Shown: positions 1 to 51,667 of the stretch, one piece after another
Layout of the letters: the number at the start of each line of letters is the position of its first letter
Numbering within the stretch: position 1 is the first letter of the stretch
From: Clostridia bacterium
GTDB lineage: Bacteria; Bacillota; Clostridia; Oscillospirales; CAG-272
Assembly (NCBI GenBank): GCA_017961575.1
Contig: JAGCXA010000046.1
Location: forward strand, 1-51,667
Length of the DNA: 51,667 nucleotides
Direction: 5' to 3'
Notes under the pieces: model-generated
Database searches by the model: none
Seen by the model: the letters and a program-made list of their open reading frames with translations, nothing else
What the model was told of the DNA's origin: nothing
Position numbers and translations under genes: made by a program

Positions 1-12
1 CGATGCGCCGTT

Positions 13-106
13 CGATATAATTGCCGCCCCACCGGGGCGGCAATTTCGAGATGTTCCGCTTGCGCGGAACCCGATATGTCGCGCGACCGCGCGACGAGGT
101 CATAGA
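13..106. repeat. Array of hairpins separated by CGATAT/CGAGAT linkers (copy 1)
   Basis: No gene is visible in 1-346. This part holds three consecutive perfect hairpins: arms 20-30/34-44, 53-59/64-70 and 78-85/88-95. Each is preceded by a short linker, CGATAT at 13, CGAGAT at 47 and CGATAT at 72. The stretch ends in ATAGAC followed by AAAGCAAAG. The same design with different stem sequences recurs at 44835-45006, so the linkers and the ability to pair are kept while the stems change. The element continues directly into the 3'-end element at 232-320. Function unknown. Confidence 0.6.
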
Positions 107-231
107 CAAAAGCAAAGCGGACGGAAAAAGAACCGGCTATAGAACCGCAAAACGGCGAGAGTCGATAGGGCTCGCATAGGGGTTCCCCGGCGCGCACGAA
201 GTAAGCGTTGGGGTTCGCGTGACGTTTTGCT

Positions 232-320
232 CTTCCATAATCCATTATGGAAGTTCTTTGCCCCGCTTTCCTTACCGCGCCCGCCTGTGGGATGCGGGCG
301 ACGCCACCAAGAAAGCGGGA
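232..320 (-). repeat. 3'-end structured element, copy A (downstream of spoVAE)
   Basis: Read on the minus strand, this follows the spoVAE stop codon. It has a CCCGCTTTCTT...GAAAGCGGG stem (311-320 with 261-270) whose loop is enlarged by a nested hairpin. Next comes the invariant string GCAAAGAACTTC, then a second stem made by 244-253 and 232-241. Three further copies (6573-6610, 6834-6901, 45026-45135) share GCAAAGAACT and both stem positions but differ in stem sequence in a compensating way. It is probably a transcribed 3'-UTR element or terminator-like structure. ORFs reading through it are artefacts. Confidence 0.6.
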
Positions 321-346
321 CGCGTTCCCCCTCGTCCCCTCGCTCC

Positions 347-724
347 CTACGGGCGTTTCGGTTTCGCGTTGCAGAAGAGGGCGACGAGATAGCCGAAGCA
401 GAGGGCGGCGGCGGTGCCGCCGGAGGCGGCGGACAGCCCCCCGGTGAGGGCGCCGAGGAGCCCGGTTTCCGAGACGGCTTCGCGCACGCCGCGCGCGACG
501 TTCCCGCCGAACCCGACGAGGGGGACGGTGATCCCGCATCCGGCGAGGTCGACGAGCGGTTCAAAGACGCCGACGGCGCCGAGAAACACGCCCAGCACGA
601 CGTAGATCACGAGGATCCGCGCCGGGGTCAGTTTGGTCAGGTCGATCAGGAGTTGCGCCGCGAGGCAGATCAACCCGCCGAAGAGAAACGCGAACAGATA
701 ATCGAGCGGCGCTCCGAACATCAT
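347..724 (-). CDS. spoVAE: Stage V sporulation protein AE
   Basis: This is a 125-residue, very hydrophobic protein with about four membrane segments, the size and composition of SpoVAE (the SpoVAEb form). SpoVA proteins sit in the forespore inner membrane and form the channel that moves Ca-dipicolinic acid into the developing spore and out during germination. Glycine-rich segments such as GFGGNVARG and GALTGGLSAASGG match the family. The start ATG overlaps the spoVAD stop (ATGA), which indicates translational coupling as the last gene of spoVAC-D-E. A structured 3' element follows the stop. Confidence 0.93.
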   Translation of the reverse strand: MMFGAPLDYLFAFLFGGLICLAAQLLIDLTKLTPARILVIYVVLGVFLGAVGVFEPLVDLAGCGITVPLVGFGGNVARGVREAVSETGLLGALTGGLSAASGGTAAALCFGYLVALFCNAKPKRP

Positions 725-1755
725 TTATCCCCTCCGATCACACCCGATTCCAGCACGACGAGCGGAGCGATCCCGAGGATCGTACCGCCCTGCATCAGGT
801 TCGACGGACTCATCAAGGCGCCCGTGGCGATAAAGAGCATCCTGCGGATCTCCCCGCGTTCGAGGGCGGGCAAAAACAGGGCGGAAAGCACCGACGCGGA
901 GCATCCGCACCCCGAACCCCCCGCGTGAACGTCGGCTTTCAGAGGGTCGAAGAGCAGAACGCCGCAGTCGCGATGGCGTCCCGCGAGGTCGAGCCCGTTT
1001 TCGCGGAGCAGTTCGAGCAGGAGCGCGGAGCCCTCGGTCCCGAGGTCCCCGGTCACGATCCGGTCGTAGTCCGCCGGGGTCTCGTCCGCCGCCGAAAAAA
1101 ACCGGAGCAGCGTATCCGCCGCCGCCGGCGCCATCGCCGCGCCCATATTCGCGCCGTCCCTCACCCCGCTGTCGAGCACGCGCCCGACGAGCCCCGCCGT
1201 GATCCGCGCCGAGGTCGGCGCGACGTCCGACTCGTCCGCGCGGGCGAGCAGAAACGCGCCGCCCGCCGTCGCCGTCCATTGCGAGGTCGGGGTACGCTGA
1301 CCGCCGTATTCAAGCGGAAGCCGGAACTGCCGCTCCGCCGCCGCGTTGTGCGAGGTGGTCACGACGGCGGCGCGGGAGGTCTCGCGGGAAGCGTTGAGCG
1401 CGAGCGCGGCGAGGAGCAGACCCTCGCCGCAGGTCGAACACGCGCCGTAGAGCCCGACGTAGGGGACCCCCATCGAGCCGCAGCCCGCGGACGAGGCGAC
1501 GCATTGGTTTTGCAGATCGCCGGAGAAGAGCAGGTCGATTCCGTCCTGACTTTCACCCGCGCGGACAAGCGCGAGATTCAAAACCGTGCGGGAAAGCGAC
1601 TCCTCGCTCTTCTCCCAGGTATCGGCGCCGAAGCGGTCGGTCGGGTCGTGATAATCGAAGAGCGCGCCGAGAGGACCCTCGGCTTCCGCCCCGCCGACGG
1701 CGGCGGCGTGCGCGTAGATCGAGACGGGGCGTGGGAAACGAATGATACTGCGCAT
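721..1755 (-). CDS. spoVAD: Stage V sporulation protein AD
   Basis: The product has 344 residues, the usual SpoVAD length. SpoVAD is a soluble thiolase-fold protein that binds dipicolinic acid at the forespore inner membrane and works with SpoVAC and SpoVAE. Family segments seen include GSMGVPYVGLYGACST and the later TSHNAAAERQFRLPLEYGG and PTSQWTATAGGA. The start is the ATG at 1755 (MRSIIRF), preceded by GAGGTG. The open frame extends upstream to 2241, but that part is an Arg-rich shadow of spoVAC. The gene lies 8 bp after spoVAC and overlaps spoVAE by 4 bp. Confidence 0.95.
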   Translation of the reverse strand: MRSIIRFPRPVSIYAHAAAVGGAEAEGPLGALFDYHDPTDRFGADTWEKSEESLSRTVLNLALVRAGESQDGIDLLFSGDLQNQCVASSAGCGSMGVPYVGLYGACSTCGEGLLLAALALNASRETSRAAVVTTSHNAAAERQFRLPLEYGGQRTPTSQWTATAGGAFLLARADESDVAPTSARITAGLVGRVLDSGVRDGANMGAAMAPAAADTLLRFFSAADETPADYDRIVTGDLGTEGSALLLELLRENGLDLAGRHRDCGVLLFDPLKADVHAGGSGCGCSASVLSALFLPALERGEIRRMLFIATGALMSPSNLMQGGTILGIAPLVVLESGVIGGDK

Positions 1756-1763
1756 AATGCACC

Positions 1764-2210
1764 TCACAGAAAGAGTCCGACGACCCACAGGATCACGCCG
1801 TAAAGCGCGCCCGAGAGCGTCGCGTAGAGCAGAACAGGACCCGCGACAGCGAAGATTTTTGCACCCACCCCCATCACGAGCCCCTCGCTCTTGCAGTCGA
1901 CGGCGGGCGAGACGACGGCGTTGGCGAACCCGGTCACCGGCACCAGCGTCCCCGCCCCCGCGATCCGCGCGATCGAATCGAAGACCCCGATCCCGGTCAG
2001 GACGGCGGAGAGAAAGATCAGCGACACGGTGACCAGCGTCCCCGCCTCGCGCTCGGCGAGCCCGGCGGACAGATAGAGCGAGAGGAGCAACTGCCCGAAG
2101 GCGCAGATCCCGCCCCCGAAGAGAAAGGCGAAAAAGCAGTTCTTTGCAAGCGGGGAGCGCGATTCGCGCTCCTTGACCCGGTCGAGATACCGGCGACGGT
2201 CGAAGTTCAT
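1764..2210 (-). CDS. spoVAC: Stage V sporulation protein AC
   Basis: This 148-residue integral membrane protein has a charged N-terminus and about four hydrophobic segments. It matches SpoVAC, the mechanosensitive-channel-like component of the dipicolinic acid channel. Recognisable segments include FLFGGGICAFGQ, GIGVFDSIARIAGAGT and VPVTGFANAVVSPA. A strong GGAGGA ribosome site lies just before the ATG. It is the first gene of spoVAC-D-E. Such operons are normally read by forespore sigma-G. A weak candidate lies upstream, but I could not assign it with confidence. Confidence 0.95.
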   Translation of the reverse strand: MNFDRRRYLDRVKERESRSPLAKNCFFAFLFGGGICAFGQLLLSLYLSAGLAEREAGTLVTVSLIFLSAVLTGIGVFDSIARIAGAGTLVPVTGFANAVVSPAVDCKSEGLVMGVGAKIFAVAGPVLLYATLSGALYGVILWVVGLFL

Positions 2211-2296
2211 CTGTTCCTCCGTGCGTTGGTTTTTCTTTCAATGTGTCCCGCCGCCGCCCGGATTATGCGTGAACCGTCGGTTTTTTCGCCGAAGTC

Positions 2297-2325
2297 TTGA
2301 CAAGCAAATCGGCAGGAAGTATAAT
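2297..2325 (+). promoter_or_regulatory. Sigma-A promoter of alaS
   Basis: A TTGACA (2297-2302), a 17-bp spacer and TATAAT (2320-2325) lie 52 bp upstream of alaS. No T-box leader (specifier loop or AGGGTGG motif) is visible between it and the gene, unlike many Firmicute aminoacyl-tRNA synthetase genes. Confidence 0.85.
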
Positions 2326-2377
2326 ATATATTCGGAAAAATATGTAGTACCGGAACAATCCGGAGAAGGACAAACAG

Positions 2378-4996
2378 ATGAAATGGACCTCACTTAACGA
2401 CCTGCGGGAAAAGTACCTCTCCTTTTTCGAGACGAAGGGGCATCTCCGCCTGCCGAGTTTTCCGCTCGTGCCGATCGGGGACAAATCGCTTCTGCTCATC
2501 AACTCGGGCATGGCGCCGATGAAGAAGTACTTTACCGGGGAGGAAGAGCCTCCGAGACGGCGGGTGACCACCTGCCAGAAGTGCATCCGCACCCCCGACC
2601 TCGAACGGGTCGGACACACGGCGCGGCACGGCACCTTTTTCGAGATGCTCGGGAACTTCTCGTTCGGCGACTACTTCAAGCGCGAGGCGATTCCGTGGGC
2701 GTGGGAGTTTCTGACCTCTCCCGATTGGCTCGCGATCCCGGAGAATCTGCTCTGGCCGTCGGTTTACGAGGGGGATCAGGAGGCGTTCGATCTCTGGCAC
2801 GACGTGATCGGCGTTCCCGCCGAGCGCATCACCCGGCTCGGCAAAGCCGATAACTTCTGGGAGCATGGTTCGGGTCCCTGCGGCCCCTGCTCCGAGATCT
2901 ACTTCGACCGCGGCGAGAAGTACGGGTGCGGGTCTCCCGACTGCCGTCCCGGCTGTGACTGCGACCGGTATATGGAGATCTGGAACAACGTCTTTTCGCA
3001 GTTCAACAACGACGGGAACGGCAACTATACCGAACTGAAACAGAAGAATATCGATACCGGCATGGGACTCGAACGGCTCGCCTGCGTGATGCAGGGGGTC
3101 GACAATATGTTCGAGGTCGACACAAACCGCCGGATCCTCGACGCCGTGTGTCAGGCGGCGGGGAAGACCTACGGGCAGAACGCCGCGAACGACGTCTCGA
3201 TCCGCGTCTGCACCGACCACATCAAGTCGGCGATGTTTATGATCGCCGACGGGGTGATCCCGTCGAACGAGGGGCGCGGCTACGTGCTTCGCCGGATCAT
3301 CCGGCGCGCCTGCCGGCACGGGAAACTGCTCGGGATCGACCGTCCGTTCCTCGTCGGGCTCTGCCGCGTCGCGATGCAGGAGAACGAGGGGGCGTACCCC
3401 GAACTCTCGACCAAGCGCGACTATATCCTCAAAGTGCTGTCGATCGAGGAGGAGCGTTTCGACGCGACGATCGACGCCGGCACGGCGATGCTCTCCCGCC
3501 TGACCGACGAGGCGGCGGCGGGGAACGGGACGGTTTCGGGCGAGGACGCCTTCCGTCTCTACGACACCTACGGCTTCCCGATCGACCTGACGCGCGAGAT
3601 CGTCGAGGAGAAGGGGCTTTCGCTCGACGAAGAGACCTTCCGCCGTCTGATGGGCGAACAGCGCGAGCGCGCCCGCGCCGCGCGGGGGAACATCGGCGGC
3701 TGGTCCGAGGGCTCGAAGAACCTGCTGTCGAAACTCGATAAGACCGAGTTCCTCGGTTACGACAAGTACGACTGCGAGGCGAAGGTGATCGCGCTCGTCG
3801 CCGAGAACGAATTGATCGACGTCGCGACCGAGGGCGAGGTCTCGGTGATCTGCGACCGCACCGTCTTCTACGGAGAGGGCGGCGGACAGGTCGGGGATAC
3901 CGGAACGCTGAAAACCAAAGGCGGGGTCACGCTCGCCGTCACCGATACCAAGAAGAGCGACGGGGTGTATATCCACTTCGTCACCGTCTCGGACGGGTCG
4001 ATCGCGGTGGGCGATACCGTAACGCTTTCGCTCGACGCCGCCCGTCGCGACGCAATCCGCCGGAACCACTCGGCGTGCCACCTGCTGCAAGGCGCGCTCC
4101 GCTCGACCCTCGGCAACCACGTCGAGCAGGCGGGCTCTTACGTCGACGAGCATCGCTGCCGCTTCGACTTCTCGCACTTCGCCGCGCTGACCCCCGCCGA
4201 GATCGCGGAGGTGGAAGCGAAGGTGAACGGGGCGATCCTCCGGGACATTCCGGTCGAAACGCAGCTGACCGATATGGAGAGCGCGAAGAAGTCGGGCGCG
4301 ATGGCGCTCTTCGGCGAGAAGTACGGCAAGGTCGTCCGGATGGTGAAGATGGGCGACGCCTCGACCGAACTCTGCGGCGGAACGCACGTCTGTTCCACCG
4401 GACGGATCGGGCTCTTCCGCATCACGTCGGAGACCTCGGTCGCCGCCGGCGTCAGACGGATTGAGGCGGTCACCGGGTTCGGCGTGCTGGCGCTGCTCTC
4501 GGAGAAGGACGAGTTGATCCGCGAGACGGCGAAGGAACTGAAAGCCGTCAACCCGCTCGATATCGCCAAACGCGCCGCGCAGATCGGCGAGGAACTGAAA
4601 GCCACCCGCCGCGCGCTCGAATCCGCCGAGGCGAAACTCGCGACGGCGGACCTCGATAAACTGCTCGCCTCCGTGAAGACGGTCGGAGAATACGAACTGC
4701 TGACGGCGAAACTTACGATGAAGCCCGACGCGGTGCGGACGCTCTGCGACAGTCTCAAAGAGAGACGCCCGAAGATCGTCGCGGTCTTCGCCGCCACGTC
4801 CGACGGTAAACTCAACTTCGTCGCCGCCTGCGGCGCGGACGCCGTGAAAGCCGGCGCGCACGCGGGTAAGATCCTCGGAACCGTCAGCGCGATCACCGGA
4901 GGCAAGGGCGGCGGACGACCCGACAGCGCGATGAGCGGCGGACGCGATCTCGATAAGATCGACGAGGCGCTCGCGGCGGTCGAGGGCTTGCTCTGA
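2378..4996 (+). CDS. alaS: Alanine--tRNA ligase
   Basis: The product has 872 residues, full length for bacterial AlaRS. It charges tRNA-Ala in the cytoplasm and hydrolyses Ser/Gly-tRNA-Ala. The class II catalytic core occupies roughly residues 1-240 (MAPMKKYF, RHGTFFEMLGNFSFG, GMGLERLACVMQG). The editing domain shows the zinc ligands HSACH and CGGTH. The C-terminal DHHA1 domain ends in a Gly-rich GGKGGGRPDSAMSGG stretch. The start follows GGAGAAGG. The gene has its own sigma-A promoter and a GC-rich hairpin after the stop. Confidence 0.98.
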   Translation: MKWTSLNDLREKYLSFFETKGHLRLPSFPLVPIGDKSLLLINSGMAPMKKYFTGEEEPPRRRVTTCQKCIRTPDLERVGHTARHGTFFEMLGNFSFGDYFKREAIPWAWEFLTSPDWLAIPENLLWPSVYEGDQEAFDLWHDVIGVPAERITRLGKADNFWEHGSGPCGPCSEIYFDRGEKYGCGSPDCRPGCDCDRYMEIWNNVFSQFNNDGNGNYTELKQKNIDTGMGLERLACVMQGVDNMFEVDTNRRILDAVCQAAGKTYGQNAANDVSIRVCTDHIKSAMFMIADGVIPSNEGRGYVLRRIIRRACRHGKLLGIDRPFLVGLCRVAMQENEGAYPELSTKRDYILKVLSIEEERFDATIDAGTAMLSRLTDEAAAGNGTVSGEDAFRLYDTYGFPIDLTREIVEEKGLSLDEETFRRLMGEQRERARAARGNIGGWSEGSKNLLSKLDKTEFLGYDKYDCEAKVIALVAENELIDVATEGEVSVICDRTVFYGEGGGQVGDTGTLKTKGGVTLAVTDTKKSDGVYIHFVTVSDGSIAVGDTVTLSLDAARRDAIRRNHSACHLLQGALRSTLGNHVEQAGSYVDEHRCRFDFSHFAALTPAEIAEVEAKVNGAILRDIPVETQLTDMESAKKSGAMALFGEKYGKVVRMVKMGDASTELCGGTHVCSTGRIGLFRITSETSVAAGVRRIEAVTGFGVLALLSEKDELIRETAKELKAVNPLDIAKRAAQIGEELKATRRALESAEAKLATADLDKLLASVKTVGEYELLTAKLTMKPDAVRTLCDSLKERRPKIVAVFAATSDGKLNFVAACGADAVKAGAHAGKILGTVSAITGGKGGGRPDSAMSGGRDLDKIDEALAAVEGLL

Positions 4997-5003
4997 AACG
5001 ACG

Positions 5004-5023
5004 GTCCGCCCCTCGGGGCGGAC
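5004..5023 (+). terminator. Hairpin after alaS
   Basis: A perfect GTCCGCCCC / GGGGCGGAC stem with a TC loop starts 7 bp after the alaS stop. The following sequence (TGCCTTGTATT) is only weakly T-rich, so termination may be partial. Confidence 0.5.
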
Positions 5024-5108
5024 TGCCTTGTATTAACCCGCGTTTTCCGTTAGTCACCGCCGATCCGGCGGCGTTTGTAAGAAACCGAACCGAAAGGACG
5101 TCGAAGCG

Positions 5109-6566
5109 ATGAACGATCAAAAACCCCCCGTGACCGACCGCGTCGCGGCGGGGGCGAAGCGACCGCCCTTTTTGGTTCGGTTTTTTCTGCCCCGATATAT
5201 GGTCCGGGACGACAAAAAACTCGGCGACGACTTCGGGACCAAACAGATCTACCTGACCTTCCTCCTCCTGGCGTGGCCGGCGCTCGCGGAACAGGTGCTG
5301 ACCGGGGTCATCAACTTCGTCGACACGCTGATGGTGAGTTCCGTCGGCGACGCGGCGGTGGCGGCGATCGGGCTGACCATCCAGCCGCGCATGATCTTTC
5401 AGGTGGTGCTGGTCGCGATCGCGACGGCGGTGACCGCCGTGGTCGCCAGACGAAAGGGACAGGGGGATAGGGACGGCGCGAACCGGGTGCTCGGGGCGAT
5501 GCTCCCGATCGTGGTCGGGGTCGCCGCGGTGTTCTTCGTCGTCTCGTGGTTCTTCGCGCAGCCGATCCTCACGTTCATCGGGGCGAAGGAAGATACGATC
5601 GCGGACGCGACGAGTTATTACCGGATCACGATGTTCGGACTGATCTTTCTCGGGGTGTCCCTGACCCTGAACGGGGCGCAGCGCGGCGCGGGGAAGACCC
5701 GGATCGCGATGGTGACGACCATGACGGCGAATATCGTCAACTGCCTGTTCAACGCGCTCCTGATCCACGGGCTGTGGATCTTTCCCCGGTTGGAGGTGAC
5801 CGGGGCGGCGATCGCCACCGTGATCGGGCAGTTTACCGCGATGGTCATCAGCGTCGCGTCGGTGCGGCGGAAGAACGGGTATCTGTTCCTGAAACTGTCC
5901 CTGCTCTTTAAGATCGACCGCAAGGTGGTTGGCCCCGTGTTCTTCGTGATGAGCGGCGCGCTGGCGGAACAGCTCTTTCTTCGGGTCGGGTTCTTTACCT
6001 TCGCGAAACTGGTCGCGGGGCTCGGAACGCTGGATTTCGCGACGCATCAGATCTGTATGACCATCCTGAACCTGTCGTTTACCGTCGGGGACGGATTGGC
6101 GATCGCCTCGTCGGCGCTCGTCGGACAGAATCTCGGGATGCGGCGACCCGACCGGGCGCTCGTGTTCGGGAAGGTGGCGCAACGGATCGGGCTTGCGTTC
6201 GCCGCCGTGCTCTGCGCCGCCGTCGCGGTGTTCCGTCGCGGGATCGTCGGGTGGTTCACGGATACCCCGGAGGTTCTGCAAAAGGGCGGGAATATTATGC
6301 TGATGATCTCGATCGTCCTCCTGTTCCAGATCCAGCAGGTGATGTTCGGCGGGACCCTCCGCGGCGCGGGCGATACGAGATTTATGGCGGCGGTCTCCCT
6401 GCTCACCATCGGTATTATGCGCCCCGGACTCACCTTCGTTCTGATGCACCTGACCCCGCTCGGGCTCTACGGCGCGTGGATCGCCGTGCTGACCGATCAG
6501 ATCATCCGCGCACTGTTCGCCGGAATCAGATTTTACAGAGGAAAGTGGGCAAGAATCAAGTTATAA
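5109..6566 (+). CDS. MATE family efflux transporter
   Basis: This 485-residue protein has about 12 membrane helices arranged as two related halves, typical of MATE Na+/H+-coupled drug exporters in the cytoplasmic membrane. Family features include WPALAEQVLTGVINFVDTLMVSSVG near the first helix (shown in part), LNGAQRGAGKTR in the first half and FGGTLRGAGDTRFM at the equivalent place in the second. The RBS AAGGAC precedes the ATG. It is monocistronic, or read through from alaS. The substrate cannot be told from sequence. A copy of the 3'-end element starts 7 bp after the stop. Confidence 0.93.
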   Translation: MNDQKPPVTDRVAAGAKRPPFLVRFFLPRYMVRDDKKLGDDFGTKQIYLTFLLLAWPALAEQVLTGVINFVDTLMVSSVGDAAVAAIGLTIQPRMIFQVVLVAIATAVTAVVARRKGQGDRDGANRVLGAMLPIVVGVAAVFFVVSWFFAQPILTFIGAKEDTIADATSYYRITMFGLIFLGVSLTLNGAQRGAGKTRIAMVTTMTANIVNCLFNALLIHGLWIFPRLEVTGAAIATVIGQFTAMVISVASVRRKNGYLFLKLSLLFKIDRKVVGPVFFVMSGALAEQLFLRVGFFTFAKLVAGLGTLDFATHQICMTILNLSFTVGDGLAIASSALVGQNLGMRRPDRALVFGKVAQRIGLAFAAVLCAAVAVFRRGIVGWFTDTPEVLQKGGNIMLMISIVLLFQIQQVMFGGTLRGAGDTRFMAAVSLLTIGIMRPGLTFVLMHLTPLGLYGAWIAVLTDQIIRALFAGIRFYRGKWARIKL

Positions 6567-6572
6567 GGGTAC

Positions 6573-6610
6573 GCGCGCTTTCTTTCGGAGAAAGCGCGGC
6601 AAAGAACTCT
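6573..6610 (+). repeat. 3'-end structured element, copy B (downstream of the MATE gene)
   Basis: The stem CGCGCTTTCT / AGAAAGCGCG is followed by GCAAAGAACT. This is the plus-strand, sense-oriented counterpart of the minus-strand copies at 232-320, 6834-6901 and 45026-45135. It lies directly after the MATE stop codon, so both convergent genes of this intergenic region carry their own copy. This copy is shorter and lacks a clear second stem. Confidence 0.55.
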
Positions 6611-6615
6611 GTATA

Positions 6616-6660
6616 CGGAGAGGTCGCACGAAATCGTGCGACCTCTCCGGTTCTTTTATC
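6616..6660 (+). terminator. Rho-independent terminator
   Basis: A 15-bp perfect stem (6616-6630 with 6635-6649, loop AAAT) is followed by GTTCTTTTAT. It terminates transcription from the MATE gene after its 3'-end element. Confidence 0.8.
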
Positions 6661-6727
6661 GGCGCGGCTCGCTCTCCGCTCCGCCGCGCCTTGGTTTTAC
6701 GGAACCGCGTTGCTTTTGAAACACACC

Positions 6728-6765
6728 GCCGCCTGCCGATGTCGGCAGGCGGCGCGTTCTTTTTC
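6728..6765 (+). terminator. Second strong hairpin with T-run
   Basis: The stem GCCGCCTGCCGA (6728-6739) pairs with TCGGCAGGCGGC (6742-6753) and is followed by GCGTTCTTTTT. A third hairpin, GGCGCGGC...GCCGCGCC, lies between this and the previous terminator. The whole 6567-6907 gap is therefore a row of hairpins with no gene. Confidence 0.6.
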
Positions 6766-6770
6766 CAAAA

Positions 6771-6901
6771 GGAAAGCGGACGGGGGAAGTCCCGTTTTTG
6801 AAACCGTGACTCGGCGAGTCACGAGCCGAGTCACAACTTCAATCTTCATTGAAGTTCTTTGCCCCGCTTTCTTTCAAGAAAGCGGGAACCCCCGTCTTTC
6901 C
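6771..6901 (-). repeat. 3'-end structured element, copy C (downstream of the SLOG gene)
   Basis: On the minus strand, 6 bp after the SLOG stop codon, this reads CCCGCTTTCTT hairpin (6863-6886), then GCAAAGAACTTC, then a second stem (6848-6856 with 6835-6843). A third stem, GTGACTCGGC / GCCGAGTCAC, follows. An outer closing stem is formed by CCCCCGTCTTTCC (6889-6901) and 6771-6786. Copy D has an equivalent outer stem with different bases, which argues for selected RNA structure. Confidence 0.6.
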
Positions 6902-6907
6902 GTCCCC

Positions 6908-7411
6908 TCACAACCCCGACAGCAGGTCGGGCTTCGCGGGAGCGGTATTGATAACAGGCAGACCCCGGGCGGCGGCGTAGCGGACGGTATAGGCGGTGCC
7001 GCCGGTTTTTTCGGTGAGGTAGCAGAGGCAGACGCCGCTATGCTCGACGAGGTATCGGTTCCTTGCCTGCATACATCCGGGTCGATAGGCGGGGGCGAGT
7101 GTGACGACCTCGCTTGCGCGGGAGAGGATCGCGTCGTAGCGCGCGGCGTCGCGCGCGTTCCAACCGCGCGTCTGATCCGCGCAGGGCCGCACGATCACAA
7201 GCGAAACGCCGGGGATCTCGTCGGCGATTGCAAGCACCGTTTCGGCGGCGAGGGTATCGAACCCGAGCGCGCCGCCGGAGAGGAACACGGTGATCCCCTC
7301 CTCCCGACAGAGGCGCAGTACCTCGCGCCGGAGCGCCGCCGCGACGGCGGGCAGATCGTCCGCCGGGATGCGCCGATGCCCGGTGAAACAGCAGGTATTC
7401 TTCGCGTCCAA
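6908..7411 (-). CDS. SLOG-family (YpsA/DUF1273-like) protein
   Basis: The protein has 167 residues. It carries the SLOG nucleotide-binding signatures of the YpsA/DUF1273 group: CCFTGHRR at residues 7-14, FLSGGALGFDTLAAE, and the late EKTGGTAYTVRYA. SLOG proteins bind nucleotides or nucleotide-derived ligands; the cellular role of this group is poorly defined. The predicted start is TTG at 7411, right before the conserved CCFTGHR, with only a weak RBS. It lies 41 bp downstream of rnr on the same strand, the place where smpB often sits, so it is probably cotranscribed with secG-rnr. Confidence 0.82.
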   Translation of the reverse strand: MDAKNTCCFTGHRRIPADDLPAVAAALRREVLRLCREEGITVFLSGGALGFDTLAAETVLAIADEIPGVSLVIVRPCADQTRGWNARDAARYDAILSRASEVVTLAPAYRPGCMQARNRYLVEHSGVCLCYLTEKTGGTAYTVRYAAARGLPVINTAPAKPDLLSGL

Positions 7412-7452
7412 ATCAAAAACCCCCTATCAAAGCGTTCCGAAACGGAAAACGG

Positions 7453-9531
7453 TCAGACGAGCGAGAAGCGCACGCGCCCCGCAAGCGCGTCGACCTCCTC
7501 CACGCGGACCGAGACCCGATCGCCGAGCCGGAAGGTCCTTCTGCCCCCGACGAGCGCCATATTCGCCTCGTCGTAGATATACACGCCGGGCAGATCCCCC
7601 GTCGGGATCATCCCCTCGCAGGTATTGTCGAGTTCGGCGAACAGCCCGAACGAGGCGAGCGACGAAACGCGCGCGTCGAAGACCTCGCCCACGTGCTTTT
7701 CGAGCCAGAGCGCTTTATAGGTCGCCTCGATCTTCCGCTCCGCGTCGAGCGCGCGCAGTTCCGCCGCGGTTGCCGCCGCCGCCGCGTCACGGGCGTACCC
7801 CGCGTACCGGCGGGGAGACTCCGCGCCGAGCAAAACCTCCGAGATGATCCGGTGCGTCGCCAGATCCGAAAGCCGCCGGATCGGCGAAGTGAAGTGACAG
7901 TAGAGGTCGATCCCCAGCCCGTAGTGCCGGGCGGGCGCGGACTCGTAGCGCGCCTTCGCCATCGCGCGCAGAAGCGACAGCGAGATCTGCTCCGCGATCC
8001 CTTTTTCTTCCGCTTCCCGGAGCAGGGCGGAAAAATCGCTTTTGCCGGGGTCCCCGAGGTCGATCCCCGAAACGTCGAGCCCCAGATGCGCCGCCGCGTT
8101 TTTGAACGCCGCGAGTTTTACGGGGTCGGGATCCTCGTGGATCCGATACACGCAGGGGATCCCGCGCTCGTGGAGCAGGGTCGCCACCGCCTCGTTCGCC
8201 GTCAGCATAAACTGCTCGATCATCTTTTCGGCGTCCCCGCGCTCGCGGAGCGAAATCGAGGTTGGGAATCCGTCTTCGTTCAGCGTGAAGACCGGTTCGG
8301 GACGGTCGAGCGAGAGCGAACCGCGCAAAGACGCGCGTCGCGCGAGGATTTGATAGAGTTCCCGCATCCGGGTCAGGGCGGGGAATACCGCGCGGTACTT
8401 CGGATAGAACGGCGAGTCCTCGCCGTCCGAGAAGAGCGCGTTCACCTCGGAATACACCCCGCGCACGCGCGAGCGGATCACCGTCTTTTTCAGTTCGCAG
8501 CCGAGGATCGCGCCGTCGGGCGAGAGGGTAATCACGGCGGAGAGGGCGCGCTTGTCCTCCCCCGCGTTCAGGGAGCAGGCGCCGTTCGAGAGGGCGACCG
8601 GGAGCATCGGGATCACGCGGTCGGCGAAATAGACCGACGTTCCGCGGCGCATCGCGTCGGCTTCGAGCGCGGAACCCGGCGCGACGTAGGAGGACACGTC
8701 GGCGATATGCACGCCGAGCAGCCACTTTCCGCCCGGCAGTCGCCGGAGCGAGACCGCGTCGTCCAGATCCTTCGCGTCGGCGCCGTCGATCGTGAGGATC
8801 ACGTCGTCCGTAAGAGAGGCGCGGCCGTCGGCGCCGAGCGGTTCCGCCGCCGCGAACTCCGCCTCCCGGAGCGCAAGCGGGTCGAACGCCGTCTCGATCC
8901 CCGCGCACGCGAGGATCGCGTCGCAGGTCGCCCGCACGTCGGTGGATCGCCCGAACACGCGGGTGATCCGGCAAGCGCCGCCGCGCCTTCCGGGAAGAGC
9001 GATCTCGACCCGGTCGCCGGGTTCGGCGTCGGGGGAGGGGAGGACCGGGAACTCGCCCGGAATCTTCGCGTCGTCGGGGATCAGATACCAGCCCGATTTG
9101 GACCGGTCGCGCGGAGAACGCCGCCCGAAGGCGAGGGCGCGCCCCGCGACGAGCACCCCGATCAGGGTTTTTCTCGCTTCGGCGAGGATCGCCGTCACCT
9201 CGCCCTCCGTGCGGCGATCGTATCCCGCGCGGAAGCGCACCGCCACGCGGTCGCCGTCAAGCGCGCCGCCGGTTTTGCCCGCCGGGATGAAGACGTCGGC
9301 GTCGGGTCGGCGTTCGCTTCCGTCGGGGAAGACGAAGCCGTATCCCCGCGCCGTGCCGGTGAAGACCCCTTCCGCCGTTCCGCTTTTCGTCCGCTTCGGA
9401 AGCGAACGGGCAACGGGAGACGGGCGTCGCATCCCGGGGCGCGGGGACGTCCGCTTGCGCGCCGGGGACGCGGGTCGGCTTGCGCCTGTGCGGCGGGCGG
9501 TCGTTTTTCGTTTTTGCTTTACACGTTTCAT
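7453..9531 (-). CDS. rnr: Ribonuclease R
   Basis: This 692-residue 3'-5' exoribonuclease degrades structured RNA and takes part in RNA quality control. A basic N-terminal tail (residues 1-50, many K/R) precedes a cold-shock/OB domain (about 55-105, GTARGYGFVFP). The RNB catalytic domain (about 240-570) has the Asp cluster IDGADAKDLDDAV that binds Mg2+. A C-terminal S1 domain (about 615-690, HVGEVFDARVSSLASFGLF) follows. It lies downstream of secG with a terminator-like hairpin between them, an arrangement common in Firmicutes. The start at MKRVKQKRK has a weak purine-rich RBS. Confidence 0.96.
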   Translation of the reverse strand: MKRVKQKRKTTARRTGASRPASPARKRTSPRPGMRRPSPVARSLPKRTKSGTAEGVFTGTARGYGFVFPDGSERRPDADVFIPAGKTGGALDGDRVAVRFRAGYDRRTEGEVTAILAEARKTLIGVLVAGRALAFGRRSPRDRSKSGWYLIPDDAKIPGEFPVLPSPDAEPGDRVEIALPGRRGGACRITRVFGRSTDVRATCDAILACAGIETAFDPLALREAEFAAAEPLGADGRASLTDDVILTIDGADAKDLDDAVSLRRLPGGKWLLGVHIADVSSYVAPGSALEADAMRRGTSVYFADRVIPMLPVALSNGACSLNAGEDKRALSAVITLSPDGAILGCELKKTVIRSRVRGVYSEVNALFSDGEDSPFYPKYRAVFPALTRMRELYQILARRASLRGSLSLDRPEPVFTLNEDGFPTSISLRERGDAEKMIEQFMLTANEAVATLLHERGIPCVYRIHEDPDPVKLAAFKNAAAHLGLDVSGIDLGDPGKSDFSALLREAEEKGIAEQISLSLLRAMAKARYESAPARHYGLGIDLYCHFTSPIRRLSDLATHRIISEVLLGAESPRRYAGYARDAAAAATAAELRALDAERKIEATYKALWLEKHVGEVFDARVSSLASFGLFAELDNTCEGMIPTGDLPGVYIYDEANMALVGGRRTFRLGDRVSVRVEEVDALAGRVRFSLV

Positions 9532-9582
9532 CGGTTTTCTCTTTCGGTTTTTCGGGAAAAGAGGTTTTTTTGCGCCGGGAGA

Positions 9583-9617
9583 TAAAAAAGCGGCGGGGGC
9601 TGATGCGCTCCCGCCGC
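9583..9617 (-). terminator. Terminator-like hairpin between secG and rnr
   Basis: On the minus strand the stem GCGGCGGG (9610-9617) / CCCGCCGC (9590-9597) is followed by TTTTTTA. It probably gives partial termination, setting secG above rnr expression. Confidence 0.7.
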
Positions 9618-9633
9618 GTTTCGGTTGTCCGAC

Positions 9634-9951
9634 TCAGCCGTTGATGGCGCTCCAGAAAGAGGAGTTGCTCTTCCAGAGTTCGACGTTCGAGTAGTCGGAG
9701 GAATAGTCGGGCTGAACCACGTACACCACGACGACGATCACGACGAAGAGCACGCCGACGATGGTGGTCAGTCTTCCGAGCAGTTTGTCGATCCGGGTCC
9801 CTCTGTCTTTCCCGAAGAAGGTCTCGGCGCCGCCGGCGATCGTGCCGGACAGACCGTGATCCTTGCCGTGCTGCATCAGGACGGCGACGATCAGGAACAC
9901 TCCCATCACGAGGAGCGCCCCCATCAGAACGTAGTATGCGACAACAGACAT
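9634..9951 (-). CDS. secG: Preprotein translocase subunit SecG
   Basis: This 105-residue protein has two membrane helices (about 4-24 and 61-82) and the connecting loop typical of SecG, including LMQHGKDHGLSGTIAGGAE. SecG associates with SecYE and assists SecA-driven export across the cytoplasmic membrane. The C-terminal tail after the second helix is about 25 residues longer than in many homologues and ends in an Asn/Ser/Trp-rich stretch. A GGAGG site lies 7 bp before the ATG. It is followed by rnr. Confidence 0.95.
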   Translation of the reverse strand: MSVVAYYVLMGALLVMGVFLIVAVLMQHGKDHGLSGTIAGGAETFFGKDRGTRIDKLLGRLTTIVGVLFVVIVVVVYVVQPDYSSDYSNVELWKSNSSFWSAING

Positions 9952-10012
9952 AATTTAACCTCCGCGGAACGAAAAAGCCGTTTTTCGTCCCCGATTCATT
10001 TACAGTATGAGT

Positions 10013-10041
10013 ATTTTACCACAACCGGGCAAAAAATGCAA
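10013..10041 (-). promoter_or_regulatory. Sigma-A promoter of secG
   Basis: On the minus strand TTGCAT (10041-10036), a 17-bp spacer and TAAAAT (10018-10013) lie about 60 bp upstream of secG. Confidence 0.75.
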
Positions 10042-10163
10042 GAGTTTTTTTCATTATTTTTGCGCGGGCGGAATCGCGGCGTGATCCCCCTTGTACGAAA
10101 AAGCGGGGCAGAAAGCCGGGGGCGCCGCGCGGCGCGAGGGAAAACCGGGGGTTTTTCCTTCGG

Positions 10164-11633
10164 TCAGCCCTTTTCCTTCATCGCCGCCTCGAACACGTAA
10201 TCGCACGCCTCGGGGTCGAGCCGCCGCATCGAAAGGAGCTGCGAGCCGACCGAGCGGAGCGTCGTCTCGTCGGGGAGCGGAAGATCCGAGAGTTCGGTCG
10301 CGTTGATCTGCTCCGAGCGGCTGATGATCGAGACGTAGCGGTTGTAGAGCGAGCCCGAGAGCGCGGCGTAGAGCCCGACGAGGAAGGGCGGATCCATCTC
10401 GCCGCCCTCGCGGTCGACGTAGTTCAGTTTGTTGTGGGTCGAGATGAAGCGGTAGCCGCCCGCCTGCGACGCCATATAGACGGCGCAGATCAGTTTGCGG
10501 GGGTCGGATTTCGCGGGGAACCGCTTTAAGAAGAGCATATTCCGGTTCTTCTGGATCAGACTGGGGATCGAGGGACGGATGAACTGCCCGTGCAGTCCCT
10601 TCGCCGGGAAGGTGACGCGCCCCGATCCGAGCGAACGCGGGTGGATCAGCGGGACGGCGCCGGGCTCCGGCTTATCCGAGAGCAGGTCGGGGTAGCGCGA
10701 GGGGAGCGTCAAGCCGGTCTTCATCCGCAGACCGTAGTCGGAGAAGCGGCGGGGCATCGCCGCCATCCGGCGGAGGACCGTCAGGTCGTCGGTGTTTTGC
10801 AGAAGAAGCAGACCCGCGCCGCCTTCGCGGACGATCATCGGGTAGGGGAGGGGCGGGAGCGTTTCGGTCAGCGTCCCGTCTTCCGAGGCGCGCTCGACCG
10901 AGACGGCGATCGGCTCGCCCTGCTCGTCGGTCTTGCGGAGCGAGAGCAGGAAGTCCTTTTTCAGCCCCTTTTCCGAGCGGAACAGATGCATCCCGGTCAG
11001 ACGGCAGTCGTCGAAGAGCGCGTCGCGCAGACGGGTCAGCGTGACGCCGGTGGCAAACCCCACCGGAAGGCACGCGACGAGTTGACCCTCGTCCTTCAAG
11101 CGGAGCGCGGCGGCGGCGAGGAAGAGGTAACAGGCGTCGATTTTGGGCGAGGAGAGCAGATCCCCGGCGGGAAGCGTCTCGGGCGCGCCGCGGGAGAGCA
11201 GTTCGCGCGGCGGGTTCATAATCACGCAGTCGTAGGCGTCGCCCTCCTCGGGGTGCGGCGCGAGCAGGAAGTTCTCCTCCCGCACCTCGTAGTTCACCTT
11301 CACCCCGTGCTCGCGTTTGGCGCGGCGGCGGAGACGGTCCAGATTGTTTTTCAGCATCGGGAGATAGAGCGCGTCGTTCTCGTAGCAGACGAGGCGCACT
11401 TCCTGCGCCGCCCGCCCGAGGCAGACGGCTTCGAGCAAAGCGGCGGAGAGGATCCCGGTCCCGGCGCCGGGGTCGAGAATTTCCATCAGCGGCTTGGTTT
11501 CGAGAAAGGTGAACATCGACGCCATTTTCGCCGCCGTCTCGCGCTTCGTGAAGAAACGCCCAAGCCGGACGTTGTCGGACGCCGACTTTTCACGGATCAG
11601 TTTTCTCGTGTTTCGGACAGCCATCGCGAGCAT
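10164..11633 (-). CDS. Solitary Eco57I-like adenine-specific DNA methyltransferase
   Basis: This 489-residue protein has an N-terminal SAM-dependent methyltransferase fold: motif I ILDPGAGTGILSAAL at about residues 53-67, and motif IV IMNPPREL at about 137-144. A C-terminal half resembles target-recognition regions of Eco57I/HaeII-type gamma-class N6-adenine methylases. The residue after NPP is Arg, where an aromatic residue (NPPY/F/W) normally stacks on the flipped adenine, so activity or substrate may differ. No restriction endonuclease gene is adjacent. The start ATG follows GGGAGGA. It is monocistronic with its own promoter. Confidence 0.75.
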   Translation of the reverse strand: MLAMAVRNTRKLIREKSASDNVRLGRFFTKRETAAKMASMFTFLETKPLMEILDPGAGTGILSAALLEAVCLGRAAQEVRLVCYENDALYLPMLKNNLDRLRRRAKREHGVKVNYEVREENFLLAPHPEEGDAYDCVIMNPPRELLSRGAPETLPAGDLLSSPKIDACYLFLAAAALRLKDEGQLVACLPVGFATGVTLTRLRDALFDDCRLTGMHLFRSEKGLKKDFLLSLRKTDEQGEPIAVSVERASEDGTLTETLPPLPYPMIVREGGAGLLLLQNTDDLTVLRRMAAMPRRFSDYGLRMKTGLTLPSRYPDLLSDKPEPGAVPLIHPRSLGSGRVTFPAKGLHGQFIRPSIPSLIQKNRNMLFLKRFPAKSDPRKLICAVYMASQAGGYRFISTHNKLNYVDREGGEMDPPFLVGLYAALSGSLYNRYVSIISRSEQINATELSDLPLPDETTLRSVGSQLLSMRRLDPEACDYVFEAAMKEKG

Positions 11634-11709
11634 TCCCGGATCCTCCCTCGGTTTCGTCGGCAGACGACAAAAAACGTCTGCCCCGGATTATCGTTTGATT
11701 CCTGTAATC

Positions 11710-11738
11710 ATTGTAGCACACTCGCGCTGTCGAATCAA
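11710..11738 (-). promoter_or_regulatory. Sigma-A promoter of the methylase gene
   Basis: TTGATT, a 17-bp spacer and TACAAT read on the minus strand. The leader that follows contains a GGCAGACG / CGTCTGCC hairpin (11659-11682) before the RBS. Confidence 0.7.
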
Positions 11739-11780
11739 GAGGAAACGCAGAATCTTTTTGGATTTCTTCGGGGTCTTCTC

Positions 11781-11809
11781 TTGCGCGGGCGCGGAAAATA
11801 TGCTATACT
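11781..11809 (+). promoter_or_regulatory. Sigma-A promoter of the SbcD-like gene
   Basis: TTGCGC (11781-11786), a 17-bp spacer and TATACT (11804-11809) lie 52 bp before the chosen start. Confidence 0.75.
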
Positions 11810-11860
11810 TTTATTATGAACGATATGAACGCGGCGTGCGCCGCGGGGAGGAGAGCGAAA

Positions 11861-12985
11861 ATGAGCGAAGCGACGCAGTTCGGCGAGGTTCGGATCCTGC
11901 ATTTCGGAGACGTCTTCTTCGGCAGTCCGTTCCTGTCCCCCGCGCCCGAGAAGAGCGCGGAACGGAGACGGTTGCAGCGCGAGACCTTCGAGCGCGCGAT
12001 GCAGACGATCCGCGATCAGAAGGTACAGCTCGCCCTGATTACCGGAAACCTGTTCGATTCGGACGACCTGTCGGACGAGACGGCGGGTCTTCTTCTGCGC
12101 GGTTTCCGTTCCTGCCCGGCGTGTCGGTTCGTGATCCTGCCCGGCGGGGCGGATCCCGCGGGGAAAGGGTCGTTTTACGAGTCGGGACGGTTCCCGCAGA
12201 ACGTCTTTATCTTCGGTTCGGACGAGTACCGGACCTTCTCGTTCGACGACATCGGCGTGTCGGTCACGGGACGCGGCTCGGGCGAGCGCGGGGAGGAATC
12301 CGCCGCTTTCCCGACCCTGACGAGAAAGAACGAACAGGAGTTTCTGATCCTCGCGGGCTATCGCCGCGAGACCCCCGACAACACCGAGATCGTTTCGGTC
12401 GGCGCCGACTATATCGCCCTCTCCGGGAACCCGGATCCCGTCCGGCTCGAAATCGGGGGGAGCAGCGTCGGGTACAGCGGATGGCTCGAATCGCGCGGAT
12501 ATGAAAACGAGCAGGTCGGCGGAGCCAACCTGCTGACGGTGAGCGAGGAAGCGGGGGCGCGCCGCCTGCACGGCAAGCGGCTCGAACTCGGAACGGTGCG
12601 CTGCCTGTCGCGGACGATCGACGTCTCGAACATGAAGAACGATTCCGAGCTGATCGGGCAGATCACCTCGATCGTCCGGGACAATTCGCTCGGACATACC
12701 GCGGTGCTCCGCATCGAACTCACCGGGACGGTTCATCCCGGATTCCGGATCCCGCGGAACGCGGGGACGAGTTCGTTCGGGCTGCTGGTCTTTTCGCTCG
12801 TGAACCTGACGGCGCCCGAGAGTGATCCGCAGCTTCTGAAAGATATGAGCGCGCGGGGCGAACTCTACCGGCTGCTCGAACCGAAGATCCGGGAGGGATC
12901 GGACGACGCCGAGCGCGCCGCCGCGGCGCGGGCGCTGACCATCGGGCTCGCCGCGCTCGAAGGGCAGGAGATCAAGGATCTGTAA
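11861..12985 (+). CDS. SbcD/YhaO-like protein with degenerate metallophosphoesterase motifs
   Basis: The protein has 374 residues and follows the order of SbcD/YhaO-type nuclease subunits. The metal-binding motifs are changed, however. The usual DxH motif reads FGDVFFGSPF, GDxxD reads TGNLFDSDD, GNHD reads PGGADP and the GHxH site reads SGNPDP. An active dinuclear centre is therefore unlikely. The region after about residue 230 resembles the capping part of the family by length and position only. The start ATG at 11861 has GGGAGGAG upstream; an earlier in-frame ATG at 11816 has no RBS. No SbcC/YhaN ATPase gene is adjacent. Confidence 0.6.
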   Translation: MSEATQFGEVRILHFGDVFFGSPFLSPAPEKSAERRRLQRETFERAMQTIRDQKVQLALITGNLFDSDDLSDETAGLLLRGFRSCPACRFVILPGGADPAGKGSFYESGRFPQNVFIFGSDEYRTFSFDDIGVSVTGRGSGERGEESAAFPTLTRKNEQEFLILAGYRRETPDNTEIVSVGADYIALSGNPDPVRLEIGGSSVGYSGWLESRGYENEQVGGANLLTVSEEAGARRLHGKRLELGTVRCLSRTIDVSNMKNDSELIGQITSIVRDNSLGHTAVLRIELTGTVHPGFRIPRNAGTSSFGLLVFSLVNLTAPESDPQLLKDMSARGELYRLLEPKIREGSDDAERAAAARALTIGLAALEGQEIKDL

Positions 12986-12987
12986 TT

Positions 12988-13986
12988 CTATTGCGGGGGA
13001 AGATCGGTCCTCTTCGCTCTTCCGAGGGCGGACAGTTCGACGGTCAGAACCGCCAGAAGTATGAGCGCGCATCCGAGTATTTCGGGCGCGTTCATTCTTT
13101 CCCCGAGGAACCAGATCCCGCCGAGCGCGCCGAACACCGCTTCGAGCGACATTACGACGGCGGCGACGGCGGGCGGAGTTTTCGCCTGCCCGACGATTTG
13201 CAGGGTGTAGGCGACGCCGCAGGAGAGGACGCCGAGGAAGAGAAGCGACGGGAGCGCGTCGACGATCGCCGACGGCGCGGGGCGTTCGAGGATCGGGAGA
13301 AAGGGCGACGCGAGAACGCCGGCGACGAGGAATTGCAGTGTCGAGAGACGGATCCCGTCGATCCGCCCGGCGAAACGGTCGATCGAAAGGATCTGGAACG
13401 AGAAAACGATCGAGCAGAGGAAAGCGAAGAGGGCGGAGCGGTCCGCCGTGAAGCGGGTCTCCCGAAGAAGCGCGCCGAAGCCGGAGAGCGAGCGCACGCC
13501 GTCCGCCTCGGGCAGGTTTCCGAGCACCGAGAGCGAATAGGCGCCGGCAAGGGCGATCACGACCCCGATCACGACCGAAACCCCGATCTTTTTGCGGAAG
13601 ATCACCGCCCCGAAGAGCGGGACGAACACGATATAGAGCGCGGTTAGAACCGCGGTGATCCCGGCGTCCCCCTCGGACAGCCCGAACTGTTGGAGCATCG
13701 TGGCGACGAAGAGCAGAGAGCCGCAGACGGCCCCGGCGACAAGATCGGTGCGCGAAAACGGCGCGGCGCGGTAGGCGGGATCGCGTTTGCGGCGGAGGGC
13801 GTCGCGGACAAGCGAAAAGAGGAACAGGGTCGCCGCCCCGATGAAGAAGCGGATCGAATTGACCGAGAAGGGGGGCAGCGTCCGGCTCGCTTCCTTCTGC
13901 GCCGTGAACGCGAATCCCCAGATCATCGAGGCGACGGCAAGGATCAGCGAGCCGACGGGGGAATACCGATTCGATTCTTTCTGCAC
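12988..13986 (-). CDS. EamA/DMT superfamily transporter
   Basis: This 332-residue membrane protein has ten predicted helices in two EamA repeats: about residues 10-160 (SLILAVASMIWGFAFTAQK) and 195-320 (SLLFLGVLSCGVAYTLQIVGQ; both segments shown in part). Such drug/metabolite exporters typically move amino acids, nucleosides or similar solutes; the substrate is unknown. The start is GTG at 13986 with AAAGGAGG 5 bp upstream. The longer open frame runs into the tRNA-Val gene and is not coding there. Its stop is 2 bp from the stop of the convergent SbcD-like gene. Confidence 0.88.
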   Translation of the reverse strand: MQKESNRYSPVGSLILAVASMIWGFAFTAQKEASRTLPPFSVNSIRFFIGAATLFLFSLVRDALRRKRDPAYRAAPFSRTDLVAGAVCGSLLFVATMLQQFGLSEGDAGITAVLTALYIVFVPLFGAVIFRKKIGVSVVIGVVIALAGAYSLSVLGNLPEADGVRSLSGFGALLRETRFTADRSALFAFLCSIVFSFQILSIDRFAGRIDGIRLSTLQFLVAGVLASPFLPILERPAPSAIVDALPSLLFLGVLSCGVAYTLQIVGQAKTPPAVAAVVMSLEAVFGALGGIWFLGERMNAPEILGCALILLAVLTVELSALGRAKRTDLPPQ

Positions 13987-14033
13987 AGGCGCCTCCTTTC
14001 CGGCGATTGCCGCGCGGTATCGTAATAAAGAAG

Positions 14034-14061
14034 AAAAAACGGCACCCTGAAACGAGTGCCG
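14034..14061 (-). terminator. Terminator of the tRNA-Val pair
   Basis: On the minus strand, just after the CCA end of tRNA-Val(GAC), a CGGCAC...GTGCCG stem is followed by TTTTTTCTTC. Confidence 0.75.
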
Positions 14062-14064
14062 TTC

Positions 14065-14141
14065 TGGTGGAGACAACTGGACTCGAACCAGTGACCCCTT
14101 GCATGTCAAGCAAGTACTCTAACCAACTGAGCTATGCCTCC
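14065..14141 (-). tRNA. tRNA-Val (anticodon GAC)
   Basis: Folds as a full cloverleaf on the minus strand. The acceptor is GGAGGCA/TGTCTCC, the anticodon loop TTGACAT gives GAC, the T-loop is GTTCGAGTCC, and CCA is encoded. It reads GUC/GUU codons. It is the second gene of a tandem pair with tRNA-Val(CAC). Confidence 0.95.
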
Positions 14142-14171
14142 GGGTGAACGTGTGACGCGGCGGAAAGTCCG

Positions 14172-14248
14172 TGGTGGAGACAACAGGACTCGAACCTGTG
14201 ACCCCTTGCATGTGAAGCAAGTGCTCTAACCGACTGAGCTATGCCTCC
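14172..14248 (-). tRNA. tRNA-Val (anticodon CAC)
   Basis: A cloverleaf with encoded CCA; the anticodon loop TTCACAT gives CAC, reading GUG. It differs from its neighbour at five positions only: two in the D arm, the first anticodon base, and a compensated base pair in the T stem. This indicates tandem duplication. Confidence 0.95.
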
Positions 14249-14262
14249 GCGTGACGGAGTAT

Positions 14263-14291
14263 ATTCTAACACACTCGAAACAAAAAAGCAA
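14263..14291 (-). promoter_or_regulatory. Promoter of the tRNA-Val pair
   Basis: TTGCTT, a 17-bp spacer and TAGAAT read on the minus strand, 15 bp upstream of tRNA-Val(CAC). Confidence 0.7.
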
Positions 14292-14359
14292 GAGGTTTTT
14301 TCATTTTTCGGGAAAAAAGTTTCGGCTTCGGAAGAAGACCGGGAAAGGAGGGGGACGCG

Positions 14360-16717
14360 ATGCGCTACGATAAGGAAAGCGGCGCCGTGACGGTGCGGGT
14401 GCCGGAACTGGTGCGGCTCGCACGATTCCGTTACCGGACGCGCCCCCTCCCCGAGGAGGAACCGACGGGGGTCGGCGACCGGCGCGAAACCGAACCGCTG
14501 ACCGACGTTTTCGAGGACGGGGAGCGCCGCTGGATCGTCACGGGCGACGCGGCGTTCGACGGGGAAGACCTCGTTCTGTTTGCGCGCGTGCCGGGTAATC
14601 GCGAGCCGGACCCCGATCTGGTACGCCAGATCCGGGGAGAGGGCTTTTGCCTTCTCGCGATGCTCTCGCGCGCGGGACGCGCGCGAAGCGGCGCGTTCAA
14701 GGCGGTCTATCTGTCCCCGTCGGGCGAGACGCGCGAGGTGCGCGAGACTCCCGCGACGAGCGATCTCGATCGGTTCTACGCCCGTCTGTTCGAGGCGGTC
14801 GAACGCGACGCCGCCGCCGAGATCGAACGGGTCGAGAAGCGGCTTCCGTCGATGGCGAAGGTCGCCTTCCCTTATCCGAACGTCCGGGACGGACAGCGCG
14901 ACCTGATCTCCTCCGCCTACCGGGCGATCCGGGGCGGGTACTCGCTCTACGCCTGCGCCCCGACCGGGATCGGGAAAACGGTGTCGGCGCTCTTTCCCGC
15001 CGTGCGGGCGATGGGCGAGGGCTATTGCGACAAGATCTTCTACCTGACGCCGAAGAACACGGCGGCGCTCGCCGCCGCCGACGCGGCGAAACGGCTGGCA
15101 AAATGCGGCGCGGACCTGCGCGTACTCCTGCTCTCGGCGAAGGAACGGATCTGCCCGAACCGACTGCTCTGCCGCGAGATCGGCGGGGAACGCTGTCCCC
15201 TCTCGCGGTCGGCTCCGGCGCGTGAGGACGAGGCGGCGCGCGAACTGCTCGCGTCGGGGGAGACGGTGATCGATCTTACCCGTCTCCGGGAAGCGGGCGA
15301 GCGGGCGAAGGTCTGCCCCTACGAGCTCGCGCTCCGCTACGCCGAGTACGCCGACGTCGTGATCTGCGACTACAACTACCTGTTTCATCCGCGGGTCGCG
15401 CTTCGCCGCTTCTTCTCCGAAAAGGGGGACTGGTGCTTCCTCTGCGACGAGGCGCACAACCTGATCGACCGGGCGCGGGAACTCTATTCCTCTGACCTGC
15501 CCCTGACCTTTTTCGACGCTTTTCGCCCCGCGGCGGAACAAAACCCCGCCTTGAAGCGTGCGCTCGACGCTACCGTTTCGCGTTTGCGGGCGATCCTCGC
15601 CCCGCTCGTTTCCGATACCGTCGAGACCGACGGAGAGGGGATTCGGCGCGGGTTCTATCGGCAGAGCGCGCTCCCCGAAGGGCTGCTCGACGCGGCGGCG
15701 GAACTGCTCGACGTCTGCCTCTCGGTCCTGGAAGAAAGAAAACTGCCCCCCGATCTTACGGCGGGGCTTCGCGACGCGACCTACGACCTCTCGGAGATCG
15801 TCTCGAAACTCGCGGGCTACTCGTCGCGCTTTACGTCCTTCGTCACGTCGTACGGCGACGCGCTGACCTACCGCGCGCTGTGTCTGGATCCGTCGGAGAT
15901 CATCGCTTCGCGGCTCTCGCTCGGACGGTCCGCGGTGCTTTTCTCGGCGACGATGACCCCGACCGCCTACTACCGGACGGTGCTCGGCGGAAGACCGACC
16001 GACGACGAACTCGACCTGCCCTCCCCGTTCGATCCGGCGCAGTTCTCGGTCGCCGTCCTCGACAAGATCGGCACGCGCTACTCCGAGCGCGAGGACACCC
16101 TGCGCGCGGTCGCCCGCGCGGTGCTGGCGACGGTCAAGGCAAAACCGGGGAACTACCTCGTTTTCTGCCCGTCCTTCGCCTATCTCGAAAAACTCGCGGG
16201 AGAGGTCGGGAAGATGGCGCCGGGGCTCGACCTCGCGGTGCAGAGCCGTCGTATGGATCGGCGCGAGCGCGAAGCGTTCCTCGATCGGTTCTCGGAAGAG
16301 AACCGCCGGGCGCTGATCGGCTTTACCGTGATGGGCGGGATCTACGCCGAGGGGATCGACCTCGCGGGGCGGCGGCTGATCGGCGCCGTCGTCGTCGGCG
16401 TGGGACACCCGCAGCCGACCCCCGAGAACGAGGCGATCCGCGAGTACTACGACGACGCCCTCGAAGCCGGGCGCGAATACGCCTATATCTACCCCGGAAT
16501 GAACCGCGTTTTGCAGGCGGCGGGGCGGGTCATCCGGCGGGAGGACGACCGCGGGGTCGTGGTGCTGATCGACGACCGTTTTTCCGAACCGATCTACCGC
16601 CGGCTGATGCCGAACCATTGGCGGGGACTGAAATACGTCGGCGACCTGCCGTCGCTCTCGCATCTGCTCGCGCGCTTCTGGTCGACGGGCGGACGGAAAG
16701 GGGACGCTCCCGATTGA
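14360..16717 (+). CDS. Rad3/XPD-DinG-type ATP-dependent DNA helicase
   Basis: This 785-residue superfamily 2 helicase has Walker A APTGIGKT (about residue 199), a CDEAHN box (about 369), and late motifs GIDLAGRRLIG and QAAGRVIRRE. Four cysteines between them (ERIC, RLLC, ERC, KVC, about residues 262-318) are placed like the Fe-S cluster of XPD/DinG. This implies 5'-3' unwinding in repair or replication. The first ~170 residues are arranged like the PD-(D/E)XK nuclease domain fused to many such helicases, but I see no intact D...ExK set. The RBS is AAAGGAGGG. Neighbours give no operon. Confidence 0.85.
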   Translation: MRYDKESGAVTVRVPELVRLARFRYRTRPLPEEEPTGVGDRRETEPLTDVFEDGERRWIVTGDAAFDGEDLVLFARVPGNREPDPDLVRQIRGEGFCLLAMLSRAGRARSGAFKAVYLSPSGETREVRETPATSDLDRFYARLFEAVERDAAAEIERVEKRLPSMAKVAFPYPNVRDGQRDLISSAYRAIRGGYSLYACAPTGIGKTVSALFPAVRAMGEGYCDKIFYLTPKNTAALAAADAAKRLAKCGADLRVLLLSAKERICPNRLLCREIGGERCPLSRSAPAREDEAARELLASGETVIDLTRLREAGERAKVCPYELALRYAEYADVVICDYNYLFHPRVALRRFFSEKGDWCFLCDEAHNLIDRARELYSSDLPLTFFDAFRPAAEQNPALKRALDATVSRLRAILAPLVSDTVETDGEGIRRGFYRQSALPEGLLDAAAELLDVCLSVLEERKLPPDLTAGLRDATYDLSEIVSKLAGYSSRFTSFVTSYGDALTYRALCLDPSEIIASRLSLGRSAVLFSATMTPTAYYRTVLGGRPTDDELDLPSPFDPAQFSVAVLDKIGTRYSEREDTLRAVARAVLATVKAKPGNYLVFCPSFAYLEKLAGEVGKMAPGLDLAVQSRRMDRREREAFLDRFSEENRRALIGFTVMGGIYAEGIDLAGRRLIGAVVVGVGHPQPTPENEAIREYYDDALEAGREYAYIYPGMNRVLQAAGRVIRREDDRGVVVLIDDRFSEPIYRRLMPNHWRGLKYVGDLPSLSHLLARFWSTGGRKGDAPD

Positions 16718-16750
16718 CCCGAAATAGTGCGTGAAAAGACAGGTTTGCGC

Positions 16751-16779
16751 TTGCTTTTTCGGTTTGAAATTGCTATAAT
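16751..16779 (+). promoter_or_regulatory. Sigma-A promoter of the dehydrogenase-isomerase operon
   Basis: TTGCTT (16751-16756), a 17-bp spacer and TATAAT (16774-16779) lie 50 bp before the 16830 start. Confidence 0.8.
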
Positions 16780-16829
16780 AACCTTGATAACGAAGACCGT
16801 TCCCGCACGGGACGGGAAAAGAGGTAGGT

Positions 16830-17849
16830 ATGAAGAAACGGGTGCTGGTCACGATGCAGGAGGGAGGGACGAGACGTTCGTTCTTTCCCGACGGAGTACG
16901 CGCGTTCCTCGAAGAGCACTTCGACGTGGTCTGGAACGAGACGGGGAAGAAGATGACGAAAGAGGATCTGAAACCGATCCTCCCCGATTTCGACGCCGTG
17001 ATGACCGGTTGGGGAAGCGAGTTCTACGACGCCGAACTGCTCGGCGGGAACCCCCGCCTGAAACTGATCGCGCACACCGGCGGCACGGTGGGCAACCTGC
17101 TCGACGCGTCGGTCTACGACGTCGGGGTCCGGGTGCTGACCGAGAACCAGATCTACGCCGAGAGCGTGGCGGAGGGCACGATCGCCTTCCTGCTCGCGGC
17201 GCAGCGGAGCATCCCCGACTACGTCCGGATCGTCCGGGAGGGCGGCTGGAAGGACGACTATAACCCCTTCGGCTCGTGGATCTCGCTGATGGACGCGAAG
17301 GTCGGGCTGGTCGGGTTCGGCACCATCACCCGCTATCTGATCCCGCTGCTCTACGCCTTCCGCTGCGACATCCGGCTCTTCTCGCATCACGCCCCCGACG
17401 AGGAGTACCGCAAAAAATACGGGATCACGATGATGGAACTCGACGATCTCTTCGCCGCGTGCGACGTCGTGTCGGTCCACTCGGCGCTGAACGCCGAGAA
17501 CCGGGCGCTGATCGGGGCGGAACAACTCTCGAAAATGAAGGACGGCGCGCTCCTGCTCAACACCTCGCGCGGCGCGGTGATCGACGAGACGGCGCTGCTC
17601 GACGAGGCGAAGAAACAGCGCATCCGCATCATGCTCGACGTTTTCCATCAGGAACCCCTCGCGAAAGACAGTCCGCTGCGCACCCTCCCGAACGTCTACT
17701 GCATCCCGCATATGGGCGGTCCGACGATGGACCGACGGGGTTACGGAACGATGGAACTGGCGAAACAGATGGTCCGCTTCTTCGACGGCGAGACCGATCT
17801 GCCGCTTGAGATCAGCCGGGCGGCTTCGTCCCGGATGACCAAAATGTGA
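16830..17849 (+). CDS. D-isomer-specific 2-hydroxyacid dehydrogenase family protein
   Basis: This 339-residue NAD(P)-dependent oxidoreductase has a split catalytic domain and a central Rossmann domain. The nucleotide motif is GLVGFGTITRYL (about residues 157-168) and the signature NTSRGAVIDETAL lies near 246. The family's catalytic triad is visible as Arg in NAENRALI, Glu in FHQEPL and His in CIPHMGG. It interconverts a 2-oxo acid and a D-2-hydroxy acid; the substrate is unknown. The RBS AGAGGTAGG precedes the ATG. It is followed after 10 bp by a sugar isomerase-like gene, suggesting a small carbohydrate or uronate-related pathway. Confidence 0.88.
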   Translation: MKKRVLVTMQEGGTRRSFFPDGVRAFLEEHFDVVWNETGKKMTKEDLKPILPDFDAVMTGWGSEFYDAELLGGNPRLKLIAHTGGTVGNLLDASVYDVGVRVLTENQIYAESVAEGTIAFLLAAQRSIPDYVRIVREGGWKDDYNPFGSWISLMDAKVGLVGFGTITRYLIPLLYAFRCDIRLFSHHAPDEEYRKKYGITMMELDDLFAACDVVSVHSALNAENRALIGAEQLSKMKDGALLLNTSRGAVIDETALLDEAKKQRIRIMLDVFHQEPLAKDSPLRTLPNVYCIPHMGGPTMDRRGYGTMELAKQMVRFFDGETDLPLEISRAASSRMTKM

Positions 17850-17859
17850 GGCGGACGAA

Positions 17860-18684
17860 ATGAAAAGAACGCTCGGATTCAGTACGATCGCCTGCCCGGA
17901 TCTGCCGTGGGAGACGGTTCTTGACGTCGGCGCCGCCGCCGGGATGAAAGCGGTGGAGATCCGGCTCGACCGCGAGGACCGTCCCTTCGGGATCCCCGAC
18001 GCCGAACTGCCGAAACTGGCGGCGGCGCTGTCGGAGCGCGGGCTTTTCGTCTCGGACGTCGGGATGGGGTTGGAGTTGACCGACTACCGTCCGGGACTCG
18101 CCGAAAAACTCGCTCCGGCCTTCGAGCGGGCGGACGCGATCGGGGCGAAGGGCGTCCGGGTCTTCCTCGGTCATTCGGCGCTTCGCGTGCCGGAGGGGAA
18201 GACCGAGAACGAGGAGGGGATCGTCCGGTCGGTCTCCGACGCCGCGCGGGTCGCCGAGCGCTACTCCGCCGACCTCTGGATCGAGACGCACGGCACCTAT
18301 TCCCGGGCGCGAGACGTGCGCCGGGTGATCGACGCGGCGGGGGGTGACGCGATCTCGGTGATCTGGGACGTGTTTCACTCCTACGAGACGGGAGAGAGCG
18401 TCGAGGAGTCGGACGCGATCCTCGGGGACAAGACCGTGCACGTCCATATCAAGGACGGCGTGAGGAAAAAGGGAGACCCCGACGGCGCGATGACCTATAC
18501 CAAGGTCGGCGAGGGAGAGGTCCCGCTTGCCAGGACGCTCGAACTGCTCGACCGGCGCGGGTACGCGGGCGTGCTTTCGCTCGAATGGGAGAATATGTGG
18601 CGCCCCGAACTCCGAACGGTCTTCCCGGATCTGGCGTCCTGCCTCGCCTCTTACAAAGCGTACTTCGACGGATTTGACAAATAA
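17860..18684 (+). CDS. Sugar phosphate isomerase/epimerase family TIM-barrel protein
   Basis: This 274-residue protein is of the xylose-isomerase-like/AP endonuclease 2 TIM-barrel fold. Metal-binding-type positions are seen in LWIETHGTYS, VIWDVFHSY and VHVHIKDG, with a final Glu in SLEWENMW, which is the usual E...D/H...H...E layout. It probably isomerises or epimerises a keto sugar or sugar acid. It is cotranscribed with the upstream 2-hydroxyacid dehydrogenase (10-bp gap, RBS GAGG). The promoter of the next gene overlaps its final codons. Confidence 0.85.
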   Translation: MKRTLGFSTIACPDLPWETVLDVGAAAGMKAVEIRLDREDRPFGIPDAELPKLAAALSERGLFVSDVGMGLELTDYRPGLAEKLAPAFERADAIGAKGVRVFLGHSALRVPEGKTENEEGIVRSVSDAARVAERYSADLWIETHGTYSRARDVRRVIDAAGGDAISVIWDVFHSYETGESVEESDAILGDKTVHVHIKDGVRKKGDPDGAMTYTKVGEGEVPLARTLELLDRRGYAGVLSLEWENMWRPELRTVFPDLASCLASYKAYFDGFDK

Positions 18685-18702
18685 GAGAAAATGATATACA
18701 AT
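18674..18702 (+). promoter_or_regulatory. Sigma-A promoter of the YunG-like/PPC/SDR operon
   Basis: A consensus TTGACA (18674-18679), a 17-bp spacer and TACAAT (18697-18702). The -35 lies within the last codons of the preceding gene. A CCCGCG-rich hairpin follows before the RBS. Confidence 0.8.
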
Positions 18703-18756
18703 AGGGGCGCGGGTGAAACAAAAACCCGCGCCGCTTTCGCGGGAAGGGGGATCGCA

Positions 18757-19377
18757 ATGAAAAGGGAACCGTATCGCTTTTACGGTTGGCAGACGGCGGA
18801 CGCGCGGGACGCGCGCGGGCTGACGCCCCGGGACTACTACGATCTCCTGTCGCGGGTATGGTGCCGGGAGACCTGCGCCGAAAGGATGCGGGGCGACTGG
18901 TCGGAGACGAACAGGACGCTGGGGCAATGCACGATCACGGCGTTCCTTATGCAGGATATTTACGGCGGACGGGTCCTCGGCGTGCCGCTCCCCGACGGGA
19001 ACTATCATTGTTTCAACGTCGTCGGGGACTGCGCGTTCGACCTGACGAGCGAGCAGTTCGACGAGCGGCTCGACTACGCCGACCGCCCCGAGCAGTTCCG
19101 CGAGATCCACTTCAAAAAAGAGGAAAAACGGCTTCGCTACGAACTCCTGAAAGCCAAACTGGCGGCGATCCTGCCGCCCGCAAAAACGAACACCGAACGG
19201 AGGAAAAACGAAATGGAAGAACAGATCGTAACGATCACGGTGAAAACGAAGGGCGAAAAGTGCGAGATGTCGGACAAAGAGATCCGGGACTGGTACGCCT
19301 CGCATATTCTCGCGCTGTTCAATCCCGCCTACGGCACGCCCGAGATCGACGTCGACGTGAAGCGGGTCGAGAAGTAA
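18757..19377 (+). CDS. YunG-like protein with a small-protein C-terminal extension
   Basis: The protein has 206 residues. Residues 1-135 resemble the YunG family: GQCTITAFLMQDIYGG, GNYHCFNVV, CAFDLTSEQF. The Cys, His and Asp in these segments could form a papain-like triad (inference only). Residues 153-206 look like a separate small protein (MEEQIVTITVKTKG..., WYASHILALFNP). That part begins at an ATG (19213) preceded by a strong GGAGG, so it may also be made alone. The chosen start at 18757 has GGAAGGGGG upstream; the open frame extends 22 codons further without an RBS. It is the first gene of a three-gene operon. Confidence 0.6.
   Translation: MKREPYRFYGWQTADARDARGLTPRDYYDLLSRVWCRETCAERMRGDWSETNRTLGQCTITAFLMQDIYGGRVLGVPLPDGNYHCFNVVGDCAFDLTSEQFDERLDYADRPEQFREIHFKKEEKRLRYELLKAKLAAILPPAKTNTERRKNEMEEQIVTITVKTKGEKCEMSDKEIRDWYASHILALFNPAYGTPEIDVDVKRVEK
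19213..19377 (+). CDS. Possible internally started 54-residue protein
   Basis: This ATG is in frame with the 18757 gene and sits 9 bp after a canonical GGAGG. The 54-residue product is acidic/basic mixed and looks self-contained. It either is the C-terminal domain of the longer protein or is also translated independently. No family was recognised with confidence. Confidence 0.3.
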   Translation: MEEQIVTITVKTKGEKCEMSDKEIRDWYASHILALFNPAYGTPEIDVDVKRVEK

Positions 19378-19401
19378 AAGCGGGATCGGAAAGTTCCGAC
19401 G

Positions 19402-19860
19402 ATGGAATACAGAGTATATAACGGGGTCGGTTATCTGCGGCTTGACCGGGGGGACGGGATCGTCTCGTCGGTGCTTGACTTTTGCCGCCGGGAGGGGATC
19501 GCGACGGCGACCTTCTCGGGGCTCGGCGGATGCGGGGAAGCCGAGATCAAAACCTTCGACCCCGAAACCCGCGCGTACGGATCGAGGACCCTTTCCGGGA
19601 TGCTTGAACTCGTCTCGCTCTGGGGCGACGTGACGGGCGACGGGAACGGGGGACTGTCCCAACATACCCACGCCCTTTTCGCCTACGTCGAAAACGGGGA
19701 ACACAAGACCGCCGGGGGACATCTCGGCGAGGCGACGGTGCTGGTCACCGCCGAGATCGAGGTGCGTCCCGTCGTCGGGGGGGCGATCGGCAGAAAAGTC
19801 GATCCCGTCTGGGGAACGAAGGTTTGGGACTTCGGAGATCGAACCGGGGAGGAGGCGTGA
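19402..19860 (+). CDS. PPC (DUF296) domain protein
   Basis: This 152-residue protein consists of a single PPC/DUF296 domain: FSGLGGCGEAEIK near the N-terminus, then HTHALFAYV and AGGHLGEATVLVTAEIEV. In prokaryotes such single-domain proteins form trimers that carry conserved metal-binding histidines; the family also includes plant AT-hook proteins. Its biochemical role is not established. It lies 24 bp after the YunG-like gene and 1 bp before the SDR gene, so the three are probably cotranscribed. Confidence 0.83.
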   Translation: MEYRVYNGVGYLRLDRGDGIVSSVLDFCRREGIATATFSGLGGCGEAEIKTFDPETRAYGSRTLSGMLELVSLWGDVTGDGNGGLSQHTHALFAYVENGEHKTAGGHLGEATVLVTAEIEVRPVVGGAIGRKVDPVWGTKVWDFGDRTGEEA

Positions 19861-19861
19861 C

Positions 19862-20686
19862 ATGGCGCGCTATCTTGTGACCGGAGCCAACGGCGGAATG
19901 GGGCGGGCGATCTGCCGCGCGCTCACAGACCGGGGGGACGAAGCCGTCGGGCTCGATCTTGTCGCATCGGAGACGCCGACCCCGTGGACGGTGATCCCGG
20001 CGGACCTGTGCGACCCGGCGTCGCTTGCCGCCGCGTTTGAGACGGTCGCCGCGGGCGGACGTCTTGACGGCGTGATCCACGCCGCCGGGATCTACGATCT
20101 CGGATCGCTCGTCGAGATGGGGGAGGACGAGTTCCTCCGTATTTTCAACGTCAACCTGTTCGGGGCGTACCGGGTCAACCGGCTCGCCCTCCCTCTTTTT
20201 GCGCCGGGGGCGCGGATCGTCCTCATCACGAGCGAACTCGCCCCGCTCGCCCCGCTCCCCTTCACGGGGATCTACGCGATCACGAAGACGGCGCTCGACG
20301 CCTACGCCGACGCGCTCCGGATGGAGACGCAGCTGCTCGGCTATCCCGTCGTGACGGTCCGACCCGGGGCGGTCGATACCGGGATGCTTCCGGCGTCGAC
20401 CGAGGCGCTCGAACGGTTCTGCCGCACGACCGAACTCTATCCCGTCAACGCCGCCCGCTTCCGGGAGATCGTCGAACGGGTCGAAGCGAAAAAGGTCCCG
20501 CCCGAAAAACTCGCGCGGGTCGTTCTCCGCGCGCTTGCGGCGAAGAAACCGAAACTTGTCTATTCTCTGAACCGCAATCCGGCGCTGCGCCTCCTTGGTC
20601 TGTTGCCGCGCCGATTGCAGCTTGCGGTCATCCGCCGCATCCTGACCAAGCCGGCGCGCAAAGAACGGGCGGGGAAGCGGGCGTGA
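19862..20686 (+). CDS. Short-chain dehydrogenase/reductase (SDR) family protein
   Basis: This 274-residue classical-SDR Rossmann protein has the NAD(P) motif TGANGGMG at residues 6-13, an HAAGIYDLG equivalent of the NAG motif, and the catalytic pair YAITK at about 142 with Ser in LITSE upstream. The C-terminus is basic (KPARKERAGKRA). The substrate is unknown. A strong GGAGGAG site overlaps the end of the PPC gene, giving tight coupling as the last gene of the operon. No strong terminator was seen before the next promoter. Confidence 0.88.
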   Translation: MARYLVTGANGGMGRAICRALTDRGDEAVGLDLVASETPTPWTVIPADLCDPASLAAAFETVAAGGRLDGVIHAAGIYDLGSLVEMGEDEFLRIFNVNLFGAYRVNRLALPLFAPGARIVLITSELAPLAPLPFTGIYAITKTALDAYADALRMETQLLGYPVVTVRPGAVDTGMLPASTEALERFCRTTELYPVNAARFREIVERVEAKKVPPEKLARVVLRALAAKKPKLVYSLNRNPALRLLGLLPRRLQLAVIRRILTKPARKERAGKRA

Positions 20687-20744
20687 CCGACGGCGAAAAA
20701 GAACGCGGTCGTCGTCGGCGGATCCGCGGGGAGAAGCCGAGGGG

Positions 20745-20773
20745 TTGCTTTTTTGAAAAAAGTATGCTATAAT
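20745..20773 (+). promoter_or_regulatory. Sigma-A promoter of the GGDEF gene
   Basis: TTGCTT (20745-20750), a 17-bp spacer and TATAAT (20768-20773), about 100 bp before the start codon. Confidence 0.8.
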
Positions 20774-20875
20774 ATTCATTAAATATATCACTCGCTATCT
20801 CAAAATGAATGATTCCAAGGACGTTCTAAACCGAATACAGACAAAAACAACGTAGGAATACGAGGGACGGTCACA

Positions 20876-22285
20876 ATGAAGAAGGATAAGACGACGGGTG
20901 GAGTCAGACTGCGGATTATGAACTACGTCACGGGAGGGCTTGCCGTCGGGCTCGCCGTCCTGATGCTGACGACGACCTTTCTTGCGGTCGACGGATACTA
21001 TGACCTTCAGGACACGACGGACGTTTTCATTGAGTGCCGCGAGAGCGCGAACGAGATTCAGAAGGCGTCGGACTATCTGACCGAACACGTCCGCTATTTC
21101 GTCGGATCGGGAATGAAACAGTACGTCGATCTGTATTTCAGGGAAGCGAAAGAGACGCGGCGCCGGGAAAAGGGTCTTGAAACGCTCGGAAAGTTTTTTG
21201 CGGACACCGAGCTCTATGAAGATCTGAAACAGGCGGTGGAGCGATCGTATTCTCTGATGGACCTCGAATACCACGCCATGCGGCTGCGCCTTGAAACGAT
21301 CGACGGCGTCGATTTCTCGGAATACCCCGCGGAGGTGCGCGACTATCCGCTTTCCGACGAGGAGCGCGGATGGGACGTCCCGAAACAGATGGACGAGTCG
21401 CGCAAATTGGTTTACGACGAGGAATACGAAGCGTATAAAAGCGGGATCCTCGCGGAGATCAACAGTTGTCTTGCGGGGCTTGAAAACAAGTTGAAGGAGC
21501 AAAGGGCGCACCAGACCGAGCAGGTACACGTTCTGATCGTTCTCGAACGGGTCCTGATCGTTCTTGCGGCGACGACGGTCGCGCTCCTCGTCACGCTGAC
21601 GTCCTTCATGGTTTTCCATCCTCTGATCCGCGCGGAACAGTTGATCCGCTCCGAAAAACTGATTCCGGAGGAACGGGGGGCATACGAGTTCCGATTCTTC
21701 GCCTCCACGTACAACAGAATGTTCGAGGCGAGCAAAGAGAGCAAGGAACGACTGGCGTTCAAGGCGTCGCACGACTATCTGACCGGGATTTTCAACCGCA
21801 GCGGGCTTGACCGTTATCTTGATCGCGCGGCGGCGGGGCGGAACGCCCTGGTGTTGGTCGATCTCGACGGATTCAAGGGGGTCAACGACACCTACGGTCA
21901 CGACGTCGGGGACAAGATCCTGAAAAAACTTTCCGGAAAACTGTCCTCTTCCTTCCGCTCGGACGACCGGATCTGCCGGATCGGCGGCGATGAGTTCGCC
22001 GTCATTATGTGGAACGCCGGGGTCGAGAGCAGCGATATGATCCGCGAGAAAATCGCGCTGATCAACAGCGAAATGCGGGAATCGTCGGACGATCTTCCCC
22101 CCGTGTCGATCAGCGCCGGAGTCGCCTTCGGAGGCGAGGGCACGCGCCGCGATCTCTTTCGCCGCGCCGACCGCGAACTTTATCGGGTCAAGCGCGCGGG
22201 CGGCTGCGGGATCTCGGTCCGCGACGGCTCGCTGCCCGATGAAGACGACGCCGAATTCGTATCCGACGACGAAATCGACAAATAA
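20876..22285 (+). CDS. Membrane-bound diguanylate cyclase (GGDEF)
   Basis: The protein has 469 residues. TM1 is at about 18-40, followed by an extracytoplasmic helical sensor region of about 180 residues, TM2 at about 222-245, and a cytoplasmic GGDEF domain from about 300. The active-site loop RIGGDEFAVI is intact, and an RSDD five residues before it matches the RxxD inhibitory site. It should therefore make c-di-GMP and be product-inhibited. The sensor region is Glu/Arg-rich and helical, of unknown ligand. The C-terminal 20 residues are acidic. It has its own promoter and a strong terminator, so it is monocistronic. Confidence 0.92.
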   Translation: MKKDKTTGGVRLRIMNYVTGGLAVGLAVLMLTTTFLAVDGYYDLQDTTDVFIECRESANEIQKASDYLTEHVRYFVGSGMKQYVDLYFREAKETRRREKGLETLGKFFADTELYEDLKQAVERSYSLMDLEYHAMRLRLETIDGVDFSEYPAEVRDYPLSDEERGWDVPKQMDESRKLVYDEEYEAYKSGILAEINSCLAGLENKLKEQRAHQTEQVHVLIVLERVLIVLAATTVALLVTLTSFMVFHPLIRAEQLIRSEKLIPEERGAYEFRFFASTYNRMFEASKESKERLAFKASHDYLTGIFNRSGLDRYLDRAAAGRNALVLVDLDGFKGVNDTYGHDVGDKILKKLSGKLSSSFRSDDRICRIGGDEFAVIMWNAGVESSDMIREKIALINSEMRESSDDLPPVSISAGVAFGGEGTRRDLFRRADRELYRVKRAGGCGISVRDGSLPDEDDAEFVSDDEIDK

Positions 22286-22304
22286 CGACGGGCGCAGTCC
22301 GATT

Positions 22305-22334
22305 CCCCGGCGGGTTTCCGCCGGGGCTTTTTTA
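22305..22334 (+). terminator. Rho-independent terminator of the GGDEF gene
   Basis: The perfect stem CCCCGGCGG / CCGCCGGGG with loop GTTT is followed by CTTTTTTATT. Confidence 0.9.
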
Positions 22335-22342
22335 TTGAGTAT

Positions 22343-22383
22343 TTATGCGTTTTATGAGGCGGTTATGCATTTAAGGCGCATAA
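22343..22383 (+). promoter_or_regulatory. Cluster of ArgR-like half-sites
   Basis: TTATGCG (22343), TTATGAG (22352), TTATGCA (22363) and the inverted GCATAA (22378) lie about 200 bp upstream of the transporter promoter. They resemble half-sites of the ARG box and mirror a cluster upstream of argC (49474-49506). Regulatory use is an inference; no gene lies in 22335-22667. Confidence 0.35.
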
Positions 22384-22571
22384 CGGAAGCGAATCCGCCG
22401 CGCCGGAAAACCGAGCGCGGGACGCAAACCGGCAGATTCGCCGTGCGTTTCGTTCATTGCGGAATACGGCTTGCGCGCCCGATTCGCCGTCATAATATAC
22501 AAAAAGCGAGCCGGAAGAATGCAAAAAATATGGGCAAAAGGCAGAAATCCCTGCGTTTTTTCAAAAAAGGG

Positions 22572-22600
22572 TTGCATTCGGGCACAAAACGGTGTATAAT
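22572..22600 (+). promoter_or_regulatory. Sigma-A promoter of the amino-acid transporter/argF operon
   Basis: TTGCAT (22572-22577), a 17-bp spacer and TATAAT (22595-22600), 67 bp upstream of the binding-protein gene. Confidence 0.85.
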
Positions 22601-22606
22601 TATGCA
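22593..22606 (+). promoter_or_regulatory. Candidate ARG box overlapping the -10
   Basis: TGTATAATTATGCA matches the known ARG-box consensus TGAATwwwwATTCA at 12 of 14 positions and contains the promoter -10. Binding of an ArgR/AhrC repressor here would block RNA polymerase. The argC promoter has the same architecture at 49410-49423. No argR gene is in the window. Confidence 0.55.
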
Positions 22607-22667
22607 CACAAAGCGGGATCGGCGGAATCCGTCCGCCGTTTCCAAAGAAAAGAAAGGAAATAAAATT

Positions 22668-23441
22668 ATGAAGAAACTGCTGTCTTTCGTTTTGGTCTTG
22701 GCGATGCTTTCGCTCGGCGTTTTAACCTTCGCTTCTTGCTCGGTAAAGGAGAAGTTCGTCATTGCCACCTCGCCCGATTTTCCGCCTTTTGAGTACCTGG
22801 AAGGAAAGAAAGTCGTCGGCATCGAGGTCGAGATTATGCAGAACATCTGCGAAAAACTCGGCAAAAAGGCGGTCTTCAAACAGATCGATTTCGATTCGGT
22901 TCTGGTCGGCGTAGCGGCAGGCAAATTTGACTGCGGCATGTCCGGCATCACCGTGACCGACGCGCGGAAAGAGAACACCCTCTTTACCGATCCCTACTGC
23001 CTCGCGGCGCAGGCGATCGTCGTGAAGGAGGGCAGTTCCATCACCTGCAAGGCGGATCTTGCCGGCAAGAAGGTCTCGGTGCAGACCAGCACCACCGCCG
23101 AGGACTTCTGTCTTGAAAACGATTATGATGTTCTGGCGTTTCAGGCAAACAACGACGCCGAACTCGCGCTGGTGAACGGAAACGTCGACGCGTGGGTCAT
23201 CGACGACCTGACCGCTGCCAAAATGGTGAAAGAGTATAATGAAGGCAAAGAGGACAACGCGAAACTCAAGATCCTCTCCGAGGCGATGACGACCGAGCCC
23301 TACGCTTTCGCGTTCGCTTTCGGGAACGAGGAACTCGTTAAGCAGATCAACGAGATCCAAAAAGAGATGCTTGAAGACGGGACGATCGCGGCGATCTTTG
23401 CTAAGTACGACGCTCCTTACACGGCTCCCGAAGCCAACTAA
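22668..23441 (+). CDS. Amino-acid ABC transporter substrate-binding lipoprotein
   Basis: This 257-residue protein has a signal peptide and lipobox ending FASC at about residue 22, so it is lipid-anchored outside the membrane. The mature part is a family 3 periplasmic binding fold: ATSPDFPPFEY, GIEVEIMQNIC, CGMSGITVTDAR. The Asp after VTDAR-type motifs is typical of polar amino-acid binding. Context with argF, and a likely ARG box, suggests arginine, ornithine or a related amino acid. The start ATG at 22668 has AAAGGAAA upstream; the longer open frame is non-coding leader. Confidence 0.92.
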   Translation: MKKLLSFVLVLAMLSLGVLTFASCSVKEKFVIATSPDFPPFEYLEGKKVVGIEVEIMQNICEKLGKKAVFKQIDFDSVLVGVAAGKFDCGMSGITVTDARKENTLFTDPYCLAAQAIVVKEGSSITCKADLAGKKVSVQTSTTAEDFCLENDYDVLAFQANNDAELALVNGNVDAWVIDDLTAAKMVKEYNEGKEDNAKLKILSEAMTTEPYAFAFAFGNEELVKQINEIQKEMLEDGTIAAIFAKYDAPYTAPEAN

Positions 23442-23527
23442 TCGACGAATTGCCCCGGGAAGGGCTTGCCGGACGGCGGGCCCTTTCTTCTGCTTTATGA
23501 CTGGACAGGAAAGGAACCGTATTTCGT

Positions 23528-24232
23528 ATGAGTTGGTTGGAACAACTGCATAAAACGTTTATCGCAAGCGGGCACTACGAATGGATCATCGAAGGGTTTC
23601 TGAATACGATCAAAATCACGCTCGGCGCGCTCGCGATCGGCGTCGTGATCGGGTCGGCGGTCGCCGTCGCCAAGTTTTTTTCGGAAGGCGCCCCCTCAAT
23701 GAGGTGGGTATCGGTGCTCTGTGATTTCTACGTCACGGTGATCCGCGGGATCCCAGTGGTCGTTTTGCTTTTCATTTTCTTCTTCGTGGTGATGATCGGC
23801 GCCGACGGCGTGACCGTCGCGATCCTGACCTTCGGGATCAACTCGGGCGCCTATATGGCGGAGGTCGTGCGCAGCGGGATCAACGCGGTGGACAAGGGAC
23901 AGATGGAGGCGGGACGCAGTCTCGGGCTCTCCAAATTGCAGACGATGCGGAAGATCATCTTTCCGCAGGCGATCCGCAACATCCTGCCCGCCATCGGCAA
24001 CGAGATGATCGCGCTCCTGAAGGAGACGTCGGTCGCGGGCTACGTCGGGGTGGTCGACCTGACCCGCGCCGGAAACATCATTCGCAACAACACCTTCGAC
24101 GCGATCAACCCGCTGCTGCTCGTCGCGCTCGTCTACCTCGTCCTCGTCGTGGGACTGACCCGACTGCTCAAAGTCTTTGAAAGGAAACTTGCGAAAAATG
24201 AAGATAGAATCAGAAAACGCGATCTCCACTGA
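23528..24232 (+). CDS. Amino-acid ABC transporter permease
   Basis: This 234-residue inner-membrane permease of the His/Glu/Gln/Arg family has about five helices. The cytoplasmic EAA loop, which docks the ATPase, reads [20 protein letters not shown] at about residues 124-143. The family signature [11 protein letters not shown] is near 72. It probably works as a homodimer, since only one permease gene is present. Its end overlaps the ATPase gene by 35 bp. Confidence 0.93.
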
Positions 24233-24992
24233 GAACGTTCGGAAGAGCGCGGCGGCGACGGGAGATCTTCTGATCTCGGTCAAGGGACTGGAAAAGCGGT
24301 TCGGAGAGGTCGAGGTGCTTCGCGGGATCGATCTTGACATCAACCGCGGCGACGTCATCTGTATCATCGGCCCGTCGGGGTCCGGGAAATCGACCTTCCT
24401 GCGCTGTCTGAACCTGCTCGAACGCCCGGACGGCGGCTCGATCGTCTTCGAGGGCGACGACCTGACCGACAAGAAGACCGACGTCAACCTGCATCGGCAG
24501 AAGATGGGGATGGTGTTCCAGCAGTTCAACCTGTTCCCGCATATGTCGGTCCTCGAAAATATGACCTGCGCCCCCGTGATGCTGAAAAAATGCACCAAAG
24601 AGGAGGCGGAGCAGAGGGCGCTTTCTCTCCTTGCCCGCGTGGGGCTTGCCGACCGCGCCGGCTCCTACCCGACCCAACTGTCGGGCGGGCAGAAACAGCG
24701 GGTGGCGATCGTCCGCGCGCTCTGCATGGAACCCGACGTGATGCTCTTCGACGAGCCGACGTCGGCGCTCGACCCCGAGATGGTCGGCGAGGTGCTCGAC
24801 GTCATGAAGGAACTTGCCGAATCGGGGATGACGATGGTGGTCGTGACGCACGAAATGGGCTTTGCCCGCGAGGTGTCGAACCGCGTGATTTTCCTCGACG
24901 ACGGCGTGATCGGCGAGGAGGGAAGTCCCGCCGAACTCTTCGGGCAGCCGAAGAGCGAGCGTCTGCAATCGTTTTTGTCGAAAGTACTGTAA
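24198..24992 (+). CDS. Amino-acid ABC transporter ATP-binding protein
   Basis: This 264-residue ABC ATPase has Walker [10 protein letters not shown] (about residue 59), the Q-loop FQQFNLFPH, signature [11 protein letters not shown], Walker [14 protein letters not shown] and the switch His in VVTHEMGFA. It matches the GlnQ/HisP group of polar amino-acid importers. The ATG at 24198 has AAAGGAAA upstream; a TTG seven codons earlier is less likely. It overlaps the permease gene and is followed 14 bp later by argF, tying uptake to the ornithine/arginine step. Confidence 0.95.
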
Positions 24993-25006
24993 GTGAGGAA
25001 ACAAAA

Positions 25007-25999
25007 GTGGCGAATATCACACTCAAAGGAAGGGACTTCCTGAAACTGCTCGACTTTACCCCCGCCGAGATCGGGTATCTTCTCGATCTGGCGGCGGATC
25101 TGAAAGCCAAAAAGAAGGCGGGGATCCCCCACGCCGTGCATCAGGGCAAGAACGTCGCCCTGATCTTCGAGAAGACGTCGACCAGGACGCGCTGTTCGTT
25201 CGAGGTCGCGGCGCGCGATCTCGGGATGGGGGTCACCTATCTTGATCCGTCGGGCTCGCAGATCGGGCGGAAGGAGAGCATCGCCGATACGGCGCGGGTG
25301 CTGGGGAGCATGTTCGACGGGATCGAGTACCGCGGATTCGGGCAGGAGATCGTCGAGACGCTGGCAAAATACGCGCCCGTCCCGGTCTGGAACGGGCTGA
25401 CCGACGAGTTCCACCCGACCCAGATCCTGGCGGACTTCTTAACGATCCGGGAACACTTCGGAACCCTGAAAGGCAAAAAACTCGTTTACTACGGCGATGC
25501 CCGCTTCAATATGGGCAACTCGCTGATGGTCGGGTGCGCGAAGATGGGACTGCATTTCGTCGCCTGCTCGCCCGCGGCGTACAAGCCGAACGACGAACTC
25601 GTCGCCGTTTGCGAAAAGATCGCCTCCGAGACCGGGGCGACGATCGGGTTTGAAACCGACCCGATCAAAGCCGCGAAGGGCGCCGACGCGATCTATACCG
25701 ACGTCTGGGTCTCGATGGGAGAGCCGGTCGCTGTCTGGGAGGAGCGCGTCAACGCGCTTGCCCCCTATCAGGTGAACCGCGCCGTGATGGACGCGGCGGG
25801 GGAGGGTGCGATCTTCCTGCATTGCCTGCCCGCTTACCACGACCGGAACACCGCCGTCGGGCGCGAGATGGGCGAACGCTTCGGGCGCGACGCGATGGAG
25901 GTCACGGACGAGGTGTTCGAGAGTCCGGCGTCGCTCGTCTTCCAAGAGGCGGAAAACCGGATGCACACCATCAAGGCGGTCATGGCGGCGACGCTCTGA
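25007..25999 (+). CDS. argF: Ornithine carbamoyltransferase
   Basis: The product has 330 residues. It makes citrulline from ornithine and carbamoyl phosphate. The carbamoyl-phosphate loop STRTRCSFE is at about 55, HPTQILADF near 133, the ornithine motif VWVSMGE near 232, and the active-site HCLPAYHD near 272. The start is GTG at 25007 with GTGAGGAAA upstream; the open frame extends upstream into the ATPase gene only as a shadow. It is next to the carbamoyl-phosphate synthase gene that supplies its substrate. It could in principle act catabolically, but the ARG-box promoter argues for biosynthesis. Confidence 0.95.
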
Positions 26000-26067
26000 C
26001 GATCCCCGGAAACGCGAACCAATCCCTGAAAAACCACCCAATCTTTATTTGAAACGGGTATAAAACA

Positions 26068-29000
26068 ATGCCGAAAGATCAAAGTATCAAAAAAGTTCTG
26101 GTGATCGGCTCCGGCCCCATCGTGATCGGGCAGGCAGCCGAGTTCGACTACGCGGGCGCGCAGGCGTGCCGCGTGCTGCGCGAGGAGAAGATCAACACGG
26201 TCCTGGTCAATTCCAACCCCGCGACGATCATGACCGACAAGCATCTGGCGGACGAGATCTACCTCGAACCGCTCTCGATCGAGTCGGTCAAGCGGATCAT
26301 TCTGCGCGAGAAACCCGACGGGCTGTTGGCGGGTCTGGGCGGACAAACCGGACTTACCCTCGCGATGCAGCTTGAAAAGGAAGGGTTCTTAAAAGAGGCG
26401 GGCGTCCGGTTGCTCGGCACCGACGTCGCCGCGATCGACCGGGCGGAGGACCGCGAACTCTTCAAGGAAACGATGGAGAAGATCGGACAGCCCTGCGTTC
26501 CCTCCGACATCGCGACGACGGTCGACGAGTGTCTTGCCGTCGCAGAGCGGATCGGGTATCCCGTCATCGTCCGTCCGGCGTTCACGCTCGGCGGGACGGG
26601 CGGCGGCATCGCCGCCAATCCCGAGGAACTCGTCTCGATCGCGGGTCCGGGGCTCGATCTGTCCCCCATCACGCAGGTGCTGATCGAAAAGTCCATCGCC
26701 GGGTGGAAGGAGATCGAGTTCGAGACGATGCGCGACAGAACGGGAGAGGCCGTTTCGGTCTGCTCGATGGAGAACGTCGACCCGGTCGGCGTGCATACCG
26801 GCGACTCGATCGTCGCCGCGCCCGCCCTGACGCTTTCCGATCGCGAGTTTTCGATGCTCCGGCAGGCGGCGCTCGACATCGTCGCGGCGATCGGGGTCAT
26901 CGGGGGCTGCAACTGCCAGTTCGCACTGAAACCCGACGGGAGTGAGTACGCCGTGATCGAGGTCAACCCCCGCGTGTCGCGCAGTTCGGCGCTGGCGTCG
27001 AAGGCGACCGGCTATCCGATCGCCAAAGTCACGACCCGGCTTGCCCTCGGCTACACGCTGAAAGAGATCAAGAACCCGAAAACGGGGGATTCGCTCTCGG
27101 GATTCGAGCCCGCGGTCGATTATATCGTCGTCAAATATCCGAAGTTCCCCTTCGATAAGTTCGCCGGGATGAGCCGGCGGCTGGGTACGCAGATGAAGGC
27201 GACCGGGGAAGTTATGTCGATCGCGCCGACCTTTGAGGCGGGTCTGATGAAGGCTATCCGCGGCGCCGAGATCGGGGCGGACACGCTGAACCTTCCGCCG
27301 CTCGACGGGCGCCCCGTTCTTGAACGGCTGGGCGATCAGGACGACCGCCGGCTGTTTACCGTGTTCGAGGCGATCAAGGCGGGCGTTCCGATCGAAGAGA
27401 TCTATCGGATCACGATGATCGACCCCTACTTCTTGAAAAAGATCGCGCGCCTCGCCGACTACGAGGAGCGGATCAAGGGCGGTCTTAACGAAGAACTCTT
27501 AAAAGAGGGGAAAGACCTCGGCTATACCGACAAGGCGCTCGAAAAACTGTCCGGCACCAAGCCGGCGCACGAAACGCCCTTCGGATACAGGATCGTCAAG
27601 ACCTGCGCGTCGGTGTTCGGCACCGACAAACCCTACTTCTACTCGGTGCCGGAGACGGCGGGGTGCGAAGCGCGGAGTTTCAAGAAGTCCGGCAAGCCCG
27701 TTATCCTCGTTCTCGGTTCGGGTCCGATCCGGATCGGGCAGGGGATCGAGTTCGACTATTCGTCGGTGCATTGCGTCTGGACCTTGAAAGAACTCGGCTA
27801 CGACGTCGCGATCATCAACAACAACCCCGAGACGGTCTCGACCGACTACGACACCGCCGACCGTCTCTACTTCGAGCCCCTGACCCCCGAGGACGTGATG
27901 AACGTCATCCGGGCGGAGAACCCGATCGGGGTGGTCGTGGCGTTCGGCGGGCAGACTGCGATCAAACTGACCGCCTTCCTTGATCGTGCCGGCGTGCAGA
28001 TCCTCGGCACCTCCGCCGAGGGGATCGACGTCGCGGAGGACCGCGAGCGGTTCGATCAACTGCTCGAACGCTTCTCGATCAAGCGTCCGCGCGGGATGGG
28101 CGTGGTCACGACCGAAGAGGCGCTTGCCGCCGCCGAGGAACTCGGCTATCCCGTCCTGCTCCGTCCGTCCTACGTCATCGGCGGGCAGAACATGACCATC
28201 GTGCATACCGCCGCCGAGGTGAAGAAGTATATGGCGCGGATCCTCTCGACCGGGATCGACAACCCGGTCTTGGTCGACAAGTATATGATGGGTCCGGAAC
28301 TGGAAGTCGACGTGATCTCGGACGGCGAAAACGTCCTGATCCCCGGCATCATGCAGCACATCGAGCGGGCGGGCGTACACAGCGGCGACTCGATCGCCGT
28401 CTATCCGCCCTACTCGGTCGACGACCGGATGATCCGTAAAATCGTCGAATGTTCCGAAAAACTGGCGCTCGCGCTCGGGACGAAGGGGCTGGTCAATATC
28501 CAGTATCTGATCTACGAGAACGAACTCTACGTGATCGAGGTCAATCCGCGCGCCTCGCGCACCGTGCCGTACATCAGCAAGGTGACCGGCGTTCCGATGG
28601 TCGACCTCGCCGCGTCGGTGATGACCGGCGGGAAACTCGCCGATCTCGGCTACGGAACGGGGCTGGTGCAGGCGCCGCCCTACGTCACGGTGAAGGTCCC
28701 GGTCTTCTCGTTCGGAAAACTCTCCGACGCGAACTCCTATATGGGACCCGAAATGAAGTCTACGGGCGAGGTGCTCGGGATCGGCAAGAACATCCGCGAG
28801 GCGCTCTTCAAGGGGATGACCTCGGCGGGCTTCCGTCTGCAAAATCCGCGCGACGGGGGAGAGACCGGCATCTTCATCAGCGTGGACGATCACGACTACG
28901 GCGAGATCATCGGTCTTTCGCGCAAGGTGCGCGACCTCGGGATGACGGTCTACGCCACCCCCGGCACCGCCGAGACGATCGGGCGGCTCGGGATCCCGGT

Positions 29001-30105
29001 GAACGTCGTGCCCGGCATCCGGGAACAGGACGGGATGTGGAAACTGCTCGAAGAGGGCAAGATTCATTACATCGTCTACACCGGCGCGCTCTACGACGAA
29101 ACGCTCTCCGAGTATATCAACCTGCACAGAAAGGCGCTGACGCTCGGCGTGCTCTGCCTGACCTCGCTCGACACGGCGAACGCGATGGCGGACGTGATCG
29201 CGAGCGGATACTCCGAGAAGAACACCGAGTTGGTCGACCTCAACGCCATGCGCCGCGAAAAGCGCACGATCGCCTTCTCGAAGATGGAGGGATCGGGCGA
29301 CGACTACATCCTGCTCGACGCGCGGGAAGCGCCGCTCGACGGGGCGGAATCGCTCGCCGTCGAACTCTGCGACCGCCGCTTCGGGATCGGGGCGGACGGG
29401 ATGGTCGTGCTTCTCCCCTCCGATAAAGCCGACGTGAAAATGCGGATCTGCAACCGCGACGGTTCCGACGGCGTGATGGCGGGGAACAGCATCCGCTGCG
29501 TGGGTAAGTACCTCTACGACAACGGCTTCGTCAAGCGAGACGTCGTGACGGTCGAGACCGAGGCGGGGATCCGGGAACTGACCCTGCACACCTCGTTCGG
29601 TCGGGTCACGATGGTCGGGGTGAATATGGGCAAAGCCGAACTTTCTCCGAAAAAGATTCCCTGCACGCTCGACGGCGAATCCGTGATCGACCGTACGGTG
29701 AAGATCGGCGACGCCGCGTACCGCGTTACCTGCCTTTCGGTCGGGAACCCGCATTGCGTGGTGTTTACCGATCACCCCGAAAAGATCGACCTCTCGACGG
29801 TCGGTCCGCAGTTCGAGTTCGCGCCGATTTTCCCCGAACGGGTGAACACCGAGTTCGTCCGGGTCGTTTCCCCGACGGTGCTCTCGATGCGGGTCTACGA
29901 GCGCGGGAACGGCGAGACCGCCGCCTGCGGGACCGGCGCCGTCGCCGCCGCCGTCGCCGCGGTGCTGAACGGGTACTGCAAGAGGGACAGCGAGATCACG
30001 GTCGAACTGCCCGGAGGCGACCTGTCGGTGTGCGTGAAGGGGACCGATGAGATCGTTCTCACGGGAGACGCGCATTTGATCTATACGGGAAACATTATCA
30101 GATAA
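26068..30105 (+). CDS. carB: Carbamoyl-phosphate synthase large subunit fused to a diaminopimelate epimerase-like domain
   Basis: The product has 1345 residues. Residues 1 to about 1060 are a complete CarB: two ATP-grasp halves (GSGPIVIGQAAEFDYAG near 12, GSGPIRIGQGIEFDYSS near 550) and an MGS-like allosteric domain (about 935-1060). Without a stop or RBS it runs into a DapF fold (about 1066-1345: KMEGSGDDYILLD, RRFGIGADG). In DapF two cysteines do the epimerisation; the second is present (ACGTGA, Cys1287), but the first is Ala1138 in MAGNSIRC. Epimerase activity is therefore doubtful. carA is not adjacent. No clear RBS was seen before the ATG, 68 bp after argF. Confidence 0.93.
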   Translation: MPKDQSIKKVLVIGSGPIVIGQAAEFDYAGAQACRVLREEKINTVLVNSNPATIMTDKHLADEIYLEPLSIESVKRIILREKPDGLLAGLGGQTGLTLAMQLEKEGFLKEAGVRLLGTDVAAIDRAEDRELFKETMEKIGQPCVPSDIATTVDECLAVAERIGYPVIVRPAFTLGGTGGGIAANPEELVSIAGPGLDLSPITQVLIEKSIAGWKEIEFETMRDRTGEAVSVCSMENVDPVGVHTGDSIVAAPALTLSDREFSMLRQAALDIVAAIGVIGGCNCQFALKPDGSEYAVIEVNPRVSRSSALASKATGYPIAKVTTRLALGYTLKEIKNPKTGDSLSGFEPAVDYIVVKYPKFPFDKFAGMSRRLGTQMKATGEVMSIAPTFEAGLMKAIRGAEIGADTLNLPPLDGRPVLERLGDQDDRRLFTVFEAIKAGVPIEEIYRITMIDPYFLKKIARLADYEERIKGGLNEELLKEGKDLGYTDKALEKLSGTKPAHETPFGYRIVKTCASVFGTDKPYFYSVPETAGCEARSFKKSGKPVILVLGSGPIRIGQGIEFDYSSVHCVWTLKELGYDVAIINNNPETVSTDYDTADRLYFEPLTPEDVMNVIRAENPIGVVVAFGGQTAIKLTAFLDRAGVQILGTSAEGIDVAEDRERFDQLLERFSIKRPRGMGVVTTEEALAAAEELGYPVLLRPSYVIGGQNMTIVHTAAEVKKYMARILSTGIDNPVLVDKYMMGPELEVDVISDGENVLIPGIMQHIERAGVHSGDSIAVYPPYSVDDRMIRKIVECSEKLALALGTKGLVNIQYLIYENELYVIEVNPRASRTVPYISKVTGVPMVDLAASVMTGGKLADLGYGTGLVQAPPYVTVKVPVFSFGKLSDANSYMGPEMKSTGEVLGIGKNIREALFKGMTSAGFRLQNPRDGGETGIFISVDDHDYGEIIGLSRKVRDLGMTVYATPGTAETIGRLGIPVNVVPGIREQDGMWKLLEEGKIHYIVYTGALYDETLSEYINLHRKALTLGVLCLTSLDTANAMADVIASGYSEKNTELVDLNAMRREKRTIAFSKMEGSGDDYILLDAREAPLDGAESLAVELCDRRFGIGADGMVVLLPSDKADVKMRICNRDGSDGVMAGNSIRCVGKYLYDNGFVKRDVVTVETEAGIRELTLHTSFGRVTMVGVNMGKAELSPKKIPCTLDGESVIDRTVKIGDAAYRVTCLSVGNPHCVVFTDHPEKIDLSTVGPQFEFAPIFPERVNTEFVRVVSPTVLSMRVYERGNGETAACGTGAVAAAVAAVLNGYCKRDSEITVELPGGDLSVCVKGTDEIVLTGDAHLIYTGNIIR

Positions 30106-30106
30106 G

Positions 30107-30245
30107 TTATGAGTTGCGCGGGGATTCCTCCCCGCGCGAACGTTATGACGCTCCTTCGGAGCGGTTATGATTTTGCCGTCCGACGCGCGGACGGCAAAAG
30201 TGATGAGCCGCCCGTGCAAAGATTTTGCACGGGCGGCGTTTTGGT
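30107..30245 (+). repeat. Four tandem hairpins, each preceded by TTATGA
   Basis: Immediately after the carB stop, TTATGA (30107), TTATGA (30143), TTATGA (30165) and TGATGA (30201) each precede a hairpin. The stems are 30116-30124/30129-30136, 30149-30154/30158-30163, 30171-30182/30188-30199 and 30207-30220/30224-30237. The last is followed by GTTTTGG and may terminate. The linker is kept while each stem is unrelated, as in the CGATAT arrays. The rest of 30246-30399 shows no gene. Confidence 0.5.
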
Positions 30246-30390
30246 AACATTTAAAACCAACTGCGCCGGTCACGCCGCTCCGACTATAGGAGACGCGCGG
30301 AGACAGATGCAGAATTCGCGTTCTCGCGCCGAAGGCGTACAATCGTACGTCGAGAGTAAGAGAACGCGGATAGAAAAACAAAAACACAAT

Positions 30391-30429
30391 AAAAAGAAGA
30401 AAACCGTCCGCGGAACAGCGGACGGTTTT
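30391..30429 (-). terminator. Bidirectional terminator
   Basis: The stem AAAACCGTCCGC / GCGGACGGTTTT (30400-30411 with 30418-30429) is flanked on the minus strand by TTCTTTTTATT. It serves the EEP lipoprotein gene and possibly carB. Confidence 0.75.
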
Positions 30430-30536
30430 CAACCTTAAATGCATTTGCCGTGCAGGACGTTTAAGCAGGGCGAAAAGCATTAACGGATTTTCATATATTC
30501 CGTTTTTGTTTTTCGGTCTGCGCTGAAATCCGCGTG

Positions 30537-31880
30537 TCAATCCACCGTGATCGTCGCGATCACGGCGACGTGATCGGAGAGGGAAGTATCGACGGCGCGG
30601 AAGTCGGAGATCGTGAGTCCCTTGACGATGATATTATCGACCGGCCATTCGAGCCCCCCGGTGCGGGAGCCGGTACAGGTCAGATACGAGCCGTCGTTGG
30701 CGACGGTATAACCCGCCTCGGCGAAGCGCTCGTAATACTCGGCGTGATAGGCGTTCCAGTCCCCGAGCAGAACGACGTGTTCGGCGTCGGCGTACTTTGC
30801 GATCAGCTCGTCCATCTGATCCGTGCAGACGGTATCGGGGCTCAGGTTGTCGTGGAACGCCAGATGCAGGGCGATCACGGTGACGGTTTCGTCTCCGACG
30901 GGGAGTTCCGCCGTGATATAGTAGTAATCGGTCGCCTTGATCGCGGTGGTGTGCAGGACGGTATCGGGCGTGTTGCAGTCGAACTCGTGAACCGTCAAAT
31001 TTTTCAGGGGGAACTTCGCGTAAAGCGCGTTGCAGCTGTAATTGCGCTGTTCGCCCTCGAAGGGGGCGGCGTAATCGAGGAACAGTTCGCGCGCGGGGTG
31101 CGACGGAGTGAACAGTTCGCTGTATTCGTTCAGACACAGAACGTCCGCGCCGAGCGAATCGTTGACGTAGGAAAGGTACTTCGGCGCCTCGGTATCATAT
31201 GCGTCGTCCGAAAAATCGGACGTCTTGTGCTTCCCCATACTGAAATGCCCGATGTTCCAGGACGCGACCGTGAAGGAGGCGGGGATCGGGGTATTGGAGA
31301 ACACGATCGATTCGGGCAGATACCGCACGCCGTTGTCGTAATCGTAAACGTACAGATACTTCGCGTCGGAGGGGATCGCGAGCGTCGCGGTTTCGCGCCC
31401 GTCCCAGATCACTCTGGAATAGCCGGTCGCGTACGCCGGTTTTTCGCCGTTGCTGACGGGAAGCGCCGTCAAAAACGCGTATCCCATCTCTTTTACGCCT
31501 TTCCGCTTCGTGACCGTCACGGTGTCGTACGGAATATCCGCAAGATCGATCGTTGCGCCGGAATACTTGGAATGAAGCATAAAGTCGTTTTGCGCCGACC
31601 GGATGGTTCCGCCCAGTTTCGTTACCTGATCCATCGGGTATTCGTAATCGGACGGTTCGGGCGGGGGCGTCGTGGTCGCCGCCGTGGTTTCGGCGGTGGT
31701 TTCGGCGACGGGTTCGGTTTGACGGTCGGTCGTCATTTCGGTCTGTCCTCCGTTCTCGGTCGGGGTCGGTTCGGTCGCGGTTCCGGCGGTTTCGATCTTC
31801 AAAAGGGTGCAGGAGGTCAGAACCACGCAGAAAAGGAGCAAAAGCGTGATCGGCAAAAGAAGTCGTTTCAGCGGTTTCAC
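30537..31880 (-). CDS. Lipoprotein of the endonuclease/exonuclease/phosphatase family
   Basis: This 447-residue protein has a signal peptide with lipobox LTSC at about residue 24 and a Thr/Glu/Pro-rich linker (about 30-78), then a region of unclear fold. An EEP hydrolase domain runs from about 205: SWNIGHFSMG, Glu in CLNEYS, ALHLAFHDN, LLGDWNAYH, PVDNIIV and final SDHVAV. These are the usual Asn/Glu/Asp/His positions, so activity is likely. EEP enzymes cleave phosphodiesters in nucleic acids, lipids or sugars; its target outside the membrane is unknown. The start is GTG with GGAG upstream, 49 bp after aspS. Confidence 0.85.
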   Translation of the reverse strand: MKPLKRLLLPITLLLLFCVVLTSCTLLKIETAGTATEPTPTENGGQTEMTTDRQTEPVAETTAETTAATTTPPPEPSDYEYPMDQVTKLGGTIRSAQNDFMLHSKYSGATIDLADIPYDTVTVTKRKGVKEMGYAFLTALPVSNGEKPAYATGYSRVIWDGRETATLAIPSDAKYLYVYDYDNGVRYLPESIVFSNTPIPASFTVASWNIGHFSMGKHKTSDFSDDAYDTEAPKYLSYVNDSLGADVLCLNEYSELFTPSHPARELFLDYAAPFEGEQRNYSCNALYAKFPLKNLTVHEFDCNTPDTVLHTTAIKATDYYYITAELPVGDETVTVIALHLAFHDNLSPDTVCTDQMDELIAKYADAEHVVLLGDWNAYHAEYYERFAEAGYTVANDGSYLTCTGSRTGGLEWPVDNIIVKGLTISDFRAVDTSLSDHVAVIATITVD

Positions 31881-31929
31881 GGGGAAAACTCCTGTTCTTC
31901 GATGATAAGGATGAAAATGAAAGAGGAGA

Positions 31930-33264
31930 TCACGGGGTCAGGCGGTTCGGTCCGCGGAAGAGGAACGTCGATTCCTTGATATGCAATCCGAGCAAAAGCA
32001 TCGTCAGACGGTCGATGCCGAGACCGAAGCCGCCGTGCGGCGGGCAACCGTAGCGGAAGAACCTGAGGTAGAATTTGACGTCCTCGCCGAGTCCCTTTTC
32101 ATCCGCCTGTTTTTTCAGGATCTCGTAGCGGTGTTCGCGCTGTGCGCCGGTGGTGATCTCGGTGCCGCGCCAGATCAGGTCGTAACCCAATGCCATGCCG
32201 TTCTCGTCCCGCATATGGTAGAAGGCGCGTTCCTTGGCGGCGTAGTCGGTTACGAACAGGAATTCGTGGTTATAATGCTTCTTGACCCACTCGTAGGAAA
32301 GTCGTTCGGCGTCGGTCGTGAGGTCGCCCTTCTCCGAGTCGGGGCAGGTATAGCCGAAGTCCTCTTCCAGTCCGCGATACAGGTCGGCGAGTTTCACGAC
32401 GGGGAAGGGGGTCTCGGGCACGATCACGGGGATCCCGAAGAGGGCTTCGATCTCGTCGCCGCAGGTCGCCTTGACCTCTTTCAGCGCGGCGGTCAGCAGG
32501 TCTTCCTCCAACTTCATTACGTCGCGGAAGGACGTGATGTAGCTGAACTCGACGTCGAACACGTTGAATTCGGTGGCGTGTTTGTTGGTGAAGGACTTTT
32601 CGGCGCGGAAAGCCGGTCCGATCTCGAAGATCCGCTCGAATCCCGCCGCCATCGCCATCTGCTTGTAGAACTGGTCGCTCTGCGCGAGGTAGGCGCTGCG
32701 GTCGAAGTACTTGACTTCAAAGACGTCCGATCCGCTCTCGGACGCCGCGCCGATCAGTTTCGGCGTGTGGATCTCGATGAAGTTGCGCTCGATCACGAAC
32801 TTGCGCATCGCGTTGACGAACACGGTCTGCGCCCGGAACATCAGTTGATTTTCCTCGGTGCGCAGGTCGATCCAGCGGTAGTCGATCCGCTGGTCGATCG
32901 AACTGCGCTCGACCGCCTGCTTCTTTTTGGTCGCGGGAATATCCTTGCGCACGATCGGGAGCGGCTCGGCGACGCTCTCCGCCGTGATCGAGGAGGGGAT
33001 CAGCTCGATCCCGCCCATCTTGACGTATTCGTTTTCGACGGCGACGCCCGTGACGGTAATCACCGAATCGGGGGTCAGACTATCGATCACGGGGACGAGA
33101 TCCGGGAGTTTCTCCTTCTCGACCGTGATCTGCACTTTGCCCGAAATATCTTTCAGCACGATGAACGCCATCGCGGCGCCGTTGCGCAGGTTTTCGACGA
33201 AGCCTTGCACCTTGATCTCTTGTCCGATATGCGCTTTTACGTCGGCGGCGTAAACTCTCTCCAT
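31930..33264 (-). CDS. aspS: Archaeal-type aspartate--tRNA ligase (probably non-discriminating)
   Basis: The product has 444 residues, about 150 shorter than the usual bacterial AspRS because it lacks the GAD insertion. This matches the archaeal/eukaryotic-type enzyme. The N-terminal OB anticodon-binding fold is about 5-95. Class II motif 2 reads FEIGPAFRAEKS (about 206) and motif 3 GGFGLGIDRLTMLLLG near the C-terminus. Enzymes of this type often also charge tRNA-Asn with Asp for amidation by GatCAB. The ATG at 33264 (MERVYAADV) has GGAAGGG upstream; an ATG 14 codons earlier sits at the transcription start and is unlikely. Confidence 0.93.
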   Translation of the reverse strand: MERVYAADVKAHIGQEIKVQGFVENLRNGAAMAFIVLKDISGKVQITVEKEKLPDLVPVIDSLTPDSVITVTGVAVENEYVKMGGIELIPSSITAESVAEPLPIVRKDIPATKKKQAVERSSIDQRIDYRWIDLRTEENQLMFRAQTVFVNAMRKFVIERNFIEIHTPKLIGAASESGSDVFEVKYFDRSAYLAQSDQFYKQMAMAAGFERIFEIGPAFRAEKSFTNKHATEFNVFDVEFSYITSFRDVMKLEEDLLTAALKEVKATCGDEIEALFGIPVIVPETPFPVVKLADLYRGLEEDFGYTCPDSEKGDLTTDAERLSYEWVKKHYNHEFLFVTDYAAKERAFYHMRDENGMALGYDLIWRGTEITTGAQREHRYEILKKQADEKGLGEDVKFYLRFFRYGCPPHGGFGLGIDRLTMLLLGLHIKESTFLFRGPNRLTP

Positions 33265-33313
33265 GACGAACCCTTCCTTGTTCCGGATCTTTGATCCTTT
33301 TTTCATACAAAAA

Positions 33314-33342
33314 AGTATAGCAGACTTTTATTTGATTGTCAA
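33314..33342 (-). promoter_or_regulatory. Sigma-A promoter of aspS
   Basis: On the minus strand TTGACA, a 17-bp spacer and TATACT, about 45 bp upstream of the chosen start. No T-box leader is present. Confidence 0.85.
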
Positions 33343-33382
33343 TCGTGCGCGCGAAAAAAGCGCGATGTGAAACCCCGTTTCG

Positions 33383-33412
33383 CTTGACAAAGCGGGGGAC
33401 GCGGTGGTACAA
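33383..33412 (+). promoter_or_regulatory. Sigma-A promoter of mgtE
   Basis: TTGACA (33383-33388), an 18-bp spacer and TACAAT (33407-33412). Confidence 0.75.
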
Positions 33413-33419
33413 TAAGGAC

Positions 33420-33591
33420 AGAAAAAGGAAAGCGGGGTGATCGTGGATGGACGCGGGCACAGACCGACAAAGCGCCGTTCCGTTATGCCGGAACGAAAAA
33501 ACAGCGGAGTCCGCCACGGTCGAGGGGAGAACCGTCCTCTGACGCTTTTTTCCGTGCGGACGCCGACCAGAAGAAGGGAGGCGTTTTTTTG
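33420..33591 (+). promoter_or_regulatory. Structured mgtE leader, possible riboswitch of unassigned class
   Basis: A leader of about 170 nt precedes mgtE. It contains GTTCCG...CGGAAC, an ACGGT...ACCGT stem followed by GACGCTTTTTT (terminator-like), and a competing long-range pairing of GTCCGCCACGG with CCGTGCGGAC that spans the T-run. This is the layout of a switching leader. The mgtE gene is classically controlled by the Mg2+ M-box, but the M-box core (GTGAGGCT, CTGCCC, GACGCCA) was not found by eye. Confidence 0.4.
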
Positions 33592-35052
33592 ATGGAAAAC
33601 GAAAACGAGAAAAAGAACGAAGAGCTTGAACCGGCCGATCTTCCCACGGAAGAGAGTGAAGCCGAAACGCCGGCGCCGGTCGACTATCCCGCCGAGATCC
33701 TGAACCTGATCCGCACCGTCACGGACGACGCGGAACTGCGCGAAGCGCTCGGCGATTACCACGAAAACGACATCGCCGCCGCGATGGGCGAGATGACGCC
33801 CGAAGAGCGCGAACGCCTGCTCGGCGTCCTCGGCAACGAGGCGATGTCCGAGGTCCTTGCGTACTCCGAGGACGCCGGCGAATACCTCGAAGAGATGGAC
33901 GCCGGGGTCGCCGCCGACCTGATCGAAGAGATGGACGCGGACGACGCGATCGACGTCCTCGAAGATATGGACGAAGAGAAGCGCGAGCAGGTGCTTGAAC
34001 TTCTCGAACCCGAAGCCAAAGAGGACATCGAACTCCTGCACTCCTACGACGAAGATCAGTTCGGTAGTATCATGACGACCAACTACGTCACGATCCGGGA
34101 GAACATGACCGTCAAACAGGCGATGAAGAGTCTGGTGGAGCAGGCGGCGGACAACGACAACATCTCGACCCTCTACGTCACGGACGACGAGGGCGCCTAC
34201 TGCGGCGCGATCGACTTAAAAGACCTGATCGTCGCGCGGCAGGATACCAAACTCGATTCGCTCGTGATGACCTCGTACCCGTCGGTCTACGACACCGACA
34301 GCATCGCCGAAAACCTCGAACGGGTACGCGGGTATTCCGAGGACTCGATCCCGGTGCTTTCGTCGAAGGACGGAACGGTCATCGGCGTCATCACGGCGCA
34401 GGACCTGACCGAGGCGGTCAAATCCGACCTCGGCGAGGACTACGCGAAACTCGCCGGTCTGACCGACCGCGAAGATATGAAGGAACCGCTCTTCCACAGT
34501 CTGAAAAAGCGGGTGCCGTGGCTGCTCGTCCTGTTGGTCCTCGGGATCGCCGTCTCGACGGTGGTCGGGATCTTCGAGGGGGTCATCAGTCAGATCGCCC
34601 TGGTCGTCTGCTTCCAGTCGCTGATCCTCGATATGGCGGGCAACGTCGGCACGCAGTCGCTTGCCGTCACCATCCGGGTCGTCTCGGACGGGGCGTTGAA
34701 ATTCCGCGAACGGGCGTTCCTCGTTCTGAAAGAGGTGCGGGTCGGGCTCTGCAACGGCGCGATCCTCGGAACCGTCTCGTTCCTTCTGGTCGGACTTTAT
34801 ATCCGGCTCATCAAGGAGCAGACGTGGGCGTTTTCGCTCGCCGCCGCCGGGTGCGTCGGCGCCGCCTTGCTCGTCGCGATGGCGGTTTCCTCGCTCGTCG
34901 GGACGGTGACGCCGCTGTTCTTCAAGCGGATCGGGGTCGATCCCGCCGTCGCGTCGGGGCCGCTCATCACCACGGTCAACGACCTCGTCGCCGTCTGCAT
35001 CTACTACGGCACGGCGTGGCTGCTGCTGATCCGGGTGTTGCAATTCGTATGA
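33592..35052 (+). CDS. mgtE: Magnesium transporter MgtE
   Basis: This is a 486-residue Mg2+ channel of the cytoplasmic membrane. The acidic tail (1-30) is followed by the superhelical MgtE N domain (about 35-155, rich in Asp/Glu, with repeated LIEEMDADDA-type segments). A CBS pair follows (about 165-290, MTTNYVTIRENMTVKQA, MTSYPSVYDTDS), then five membrane helices with the pore segment DMAGNVGTQSLAVTIR at about 345. Cytosolic Mg2+ binding to the N and CBS domains closes the channel. The start could also be the TTG one codon earlier; GGGAGG lies upstream. Confidence 0.96.
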   Translation: MENENEKKNEELEPADLPTEESEAETPAPVDYPAEILNLIRTVTDDAELREALGDYHENDIAAAMGEMTPEERERLLGVLGNEAMSEVLAYSEDAGEYLEEMDAGVAADLIEEMDADDAIDVLEDMDEEKREQVLELLEPEAKEDIELLHSYDEDQFGSIMTTNYVTIRENMTVKQAMKSLVEQAADNDNISTLYVTDDEGAYCGAIDLKDLIVARQDTKLDSLVMTSYPSVYDTDSIAENLERVRGYSEDSIPVLSSKDGTVIGVITAQDLTEAVKSDLGEDYAKLAGLTDREDMKEPLFHSLKKRVPWLLVLLVLGIAVSTVVGIFEGVISQIALVVCFQSLILDMAGNVGTQSLAVTIRVVSDGALKFRERAFLVLKEVRVGLCNGAILGTVSFLLVGLYIRLIKEQTWAFSLAAAGCVGAALLVAMAVSSLVGTVTPLFFKRIGVDPAVASGPLITTVNDLVAVCIYYGTAWLLLIRVLQFV

Positions 35053-35092
35053 AACTAAAGCAGGACTTGCAATTGCAAGTCCTGCTTTAGTT
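35053..35092 (+). terminator. 40-nt perfect palindrome after mgtE
   Basis: Two 20-nt arms (35053-35072 and 35073-35092) are exact reverse complements, with the 3' arm ending TTTAGTT. It starts at the base after the mgtE stop codon and separates mgtE from the convergent AT-rich islet. It is probably a bidirectional terminator. The lack of any loop mismatch is notable. Confidence 0.75.
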
Positions 35093-35119
35093 GTTAAGGC
35101 ACATCTAACGAGAAAACAA

Positions 35120-35470
35120 TTAATTCTTCACAGGATTCTTTTTTAATGCAGGCGGAGAACCGTCATTCTTTTCCATAGACAATAATCCCATTGATTGTAT
35201 GTCTTTTACATCAACAATTTCGTGAATCAATATTTGATTGTCAATCGAAGAAAACAAGAGTCGTTCATTCATCCCTAATCGAAACGAATAAATGCTTTTT
35301 GCATTTGGTAAGTCAATCTTTCTAACTTTCCCCATTTTTTGTAACTTTGGCAACTCAATAGTATTCAACTCGACAATTGCTTTTTTTATTTTATGCGCGT
35401 AGCGGAGAGAATGATTCGCTTTTTTTATTTTTTGCGCCGTTTCTTTCTTGATTTGGACTTTGGTTGGCAT
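35120..35470 (-). CDS. RelE/ParE-like small protein (possible toxin)
   Basis: This 116-residue basic protein has residues about 25-90 that follow the pattern of RelE/ParE-type toxins: two Lys-rich helices, then a beta-sheet core with SIYSFRLGMNERLLF and NQILIHEIVDVKDI (compare the family's YR-R-G--R--F and I---I-H-KD strands). The typical final catalytic residues are not obvious. Its start lies inside the upstream gene (46-bp overlap), so the two are translationally coupled. Base composition and codons are very AT-rich relative to the neighbours, suggesting horizontal acquisition. The function assignment is tentative. Confidence 0.45.
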   Translation of the reverse strand: MPTKVQIKKETAQKIKKANHSLRYAHKIKKAIVELNTIELPKLQKMGKVRKIDLPNAKSIYSFRLGMNERLLFSSIDNQILIHEIVDVKDIQSMGLLSMEKNDGSPPALKKNPVKN

Positions 35471-35841
35471 ACTTTTCCCCCTCTTTTCTGGAACTGGTCA
35501 AACATCTTTAAAAACTTTTTGCTTGAAATAAAATCGTTTTGTTGAGCGGAAGTAATAGCATTACTAAGAAGCACGATTGAGCCGATGTTGAGCGCTTGCG
35601 CGATTGATTCGTCAATGGCATTAGAAGAGCGGTTGAAACAAAGCGCGGCAAGATAATAAACGGCAGTTATCACCAGCATTATCCAAAACATTTTGCTTTT
35701 GAGAAGCGCTTGATAATTGAAGCTAATTCCCTCAGTAACTTCAATCACGATGATGTTGCTACCAAACAAATTGATGATATGTGATATTATTGATAATACT
35801 CCGACTAGAATTTTTGCGAGAGTCCCAAAACAATAGTACAT
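35425..35841 (-). CDS. Two-TM protein of unknown function
   Basis: This 138-residue protein is not recognised. Two hydrophobic segments lie at about 3-27 and 51-74, followed by a helical cytoplasmic part containing ALCFNRSSNAIDESIAQ and a very basic C-terminus (KSKSRKKRRKK). The ATG at 35841 has AAGGAAAA 6 bp upstream; an in-frame TTG seven codons earlier has none. It is the first gene of an AT-rich two-gene unit, overlapping the RelE/ParE-like gene. It could be a membrane partner or immunity factor, but nothing in the sequence proves that. Confidence 0.55.
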   Translation of the reverse strand: MYYCFGTLAKILVGVLSIISHIINLFGSNIIVIEVTEGISFNYQALLKSKMFWIMLVITAVYYLAALCFNRSSNAIDESIAQALNIGSIVLLSNAITSAQQNDFISSKKFLKMFDQFQKRGGKVCQPKSKSRKKRRKK

Positions 35842-35888
35842 CGTTCGTTTTCCTTGCTTCAAGCAGAGTCAATCTAATCTTCATAAAT

Positions 35889-35917
35889 ATTATATCACAA
35901 AAGAAATCGTTTGTAAA
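35889..35917 (-). promoter_or_regulatory. Promoter of the AT-rich two-gene unit
   Basis: TTTACA, a 17-bp spacer and TATAAT read on the minus strand, about 48 bp before the start at 35841. The flanking 35918-36035 remains AT-rich with no gene. Confidence 0.7.
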
Positions 35918-36035
35918 TGCATATAAATACATTTTTCGACTTTTTTGAAAGGAAAGCGGTATAATCGGCGCTTAACAAATCGGTTAAATGGTCGTTTGGT
36001 AGCTGTTTAATTGGTATAGAGAACCTCTTGAGCGT

Positions 36036-37859
36036 TCAGTTGACCGTCGCGATCGCGCCGGCGAAGACCGTCGTGTAGCCGCTGTACGAATAGGCGTTGG
36101 TATAGGTGATCGTCGCGCCGTTGACCGTGACCGTGTGGGCGCCGCTTGACAGCCCTTTGGAATTGGTCTGGGTTTTGACCATCGCGCCCGAAACCGACCA
36201 CGACCCCTCGCCGCCTCCGCCGGGGCCTCCGCGACCGCCGCTCATCCTGCCGCCCGAACCGGGGGCGCACCCGACGACGATCACCGTGCCGCCTGTGACC
36301 GAGACGGCGTTCGCCGCGTCGATCGGGCTTGCCATCTGGCTGTTCGGTCCGCGCGTGATCAGGACGCCGCCGGTGATTCTGATGCCTCCGTTGGAGTCGA
36401 TCCCGTCCCGGTCGCCGTTCGGGTTGACCGTGACGTCGAGCCGCCCGCCCGAAATATTGATCTGACAGACGGTCTTCTGTTGGCTTTCGGTCAGGTTGGA
36501 GTTGGTCGCGTTCACGCCGTCGTCAAGCGCGAAGATAGTGGTATTCCCGCCGGAAATATCGATCGTTTCCGCCTCGATCCCCTCGTAGCTGGTTTCAATT
36601 CTGATTTCGGCGTCGCCCCCGATTTTCAGGTTGGCGTCCGCGTGGATTCCGTCGTCGCTCGTATTGATCGTCAGACTGCCGCCCGAGATCAGGACCGAGC
36701 CCGAATTGGCGTGGATCGCGTCGTCGACGGTGTTGACGCGGAAGACGCCGCCCTCGATCACGATCGCGTATTCGTCGCTTTCGACCGTGAGTTCGTTTGC
36801 CTGTTCGGTATCGGTCGCGAGGAAATAGTCGATCTCGCCGACCCGGATCCCCTTGACGCTCTCTTCAAGCACGGCGTAGGTCGAGCCGCGCCGCACGCTG
36901 TCGCGCCCGACCTTCTGATGCGTCGAGACGCTGTACATCCCCTTTTCCTGATTTTCGACCGCGACGTAGGCGTCGTTCCAGGTCGGGGCGGTCGTGAGGT
37001 CGAAGGTTCCGTCCTTGATGCAGACGAAACTGTCCGCCTGAATCCCGTCGCCGAGAACCGTCCCCGTCGAGATCGTTCCGTTTTTGATATAGACGTACCC
37101 TTTCCCGTAATCAAACGAAGGGGCGGTCTCGACCTCGTCGTAATCGCTCTCGGCGTGCAGAACGTCTTTCCCGCAATAAGCGGCGTTGACCGTGATCCCG
37201 TCAAAGTAAATCGCGTCCGCCGTCACGGCGTGTTTTTCCGCCGTGACGTTCAGAATTCCGCCGAGACCGACGAAGGCGGCGTCGCACGAAACGGCGGATT
37301 TGGTCGCCGTGACCGTCAGCGTTCCGGTCCCGTTGACGACGAGATTCTCCTTGCTGTCGATCGCGTGCTTCGCGGTATCGCCGCTGTTGGAGAGGGCGTT
37401 TTCGCCGATCAGAGTGACCGTCAGATTCGCGCCCTTTTTCGACGAGATCGCCGAAGCGTTCTCGACCGAGAGCGTCGCGTTGTCGAGATAGACGTGGACG
37501 GCGCCCGCGTTTTTCGCGACCGTGATCGGTTCGGTCAGCGCGCCCGTGAAGTAGTAGTTCCCGGCTTCGGTGATCGCGTAGACGCCGGTCGCGTACTCGC
37601 TCGGCAGTGCGGCGTTCTTTTGGTCGTCGGTCAGCCCCTCGACGAGCGCCGTGACCGCGCCCGAAATCGACGTGTAGGTCTCCGACGCGTCGGCGATCAC
37701 GTTTTGTCCCTTATCGGGGTCGGTCGCGGCGTCGGTTTGCGCGCCGGAAGCCGCCTTTTCGGTTTGCCCCCCGACGGTCGCGCCGTCGGTTCCCGCGACG
37801 CATCCTGCGAGCGCCGCGATCAGGGCGAGGGTGAGCAGAAGGGCAATCATCTTTTTCAT
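36036..37859 (-). CDS. DUF4353 (Cthe_2159-like) beta-helix lipoprotein
   Basis: This 607-residue protein has a signal peptide with lipobox LAGC at about residue 19 and an Ala/Thr/Asp linker. Many right-handed beta-helix turns follow, with the recurring pattern I-GG-----SDDGIHA, ISSKKGANLTV and DGINATNS-like segments. This is the Cthe_2159-type carbohydrate-binding fold, a Ca2+-dependent polygalacturonate-binding family. A Gly-rich loop (GSGGRMSGGRGGPGGGG, about 545-561) precedes the C-terminal strand domain. It is probably anchored on the cell surface. Its promoter carries the same direct repeat as the adjacent two-component operon. Confidence 0.85.
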   Translation of the reverse strand: MKKMIALLLTLALIAALAGCVAGTDGATVGGQTEKAASGAQTDAATDPDKGQNVIADASETYTSISGAVTALVEGLTDDQKNAALPSEYATGVYAITEAGNYYFTGALTEPITVAKNAGAVHVYLDNATLSVENASAISSKKGANLTVTLIGENALSNSGDTAKHAIDSKENLVVNGTGTLTVTATKSAVSCDAAFVGLGGILNVTAEKHAVTADAIYFDGITVNAAYCGKDVLHAESDYDEVETAPSFDYGKGYVYIKNGTISTGTVLGDGIQADSFVCIKDGTFDLTTAPTWNDAYVAVENQEKGMYSVSTHQKVGRDSVRRGSTYAVLEESVKGIRVGEIDYFLATDTEQANELTVESDEYAIVIEGGVFRVNTVDDAIHANSGSVLISGGSLTINTSDDGIHADANLKIGGDAEIRIETSYEGIEAETIDISGGNTTIFALDDGVNATNSNLTESQQKTVCQINISGGRLDVTVNPNGDRDGIDSNGGIRITGGVLITRGPNSQMASPIDAANAVSVTGGTVIVVGCAPGSGGRMSGGRGGPGGGGEGSWSVSGAMVKTQTNSKGLSSGAHTVTVNGATITYTNAYSYSGYTTVFAGAIATVN

Positions 37860-37922
37860 ATCGGTTCTCCTTTTCGTTTTTGACCGACAAACGGAAATCC
37901 CCGTCCGTTTGTCTTTGCCTTG

Positions 37923-37955
37923 ATCATAACGGACGAGGATTGAAGAAAGATTGAA
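37923..37955 (-). promoter_or_regulatory. Response-regulator-type direct repeat and -10 of the beta-helix lipoprotein gene
   Basis: On the minus strand two TTCAATC motifs, 11 bp apart (37955-37949 and 37944-37938), lie in place of a -35 upstream of a TATGAT -10 (37928-37923). The distance from repeat to -10 is identical to that at 39964-39996. Eleven-bp-phased direct repeats are typical of OmpR/PhoB-family binding sites. Confidence 0.55.
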
Positions 37956-37968
37956 GGATCCGGTTTTT

Positions 37969-39255
37969 TTAATCCTTCTGCGGCAGCGTGACGGTGAAGA
38001 TCAGCCGCGGTTTTCTGTACTCCGCCGCGATCCGCCCGCCGTGCGCCTTCGTCACCGCCTGCGCGATGGAGAGTCCGAGCCCGTAGTGCGCGCCGGCGTC
38101 GGTGCGCGCTTCGTCGGTCCGGTAGAAGCGGTCGAACATACGGGTCAACTGTTCTTCGCTCGGTTCCGCCGCGTCGTTTGCCACGGTGAGGGTCGCCTCG
38201 TGCCGCTCTTTTTCAAACAGCGACAGCGTGATCGAGTCTCCCGTCCCGTGGGAGAGGGCGTTGTCGAGCAGGATCGACACGAGTTGACGGAGTTGGTTCG
38301 GGTCGCCCTCGACGGTAAGACCGGGTTCGATCGTCGCGTCGATCCGCTTTCCGTGTTCGAAGGCGAGACTTTCAAAGGGAAGGATCTCCCCGTCGGTCAG
38401 TTTGGAAAGATCGACCGTTTCTTTCGGCGTTTCTCCGCTCTCGACCCGGGAAAGCAGAAGCAGTTGCTTGACAAGGTCGCACATCCTTCGGTTTTCGTAG
38501 TCGATGTTGGCAAGCCATTCGTTTTCGCCGATCTGCCGCTTCAACAGTTCGCTGTTGGCGGAGATGACCGCGATCGGCGTTTTCAGCTCGTGTCCCGCGT
38601 CGGAGACGAAGCGCTTTTGGCGACGGTCGTTTTCCTCGAGCGGGCGGACGATCCGCCGCGCGAGGAAGATCGAGACGAAGAACAGGATCGCCGTCGAGAC
38701 GGCGCCGATGATTAGCATCTGGCGGATCAGGAGGGTCTGGTTTCTGTCGCCGATCGTTCCGTCAAGCATTGCGACGAGCGTGTAGGATTCGCGTTCCGCG
38801 ACGAGATAGTACAGAGTTCCTTTCGCGCCGCTCTTTTTCCCGCTTTTCAGGATGGACGCCGCCGTTTCCAGAAGCGAAGCGTCGTTTTGCAGAGCGCCGT
38901 TCCCGTTGCGGATCGCGAGGACCTCGCCGGAGTTCCCGTAGGCGACCGAGTAGAAGGTGGACAGCCGGAACTGCGGTTCTCGCCGCATCGGTTCTTTGCC
39001 GTCCGGGGGCGGGGGCGGAAGATCGCCGCCGTCCGTCTGTCCGCCCTCTCCGGAACCCGCGTCCTCGGCGGGCTCGGGCGCGGTCGGCTGTTCTTCGAGC
39101 GCGTACCGTTCGACGTAGGTTTTCAGCATTTCTTCGTTTTCACGGCGAAGGGCGACGCGATTGGAAAGATAGATCGTCGTCAGCGTGACGATCATCAGGG
39201 CAAGCAGCGAAAAGACGATCGCAAAGACGATATTCCGTTTCGTTTTACCGAACAT
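37969..39255 (-). CDS. Sensor histidine kinase
   Basis: This 428-residue kinase has TM1 at about 10-30, an extracytoplasmic region of about 140 residues with a Pro/Gly/Asp-rich insert (about 60-88), TM2 at about 178-198 and HisKA with the phosphorylated His in SDAGHELKTP (about 225). The HATPase shows N box LLDNALSH, F box RFYRTDEAR and G2 box GLGLSIAQAV; the G1 box (ANDAAEP) is atypical. The ATG at 39255 overlaps the end of the response-regulator gene by 11 bp. The signal is unknown; the neighbour suggests a cell-surface or polysaccharide cue. Confidence 0.92.
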   Translation of the reverse strand: MFGKTKRNIVFAIVFSLLALMIVTLTTIYLSNRVALRRENEEMLKTYVERYALEEQPTAPEPAEDAGSGEGGQTDGGDLPPPPPDGKEPMRREPQFRLSTFYSVAYGNSGEVLAIRNGNGALQNDASLLETAASILKSGKKSGAKGTLYYLVAERESYTLVAMLDGTIGDRNQTLLIRQMLIIGAVSTAILFFVSIFLARRIVRPLEENDRRQKRFVSDAGHELKTPIAVISANSELLKRQIGENEWLANIDYENRRMCDLVKQLLLLSRVESGETPKETVDLSKLTDGEILPFESLAFEHGKRIDATIEPGLTVEGDPNQLRQLVSILLDNALSHGTGDSITLSLFEKERHEATLTVANDAAEPSEEQLTRMFDRFYRTDEARTDAGAHYGLGLSIAQAVTKAHGGRIAAEYRKPRLIFTVTLPQKD

Positions 39256-39928
39256 CACGGCACCTCAATTCGTAGCCAATCCCGCGCAGCGCCTTGATTT
39301 CGCACCGGGACTCCACGAAGGCGAGTTTTTTGCGCGCGAAGGACATATACACCTCGACGTTGTTGTATTCCGAATCGTTTTCGTAGCCCCACACTTTCAG
39401 CGCGATCTGCTCGCGGGTGAGGACCCGTCCCCGGTTGGCGATCAGGTATTCCAGAATGCGGAGTTCCTTTTCGCCGAGGCGAACGCTCTGCCCGTTTTCG
39501 CACGTCAGAACGGCGGACCGGACGTCGAGCGTCAGATCCTCGAAGGTGAGACTTCCGTCCCCGGTCGGCAGGTTGCGCCGACCGAGCGCGCGCAGACGGG
39601 CAAGCAGTTCCGCCGTCATAAAGGGCTTGGTCAGATAGTCGTCGGCGCCGCTGTCAAGCCCCTCCACTTTGTCGTCGAGTTCGCTTTTCGCCGTCAGCAT
39701 CAGGATCGGGGTGCGGACGCCCGCCGCGCGTGCTTTCTTCGCGACGACGTAACCGTTCATTCTCGGCATCATCACGTCGAGCACCGAGAGGTCGTAGACG
39801 CCGCTTTCAAGCTCGTCGAGCGCGCTCTCGCCGTCCTCGACCGCCGTGACGTCGTATCCCTCCTGGCGCAGGATCTCGCACAGCGCCCGGTTCATTCTCT
39901 TTTCGTCTTCGGCAAGCAATACCTTCAT
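39245..39928 (-). CDS. OmpR/PhoB-family response regulator
   Basis: This 227-residue protein has a receiver domain with acidic pocket AEDE (residues 6-9), phospho-Asp in SVLDVMMPR (about 51), Thr in MLTAKS and Lys in LTKPF. A winged-helix DNA-binding domain follows from about 130 (RLGEKELRILEYLI, VYMSFARKKL, RGIGYELR). It pairs with the overlapping histidine kinase. The ATG at 39928 has GGAGGTG upstream; a start four codons earlier is less likely. Direct repeats before this gene suggest autoregulation. Confidence 0.95.
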   Translation of the reverse strand: MKVLLAEDEKRMNRALCEILRQEGYDVTAVEDGESALDELESGVYDLSVLDVMMPRMNGYVVAKKARAAGVRTPILMLTAKSELDDKVEGLDSGADDYLTKPFMTAELLARLRALGRRNLPTGDGSLTFEDLTLDVRSAVLTCENGQSVRLGEKELRILEYLIANRGRVLTREQIALKVWGYENDSEYNNVEVYMSFARKKLAFVESRCEIKALRGIGYELRCRDVR

Positions 39929-39963
39929 CCGACCGAACACCTCCGTATGGGTTTTCGTATGCG

Positions 39964-39996
39964 ATGATACGCGTTCAACCTTGAAAAAAGATTGAA
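39964..39996 (-). promoter_or_regulatory. Response-regulator-type direct repeat and -10 of the two-component operon
   Basis: On the minus strand TTCAATC (39996-39990) and TTCAAGG (39985-39979), 11 bp apart, precede TATCAT (39969-39964). Sequence and spacing match the site at 37923-37955, supporting one regulator for both promoters. Confidence 0.55.
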
Positions 39997-40012
39997 AACC
40001 GAAAGCGGAAGA

Positions 40013-40558
40013 TCAGAGCGCGGATTCGACCGCTTTCCTGACCTCTTTCATATCGACGGTCGGCTCGAAGCGCGCGATCACCCCGCCCTCGCGGTCGACG
40101 AGGAACTTCGTGAAGTTCCATTTGATATACGCCTTGTCGCCGAACTTCTTGTTGTTCTTCTTGGAAAACTTGGAAAGGAAGGAGTTTTTGATTCCCTTTC
40201 CGAATCCGTCAAAGGGCTTTTCGGTCGCAAGGTAGACGAACAGGGGATCGGCGTCGTCGCCGTTGACGTCGATCTTCGCGAATTGCGGGAAATCGGTGCC
40301 GAACTTGATCGTGCAGAAATCGTGGATCTCCTCGTCGCTCCCGGGCGCCTGCCCCGCGAACTGGTTGCAGGGGAAGTCGAGAATCTCGAAGCCCCGGTCT
40401 TTGAGGTCGCGGTACATCTCTTCGAGCGGGTCGTGGTGCGGGGTGAAACCGCAGCCCGTCGCCGTGTTGACGATGAGCAGCACCTTGCCCCGGTAGTCGG
40501 AGAGGGAAACCTCGTTCCCCTGACGGTCCTTGACTTTGAAATCGTAAACGGTTTTCAT
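40013..40558 (-). CDS. Glutathione peroxidase family protein (thiol peroxidase type)
   Basis: This 181-residue thioredoxin-fold peroxidase carries the peroxidatic Cys in NTATGCGFTPH (about residue 36), the Gln in the FPCNQFAGQ motif (about 70) and the Trp/Asn pair KWNFTKFLVD. It is the cysteine form, not selenocysteine. In such bacteria it most likely uses thioredoxin. It reduces hydroperoxides in the cytoplasm. It has its own promoter with a perfect palindrome between -35 and -10, suggesting repression, perhaps by a redox regulator. The response-regulator operon follows 84 bp downstream. Confidence 0.93.
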   Translation of the reverse strand: MKTVYDFKVKDRQGNEVSLSDYRGKVLLIVNTATGCGFTPHHDPLEEMYRDLKDRGFEILDFPCNQFAGQAPGSDEEIHDFCTIKFGTDFPQFAKIDVNGDDADPLFVYLATEKPFDGFGKGIKNSFLSKFSKKNNKKFGDKAYIKWNFTKFLVDREGGVIARFEPTVDMKEVRKAVESAL

Positions 40559-40633
40559 TTTCTTATCCTCCTTGTCGCGTAAACCGGACGGTTGCGCGCC
40601 AAATCACGCTTCTCTCCGCCCATCCGCACCTCT

Positions 40634-40662
40634 ATTATATCGCACGCGATATAATTTGTCAA
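40634..40662 (-). promoter_or_regulatory. Glutathione peroxidase promoter with palindromic operator
   Basis: On the minus strand TTGACA (40662-40657), a 17-bp spacer and TATAAT (40639-40634). The perfect inverted repeat ATTATATCGC-AC-GCGATATAAT arms (40634-40643 and 40646-40655) fill the spacer and include the -10, an ideal repressor position. It matches neither PerR nor Fur consensus closely. Confidence 0.65.
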
Positions 40663-40691
40663 GGGGCTTGCAAAATATTTTTTGCAAAACC

Positions 40692-40719
40692 AAAAACCCG
40701 ATCCGTATTTTGGATCGGG
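40692..40719 (-). terminator. Terminator of the ADP-ribosylhydrolase operon
   Basis: On the minus strand CCCGATCC / GGATCGGG with a 7-nt loop is followed by TTTTTGGTTTT, 11 bp after the stop codon. Confidence 0.85.
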
Positions 40720-40729
40720 CTTGGTCTTT

Positions 40730-41659
40730 CTATTCGGTTTCGGTTCGGTTTTCGTCGCGGCGGAACAGTCTTTCGATCATCACGCCGAAATCGTGGTCGT
40801 GTTCCCACTTCGCGCGGTAGGCGTACCAGCGTTTCACGACGTCGTAGAGCCGTTCGTCAAGATAGGAGAGCGCGGCGTTCGCGATGGGTTCGGGGATGCC
40901 GTACGCCGCCTCGGCGACGCTGCCGGTGATCGCCGCCAGCGTATCGCTGTCGCCGCCGAGCGAGATCGCGTTTCTGATCGCGTCCTCGAAGTCGGCGCTT
41001 TCGAGAAACGCGATGAGCGCCTGCGGCACGGTGTCCTGACAGGTCTCGTTGAACTTGTAAAACGGGCGGATCTCGTCGAGCGTGCGCGAGAGGTTATAGC
41101 CGAAGCGGCTTTCAAGATTTTCTTTGATCCGCTTTTTACATTCGGCGGGGTCGTCGTTGATCGGCTTTTCGTAGTCCCGGTGCCAACCGCCGAAATAAAA
41201 GCGCGCGAGGAAGATGGCGTAGGCGGTCGCGCCCGCCCCCTTGATCCCCTCCGGGTGATTGTGCGTCACGGCGGCGGAACGCTCCGCCAACGCGTAGCCG
41301 TTGTGAGGGAAGCCGCCCGTCCGCGCCGCATAGCCGCAATCCATCATCCAGCCGCAGGGCGAGACGCGCATCGCGGAGCCGTTGCCGAAACTGTTGTAGG
41401 GTTCGCGGTCGTCGGAAAACAGCCAGCCCGAAAACCGCCCGCCGTAACCGGCGTCGGGGTAGAGCCGACCGAGCCGCTTCATTTCGTCGATGAAGTCGTC
41501 GGGCTTCCCGCCTCGCATCACCGCCTCGGCGACGGCGCAGGTCATCACCGTGTCGTCGGTGAAAAAGCAGTCGTCGCGAAAAAGGGGGAAGTCCTTGGTT
41601 TTGATATTGTTGAATTCGTAAACAGAGCCGACGATATCGCCGACGATCGCTCCGAGCAT
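40730..41659 (-). CDS. ADP-ribosylglycohydrolase family protein
   Basis: This 309-residue protein has an all-alpha ADP-ribosyl-(dinitrogen reductase) glycohydrolase fold. The metal-binding signature FFTDDTVMT is at about residue 33 and the second cluster GGDSDTLAAITGS near 240. Such enzymes remove ADP-ribose from proteins, nucleic acids or small molecules; the target is unknown. The ATG at 41659 (MLGAIVGD) has GGGAG upstream. It is the last gene of a minus-strand operon, 27 bp after the phosphodiesterase gene. Confidence 0.9.
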   Translation of the reverse strand: MLGAIVGDIVGSVYEFNNIKTKDFPLFRDDCFFTDDTVMTCAVAEAVMRGGKPDDFIDEMKRLGRLYPDAGYGGRFSGWLFSDDREPYNSFGNGSAMRVSPCGWMMDCGYAARTGGFPHNGYALAERSAAVTHNHPEGIKGAGATAYAIFLARFYFGGWHRDYEKPINDDPAECKKRIKENLESRFGYNLSRTLDEIRPFYKFNETCQDTVPQALIAFLESADFEDAIRNAISLGGDSDTLAAITGSVAEAAYGIPEPIANAALSYLDERLYDVVKRWYAYRAKWEHDHDFGVMIERLFRRDENRTETE

Positions 41660-41686
41660 AGAATCACTCCCTTCTTTCAACGACGT

Positions 41687-42235
41687 TCAGGCGTTCAGAT
41701 CAAACGAGTTGTATTCCTCGCCCGCAAGGGTCATCCAGCGGAAGACGCCGCCTTCGAGCGTCATATAGCCGCGGGGCGACCCCTCCTTCGGGATCGAGAC
41801 CGAGCCGGGATTCAGGCAGACGACGCCGAGAACCGTCTCCGAGAGCGGGACGTGCGTGTGCCCGTAGAGCAGGACGTCGCCCTCTTTCAGCGGGGGAAGG
41901 TTGTCTCGGTTATAAACGTGCCCGTGCGTCGCAAAGACCGTGCGGTTTCCCTCGGAAAGCAGGCAGTAATCCCCGAGAATCGGGAAGTTCAGCATCATCT
42001 GATCGACCTCGGCTTCGCAGTTCCCGCGCACCGAGAGGATCTCGCCCCGCCGGGCGTTCAAGAGTTCCGCGACCTTCTTCGGCGCGTAGCCGTCGGGCAG
42101 GTCGTTGCGCGGCCCGTGGTAGAGCAGATCCCCGAGCAGGAGCAGCCGATCCGCCCCCTCCCGGTCGTACGCCGCGAGCAGTTGTTCCGTGTATTTCGCC
42201 GATCCGTGCAGATCGGACGCGATCAGGTATTTCAT
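41687..42235 (-). CDS. YfcE/MJ0936-family phosphodiesterase
   Basis: This 182-residue compact metallophosphoesterase has all five metal motifs: SDLHGS (8-13), LGDLLYHGPRND (about 34), RGNCEAE (about 70), ATHGH (about 102) and GHTHVP (about 125). YfcE-type enzymes hydrolyse phosphodiester model substrates; the natural substrate is unclear. It is cotranscribed with the ADP-ribosylhydrolase, so both may process phosphorylated or ADP-ribosylated small molecules (inference). Confidence 0.9.
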   Translation of the reverse strand: MKYLIASDLHGSAKYTEQLLAAYDREGADRLLLLGDLLYHGPRNDLPDGYAPKKVAELLNARRGEILSVRGNCEAEVDQMMLNFPILGDYCLLSEGNRTVFATHGHVYNRDNLPPLKEGDVLLYGHTHVPLSETVLGVVCLNPGSVSIPKEGSPRGYMTLEGGVFRWMTLAGEEYNSFDLNA

Positions 42236-42277
42236 CGGATGTATAATCTCCCTTATTCGGTTTTGTCGGGGGCGCGG

Positions 42278-42469
42278 TCAGTCGTCGCCGAAGAGGTCGC
42301 TTTCGAGGTCCTCGTCCCAGAGGATCTGTTCCATCTCCTCGTCCTCGTCGACGGGGACGTTAAAGCCGACGTCTTCGTCCGCTTCGGTGTTCCAATCGTC
42401 GCTGAGATCGTCGTCCTCGCTGAGGAAGATGTCCTCTTCGTAGCAGTCGTTTCTTTCGTCGTCAAACAT
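42278..42469 (-). CDS. Possible internally started 63-residue acidic protein
   Basis: It begins at MFDDERND with GGAAGGAG 7 bp upstream and a complete sigma-A promoter 52 bp upstream. It shares the frame of the longer 42278-42949 ORF. About half of its residues are Asp/Glu. Function unknown. Independent expression is a prediction from these signals. Confidence 0.45.
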   Translation of the reverse strand: MFDDERNDCYEEDIFLSEDDDLSDDWNTEADEDVGFNVPVDEDEEMEQILWDEDLESDLFGDD

Positions 42470-42949
42470 AGGGTAACTCCTTCCGATCTTGTTTTCGTCG
42501 AAAGGTTGCGTCCAATCACTATTATAGCAACTTTCCGACGGGTTTTCAAGTAGGTCCTTTTCGGCTTCGGGAACGCGGATCCGCGCGTCTTCAAATCCGA
42601 ACGAGAAGACGGTCTCCCCGGAAACGAGGGCTTCCGTTTCCATATAGTCGGCAAGCGCCGCTGCCTCGGCAAACGCCTTGCAGTCCGGGAAACAGTAGAT
42701 CCACGCCCGCACCCGCAGGCACAGCCCGGTCCCGATCAGGGGGTCGAACTCGATCGCGTGCGTAGCGTCGGGCGCCGCCTCGCGGATCACCGCAAGAATC
42801 CGGTCGACCGAGCGGGCGATGCGGGAATAGTTGGCGGGATGGATGATGAAGACCGTGTCTTCGGGGATCCCCTCCGCCGCCTCTTCGAGGAAGCGCAGGA
42901 GCGCGGCGATGTCCGGGGCGTGTTCGTTTGGGTCGGTTTTGTCGTTCAT
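42278..42949 (-). CDS. Unrecognised protein with a highly acidic C-terminal region
   Basis: The product has 223 residues. Residues 1-145 look globular with a possible nucleotide- or ligand-binding alpha/beta pattern (TVFIIHPANYSRIARSVDRI); no family was recognised. Residues 161-223 are extremely acidic (EEDIFLSEDDDLSDD). Codons for the junction contain a full TTGAAA-17-TATAAT promoter, and Met161 has a GGAAGGAG RBS. The C-terminal part may therefore be a separate gene that has become fused in frame. The start overlaps the zinc-ribbon gene stop (ATGA). Confidence 0.55.
   Translation of the reverse strand: MNDKTDPNEHAPDIAALLRFLEEAAEGIPEDTVFIIHPANYSRIARSVDRILAVIREAAPDATHAIEFDPLIGTGLCLRVRAWIYCFPDCKAFAEAAALADYMETEALVSGETVFSFGFEDARIRVPEAEKDLLENPSESCYNSDWTQPFDENKIGRSYPMFDDERNDCYEEDIFLSEDDDLSDDWNTEADEDVGFNVPVDEDEEMEQILWDEDLESDLFGDD
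42521..42549 (-). promoter_or_regulatory. Internal promoter inside the acidic-protein ORF
   Basis: TTGAAA (42549-42544), a 17-bp spacer and TATAAT (42526-42521) on the minus strand, within codons for about residues 135-144 of the longer ORF. Confidence 0.65.
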
Positions 42950-43287
42950 TGTGTCCCTCCGTTTTTCTTTTTTGCTTTGCGTTTCCGTCTGCAGTCGGGG
43001 CAACGTTTTGGTTCCGTTAGCTTGTTCTTTTCAAAATAGACCTGTTCCCCTCCGCCGAACCGAAAGGTCGCTCCGCAGTCGCAGCAGACGATGGGCTTGC
43101 TTTTCCTCTTTTTCCGTTTGACGGTTTGTGTCACGACGGGCGCCGGTTTGATCGGCGTGATGCGAAGAACGCTTTTGTACGTCAGCACGCTGCTGACCTC
43201 CGGGGGCGTTTCTACCTCCTTTCTTCGAAGCATGTGACACTCTTCTGCAGCTTCAACTAAGTCTTCCCAGAGTTTACTGAGTCCCAT
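42946..43287 (-). CDS. Zinc-ribbon domain protein
   Basis: This 113-residue protein has a helical N-terminus (LWEDLVEAAEECHML), a basic linker (VKRKKRKSK) and a C-terminal probable zinc ribbon. In the ribbon, CCDCGATFRF and KRCPDCRRKRK supply four Cys ligands, with the GEQVYFEK segment between, as in the zf_Tbcl-type family. A role in nucleic-acid or protein binding is likely but unproven. It is the first gene of the operon running to 40730, and its stop overlaps the next start. Confidence 0.75.
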   Translation of the reverse strand: MGLSKLWEDLVEAAEECHMLRRKEVETPPEVSSVLTYKSVLRITPIKPAPVVTQTVKRKKRKSKPIVCCDCGATFRFGGGEQVYFEKNKLTEPKRCPDCRRKRKAKKKNGGTQ

Positions 43288-43325
43288 GTTTTTGTTCCTT
43301 TCCGTTTTTTTGTTTTGGGGTCGCT

Positions 43326-43545
43326 TTGGTAGCGGCGGCGGCGGGGTGGTGCGGGGGTCGCCCTTGCGGGCGGCTTCGCGCGCCCCCTATATAGGGAGAA
43401 ACTGCAACCCCTTTAGGGGTTCGGTTTTTTTGCGCGTCCCCTCTTGGTAGCCCGGGTGCGGGGGTCGGGGGGGTCTCGCGTGCGCGCGTACGCGCCCCCA
43501 TATATATGGTCTGATCGTCAACCCCCTTCGGGGGTTAGGTTGCCG
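43326..43545. repeat. Tandem pair of ~115-bp GC-rich units
   Basis: The unit is present twice (43326-43443 and 43444-43545). Matching landmarks are TTGGTAGC (43326, 43444), CGCCCCC followed by a TATATA palindrome (43381, 43493) and an AACCCC/GGGGTT hairpin (43406, 43520). The palindromes differ between units but stay self-complementary (CCCTATATAGGG versus CCATATATATGG). A minus-strand terminator-like hairpin with a T-run lies at 43553-43581. No gene is credible in 43288-43694; open frames here are low-complexity. Confidence 0.6.
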
Positions 43546-43643
43546 GACAAAGAAAAACGCCCCGCGCACAAGGCACGGGGCAAACGTTATCGACGGATAA
43601 CGCGGGGAATTGTTTTTTCTTTTGATTTTGTGTCCGTCTGTGC

Positions 43644-43672
43644 TTGACAAACCCTTTTTTCCGTGTTATAAT
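43644..43672 (+). promoter_or_regulatory. Promoter of tRNA-Pro
   Basis: TTGACA (43644-43649), a 17-bp spacer and TATAAT (43667-43672), consensus, 22 bp before the tRNA. Confidence 0.9.
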
Positions 43673-43694
43673 ACTCCCTGCGAAAAATGAATAC

Positions 43695-43771
43695 CGGGGT
43701 GTGGCTCAGTTTGGTAGAGCGCTTGGTTCGGGACCAAGAGGCCGCTGGTTCGAATCCAGTCACTCCGACCA
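43695..43771 (+). tRNA. tRNA-Pro (anticodon CGG)
   Basis: A full cloverleaf: acceptor CGGGGTG/CACTCCG, anticodon loop TTCGGGA giving CGG with G37, T-loop GTTCGAATCC, encoded CCA. It reads CCG. Its 3' 19-22 nt are repeated at 43943 and 44137. Confidence 0.95.
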
Positions 43772-44155
43772 AACAGAGGGCGGGGACATCGGTCCCCGCC
43801 CTCTGTTTGTCCGTAGCGCTTTGCTCGAACCAGCGGACTTTTCACCGCGGAGTGGTGAAAAGTCTTGCGACCCGCCGTCCGATACAGCCGCCTTTTCAAA
43901 ACCGTGGGGCGGGACGCGCGGGTAGCGCCCCGAAGGGGTGCGTCGAATCCAGTCACTCCGACCAAACAGAGGGCGGGGACATCGGTCTCCGCCCTCTGTT
44001 TGTCCGTAGCGCCTTGCTCGAACCAGCGGACTTTTCATCGCGGAGTGGTGAAAAGTCTTGCGACCCGCCGTCCGAAACAGTCGCCCTTATAAAAAAGTAG
44101 GGCGAGACGCGCTGGTAGGGCTCCGACGGGAGCCCGTCGAATCCAGTCACTCCGA
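43750..44155 (+). repeat. Two tandem 193/194-bp repeats seeded by the 3' end of tRNA-Pro
   Basis: TCGAATCCAGTCACTCCGA, the tRNA T-arm and acceptor end, occurs at 43750 (in the tRNA), 43943 and 44137. Between them two near-identical units of 193 and 194 bp carry the terminator hairpin and GGACTTTTCA...TGAAAAGTC. Each also carries an inverted copy of part of the T-arm (TCGAACCAGCGG). The last copy ends at the stop codon of the XRE gene. This resembles serial duplication at a tRNA attachment site. No integrase or coding frame is present in 43772-44158. Confidence 0.75.
43771..43808 (+). terminator. Terminator of tRNA-Pro
   Basis: A 17-bp perfect stem (43771-43787 with 43792-43808) ends in TGTTTGT. 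It is included in the tandem repeat and so occurs again, with one base change, near 43964-44002. Confidence 0.8.
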
Positions 44156-44158
44156 TTA

Positions 44159-44716
44159 TTACAGTTCGATTGCATTTTCCCGGTTCTTATATGCTTCGAA
44201 TATTTTTTCCAAATCCGCGCCCGCTTCCTCTTTGGTGTTATAATCGCCAATAAAAGCGTCTTTCCCAGGCCATATCCAATAATGTTCGGGCTGACCAGGC
44301 GAGTTTCGGCTTTTCACGATTCCGAATCCGGAGAACCTGACGACCGTTTTTGTCTTTTTGCTGAACACCGTCAAAGAATACCCGTCGCCTGTCTGTCCGT
44401 TCAGATAGGACGGCATCAATTCGTCCAAGTTTTCTTCAAGCAGGTCGGGCAACTTCTCTTCAAGTGCGGCGGCGACCGCCTCCCGGACGGTATCGGAGAG
44501 ATCTTTTTGTTTTTCTTTCGGTTTGATCCCGAAAAGTTCGTCGAGCGTGATCCCGAGCGCGGCTGCGATCGGGGGGATCAGATCCACGCCCGGGGAAGAT
44601 AATCCGACCTCCCATTTGGAAACCGAACGACCGGTTACACCGACCGATTCGCCGAGTTGTTCCTGCGTGAGACGTTTTTCTTTCCGGTATTTTGCGATTT
44701 GTTGACCGATATTCAC
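44159..44716 (-). CDS. XRE-family transcriptional regulator
   Basis: This 185-residue protein has an N-terminal Cro/CI-type helix-turn-helix (residues about 7-61: IAKYRKEKRLTQEQLGESVGV, shown in part, and SVSKWEVGLSSPGVDLIPPIA). A helical linker and a C-terminal domain of unknown fold follow (about 105-180, YSLTVFSKKTKTVVRFSGFG, EHYWIWPGKDAF). Base composition is less GC-rich than the flanks. The start is GTG at 44716 with GGGAGGA upstream. Its 3' end abuts the third tRNA-Pro-derived repeat, so it may be the relic of an inserted element. Confidence 0.85.
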   Translation of the reverse strand: MNIGQQIAKYRKEKRLTQEQLGESVGVTGRSVSKWEVGLSSPGVDLIPPIAAALGITLDELFGIKPKEKQKDLSDTVREAVAAALEEKLPDLLEENLDELMPSYLNGQTGDGYSLTVFSKKTKTVVRFSGFGIVKSRNSPGQPEHYWIWPGKDAFIGDYNTKEEAGADLEKIFEAYKNRENAIEL

Positions 44717-44748
44717 GTTTTTATCCTCCCGTTTCTGTTTTCAATTTG

Positions 44749-44777
44749 ATTATACCAAAAAAGCGGGGGACAGTAAA
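44749..44777 (-). promoter_or_regulatory. Promoter of the XRE gene
   Basis: TTTACT, a 17-bp spacer and TATAAT read on the minus strand, 32 bp upstream of the GTG start. Confidence 0.75.
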
Positions 44778-44834
44778 CACATCATTCGGTGAACGTCGAC
44801 AAAAAAGATTGCGAAAAGCAGAACGAGCCGGAGA

Positions 44835-45006
44835 GTTTCCTCGCGGAAACGGAGAGATGCGGGCGCGTTGCGCCCTGTCGATATACTGCGCAGCGCGCCG
44901 TTCGATATAATTGCCGCGTCGCGGCAATTTCGATATGCGTCGCGCCTGTGCCACGACGCTCGAAATAACGCCCGCCGAAAGTTCGGCGGGCGTTAAGTTT
45001 ATAGAC
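44835..45006. repeat. Array of hairpins separated by CGATAT/CGAAAT linkers (copy 2)
   Basis: Hairpins have arms at 44835-44840/44845-44850, 44861-44866/44870-44875, 44888-44891/44895-44898, 44910-44917/44921-44928, 44938-44942/44954-44958 and 44969-44979/44982-44992. The linkers CGATAT (44879, 44903, 44931) and CGAAAT (44961) separate them. The array ends with ATAGAC and AAAGCAAAG, as does copy 1 at 13-106, and likewise runs into a 3'-end element. No gene was found in 44717-45163. Confidence 0.65.
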
Positions 45007-45025
45007 CGAAAGCAAAGAGAGCCGA

Positions 45026-45135
45026 GAGAGGTCCGTTTTTGAAACCGCGCACACGAGGAACGAGTGGTGCGCTAACTTCATCCCATAATGAAGTTCTTTG
45101 CTCCGCTTTCTTTCAAGAAAGCGGACGTACCTCTC
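45026..45135 (-). repeat. 3'-end structured element, copy D (downstream of argD)
   Basis: On the minus strand, about 28 bp after the argD stop: outer stem half ACCTCTC (45129-45135, pairing with GAGAGGT at 45026-45032), CCGCTTTCTT hairpin (45103-45124), GCAAAGAACTTC, a second stem (45088-45095 with 45074-45081) and a third GCGCAC...GTGCGC stem. The order of parts is the same as copy C, with substitutions on both sides of the stems. Confidence 0.6.
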
Positions 45136-45163
45136 CCTGCGTGCAGTTCGCGTCCCTTCTCCG

Positions 45164-46333
45164 TCACTCCGCGCAAACGTCTTTGATAACTTGCGCGGCT
45201 TTCGCGAGGAGTTCGTCGGGGATATTCAGCGCGGGGATGAGGCGCACCTTATCCTTCGCCGTGAGGCAGAGGACGCCGCGGTCGCGGCAGGCGGCAAGCA
45301 CCTCGGGGGCGGGCTTGGTCGTCTTCAAGCCGAGGAGCAGACCCATCCCGGTCACGCCCTCGATCCCCTTCGCGCCCGTAAAGGTCGCGCGAAGGAAGTC
45401 GCCCTTCCGTTTCACGCCGTCGAGCAGGTCGTCGTCGATCCGGGACAGGATCGAGAGGGCGGCGGCGCAGGCGACGGGGTTCCCGCCGAAGGTCGAGCCG
45501 TGATCCCCGAACCCGAAGACGTCCTTCACCTTCTCGCCGAGCAGGGTCGCGCCGAGCGGCAGTCCGCCCGCGAGCCCCTTCGCCGTCGTGACGACGTCGG
45601 GCTCGATCCCGTAGTTCATATAGGCGTAGAGTTTTCCCGTCCGTCCGTTCCCGGTCTGCACCTCGTCCACGATCAGGAGCGCGTCGTTTTGCTTGCACCA
45701 CGCGGCAAGCGCGCGGATGAAATCGGGATCAAGCGGGAGCACGCCGCCCTCGCCCTGGATGCACTCGATCATCACGGCGGCGACCGGCGTTTTCAGGTGC
45801 AGGACGGCGAGTTCGTCCAGCCCGGCGGCGCTCGCCGCGACCGACGCGAAGCCCGGCGTCAGCGGGTTGTAAAGTTCGTGGTAGTGATCCTGCCCCGTCG
45901 CCGAGAGCGTGGTCAGGGTCCGCCCGTGAAAACTGTTCTTCATCGAAACGACGGTGAAGCGCTCCGCGCCGTACTTGTCGGCGGCGTACTTCCGCGCGGC
46001 TTTGACTGCGCACTCGTTCGCTTCTGCGCCCGAGTTCGAGAAAAAGATCTTCTTCATCCCGGTCTTCCGACAGAGCAATTCCGCGAGATCGGCGCAGGGG
46101 GCGGTGTAAAAAAGATTCGACGTATGCTGAACTTTTCCCACCTGTTCGATCACCGCGGCTTGCCATTTTTCGTCCGCGATCCCGAACGCCGTCACCCCGA
46201 TCCCGGAGGTCAGGTCGATATACTCGCGCCCATCCTCTCCGAAGAGGAGCGAGCCCTTGCCCGACGCGATCGCGACGGGGAAGCGGTTGTAGGTCCCCGC
46301 AATATAGGTTTTATCCTTTTCAAACAGATTCAT
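45164..46333 (-). CDS. argD: Acetylornithine aminotransferase
   Basis: This 389-residue class III PLP aminotransferase converts N-acetylglutamate semialdehyde to N-acetylornithine. Family segments: SGIGVTAFG, FSNSGAEANE (about residue 99), SFHGRTL, and VDEVQTGNGRTG. The Schiff-base lysine is in TTAKGLAGGLP (about 244), and STFGGNP follows. It is the last gene of argC-J-B-D; its start is 1 bp from the argB stop. A copy of the 3'-end element follows the stop. Confidence 0.96.
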   Translation of the reverse strand: MNLFEKDKTYIAGTYNRFPVAIASGKGSLLFGEDGREYIDLTSGIGVTAFGIADEKWQAAVIEQVGKVQHTSNLFYTAPCADLAELLCRKTGMKKIFFSNSGAEANECAVKAARKYAADKYGAERFTVVSMKNSFHGRTLTTLSATGQDHYHELYNPLTPGFASVAASAAGLDELAVLHLKTPVAAVMIECIQGEGGVLPLDPDFIRALAAWCKQNDALLIVDEVQTGNGRTGKLYAYMNYGIEPDVVTTAKGLAGGLPLGATLLGEKVKDVFGFGDHGSTFGGNPVACAAALSILSRIDDDLLDGVKRKGDFLRATFTGAKGIEGVTGMGLLLGLKTTKPAPEVLAACRDRGVLCLTAKDKVRLIPALNIPDELLAKAAQVIKDVCAE

Positions 46334-46334
46334 G

Positions 46335-47204
46335 TCAGCCCTCGTTCGATTTTACCATCGTACCGGCGCCCTCGTCGGTCAGAAGTTCCAGCAGGATCGA
46401 ATGCGGGATCCTGCCGTCCATAATGATGACCTTGCGCACTCCGGCGGAGATCGCCTTCACGCAGCAGTCCACCTTCGGGATCATACCGCCCGAAATGATC
46501 CCCTGCTCGCGCAGGTGCGCCGCCTCGTCCACCGTGATCTCGGGGATCAGCGACGCGGGATCGTTCTTGTCGCGCAGGATGCCCGCGATGTCGGTCATCA
46601 GCAGCATACGTTCGGCGCCGAGCGCCCCGGCAATGTACGCGGCGGCGGTGTCGCCGTTGATATTATAGGCGTTGCCGTCCCGGTCGCAGCCGATCGTCGA
46701 GACGACCGGGATGTAGCCCTTTTCAAGCAGGTCGGTCAGGGGCGCGGGATGGATCTTCACGACCTCGCCCACGTAGCCGAGCCGGGGATCCTTCTGTACG
46801 GCTTCGATCAGCCGTCCGTCCATCCCCGACAGCCCGACGGCGCGCCCGCCCTTGTTTTCGAGCATATTGACCAGCGTTTTGTTCACCTTTCCGGCGAGGA
46901 CCATCTGCACGATGTCCATCGTCTCGGCGTCGGTGACGCGCAGTCCGTCGACGAACTCGGGCTTTTTGCCGAGTTTCTCCATCAGCCCGCTGATCTCGGG
47001 TCCGCCGCCGTGGACGAGCACGACCTTCACGCCGATGAGCGACAGGAGAACCACGTCCTCCATCACCTGGGCTTTCAGTTGGTCGTCGATCATCGCGTTG
47101 CCGCCGTACTTGACGACGATGGTCTTTCCGTTATAGCGCTTGATGTAGGGAAGCGCCTGGATCAGGATCTCGGCGCGTTCGTGATTGGTGATCGCGTTCA
47201 GCAT
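46335..47204 (-). CDS. argB: Acetylglutamate kinase
   Basis: This 289-residue amino-acid kinase fold phosphorylates N-acetylglutamate. Characteristic segments: VVKYGGNAM (about residue 30), VLVHGGGPEIS (about 68), a substrate motif VGLSGMDG and late GGMIPKVDCC. The N-terminal helix (about 1-20) is the type that forms hexamers in arginine-inhibited enzymes, so feedback inhibition by arginine is plausible. It sits 13 bp after argJ and almost touches argD. Confidence 0.97.
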   Translation of the reverse strand: MLNAITNHERAEILIQALPYIKRYNGKTIVVKYGGNAMIDDQLKAQVMEDVVLLSLIGVKVVLVHGGGPEISGLMEKLGKKPEFVDGLRVTDAETMDIVQMVLAGKVNKTLVNMLENKGGRAVGLSGMDGRLIEAVQKDPRLGYVGEVVKIHPAPLTDLLEKGYIPVVSTIGCDRDGNAYNINGDTAAAYIAGALGAERMLLMTDIAGILRDKNDPASLIPEITVDEAAHLREQGIISGGMIPKVDCCVKAISAGVRKVIIMDGRIPHSILLELLTDEGAGTMVKSNEG

Positions 47205-47217
47205 TTCTTTCTTCCTT

Positions 47218-48432
47218 TCAGGTGCGGTAATCGCCGTTGATCTTCACGTAATCGTAGGTGAGGTCGCAGCCCCAAGCCGACGAGGTCTCGTCGCCCGAAT
47301 TCAGGCAAACGAGGATCTCGATCTCCTTCTCCGAGAGGATCGCCTTCGCCTTCTCCTCCGAGAAGTCCACGCCGCAGCCGTTCCGGCAGACCGGGATCGT
47401 CCCGGCTGCGCTCGCGAAACTGACGTCGATCTTGGAGACGTCGACCGCCGTGCCGCTGTATCCGATGGCGCAGAGGACGCGCCCCCAGTTGGCGTCGGCG
47501 CCGAACATCGCGGCTTTCAGCAAGCTCGAACAGATCACGCTCTTCGCCACCGTCCGGGCGGTCGCCTTGTCGGCGGCGCCGCTGACGCGGCATTCGAGCA
47601 GGCGGGTCGCCCCCTCGCCGTCGCCGGCGATCATCCGGCAGAGCGCGACGGTCACGGTGTTGAGCGCGCGCATAAAGGTCGCGAAATCCTCGTTCTCACA
47701 GGTGATCTCGGGGTTGCCCGCGAGCCCGTTCGCCAGCACCGTCACCATGTCGTTGGTCGAGGTGTCGCCGTCGACGCTCACCATATTGAAGGTGTCGGAA
47801 ACGTCCGACGAGAGCGCCTTTTTCAGCATTGCGGGGGAGATCTTCGCGTCGGTCGTGATGAAGACGAGCATCGTCGCGAGGTTGGGATGGATCATCCCGC
47901 TCCCCTTCGCGATGCCGCCGATTCGGCAGGTCTTGCCCGAAAGGGTGAATTCGACGGCGACCTCTTTGAGCTGTGTGTCGGTCGTCATGATCCCCTCGGC
48001 GGCGGCTTGGCTGCCGTTCTCCGTAAGCCCTGCGGCGAGCGCGGGAAGCCCCGCCACGATCGGGGTAACGTCGAGCGGCTGCCCGATCACGCCGGTCGAG
48101 GCGACGACGACGTCGTCGGGGGAGATCCCGAGCGCTTTCGCAGTCGCTTCGCTCATCTTCTCGGCGACCTCGATCCCGTTCTCGTTGCAGGTGTTGGCGT
48201 TTCCGCTGTTGCAGACGATCGCCTGCGCGACGCCGTTTGCAAGGTGCGCCTTCGTGACGAGGAGCGGCGCGCCCTTGACGAGGTTGGTCGTGTAGACCGC
48301 CGCCGCCGTCGCGGGGACCTCGCTCACGATCAGCGACAGATCGCGCTTCGTCCGGTTCTTCCGGATCCCGCAATGGATCCCGTTCGCTTTAAACCCTTTT
48401 GCGGCGCAGACGCCGCCGTTCACTTTTTTCAC
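47218..48432 (-). CDS. argJ: Bifunctional ornithine acetyltransferase/N-acetylglutamate synthase
   Basis: The product has 404 residues. ArgJ recycles the acetyl group from acetylornithine to glutamate. It is made as a precursor that cleaves itself before the Thr of the ATML motif, seen here in KGSGMIHPNLATMLVFITTDA (shown in part, Thr at about 187), giving alpha and beta chains. Other family segments: NSGNANTC, ASTGVIGQPL and GDTSTNDMV. With no separate argA or argE nearby, this gives a cyclic pathway. It lies 27 bp after argC. Confidence 0.97.
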   Translation of the reverse strand: MKKVNGGVCAAKGFKANGIHCGIRKNRTKRDLSLIVSEVPATAAAVYTTNLVKGAPLLVTKAHLANGVAQAIVCNSGNANTCNENGIEVAEKMSEATAKALGISPDDVVVASTGVIGQPLDVTPIVAGLPALAAGLTENGSQAAAEGIMTTDTQLKEVAVEFTLSGKTCRIGGIAKGSGMIHPNLATMLVFITTDAKISPAMLKKALSSDVSDTFNMVSVDGDTSTNDMVTVLANGLAGNPEITCENEDFATFMRALNTVTVALCRMIAGDGEGATRLLECRVSGAADKATARTVAKSVICSSLLKAAMFGADANWGRVLCAIGYSGTAVDVSKIDVSFASAAGTIPVCRNGCGVDFSEEKAKAILSEKEIEILVCLNSGDETSSAWGCDLTYDYVKINGDYRT

Positions 48433-48459
48433 TTCGTTATCCTCTTTTCCGGTTCGTTT

Positions 48460-49386
48460 TCATCCGAGCGCGAGCCCCGTCTCTTCGGGGAGCCCGAGCG
48501 CAATATTCATATTCTGGATCGCCGCGCCCGACGCGCCCTTGCCGAGATTGTCGAAGCGCGAGACGAGCAGGATCCGTTCGTCGTTCCCGAACACCGAGAT
48601 CTCCATATCGTCGCGCCCGGCAAGCGCCCCGGCGGAGAGCAGTCCGTCGGCGTCCGCCTCGCCGGAGTAACGCACGATCGGCCCGCGGTAAACGGTGCGG
48701 TAGAGGTCAATCACGTCCGCGGCGGTACCCGCGAGAAGTTCGGCGGGCAGTTCCACCGTCACCGCCATCCCCGCGTAGAAAGAGGAGACGATCGGGGAAA
48801 AGAGCGGCGCGTGTTTCAGTCCCGGGATCAACTGCATTTCGGGCAGGTGCTTGTGGGTCTGCGAAAGTCCGTAGATCCGGGGCGCCAGCAGGCGCGCGGC
48901 GTTCGATTCGTCCTCGTATTCGGCGATCATTTTCTTTCCGCCGCCGGAGTAGCCGGTCAGCGAGAAGCAAGAGAGACGCGCGTCGGGGGAGAGCAGACCC
49001 GCCGAGATAAGCGGGGCGACGAGCGCGATGAATCCGCTGGCGTGGCATCCGGGATTCGCGATCCGCGTCGCGTTCGCGATCTTCTCACGCTGTCCCGCCA
49101 GTTCCGGGAACCCGTAGACCCAGCCGGGAGACACCCGGTGCGCCGTCGAGGTGTCGATCAGGACGGTTTTCGCGTCGCCGACAAGTCCCACCGCCTCGCG
49201 CGCGGCGTCGTCGGGCAGACACAGGAACGCGACGTCCGCCTCGGCAAAACACGCGGCGCGGGACGCGGGGTCTTTCCGCTTTTCGTCGGGCAGAGAGAGA
49301 AGCGTTATATCTTTGCGCGCGGCAAGCCGCTCACGGATCCGGAGCCCGGTGGTTCCGGCGCTCCCGTCAATGAAAACTTTGGTCAT
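48460..49386 (-). CDS. argC: N-acetyl-gamma-glutamyl-phosphate reductase (type 2)
   Basis: This 308-residue short, type 2 AGPR reduces acetylglutamyl phosphate with NADPH. The nucleotide-binding start is FIDGSAGTTGLRI (residues 5-17), the catalytic Cys lies in IANPGCHASG (about 113), and the His is in SQTHKHLPEM. It is the first gene of argC-J-B-D, directly after an ARG-box promoter. The type 2 form, about 40 residues shorter than the B. subtilis-like enzyme, is a point of difference from typical Bacilli. Confidence 0.96.
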   Translation of the reverse strand: MTKVFIDGSAGTTGLRIRERLAARKDITLLSLPDEKRKDPASRAACFAEADVAFLCLPDDAAREAVGLVGDAKTVLIDTSTAHRVSPGWVYGFPELAGQREKIANATRIANPGCHASGFIALVAPLISAGLLSPDARLSCFSLTGYSGGGKKMIAEYEDESNAARLLAPRIYGLSQTHKHLPEMQLIPGLKHAPLFSPIVSSFYAGMAVTVELPAELLAGTAADVIDLYRTVYRGPIVRYSGEADADGLLSAGALAGRDDMEISVFGNDERILLVSRFDNLGKGASGAAIQNMNIALGLPEETGLALG

Positions 49387-49409
49387 TTTCGTCCCCTTTT
49401 CAACGGATA

Positions 49410-49423
49410 TGAATAATTATACA
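49410..49423 (-). promoter_or_regulatory. ARG box overlapping the argC -10
   Basis: On the minus strand TGTATAATTATTCA matches the ARG-box consensus TGAATwwwwATTCA at 13 of 14 positions and contains the -10. The transporter/argF promoter has the same arrangement (22593-22606). Confidence 0.65.
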
Positions 49424-49444
49424 ACCTGTTTCCCGAAATGTCAA
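49416..49444 (-). promoter_or_regulatory. Proximal sigma-A promoter of argCJBD
   Basis: A consensus TTGACA (49444-49439), a 17-bp spacer and TATAAT (49421-49416) on the minus strand, 30 bp before argC. Confidence 0.9.
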
Positions 49445-49473
49445 GTGATAACAGAAAATATTTTTTGATACAA

Positions 49474-49506
49474 TGCATAAAGTACTGAATAGCGATGAAT
49501 AATGCA
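49474..49506 (-). promoter_or_regulatory. Cluster of ArgR-like half-sites upstream of argC
   Basis: TGCATAA (49474), TGAATAG (49486) and TGAATAATGCA (49496) on the plus strand lie 30-60 bp upstream of the proximal promoter and just downstream of the distal one. They could support cooperative or looping repression. Confidence 0.45.
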
Positions 49507-49535
49507 AAAAAAGAGGTTCGGATACCCTTCGATTT

Positions 49536-49564
49536 ATTATAACGCGCGCGTCGGAAAAAAGCAA
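49536..49564 (-). promoter_or_regulatory. Distal promoter of argCJBD
   Basis: TTGCTT (49564-49559), a 17-bp spacer and TATAAT (49541-49536) read towards argC. A transcript from here would cross the half-site cluster. Confidence 0.6.
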
Positions 49565-49661
49565 GCGAGGGGGATCGGCGGCGCGCGATTTCGTTCGGGC
49601 GGCCGTTTTTCCGGAACAGTCCGCGCCGTGTCGTTTTGTAGGAAAAAAAGTATAATAAGTA

Positions 49662-49690
49662 TTGACTTTGGGGTCGGCTGATTGTATAAT
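49662..49690 (+). promoter_or_regulatory. Promoter of the uL15-like membrane protein gene
   Basis: TTGACT (49662-49667), a 17-bp spacer and TATAAT (49685-49690). The leader to the start codon is about 180 nt and has no obvious gene. Confidence 0.8.
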
Positions 49691-49873
49691 TTAAATAGAG
49701 TAAAGGGCGAGTTGAGAGATTTTTTGTATAGAGCGACGTTGCCGGACGGACGGCGCAGGGCGATTTATCGGGCGCTTTGCCGTTGCGTCATTTCCGGAAA
49801 GGCGGTAGCGCGTCGCAGAAAAACCGCGCAGGTTTTTGACTTCAAAAGATTTCAAAAGAAGGGAGATCTTGTT

Positions 49874-51412
49874 ATGAAAGCGTTACCGTTCTCTTTTTCC
49901 TCTGCTCTGTTGGCGATGAGCATCTCGCCGGGCAAGCTGATCGGCATTCTGATCGGTCTGCTCATCCTCATTCTGATCGTCGTCTTTATCTGCGTCCTCC
50001 TCCGCAGGAGAGGAAGAGCGAAGGCGCGGGCGACGGAAGAGGTGAAAGCCGAGCCCGTGCGGGAAGAACCGCCGGAGGACGTCACGCCGATTGAAGACGA
50101 AAAGGCGGCGGAGCCGGAGGAAGAGCCGGAAGAACCGATCACGCTGAAAGAATCCATCGCGGTCGCCAAGCACGCGGCGCACAGCGTGAAGTGGGGTAAA
50201 AAGACGATCGCCGAGTATCTGCGCGTCCGTCACGCGGGCGAGATCGAGATCAACGAGAGAGTCAGCCAGACGACCACGGGTCTCCCGCTCGCCGATACGC
50301 ATTATGCCGTCGACCACAAGACGCGGAAGTGCTTCGTTTACGTATACGAAACCGAAGGCGCGCCGATGCTGCTCATCAACGCCGACCCCGAACTCGCAAG
50401 AGAACTGCACAAGCGGCGCGGAAACGTACATAAGAGCGCCTTCCCGAAATCGAAGGATCAGTGGTACAGTCTGCCGCTCGACGACACCTACTCGAAAGAG
50501 GAGGTGCAGAGCATTCTTGACCGTTGCCACGCCTACGTTCTCGGACGGGACGTGAACGCGATCCCGCTGCCGGGTCTTGCCAAGGCGGAGCCGGTCGGGT
50601 CGCAGGAGCCGATGACCTTGAAAGAGTCCATTGCGGTCGCGAGCCACACCGCGCACAGCGTCAAGTGGAGCAAGAAGGCGATCGCGGAGGACCTGCGCAC
50701 CCGTCACGGGAAAGAGGTCGAGGTCAACGAGCGCGTCACGCATACGACCACGGGGCTTCCGCTCGCCGACACGCACTACGCCGTCGACCACAAGACGCGG
50801 AAGTGCTTCGTCTACGTCTACGAGACCGAGGGATCGCCGCTTCTGCTCATCAACTCCGACGCGGAACTCGCGGCGGAACTCAACGGGCGGCACGGAAACG
50901 TGCACAAGAGCGCGTTCCCGAAATCGAAGGATCAGTGGTACAGTCTGCCGCTCGACGACACCTACTCGAAAGAGGAGGTGCAGAGCATCCTTGACCGTTG
51001 CCACGCGCACGTTCTCGGCAGAGACGCGAAGGCGATCAAGTTGCAGGCGTCGCTTCCCGACCCCGTCGCCGTCATTTCCGCGAGCGAGGTCGACGCCCTG
51101 ATCAGCGACGAAGCCGCGGAGGCGGCGATCGAAAACGACGACGTGAAGGTGAAGGTCACCGGCAAGAAAGAGATCGTCAACGTCGACAGTCTCTCGGCGT
51201 GCTTCCGGTCGGGCGATACCATCACCGTGCAGGCGTTGGCGGAGAAGGGATTGATCTCGAAGAAGGCGGGACAGGTCAAACTGCTCGCGCACGGAACGCT
51301 GGACAAGGTGTTCCACGTCGAGTTGCAGGACTTCTCGATCGAGGCCGCCAAGATGATCATCGCCACCGGCGGAACGGTCAAACGGGTCCCTTCCCCCGTG
51401 GAGAAGAAGTAA
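49874..51412 (+). CDS. Membrane-anchored protein with two long repeats and a uL15-like C-terminal domain
   Basis: The protein has 512 residues. One TM helix (about 20-45, LIGILIGLLILILIVVFICV) is followed by a basic stop-transfer and an acidic Glu/Pro linker (about 52-86). Two near-identical repeats follow (about 88-235 and 244-392; period about 157), each with TLKESIAVA, AHSVKW, LADTHYAVDHKTRKCFVYVY and FPKSKDQWYSLPLDDTYS. The C-terminus (about 435-505: VQALAEKGLISKKAGQVKLL, FSIEAAKMIIATGG) resembles the end of ribosomal protein uL15. Its function is unknown. The ATG at 49874 has AAGGGAG upstream; the open frame extends upstream without an RBS. Confidence 0.7.
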   Translation: MKALPFSFSSALLAMSISPGKLIGILIGLLILILIVVFICVLLRRRGRAKARATEEVKAEPVREEPPEDVTPIEDEKAAEPEEEPEEPITLKESIAVAKHAAHSVKWGKKTIAEYLRVRHAGEIEINERVSQTTTGLPLADTHYAVDHKTRKCFVYVYETEGAPMLLINADPELARELHKRRGNVHKSAFPKSKDQWYSLPLDDTYSKEEVQSILDRCHAYVLGRDVNAIPLPGLAKAEPVGSQEPMTLKESIAVASHTAHSVKWSKKAIAEDLRTRHGKEVEVNERVTHTTTGLPLADTHYAVDHKTRKCFVYVYETEGSPLLLINSDAELAAELNGRHGNVHKSAFPKSKDQWYSLPLDDTYSKEEVQSILDRCHAHVLGRDAKAIKLQASLPDPVAVISASEVDALISDEAAEAAIENDDVKVKVTGKKEIVNVDSLSACFRSGDTITVQALAEKGLISKKAGQVKLLAHGTLDKVFHVELQDFSIEAAKMIIATGGTVKRVPSPVEKK

Positions 51413-51430
51413 GATCCCGAAAGCGTAACG

Positions 51431-51472
51431 GAAGGCGTCCGCGGACACGCGGACGCCTTCTTTCGGTTTTTC
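51431..51472 (+). terminator. Rho-independent terminator
   Basis: The stem GAAGGCGTCCGCG / CGCGGACGCCTTC with loop GACA is followed by TTTCGGTTTTTC. Confidence 0.85.
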
Positions 51473-51578
51473 CGGGCGGAGACCGAAAAGAGACGGGCAG
51501 GGGAACCTGCCGCGCTCTTTGTCCGCCGACCGTTTCCGCGCTCTTTTCGCGCCGCCGTTTCTTTTTTTCAAAAAACTC

Positions 51579-51607
51579 TTGCAAAACCGTCCCCGATATG
51601 CTATACT
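51579..51607 (+). promoter_or_regulatory. Promoter of tRNA-Ala
   Basis: TTGCAA (51579-51584), a 17-bp spacer and TATACT (51602-51607), 11 bp before the tRNA. Confidence 0.8.
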
Positions 51608-51618
51608 ATACCACGCTT

Positions 51619-51667
51619 GGGGCATTAGCGCAGTTGGGAGCGCACAACACTGGCAGTGTTGGGGTCA
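51619..51667 (+). tRNA. tRNA-Ala (anticodon GGC), truncated by the window end
   Basis: The 5' half is present: acceptor start GGGGCAT, D-arm GCGC-AGTTGGGA-GCGC and anticodon arm CAACA-CTGGCAG-TGTTG, giving GGC. The T-arm and 3' acceptor lie outside the window. Confidence 0.85.

Follow-up and report, generated by a model that had tools for sequence, protein, structure and literature searches.

Small repeats at bacterial 3' ends are common; what stands out in the family described here is a fixed place and core combined with a swapped remainder. The pneumococcal BOX element (boxA-B-C) is a modular, hairpin-rich, dispersed repeat with 125 elements in one genome, and of the 58 CDSs that it overlaps, 36 take their stop codon from it (available text of PMC3049150). 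GTAG/CGTC REPs mostly lie downstream of a gene and near its 3' end, in the gap between ORFs that are tandem or convergent, and their termini sometimes provide a stop codon (available text of PMC3733652). In the Bacillus cereus group, repeats bcr1-bcr18 occur in UTRs, with bcr1-3 described as MITE-like and bcr10 and bcr18 as likely RNA elements (available text of PMC3446304).

We analysed a 51,667-nucleotide stretch of Clostridia DNA (the window), in which a sequence-only reading had reported four copies of a structured element behind the stops of spoVAE, MATE, SLOG and argD genes. A covariance model located all four, and protein families confirmed the genes. Copy A (134..325, minus strand) lies behind the SpoVAE gene (PF03862; 347..724, minus) and combines a long-loop P1 (262-319), the linker GCAAAGAACT (252-261), P2 (232-253) and a class-2 P3 interrupted by another repeat. 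Copy B (6568..6706, plus) follows the MATE transporter gene (PF01554; 5109..6566, plus), with P1 (6574-6598), a linker (6599-6608) predicted by RNA folding to pair with GGTTCTTT, and a class-3 body made of a GGAGAGGTCGCACG hairpin and a GC-rich hairpin. Convergent with it, copy C (6792..6892, minus) stands behind the YpsA/SLOG-family gene (PF06908; 6908..7411, minus) and carries P1 (6863-6886), linker (6853-6862), P2, a class-1 P3 and the tail GGTTTCAAAAACGG. Copy D (45033..45131, minus) has P1, linker (45092-45101), P2, a class-1 P3 and a tail; its upstream gene (45164..46333, minus) encodes an ArgD-type aminotransferase scoring 407.2 bits against TIGR00707, slightly below the cut-off of 410.05. 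Further downstream of copy D, a hairpin is followed by a T-rich stretch.

The linker string is overrepresented in the window: allowing up to one mismatch, GCAAAGAACT is found 10 times where 2.37 occurrences are expected, a count reached in 0 of 100 shuffles. One of five exact strings, at 2138..2147 (minus), is CDS-internal, has no P1 hairpin and was set aside as a chance match. RNA folding z-scores for the stretches of the four copies ranged from -3.1 to -6.7, copy A being folded as 180-329 rather than whole. Weaker covariance-model matches in the window (up to 25.8 bits), several of them the opposite strand of copies B-D, were not counted as copies.

Beyond the window, the model found 29 copies in the same genome (the best 29 of 44 matches, 15 weak or P1-only opposite-strand matches having been dropped) and 123 over five related species, where stricter filters in the relatives cause weak copies to be missed. 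Model matches in the 29 window-genome copies span 95-192 nt, and none of these copies overlaps a called gene. The element is thus a short, multicopy, non-coding, dispersed repeat family. Three parts form its constant core: a leader of purines, the hairpin P1 (CTTTCTT..AAGAAAG) and the single-stranded GCAAAGAACT. Exchangeable palindromic modules make up the remainder. Above the gathering threshold, Rfam returned only three tRNAs in the window, all outside the copies. In 17 loci that carry the core or a diverged form of it, there were just one cobalamin riboswitch and one tRNA, neither of them at the core, and two stretches gave sub-threshold matches only. Among the matches listed, literature searches by sequence words, by MITEs with these taxa and by repeats generally gave no description of the element.

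The hairpins are conserved as structures. The second stem had been described as varying yet paired, and the P2 stems quoted for it are exact; the covariation proposed as a check is likewise strong across P1-P3, both partners having changed in 19 of 29 pairs (115 distinct rows; alignment A5, which leaves out eight window-genome loci, L052-L059), with 388 cells against 107.6 +/- 11.9 in shuffles. Such covariation establishes a conserved hairpin and does not distinguish selection at the RNA level from selection at the DNA level. P3 contains very few G-U pairs (8 of 1,039 paired cells). An outer stem claimed for copies C and D is present in both, as GACGGGGG/CCCCCGTC and GAGAGGT/ACCTCTC, respectively, but is not general: over 98 copies, leaders matched their own tails no better than swapped tails from the same genome, by mean duplex energy (-21.4 versus -21.9 swapped; 187 of 200 swaps equal or better) and by longest perfect stem (4.58 versus 4.70; 279 of 300 swaps equal or longer). 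An additional tail hairpin was also rejected, since its covariation lies only between two linked haplotypes (TCAAAAA and CTATAG-type) and is not independent evidence.

Position relative to genes is similarly constrained. Of 120 decidable copies in the five species, 101 have a sense stop codon no more than 70 nt upstream, 81 of them by automatic gene calls and 20 by manual reading. The 81 come from 86 automatic sense cases, some overlapping the stop by up to 20 nt; in the other five, the nearest called sense stop is 104, 170, 180, 1128 or 1408 nt away. Of the 37 of 123 copies not called sense automatically (28 antisense, 9 with no left gene), manual reading assigned 20 to sense, accepted 14 as true exceptions and left 3 undecidable (contig edge or no frame). 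The strict sense orientation asserted by the sequence-only reading softens to a sense bias: behind the 14 exceptions, which occupy five loci, there is no sense gene. These exceptions and the five copies with a distant stop count against the explanation we prefer below.

An intrinsic terminator follows within 250 nt of 40 of 112 testable copies, against 3.0 expected. Because a terminator so often lies downstream, the copies in the window's clade probably form part of the transcribed 3' UTR. The copies follow stop codons and occur in convergent pairs, and could in principle be plain transcription terminators converging on a common sequence. To this idea we give hardly any credence: a terminator-like hairpin with T-tract occurs inside the element in only 6 of 123 copies, the 40 downstream terminators are separate from it, and a fixed linker has no role in such a model.

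Comparison across species shows place and core held constant while the remainder turns over. At least 23 of the 29 window-genome copies have a counterpart in another species next to the same left-hand gene. In locus sets put together manually from gene-context calls, same-locus body identity was 0.59-0.68 against 0.62-0.66 for random copies in nine species pairs, and 0.76 against 0.65 in the G000-G021 pair; paralogues (0.660), orthologues (0.652) and unrelated copies (0.641) were almost equally similar. The inner stem of P1 remains fixed, as does CAAAGAACT, while the inner hairpins differ nearly as much as in random copies. The claim of a fixed single-stranded linker is borne out, with CAAAGAACT exact in 111 of 123 copies against 0.63-0.72 identity at four-fold sites of flanking genes, a conservation that is overestimated because the copies were found by a model containing the linker. 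Shared positions could also come from insertion hot spots.

Two alternatives bear directly on this pattern. A genuine cis-acting 3' UTR RNA motif acting in binding, processing or stability, selected for itself, of non-transposon origin and multiplied by duplication and recombination, would account for the covariation, the sense bias, the recurrence behind the same genes in several species, the linker fixed despite diverged neutral sites and the position before terminators. We are inclined to doubt it: G031 lacks the element behind both spoVAE and argD and G021 lacks it behind spoVAE, the near absence of G-U pairs in P3 together with wholesale module swaps resembles palindrome exchange at the DNA level, and the core occurs elsewhere in mixed orientation and inside a MITE (below). 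Conversely, the copies might be what an extinct MITE left behind, neutral and maintained by nothing but vertical descent and gene conversion between copies. Module turnover and the near-equal similarity of paralogous, orthologous and unrelated bodies fit such relics, and the model's inclusion of the linker weakens the objection from linker constraint; yet the same genes and an intact core despite about one-third neutral divergence suggest constraint, and conversion alone leaves the sense bias unexplained. We therefore consider neutral relics unlikely.

Outside the clade, the P1-plus-linker core is present in other Clostridia with other bodies, in mixed or mostly antisense orientation (a survey of 80 of 116 stretches, including loci of three clade genomes and using small training sets). 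One carrier in culture is a strain of Pseudoflavonifractor capillosus (locus L120). In the G065 lineage, the core sits inside a 239-305-bp element with inverted repeats. Among 28 core-holding elements matched by pattern (most of the 51 table rows being elements on both strands), 23 are flanked by identical 3-bp duplications, all TNA (15 TAA/TGA, 8 TTA/TCA); two copies outside the pattern match have TTA/TCA, not identical (L388), and TTT/TTT (L400). Eight of 22 copies start exactly at a called sense stop. The core-bearing G065 element is a clear MITE. The G066 lineage shares the core, with inverted repeats seen by eye in seven copies; the ends in these two lineages are of TACTAATCTCA or GTAAATGATGATTAAC type. 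As TNA includes TAA and TGA, this target could explain the stop-codon position of the repeats, and a MITE form with such a target offers a simple reason why repeats lie exactly at stop codons.

These observations do not support, as it was put, the opposition drawn by the sequence-only reading between an RNA motif and a repeat: the element belongs to a dispersed repeat family whose core recurs in other Clostridia in mixed orientation. The rival it had named, a transposable element with terminal repeats, is closely approached by the G065 core in its inverted-repeat element with target duplications, whereas the window's clade shows neither feature: there were no terminal inverted repeats (leader against tail, 98 copies) and no target-site duplication by eye, the tail end being recognisable in 31 of 123 copies. 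Searches of the five clade genomes for Y1_Tnp (PF01797) found none in G000, G021, G031 and G044 and one in G059; PF13340 and PF13586 were absent from all five, and DDE_Tnp_1 from G000, the one genome searched for it. Overall, four Pfam families and one end pattern yielded no transposase with matching ends in these incomplete assemblies. The one IS5-type transposase gene found in G065 was rejected as the mobiliser, its terminal inverted repeats being different. A REP/BIME-type element moved by a RAYT (Y1 transposase) acting on single-stranded hairpins would share short palindromes, gene 3' ends and convergent pairs with the REPs in the available text of PMC3733652. It seems very improbable here, with Y1_Tnp missing from four of five clade genomes and no GTAG/CGTC tag at the hairpin foot noticed in copies read by eye. 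The TNA duplications in G065 also presumably fit a DDE transposase, not Y1.

On balance, we favour, with some confidence, a modular BOX/MITE-like hairpin-rich repeat family that is now resident in the 3' UTRs of this clade. Such a family would have spread by transposition in trans, its TNA target leading it to land in TAA or TGA and duplicate it; some 30 copies may have settled in sense behind stop codons in the ancestor of the five-species group. Thereafter, copies would have been inherited in place under constraint on the core, with inner hairpins replaced through recombination between copies or re-insertion. An RNA function is plausible: the copies may give the mRNA a structured tail, possibly bound by protein, that would lie between stop codon and terminator and could affect 3'-end decay or processing. 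More tentatively, this clade might have domesticated the transposon-derived core (P1 plus the GCAAAGAACT strand) as a 3'-UTR module of general use, recognised by protein, that marks the mRNA ends of the same genes across species while other hairpins are freely exchanged, the same core being independently co-opted in other Clostridia lineages. With place and a short core fixed, about one-third of neutral sites changed and the remainder swapped, the family offers a natural experiment on the useful part of a repeat. Through its core, repeat families from many Clostridia of gut and rumen are linked to one another; among the matches listed, the literature searches gave no description of these families.

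Compared with known systems, the G065 element resembles MITEs derived from the IS5 family (IS1031-type), a group that duplicates TNA, in its 3-bp duplication, and differs in that searches of G065 found no autonomous partner with the same ends. REPs, as the available text of PMC3733652 describes them, are 20-40 bp with tagged ends and specific transposases as hypothesised movers, whereas the clade element has about three hairpins, no noticed tag and, in four of five genomes, no Y1 transposase. It shares a UTR location with the bcr repeats, a likeness by description only given the available text of PMC3446304, and is itself tied to stop codons. BOX has inverted repeats and target duplications reported in its own genome, which the window-clade element does not show, and the available text of PMC3049150 does not report strict sense orientation, whereas the clade element is mostly sense. 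Within the same text's description, the two are alike by architecture only: both are modular, hairpin-rich, dispersed and linked to stop codons.

The hairpin repeat of the window is a conserved element of several hairpins whose core is fixed and whose modules are exchangeable; in its own clade it is tied to gene 3′ ends, and elsewhere it has a transposition-type form. Its four window copies lie where the sequence-only reading had placed them, behind the SpoVAE, MATE, YpsA/SLOG and ArgD stops (copies A to D). Strings within one mismatch of GCAAAGAACT occur 10 times in the window against 2.37 expected; exact GCAAAGAACT-type strings number five, one of which (2138-2147) lies inside a coding sequence and lacks the hairpin. 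The stretches folded for the four copies (copy A in part) score better than their shuffles (z −3.1 to −6.7). In sense, the element comprises a purine leader (RRGGGG..CG), the P1 hairpin (CCGCTTTCTT..AAGAAAGCGG, with a loop that is either short or long and GC-rich), a single-stranded linker (GCAAAGAAC), P2, P3 (a hairpin that is long, variable and of three classes), a tail that has either of two haplotypes (CGGTTTCAAAAACG or CGGTTCTATAGCCG) and, last, a run of pyrimidines closing near CTTTGCTTTTGG. By information content (123 leaders, 100 tails), its borders fall about 10 nt 5′ of P1 and about 42 nt 3′ of CGGTT. We call P1 plus linker the core and everything behind it the body. No Rfam family scored above threshold within the element.

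Short palindromic repeats seem abundant in the window genome. Nested within P3 of copy A, at 134-230 (minus strand), is a second repeat (CGCGAACCCC(C)AACGCTTACTTCGTGCGCG.CGGGGAACCCCTAT) that recurs at loci L027 and L028 and forms runs behind other copies, and several copies (for example L019, L023 and L012) are followed by another repeat, made up of ATATCGA..CGCCGTATATCGA palindromes. Separately, 44159-44716 (minus strand) encodes a protein with an RstR-family repressor match of 56.7 bits, below the cut-off of 80.

The proposal that the stems covary held up, with 19 of 29 pairs altered on both sides. Across 115 distinct rows, 94.0% of cells are paired and both-side changes reached 388 cells versus 107.6 ± 11.9 in shuffles, figures biased in favour of the tested structure by an alignment fitted to it; slid-alignment controls all fell far below the true register for such changes. 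P1 varies in its outer four pairs, its inner ones being almost invariant in sequence. Since only 8 of 1,039 paired cells in P3 are G-U (counted by hand from the alignment), its stems look swapped as whole palindromes and not changed stepwise via G-U, a pattern that fits exchange at the DNA level as well as an RNA.

The window genome (G000; 1.88 Mb, 67 contigs) holds 34 exact GCAAAGAACT strings, and 30 loci fetched from it gave 26 distinct P1-bearing copies. A covariance model built from nine copies yielded 44 matches there at E ≤ 0.1, of which the best 29 were kept. Across the genus, 10 of 60 genomes (the window's own included) had a match at E ≤ 1e-4. Five of them carry many copies, 123 in total (29 in G000, 33 in G021, 11 in G031, 24 in G044 and 26 in G059), and the remaining five one or two weak matches each. 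The copy-rich genomes, hereafter the window clade, are mutually closest in an identity comparison (not a tree) of SpoVAE, at 88-92% to G000 versus 76% for the next genome. Elsewhere in the genus, G020 has a short diverged core directly behind its argD stop and G005 one directly behind its spoVAE stop (loci L211 and L243).

Of the 29 window-genome copies, 27 stand to the right of a sense gene, which for 26 of them ends within 70 nt. Automatic gene calls across the clade placed 86 of 123 copies in sense, 81 of them within 70 nt of the stop; judged by eye, the other 37 comprised 20 with a sense frame ending within 60 nt, 14 without and 3 undecidable. Combined, a sense stop lies within 70 nt in 101 of 120 decidable copies and farther away in 5 (106 of 120 at any distance). 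The orientation is not strict, as it had been described: 14 copies lack a sense gene. These represent five loci, three of them common to three to five species (L042, L051, L284 and their counterparts); by eye, the element there adjoins the start of a divergent gene, separated from it by promoter-like sequence. Six convergent gene pairs examined carry two copies each, one beside each gene. At what appears to be one convergent locus in G000, G044 and G059 (L037, L062, L077), the order of element types appears by eye inverted relative to the genes, and the element pair with the terminator between looks flipped, between G000 and G044, as if by recombination across inverted P1-linker repeats.

Among testable copies, 11 of 26 in the window genome are followed within 250 nt by an intrinsic terminator (0.7 expected; 1 in the upstream antisense control), as are 40 of 112 across the clade (3.0 expected; control 7); only 6 of 123 copies contain one themselves. 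Being often placed between a stop codon and a terminator, the element is most probably part of a transcribed 3′ UTR, as judged from sequence.

Place is kept while content changes. At least 23 of the 29 window-genome copies (21 sense 3′ ends, two exceptional loci) share their left-hand gene with a copy in another species, against about two expected over four species, a rough estimate from ~30 copies and ~1,700 genes, the gene number uncounted. Bodies at the same locus are scarcely more similar than those at random loci: mean similarity is 0.59-0.68 versus 0.62-0.66 for nine species pairs, differing in either direction, and 0.76 versus 0.65 for G000-G021, a pair with one nearly identical copy (G000_2/G021_31). 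Of the 123 copies, 111 carry an exact CAAAGAACT, which overstates its conservation because the linker is part of the search model; identity at four-fold sites of the flanking genes is just 0.63-0.72. Behind spoVAE, G000, G044 and G059 carry the element, and G021 and G031 have none within 230 nt; behind argD, G000 and G021 carry it and G031 does not, and the G044 and G059 contigs stop within the gene.

More widely, the core pattern occurs in at least 116 stretches of named genomes, including Oscillospiraceae MAGs, Pseudoflavonifractor, Gemmiger, Neglecta, Ruthenibacterium and rumen MAGs, with differing bodies, and in 4 viral contigs. The exact core is unevenly spread: it is present in 2 of 291 genomes sampled from the class (the window's own included), yet G060, from another Clostridia lineage, has 63. 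Orientation is mixed, the left gene being antisense in 44 cases, sense in 42 and absent in 5 (a rough count over 80 of the stretches). In G060 it is antisense in 21 of 26, P1 often lying a few nucleotides from a gene's start region. Some lineages carry two to four cores in tandem (L141, with a 76-bp period, L160 and L125). Loci L094, L124, L138 and L150, and L097 and L158, combine the core with a conserved, apparently structured body of more than 200 nt (GGATATAGT..CTGCAATTCCAT..GAGC(T)..) and differing terminal repeats; this body may be an undescribed structured element of its own.

The transposition-type form is clear in another lineage, G065, where the element holding the core starts with TACTAATCTCA and ends with TGAGAATAGTA, a terminal motif found 58 + 64 times versus 1 + 0 for the reversed control. 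Identical 3-bp flanks border 23 of 28 script-matched elements (TGA 9, TAA 6, TCA 4, TTA 4), and five of the 13 with identical, sufficiently long flanks sit exactly on a called stop codon, which is in sense for four and antisense for one. Among 22 copies, 8 start exactly on a called sense stop; 14 have a sense gene on the left, 7 an antisense one and 1 no gene. Palindromic modules (GCTCAACAAGTTGAGC) occupy two different places within the element, a modular habit shared with the window clade. By eye, similar bodies with other terminal repeats occur in G066 (7 copies) and in a related lineage (4 copies). The earlier proposal of a functional RNA motif rather than a random repeat stands in part: stems covary and the linker is fixed, but the core also resides inside a transposition-type element.

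A DDE transposase targeting TNA, following an IS1031-like rule, would have dispersed these elements. Landing in TAA or TGA, an insertion would duplicate the stop codon and be harmless, which could explain why the element sits at stop codons. The only IS5-type transposase found in G065 was rejected as mobiliser, its terminal ends differing from those of the element. Movement in the window clade has ceased or is below detection, as we saw there no inverted repeats, no target duplications and, among the families searched, no candidate transposase. The clade-specific sense bias may reflect selection that favoured the core in a role as RNA, or selection that removed the antisense form.

The observation of the sequence-only reading is confirmed and its interpretation supported only partly: the element is a BOX/MITE-like modular repeat, and RNA-level domestication is a real possibility. 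No published description of it appeared among the open PMC papers listed. The closest in behaviour is pneumococcal BOX, likewise modular and structured, which has inverted repeats and provides stop codons (PMC3049150); the window repeat shares its 3′-end habit with REPs (PMC3733652) and its UTR location with bcr repeats (PMC3446304).
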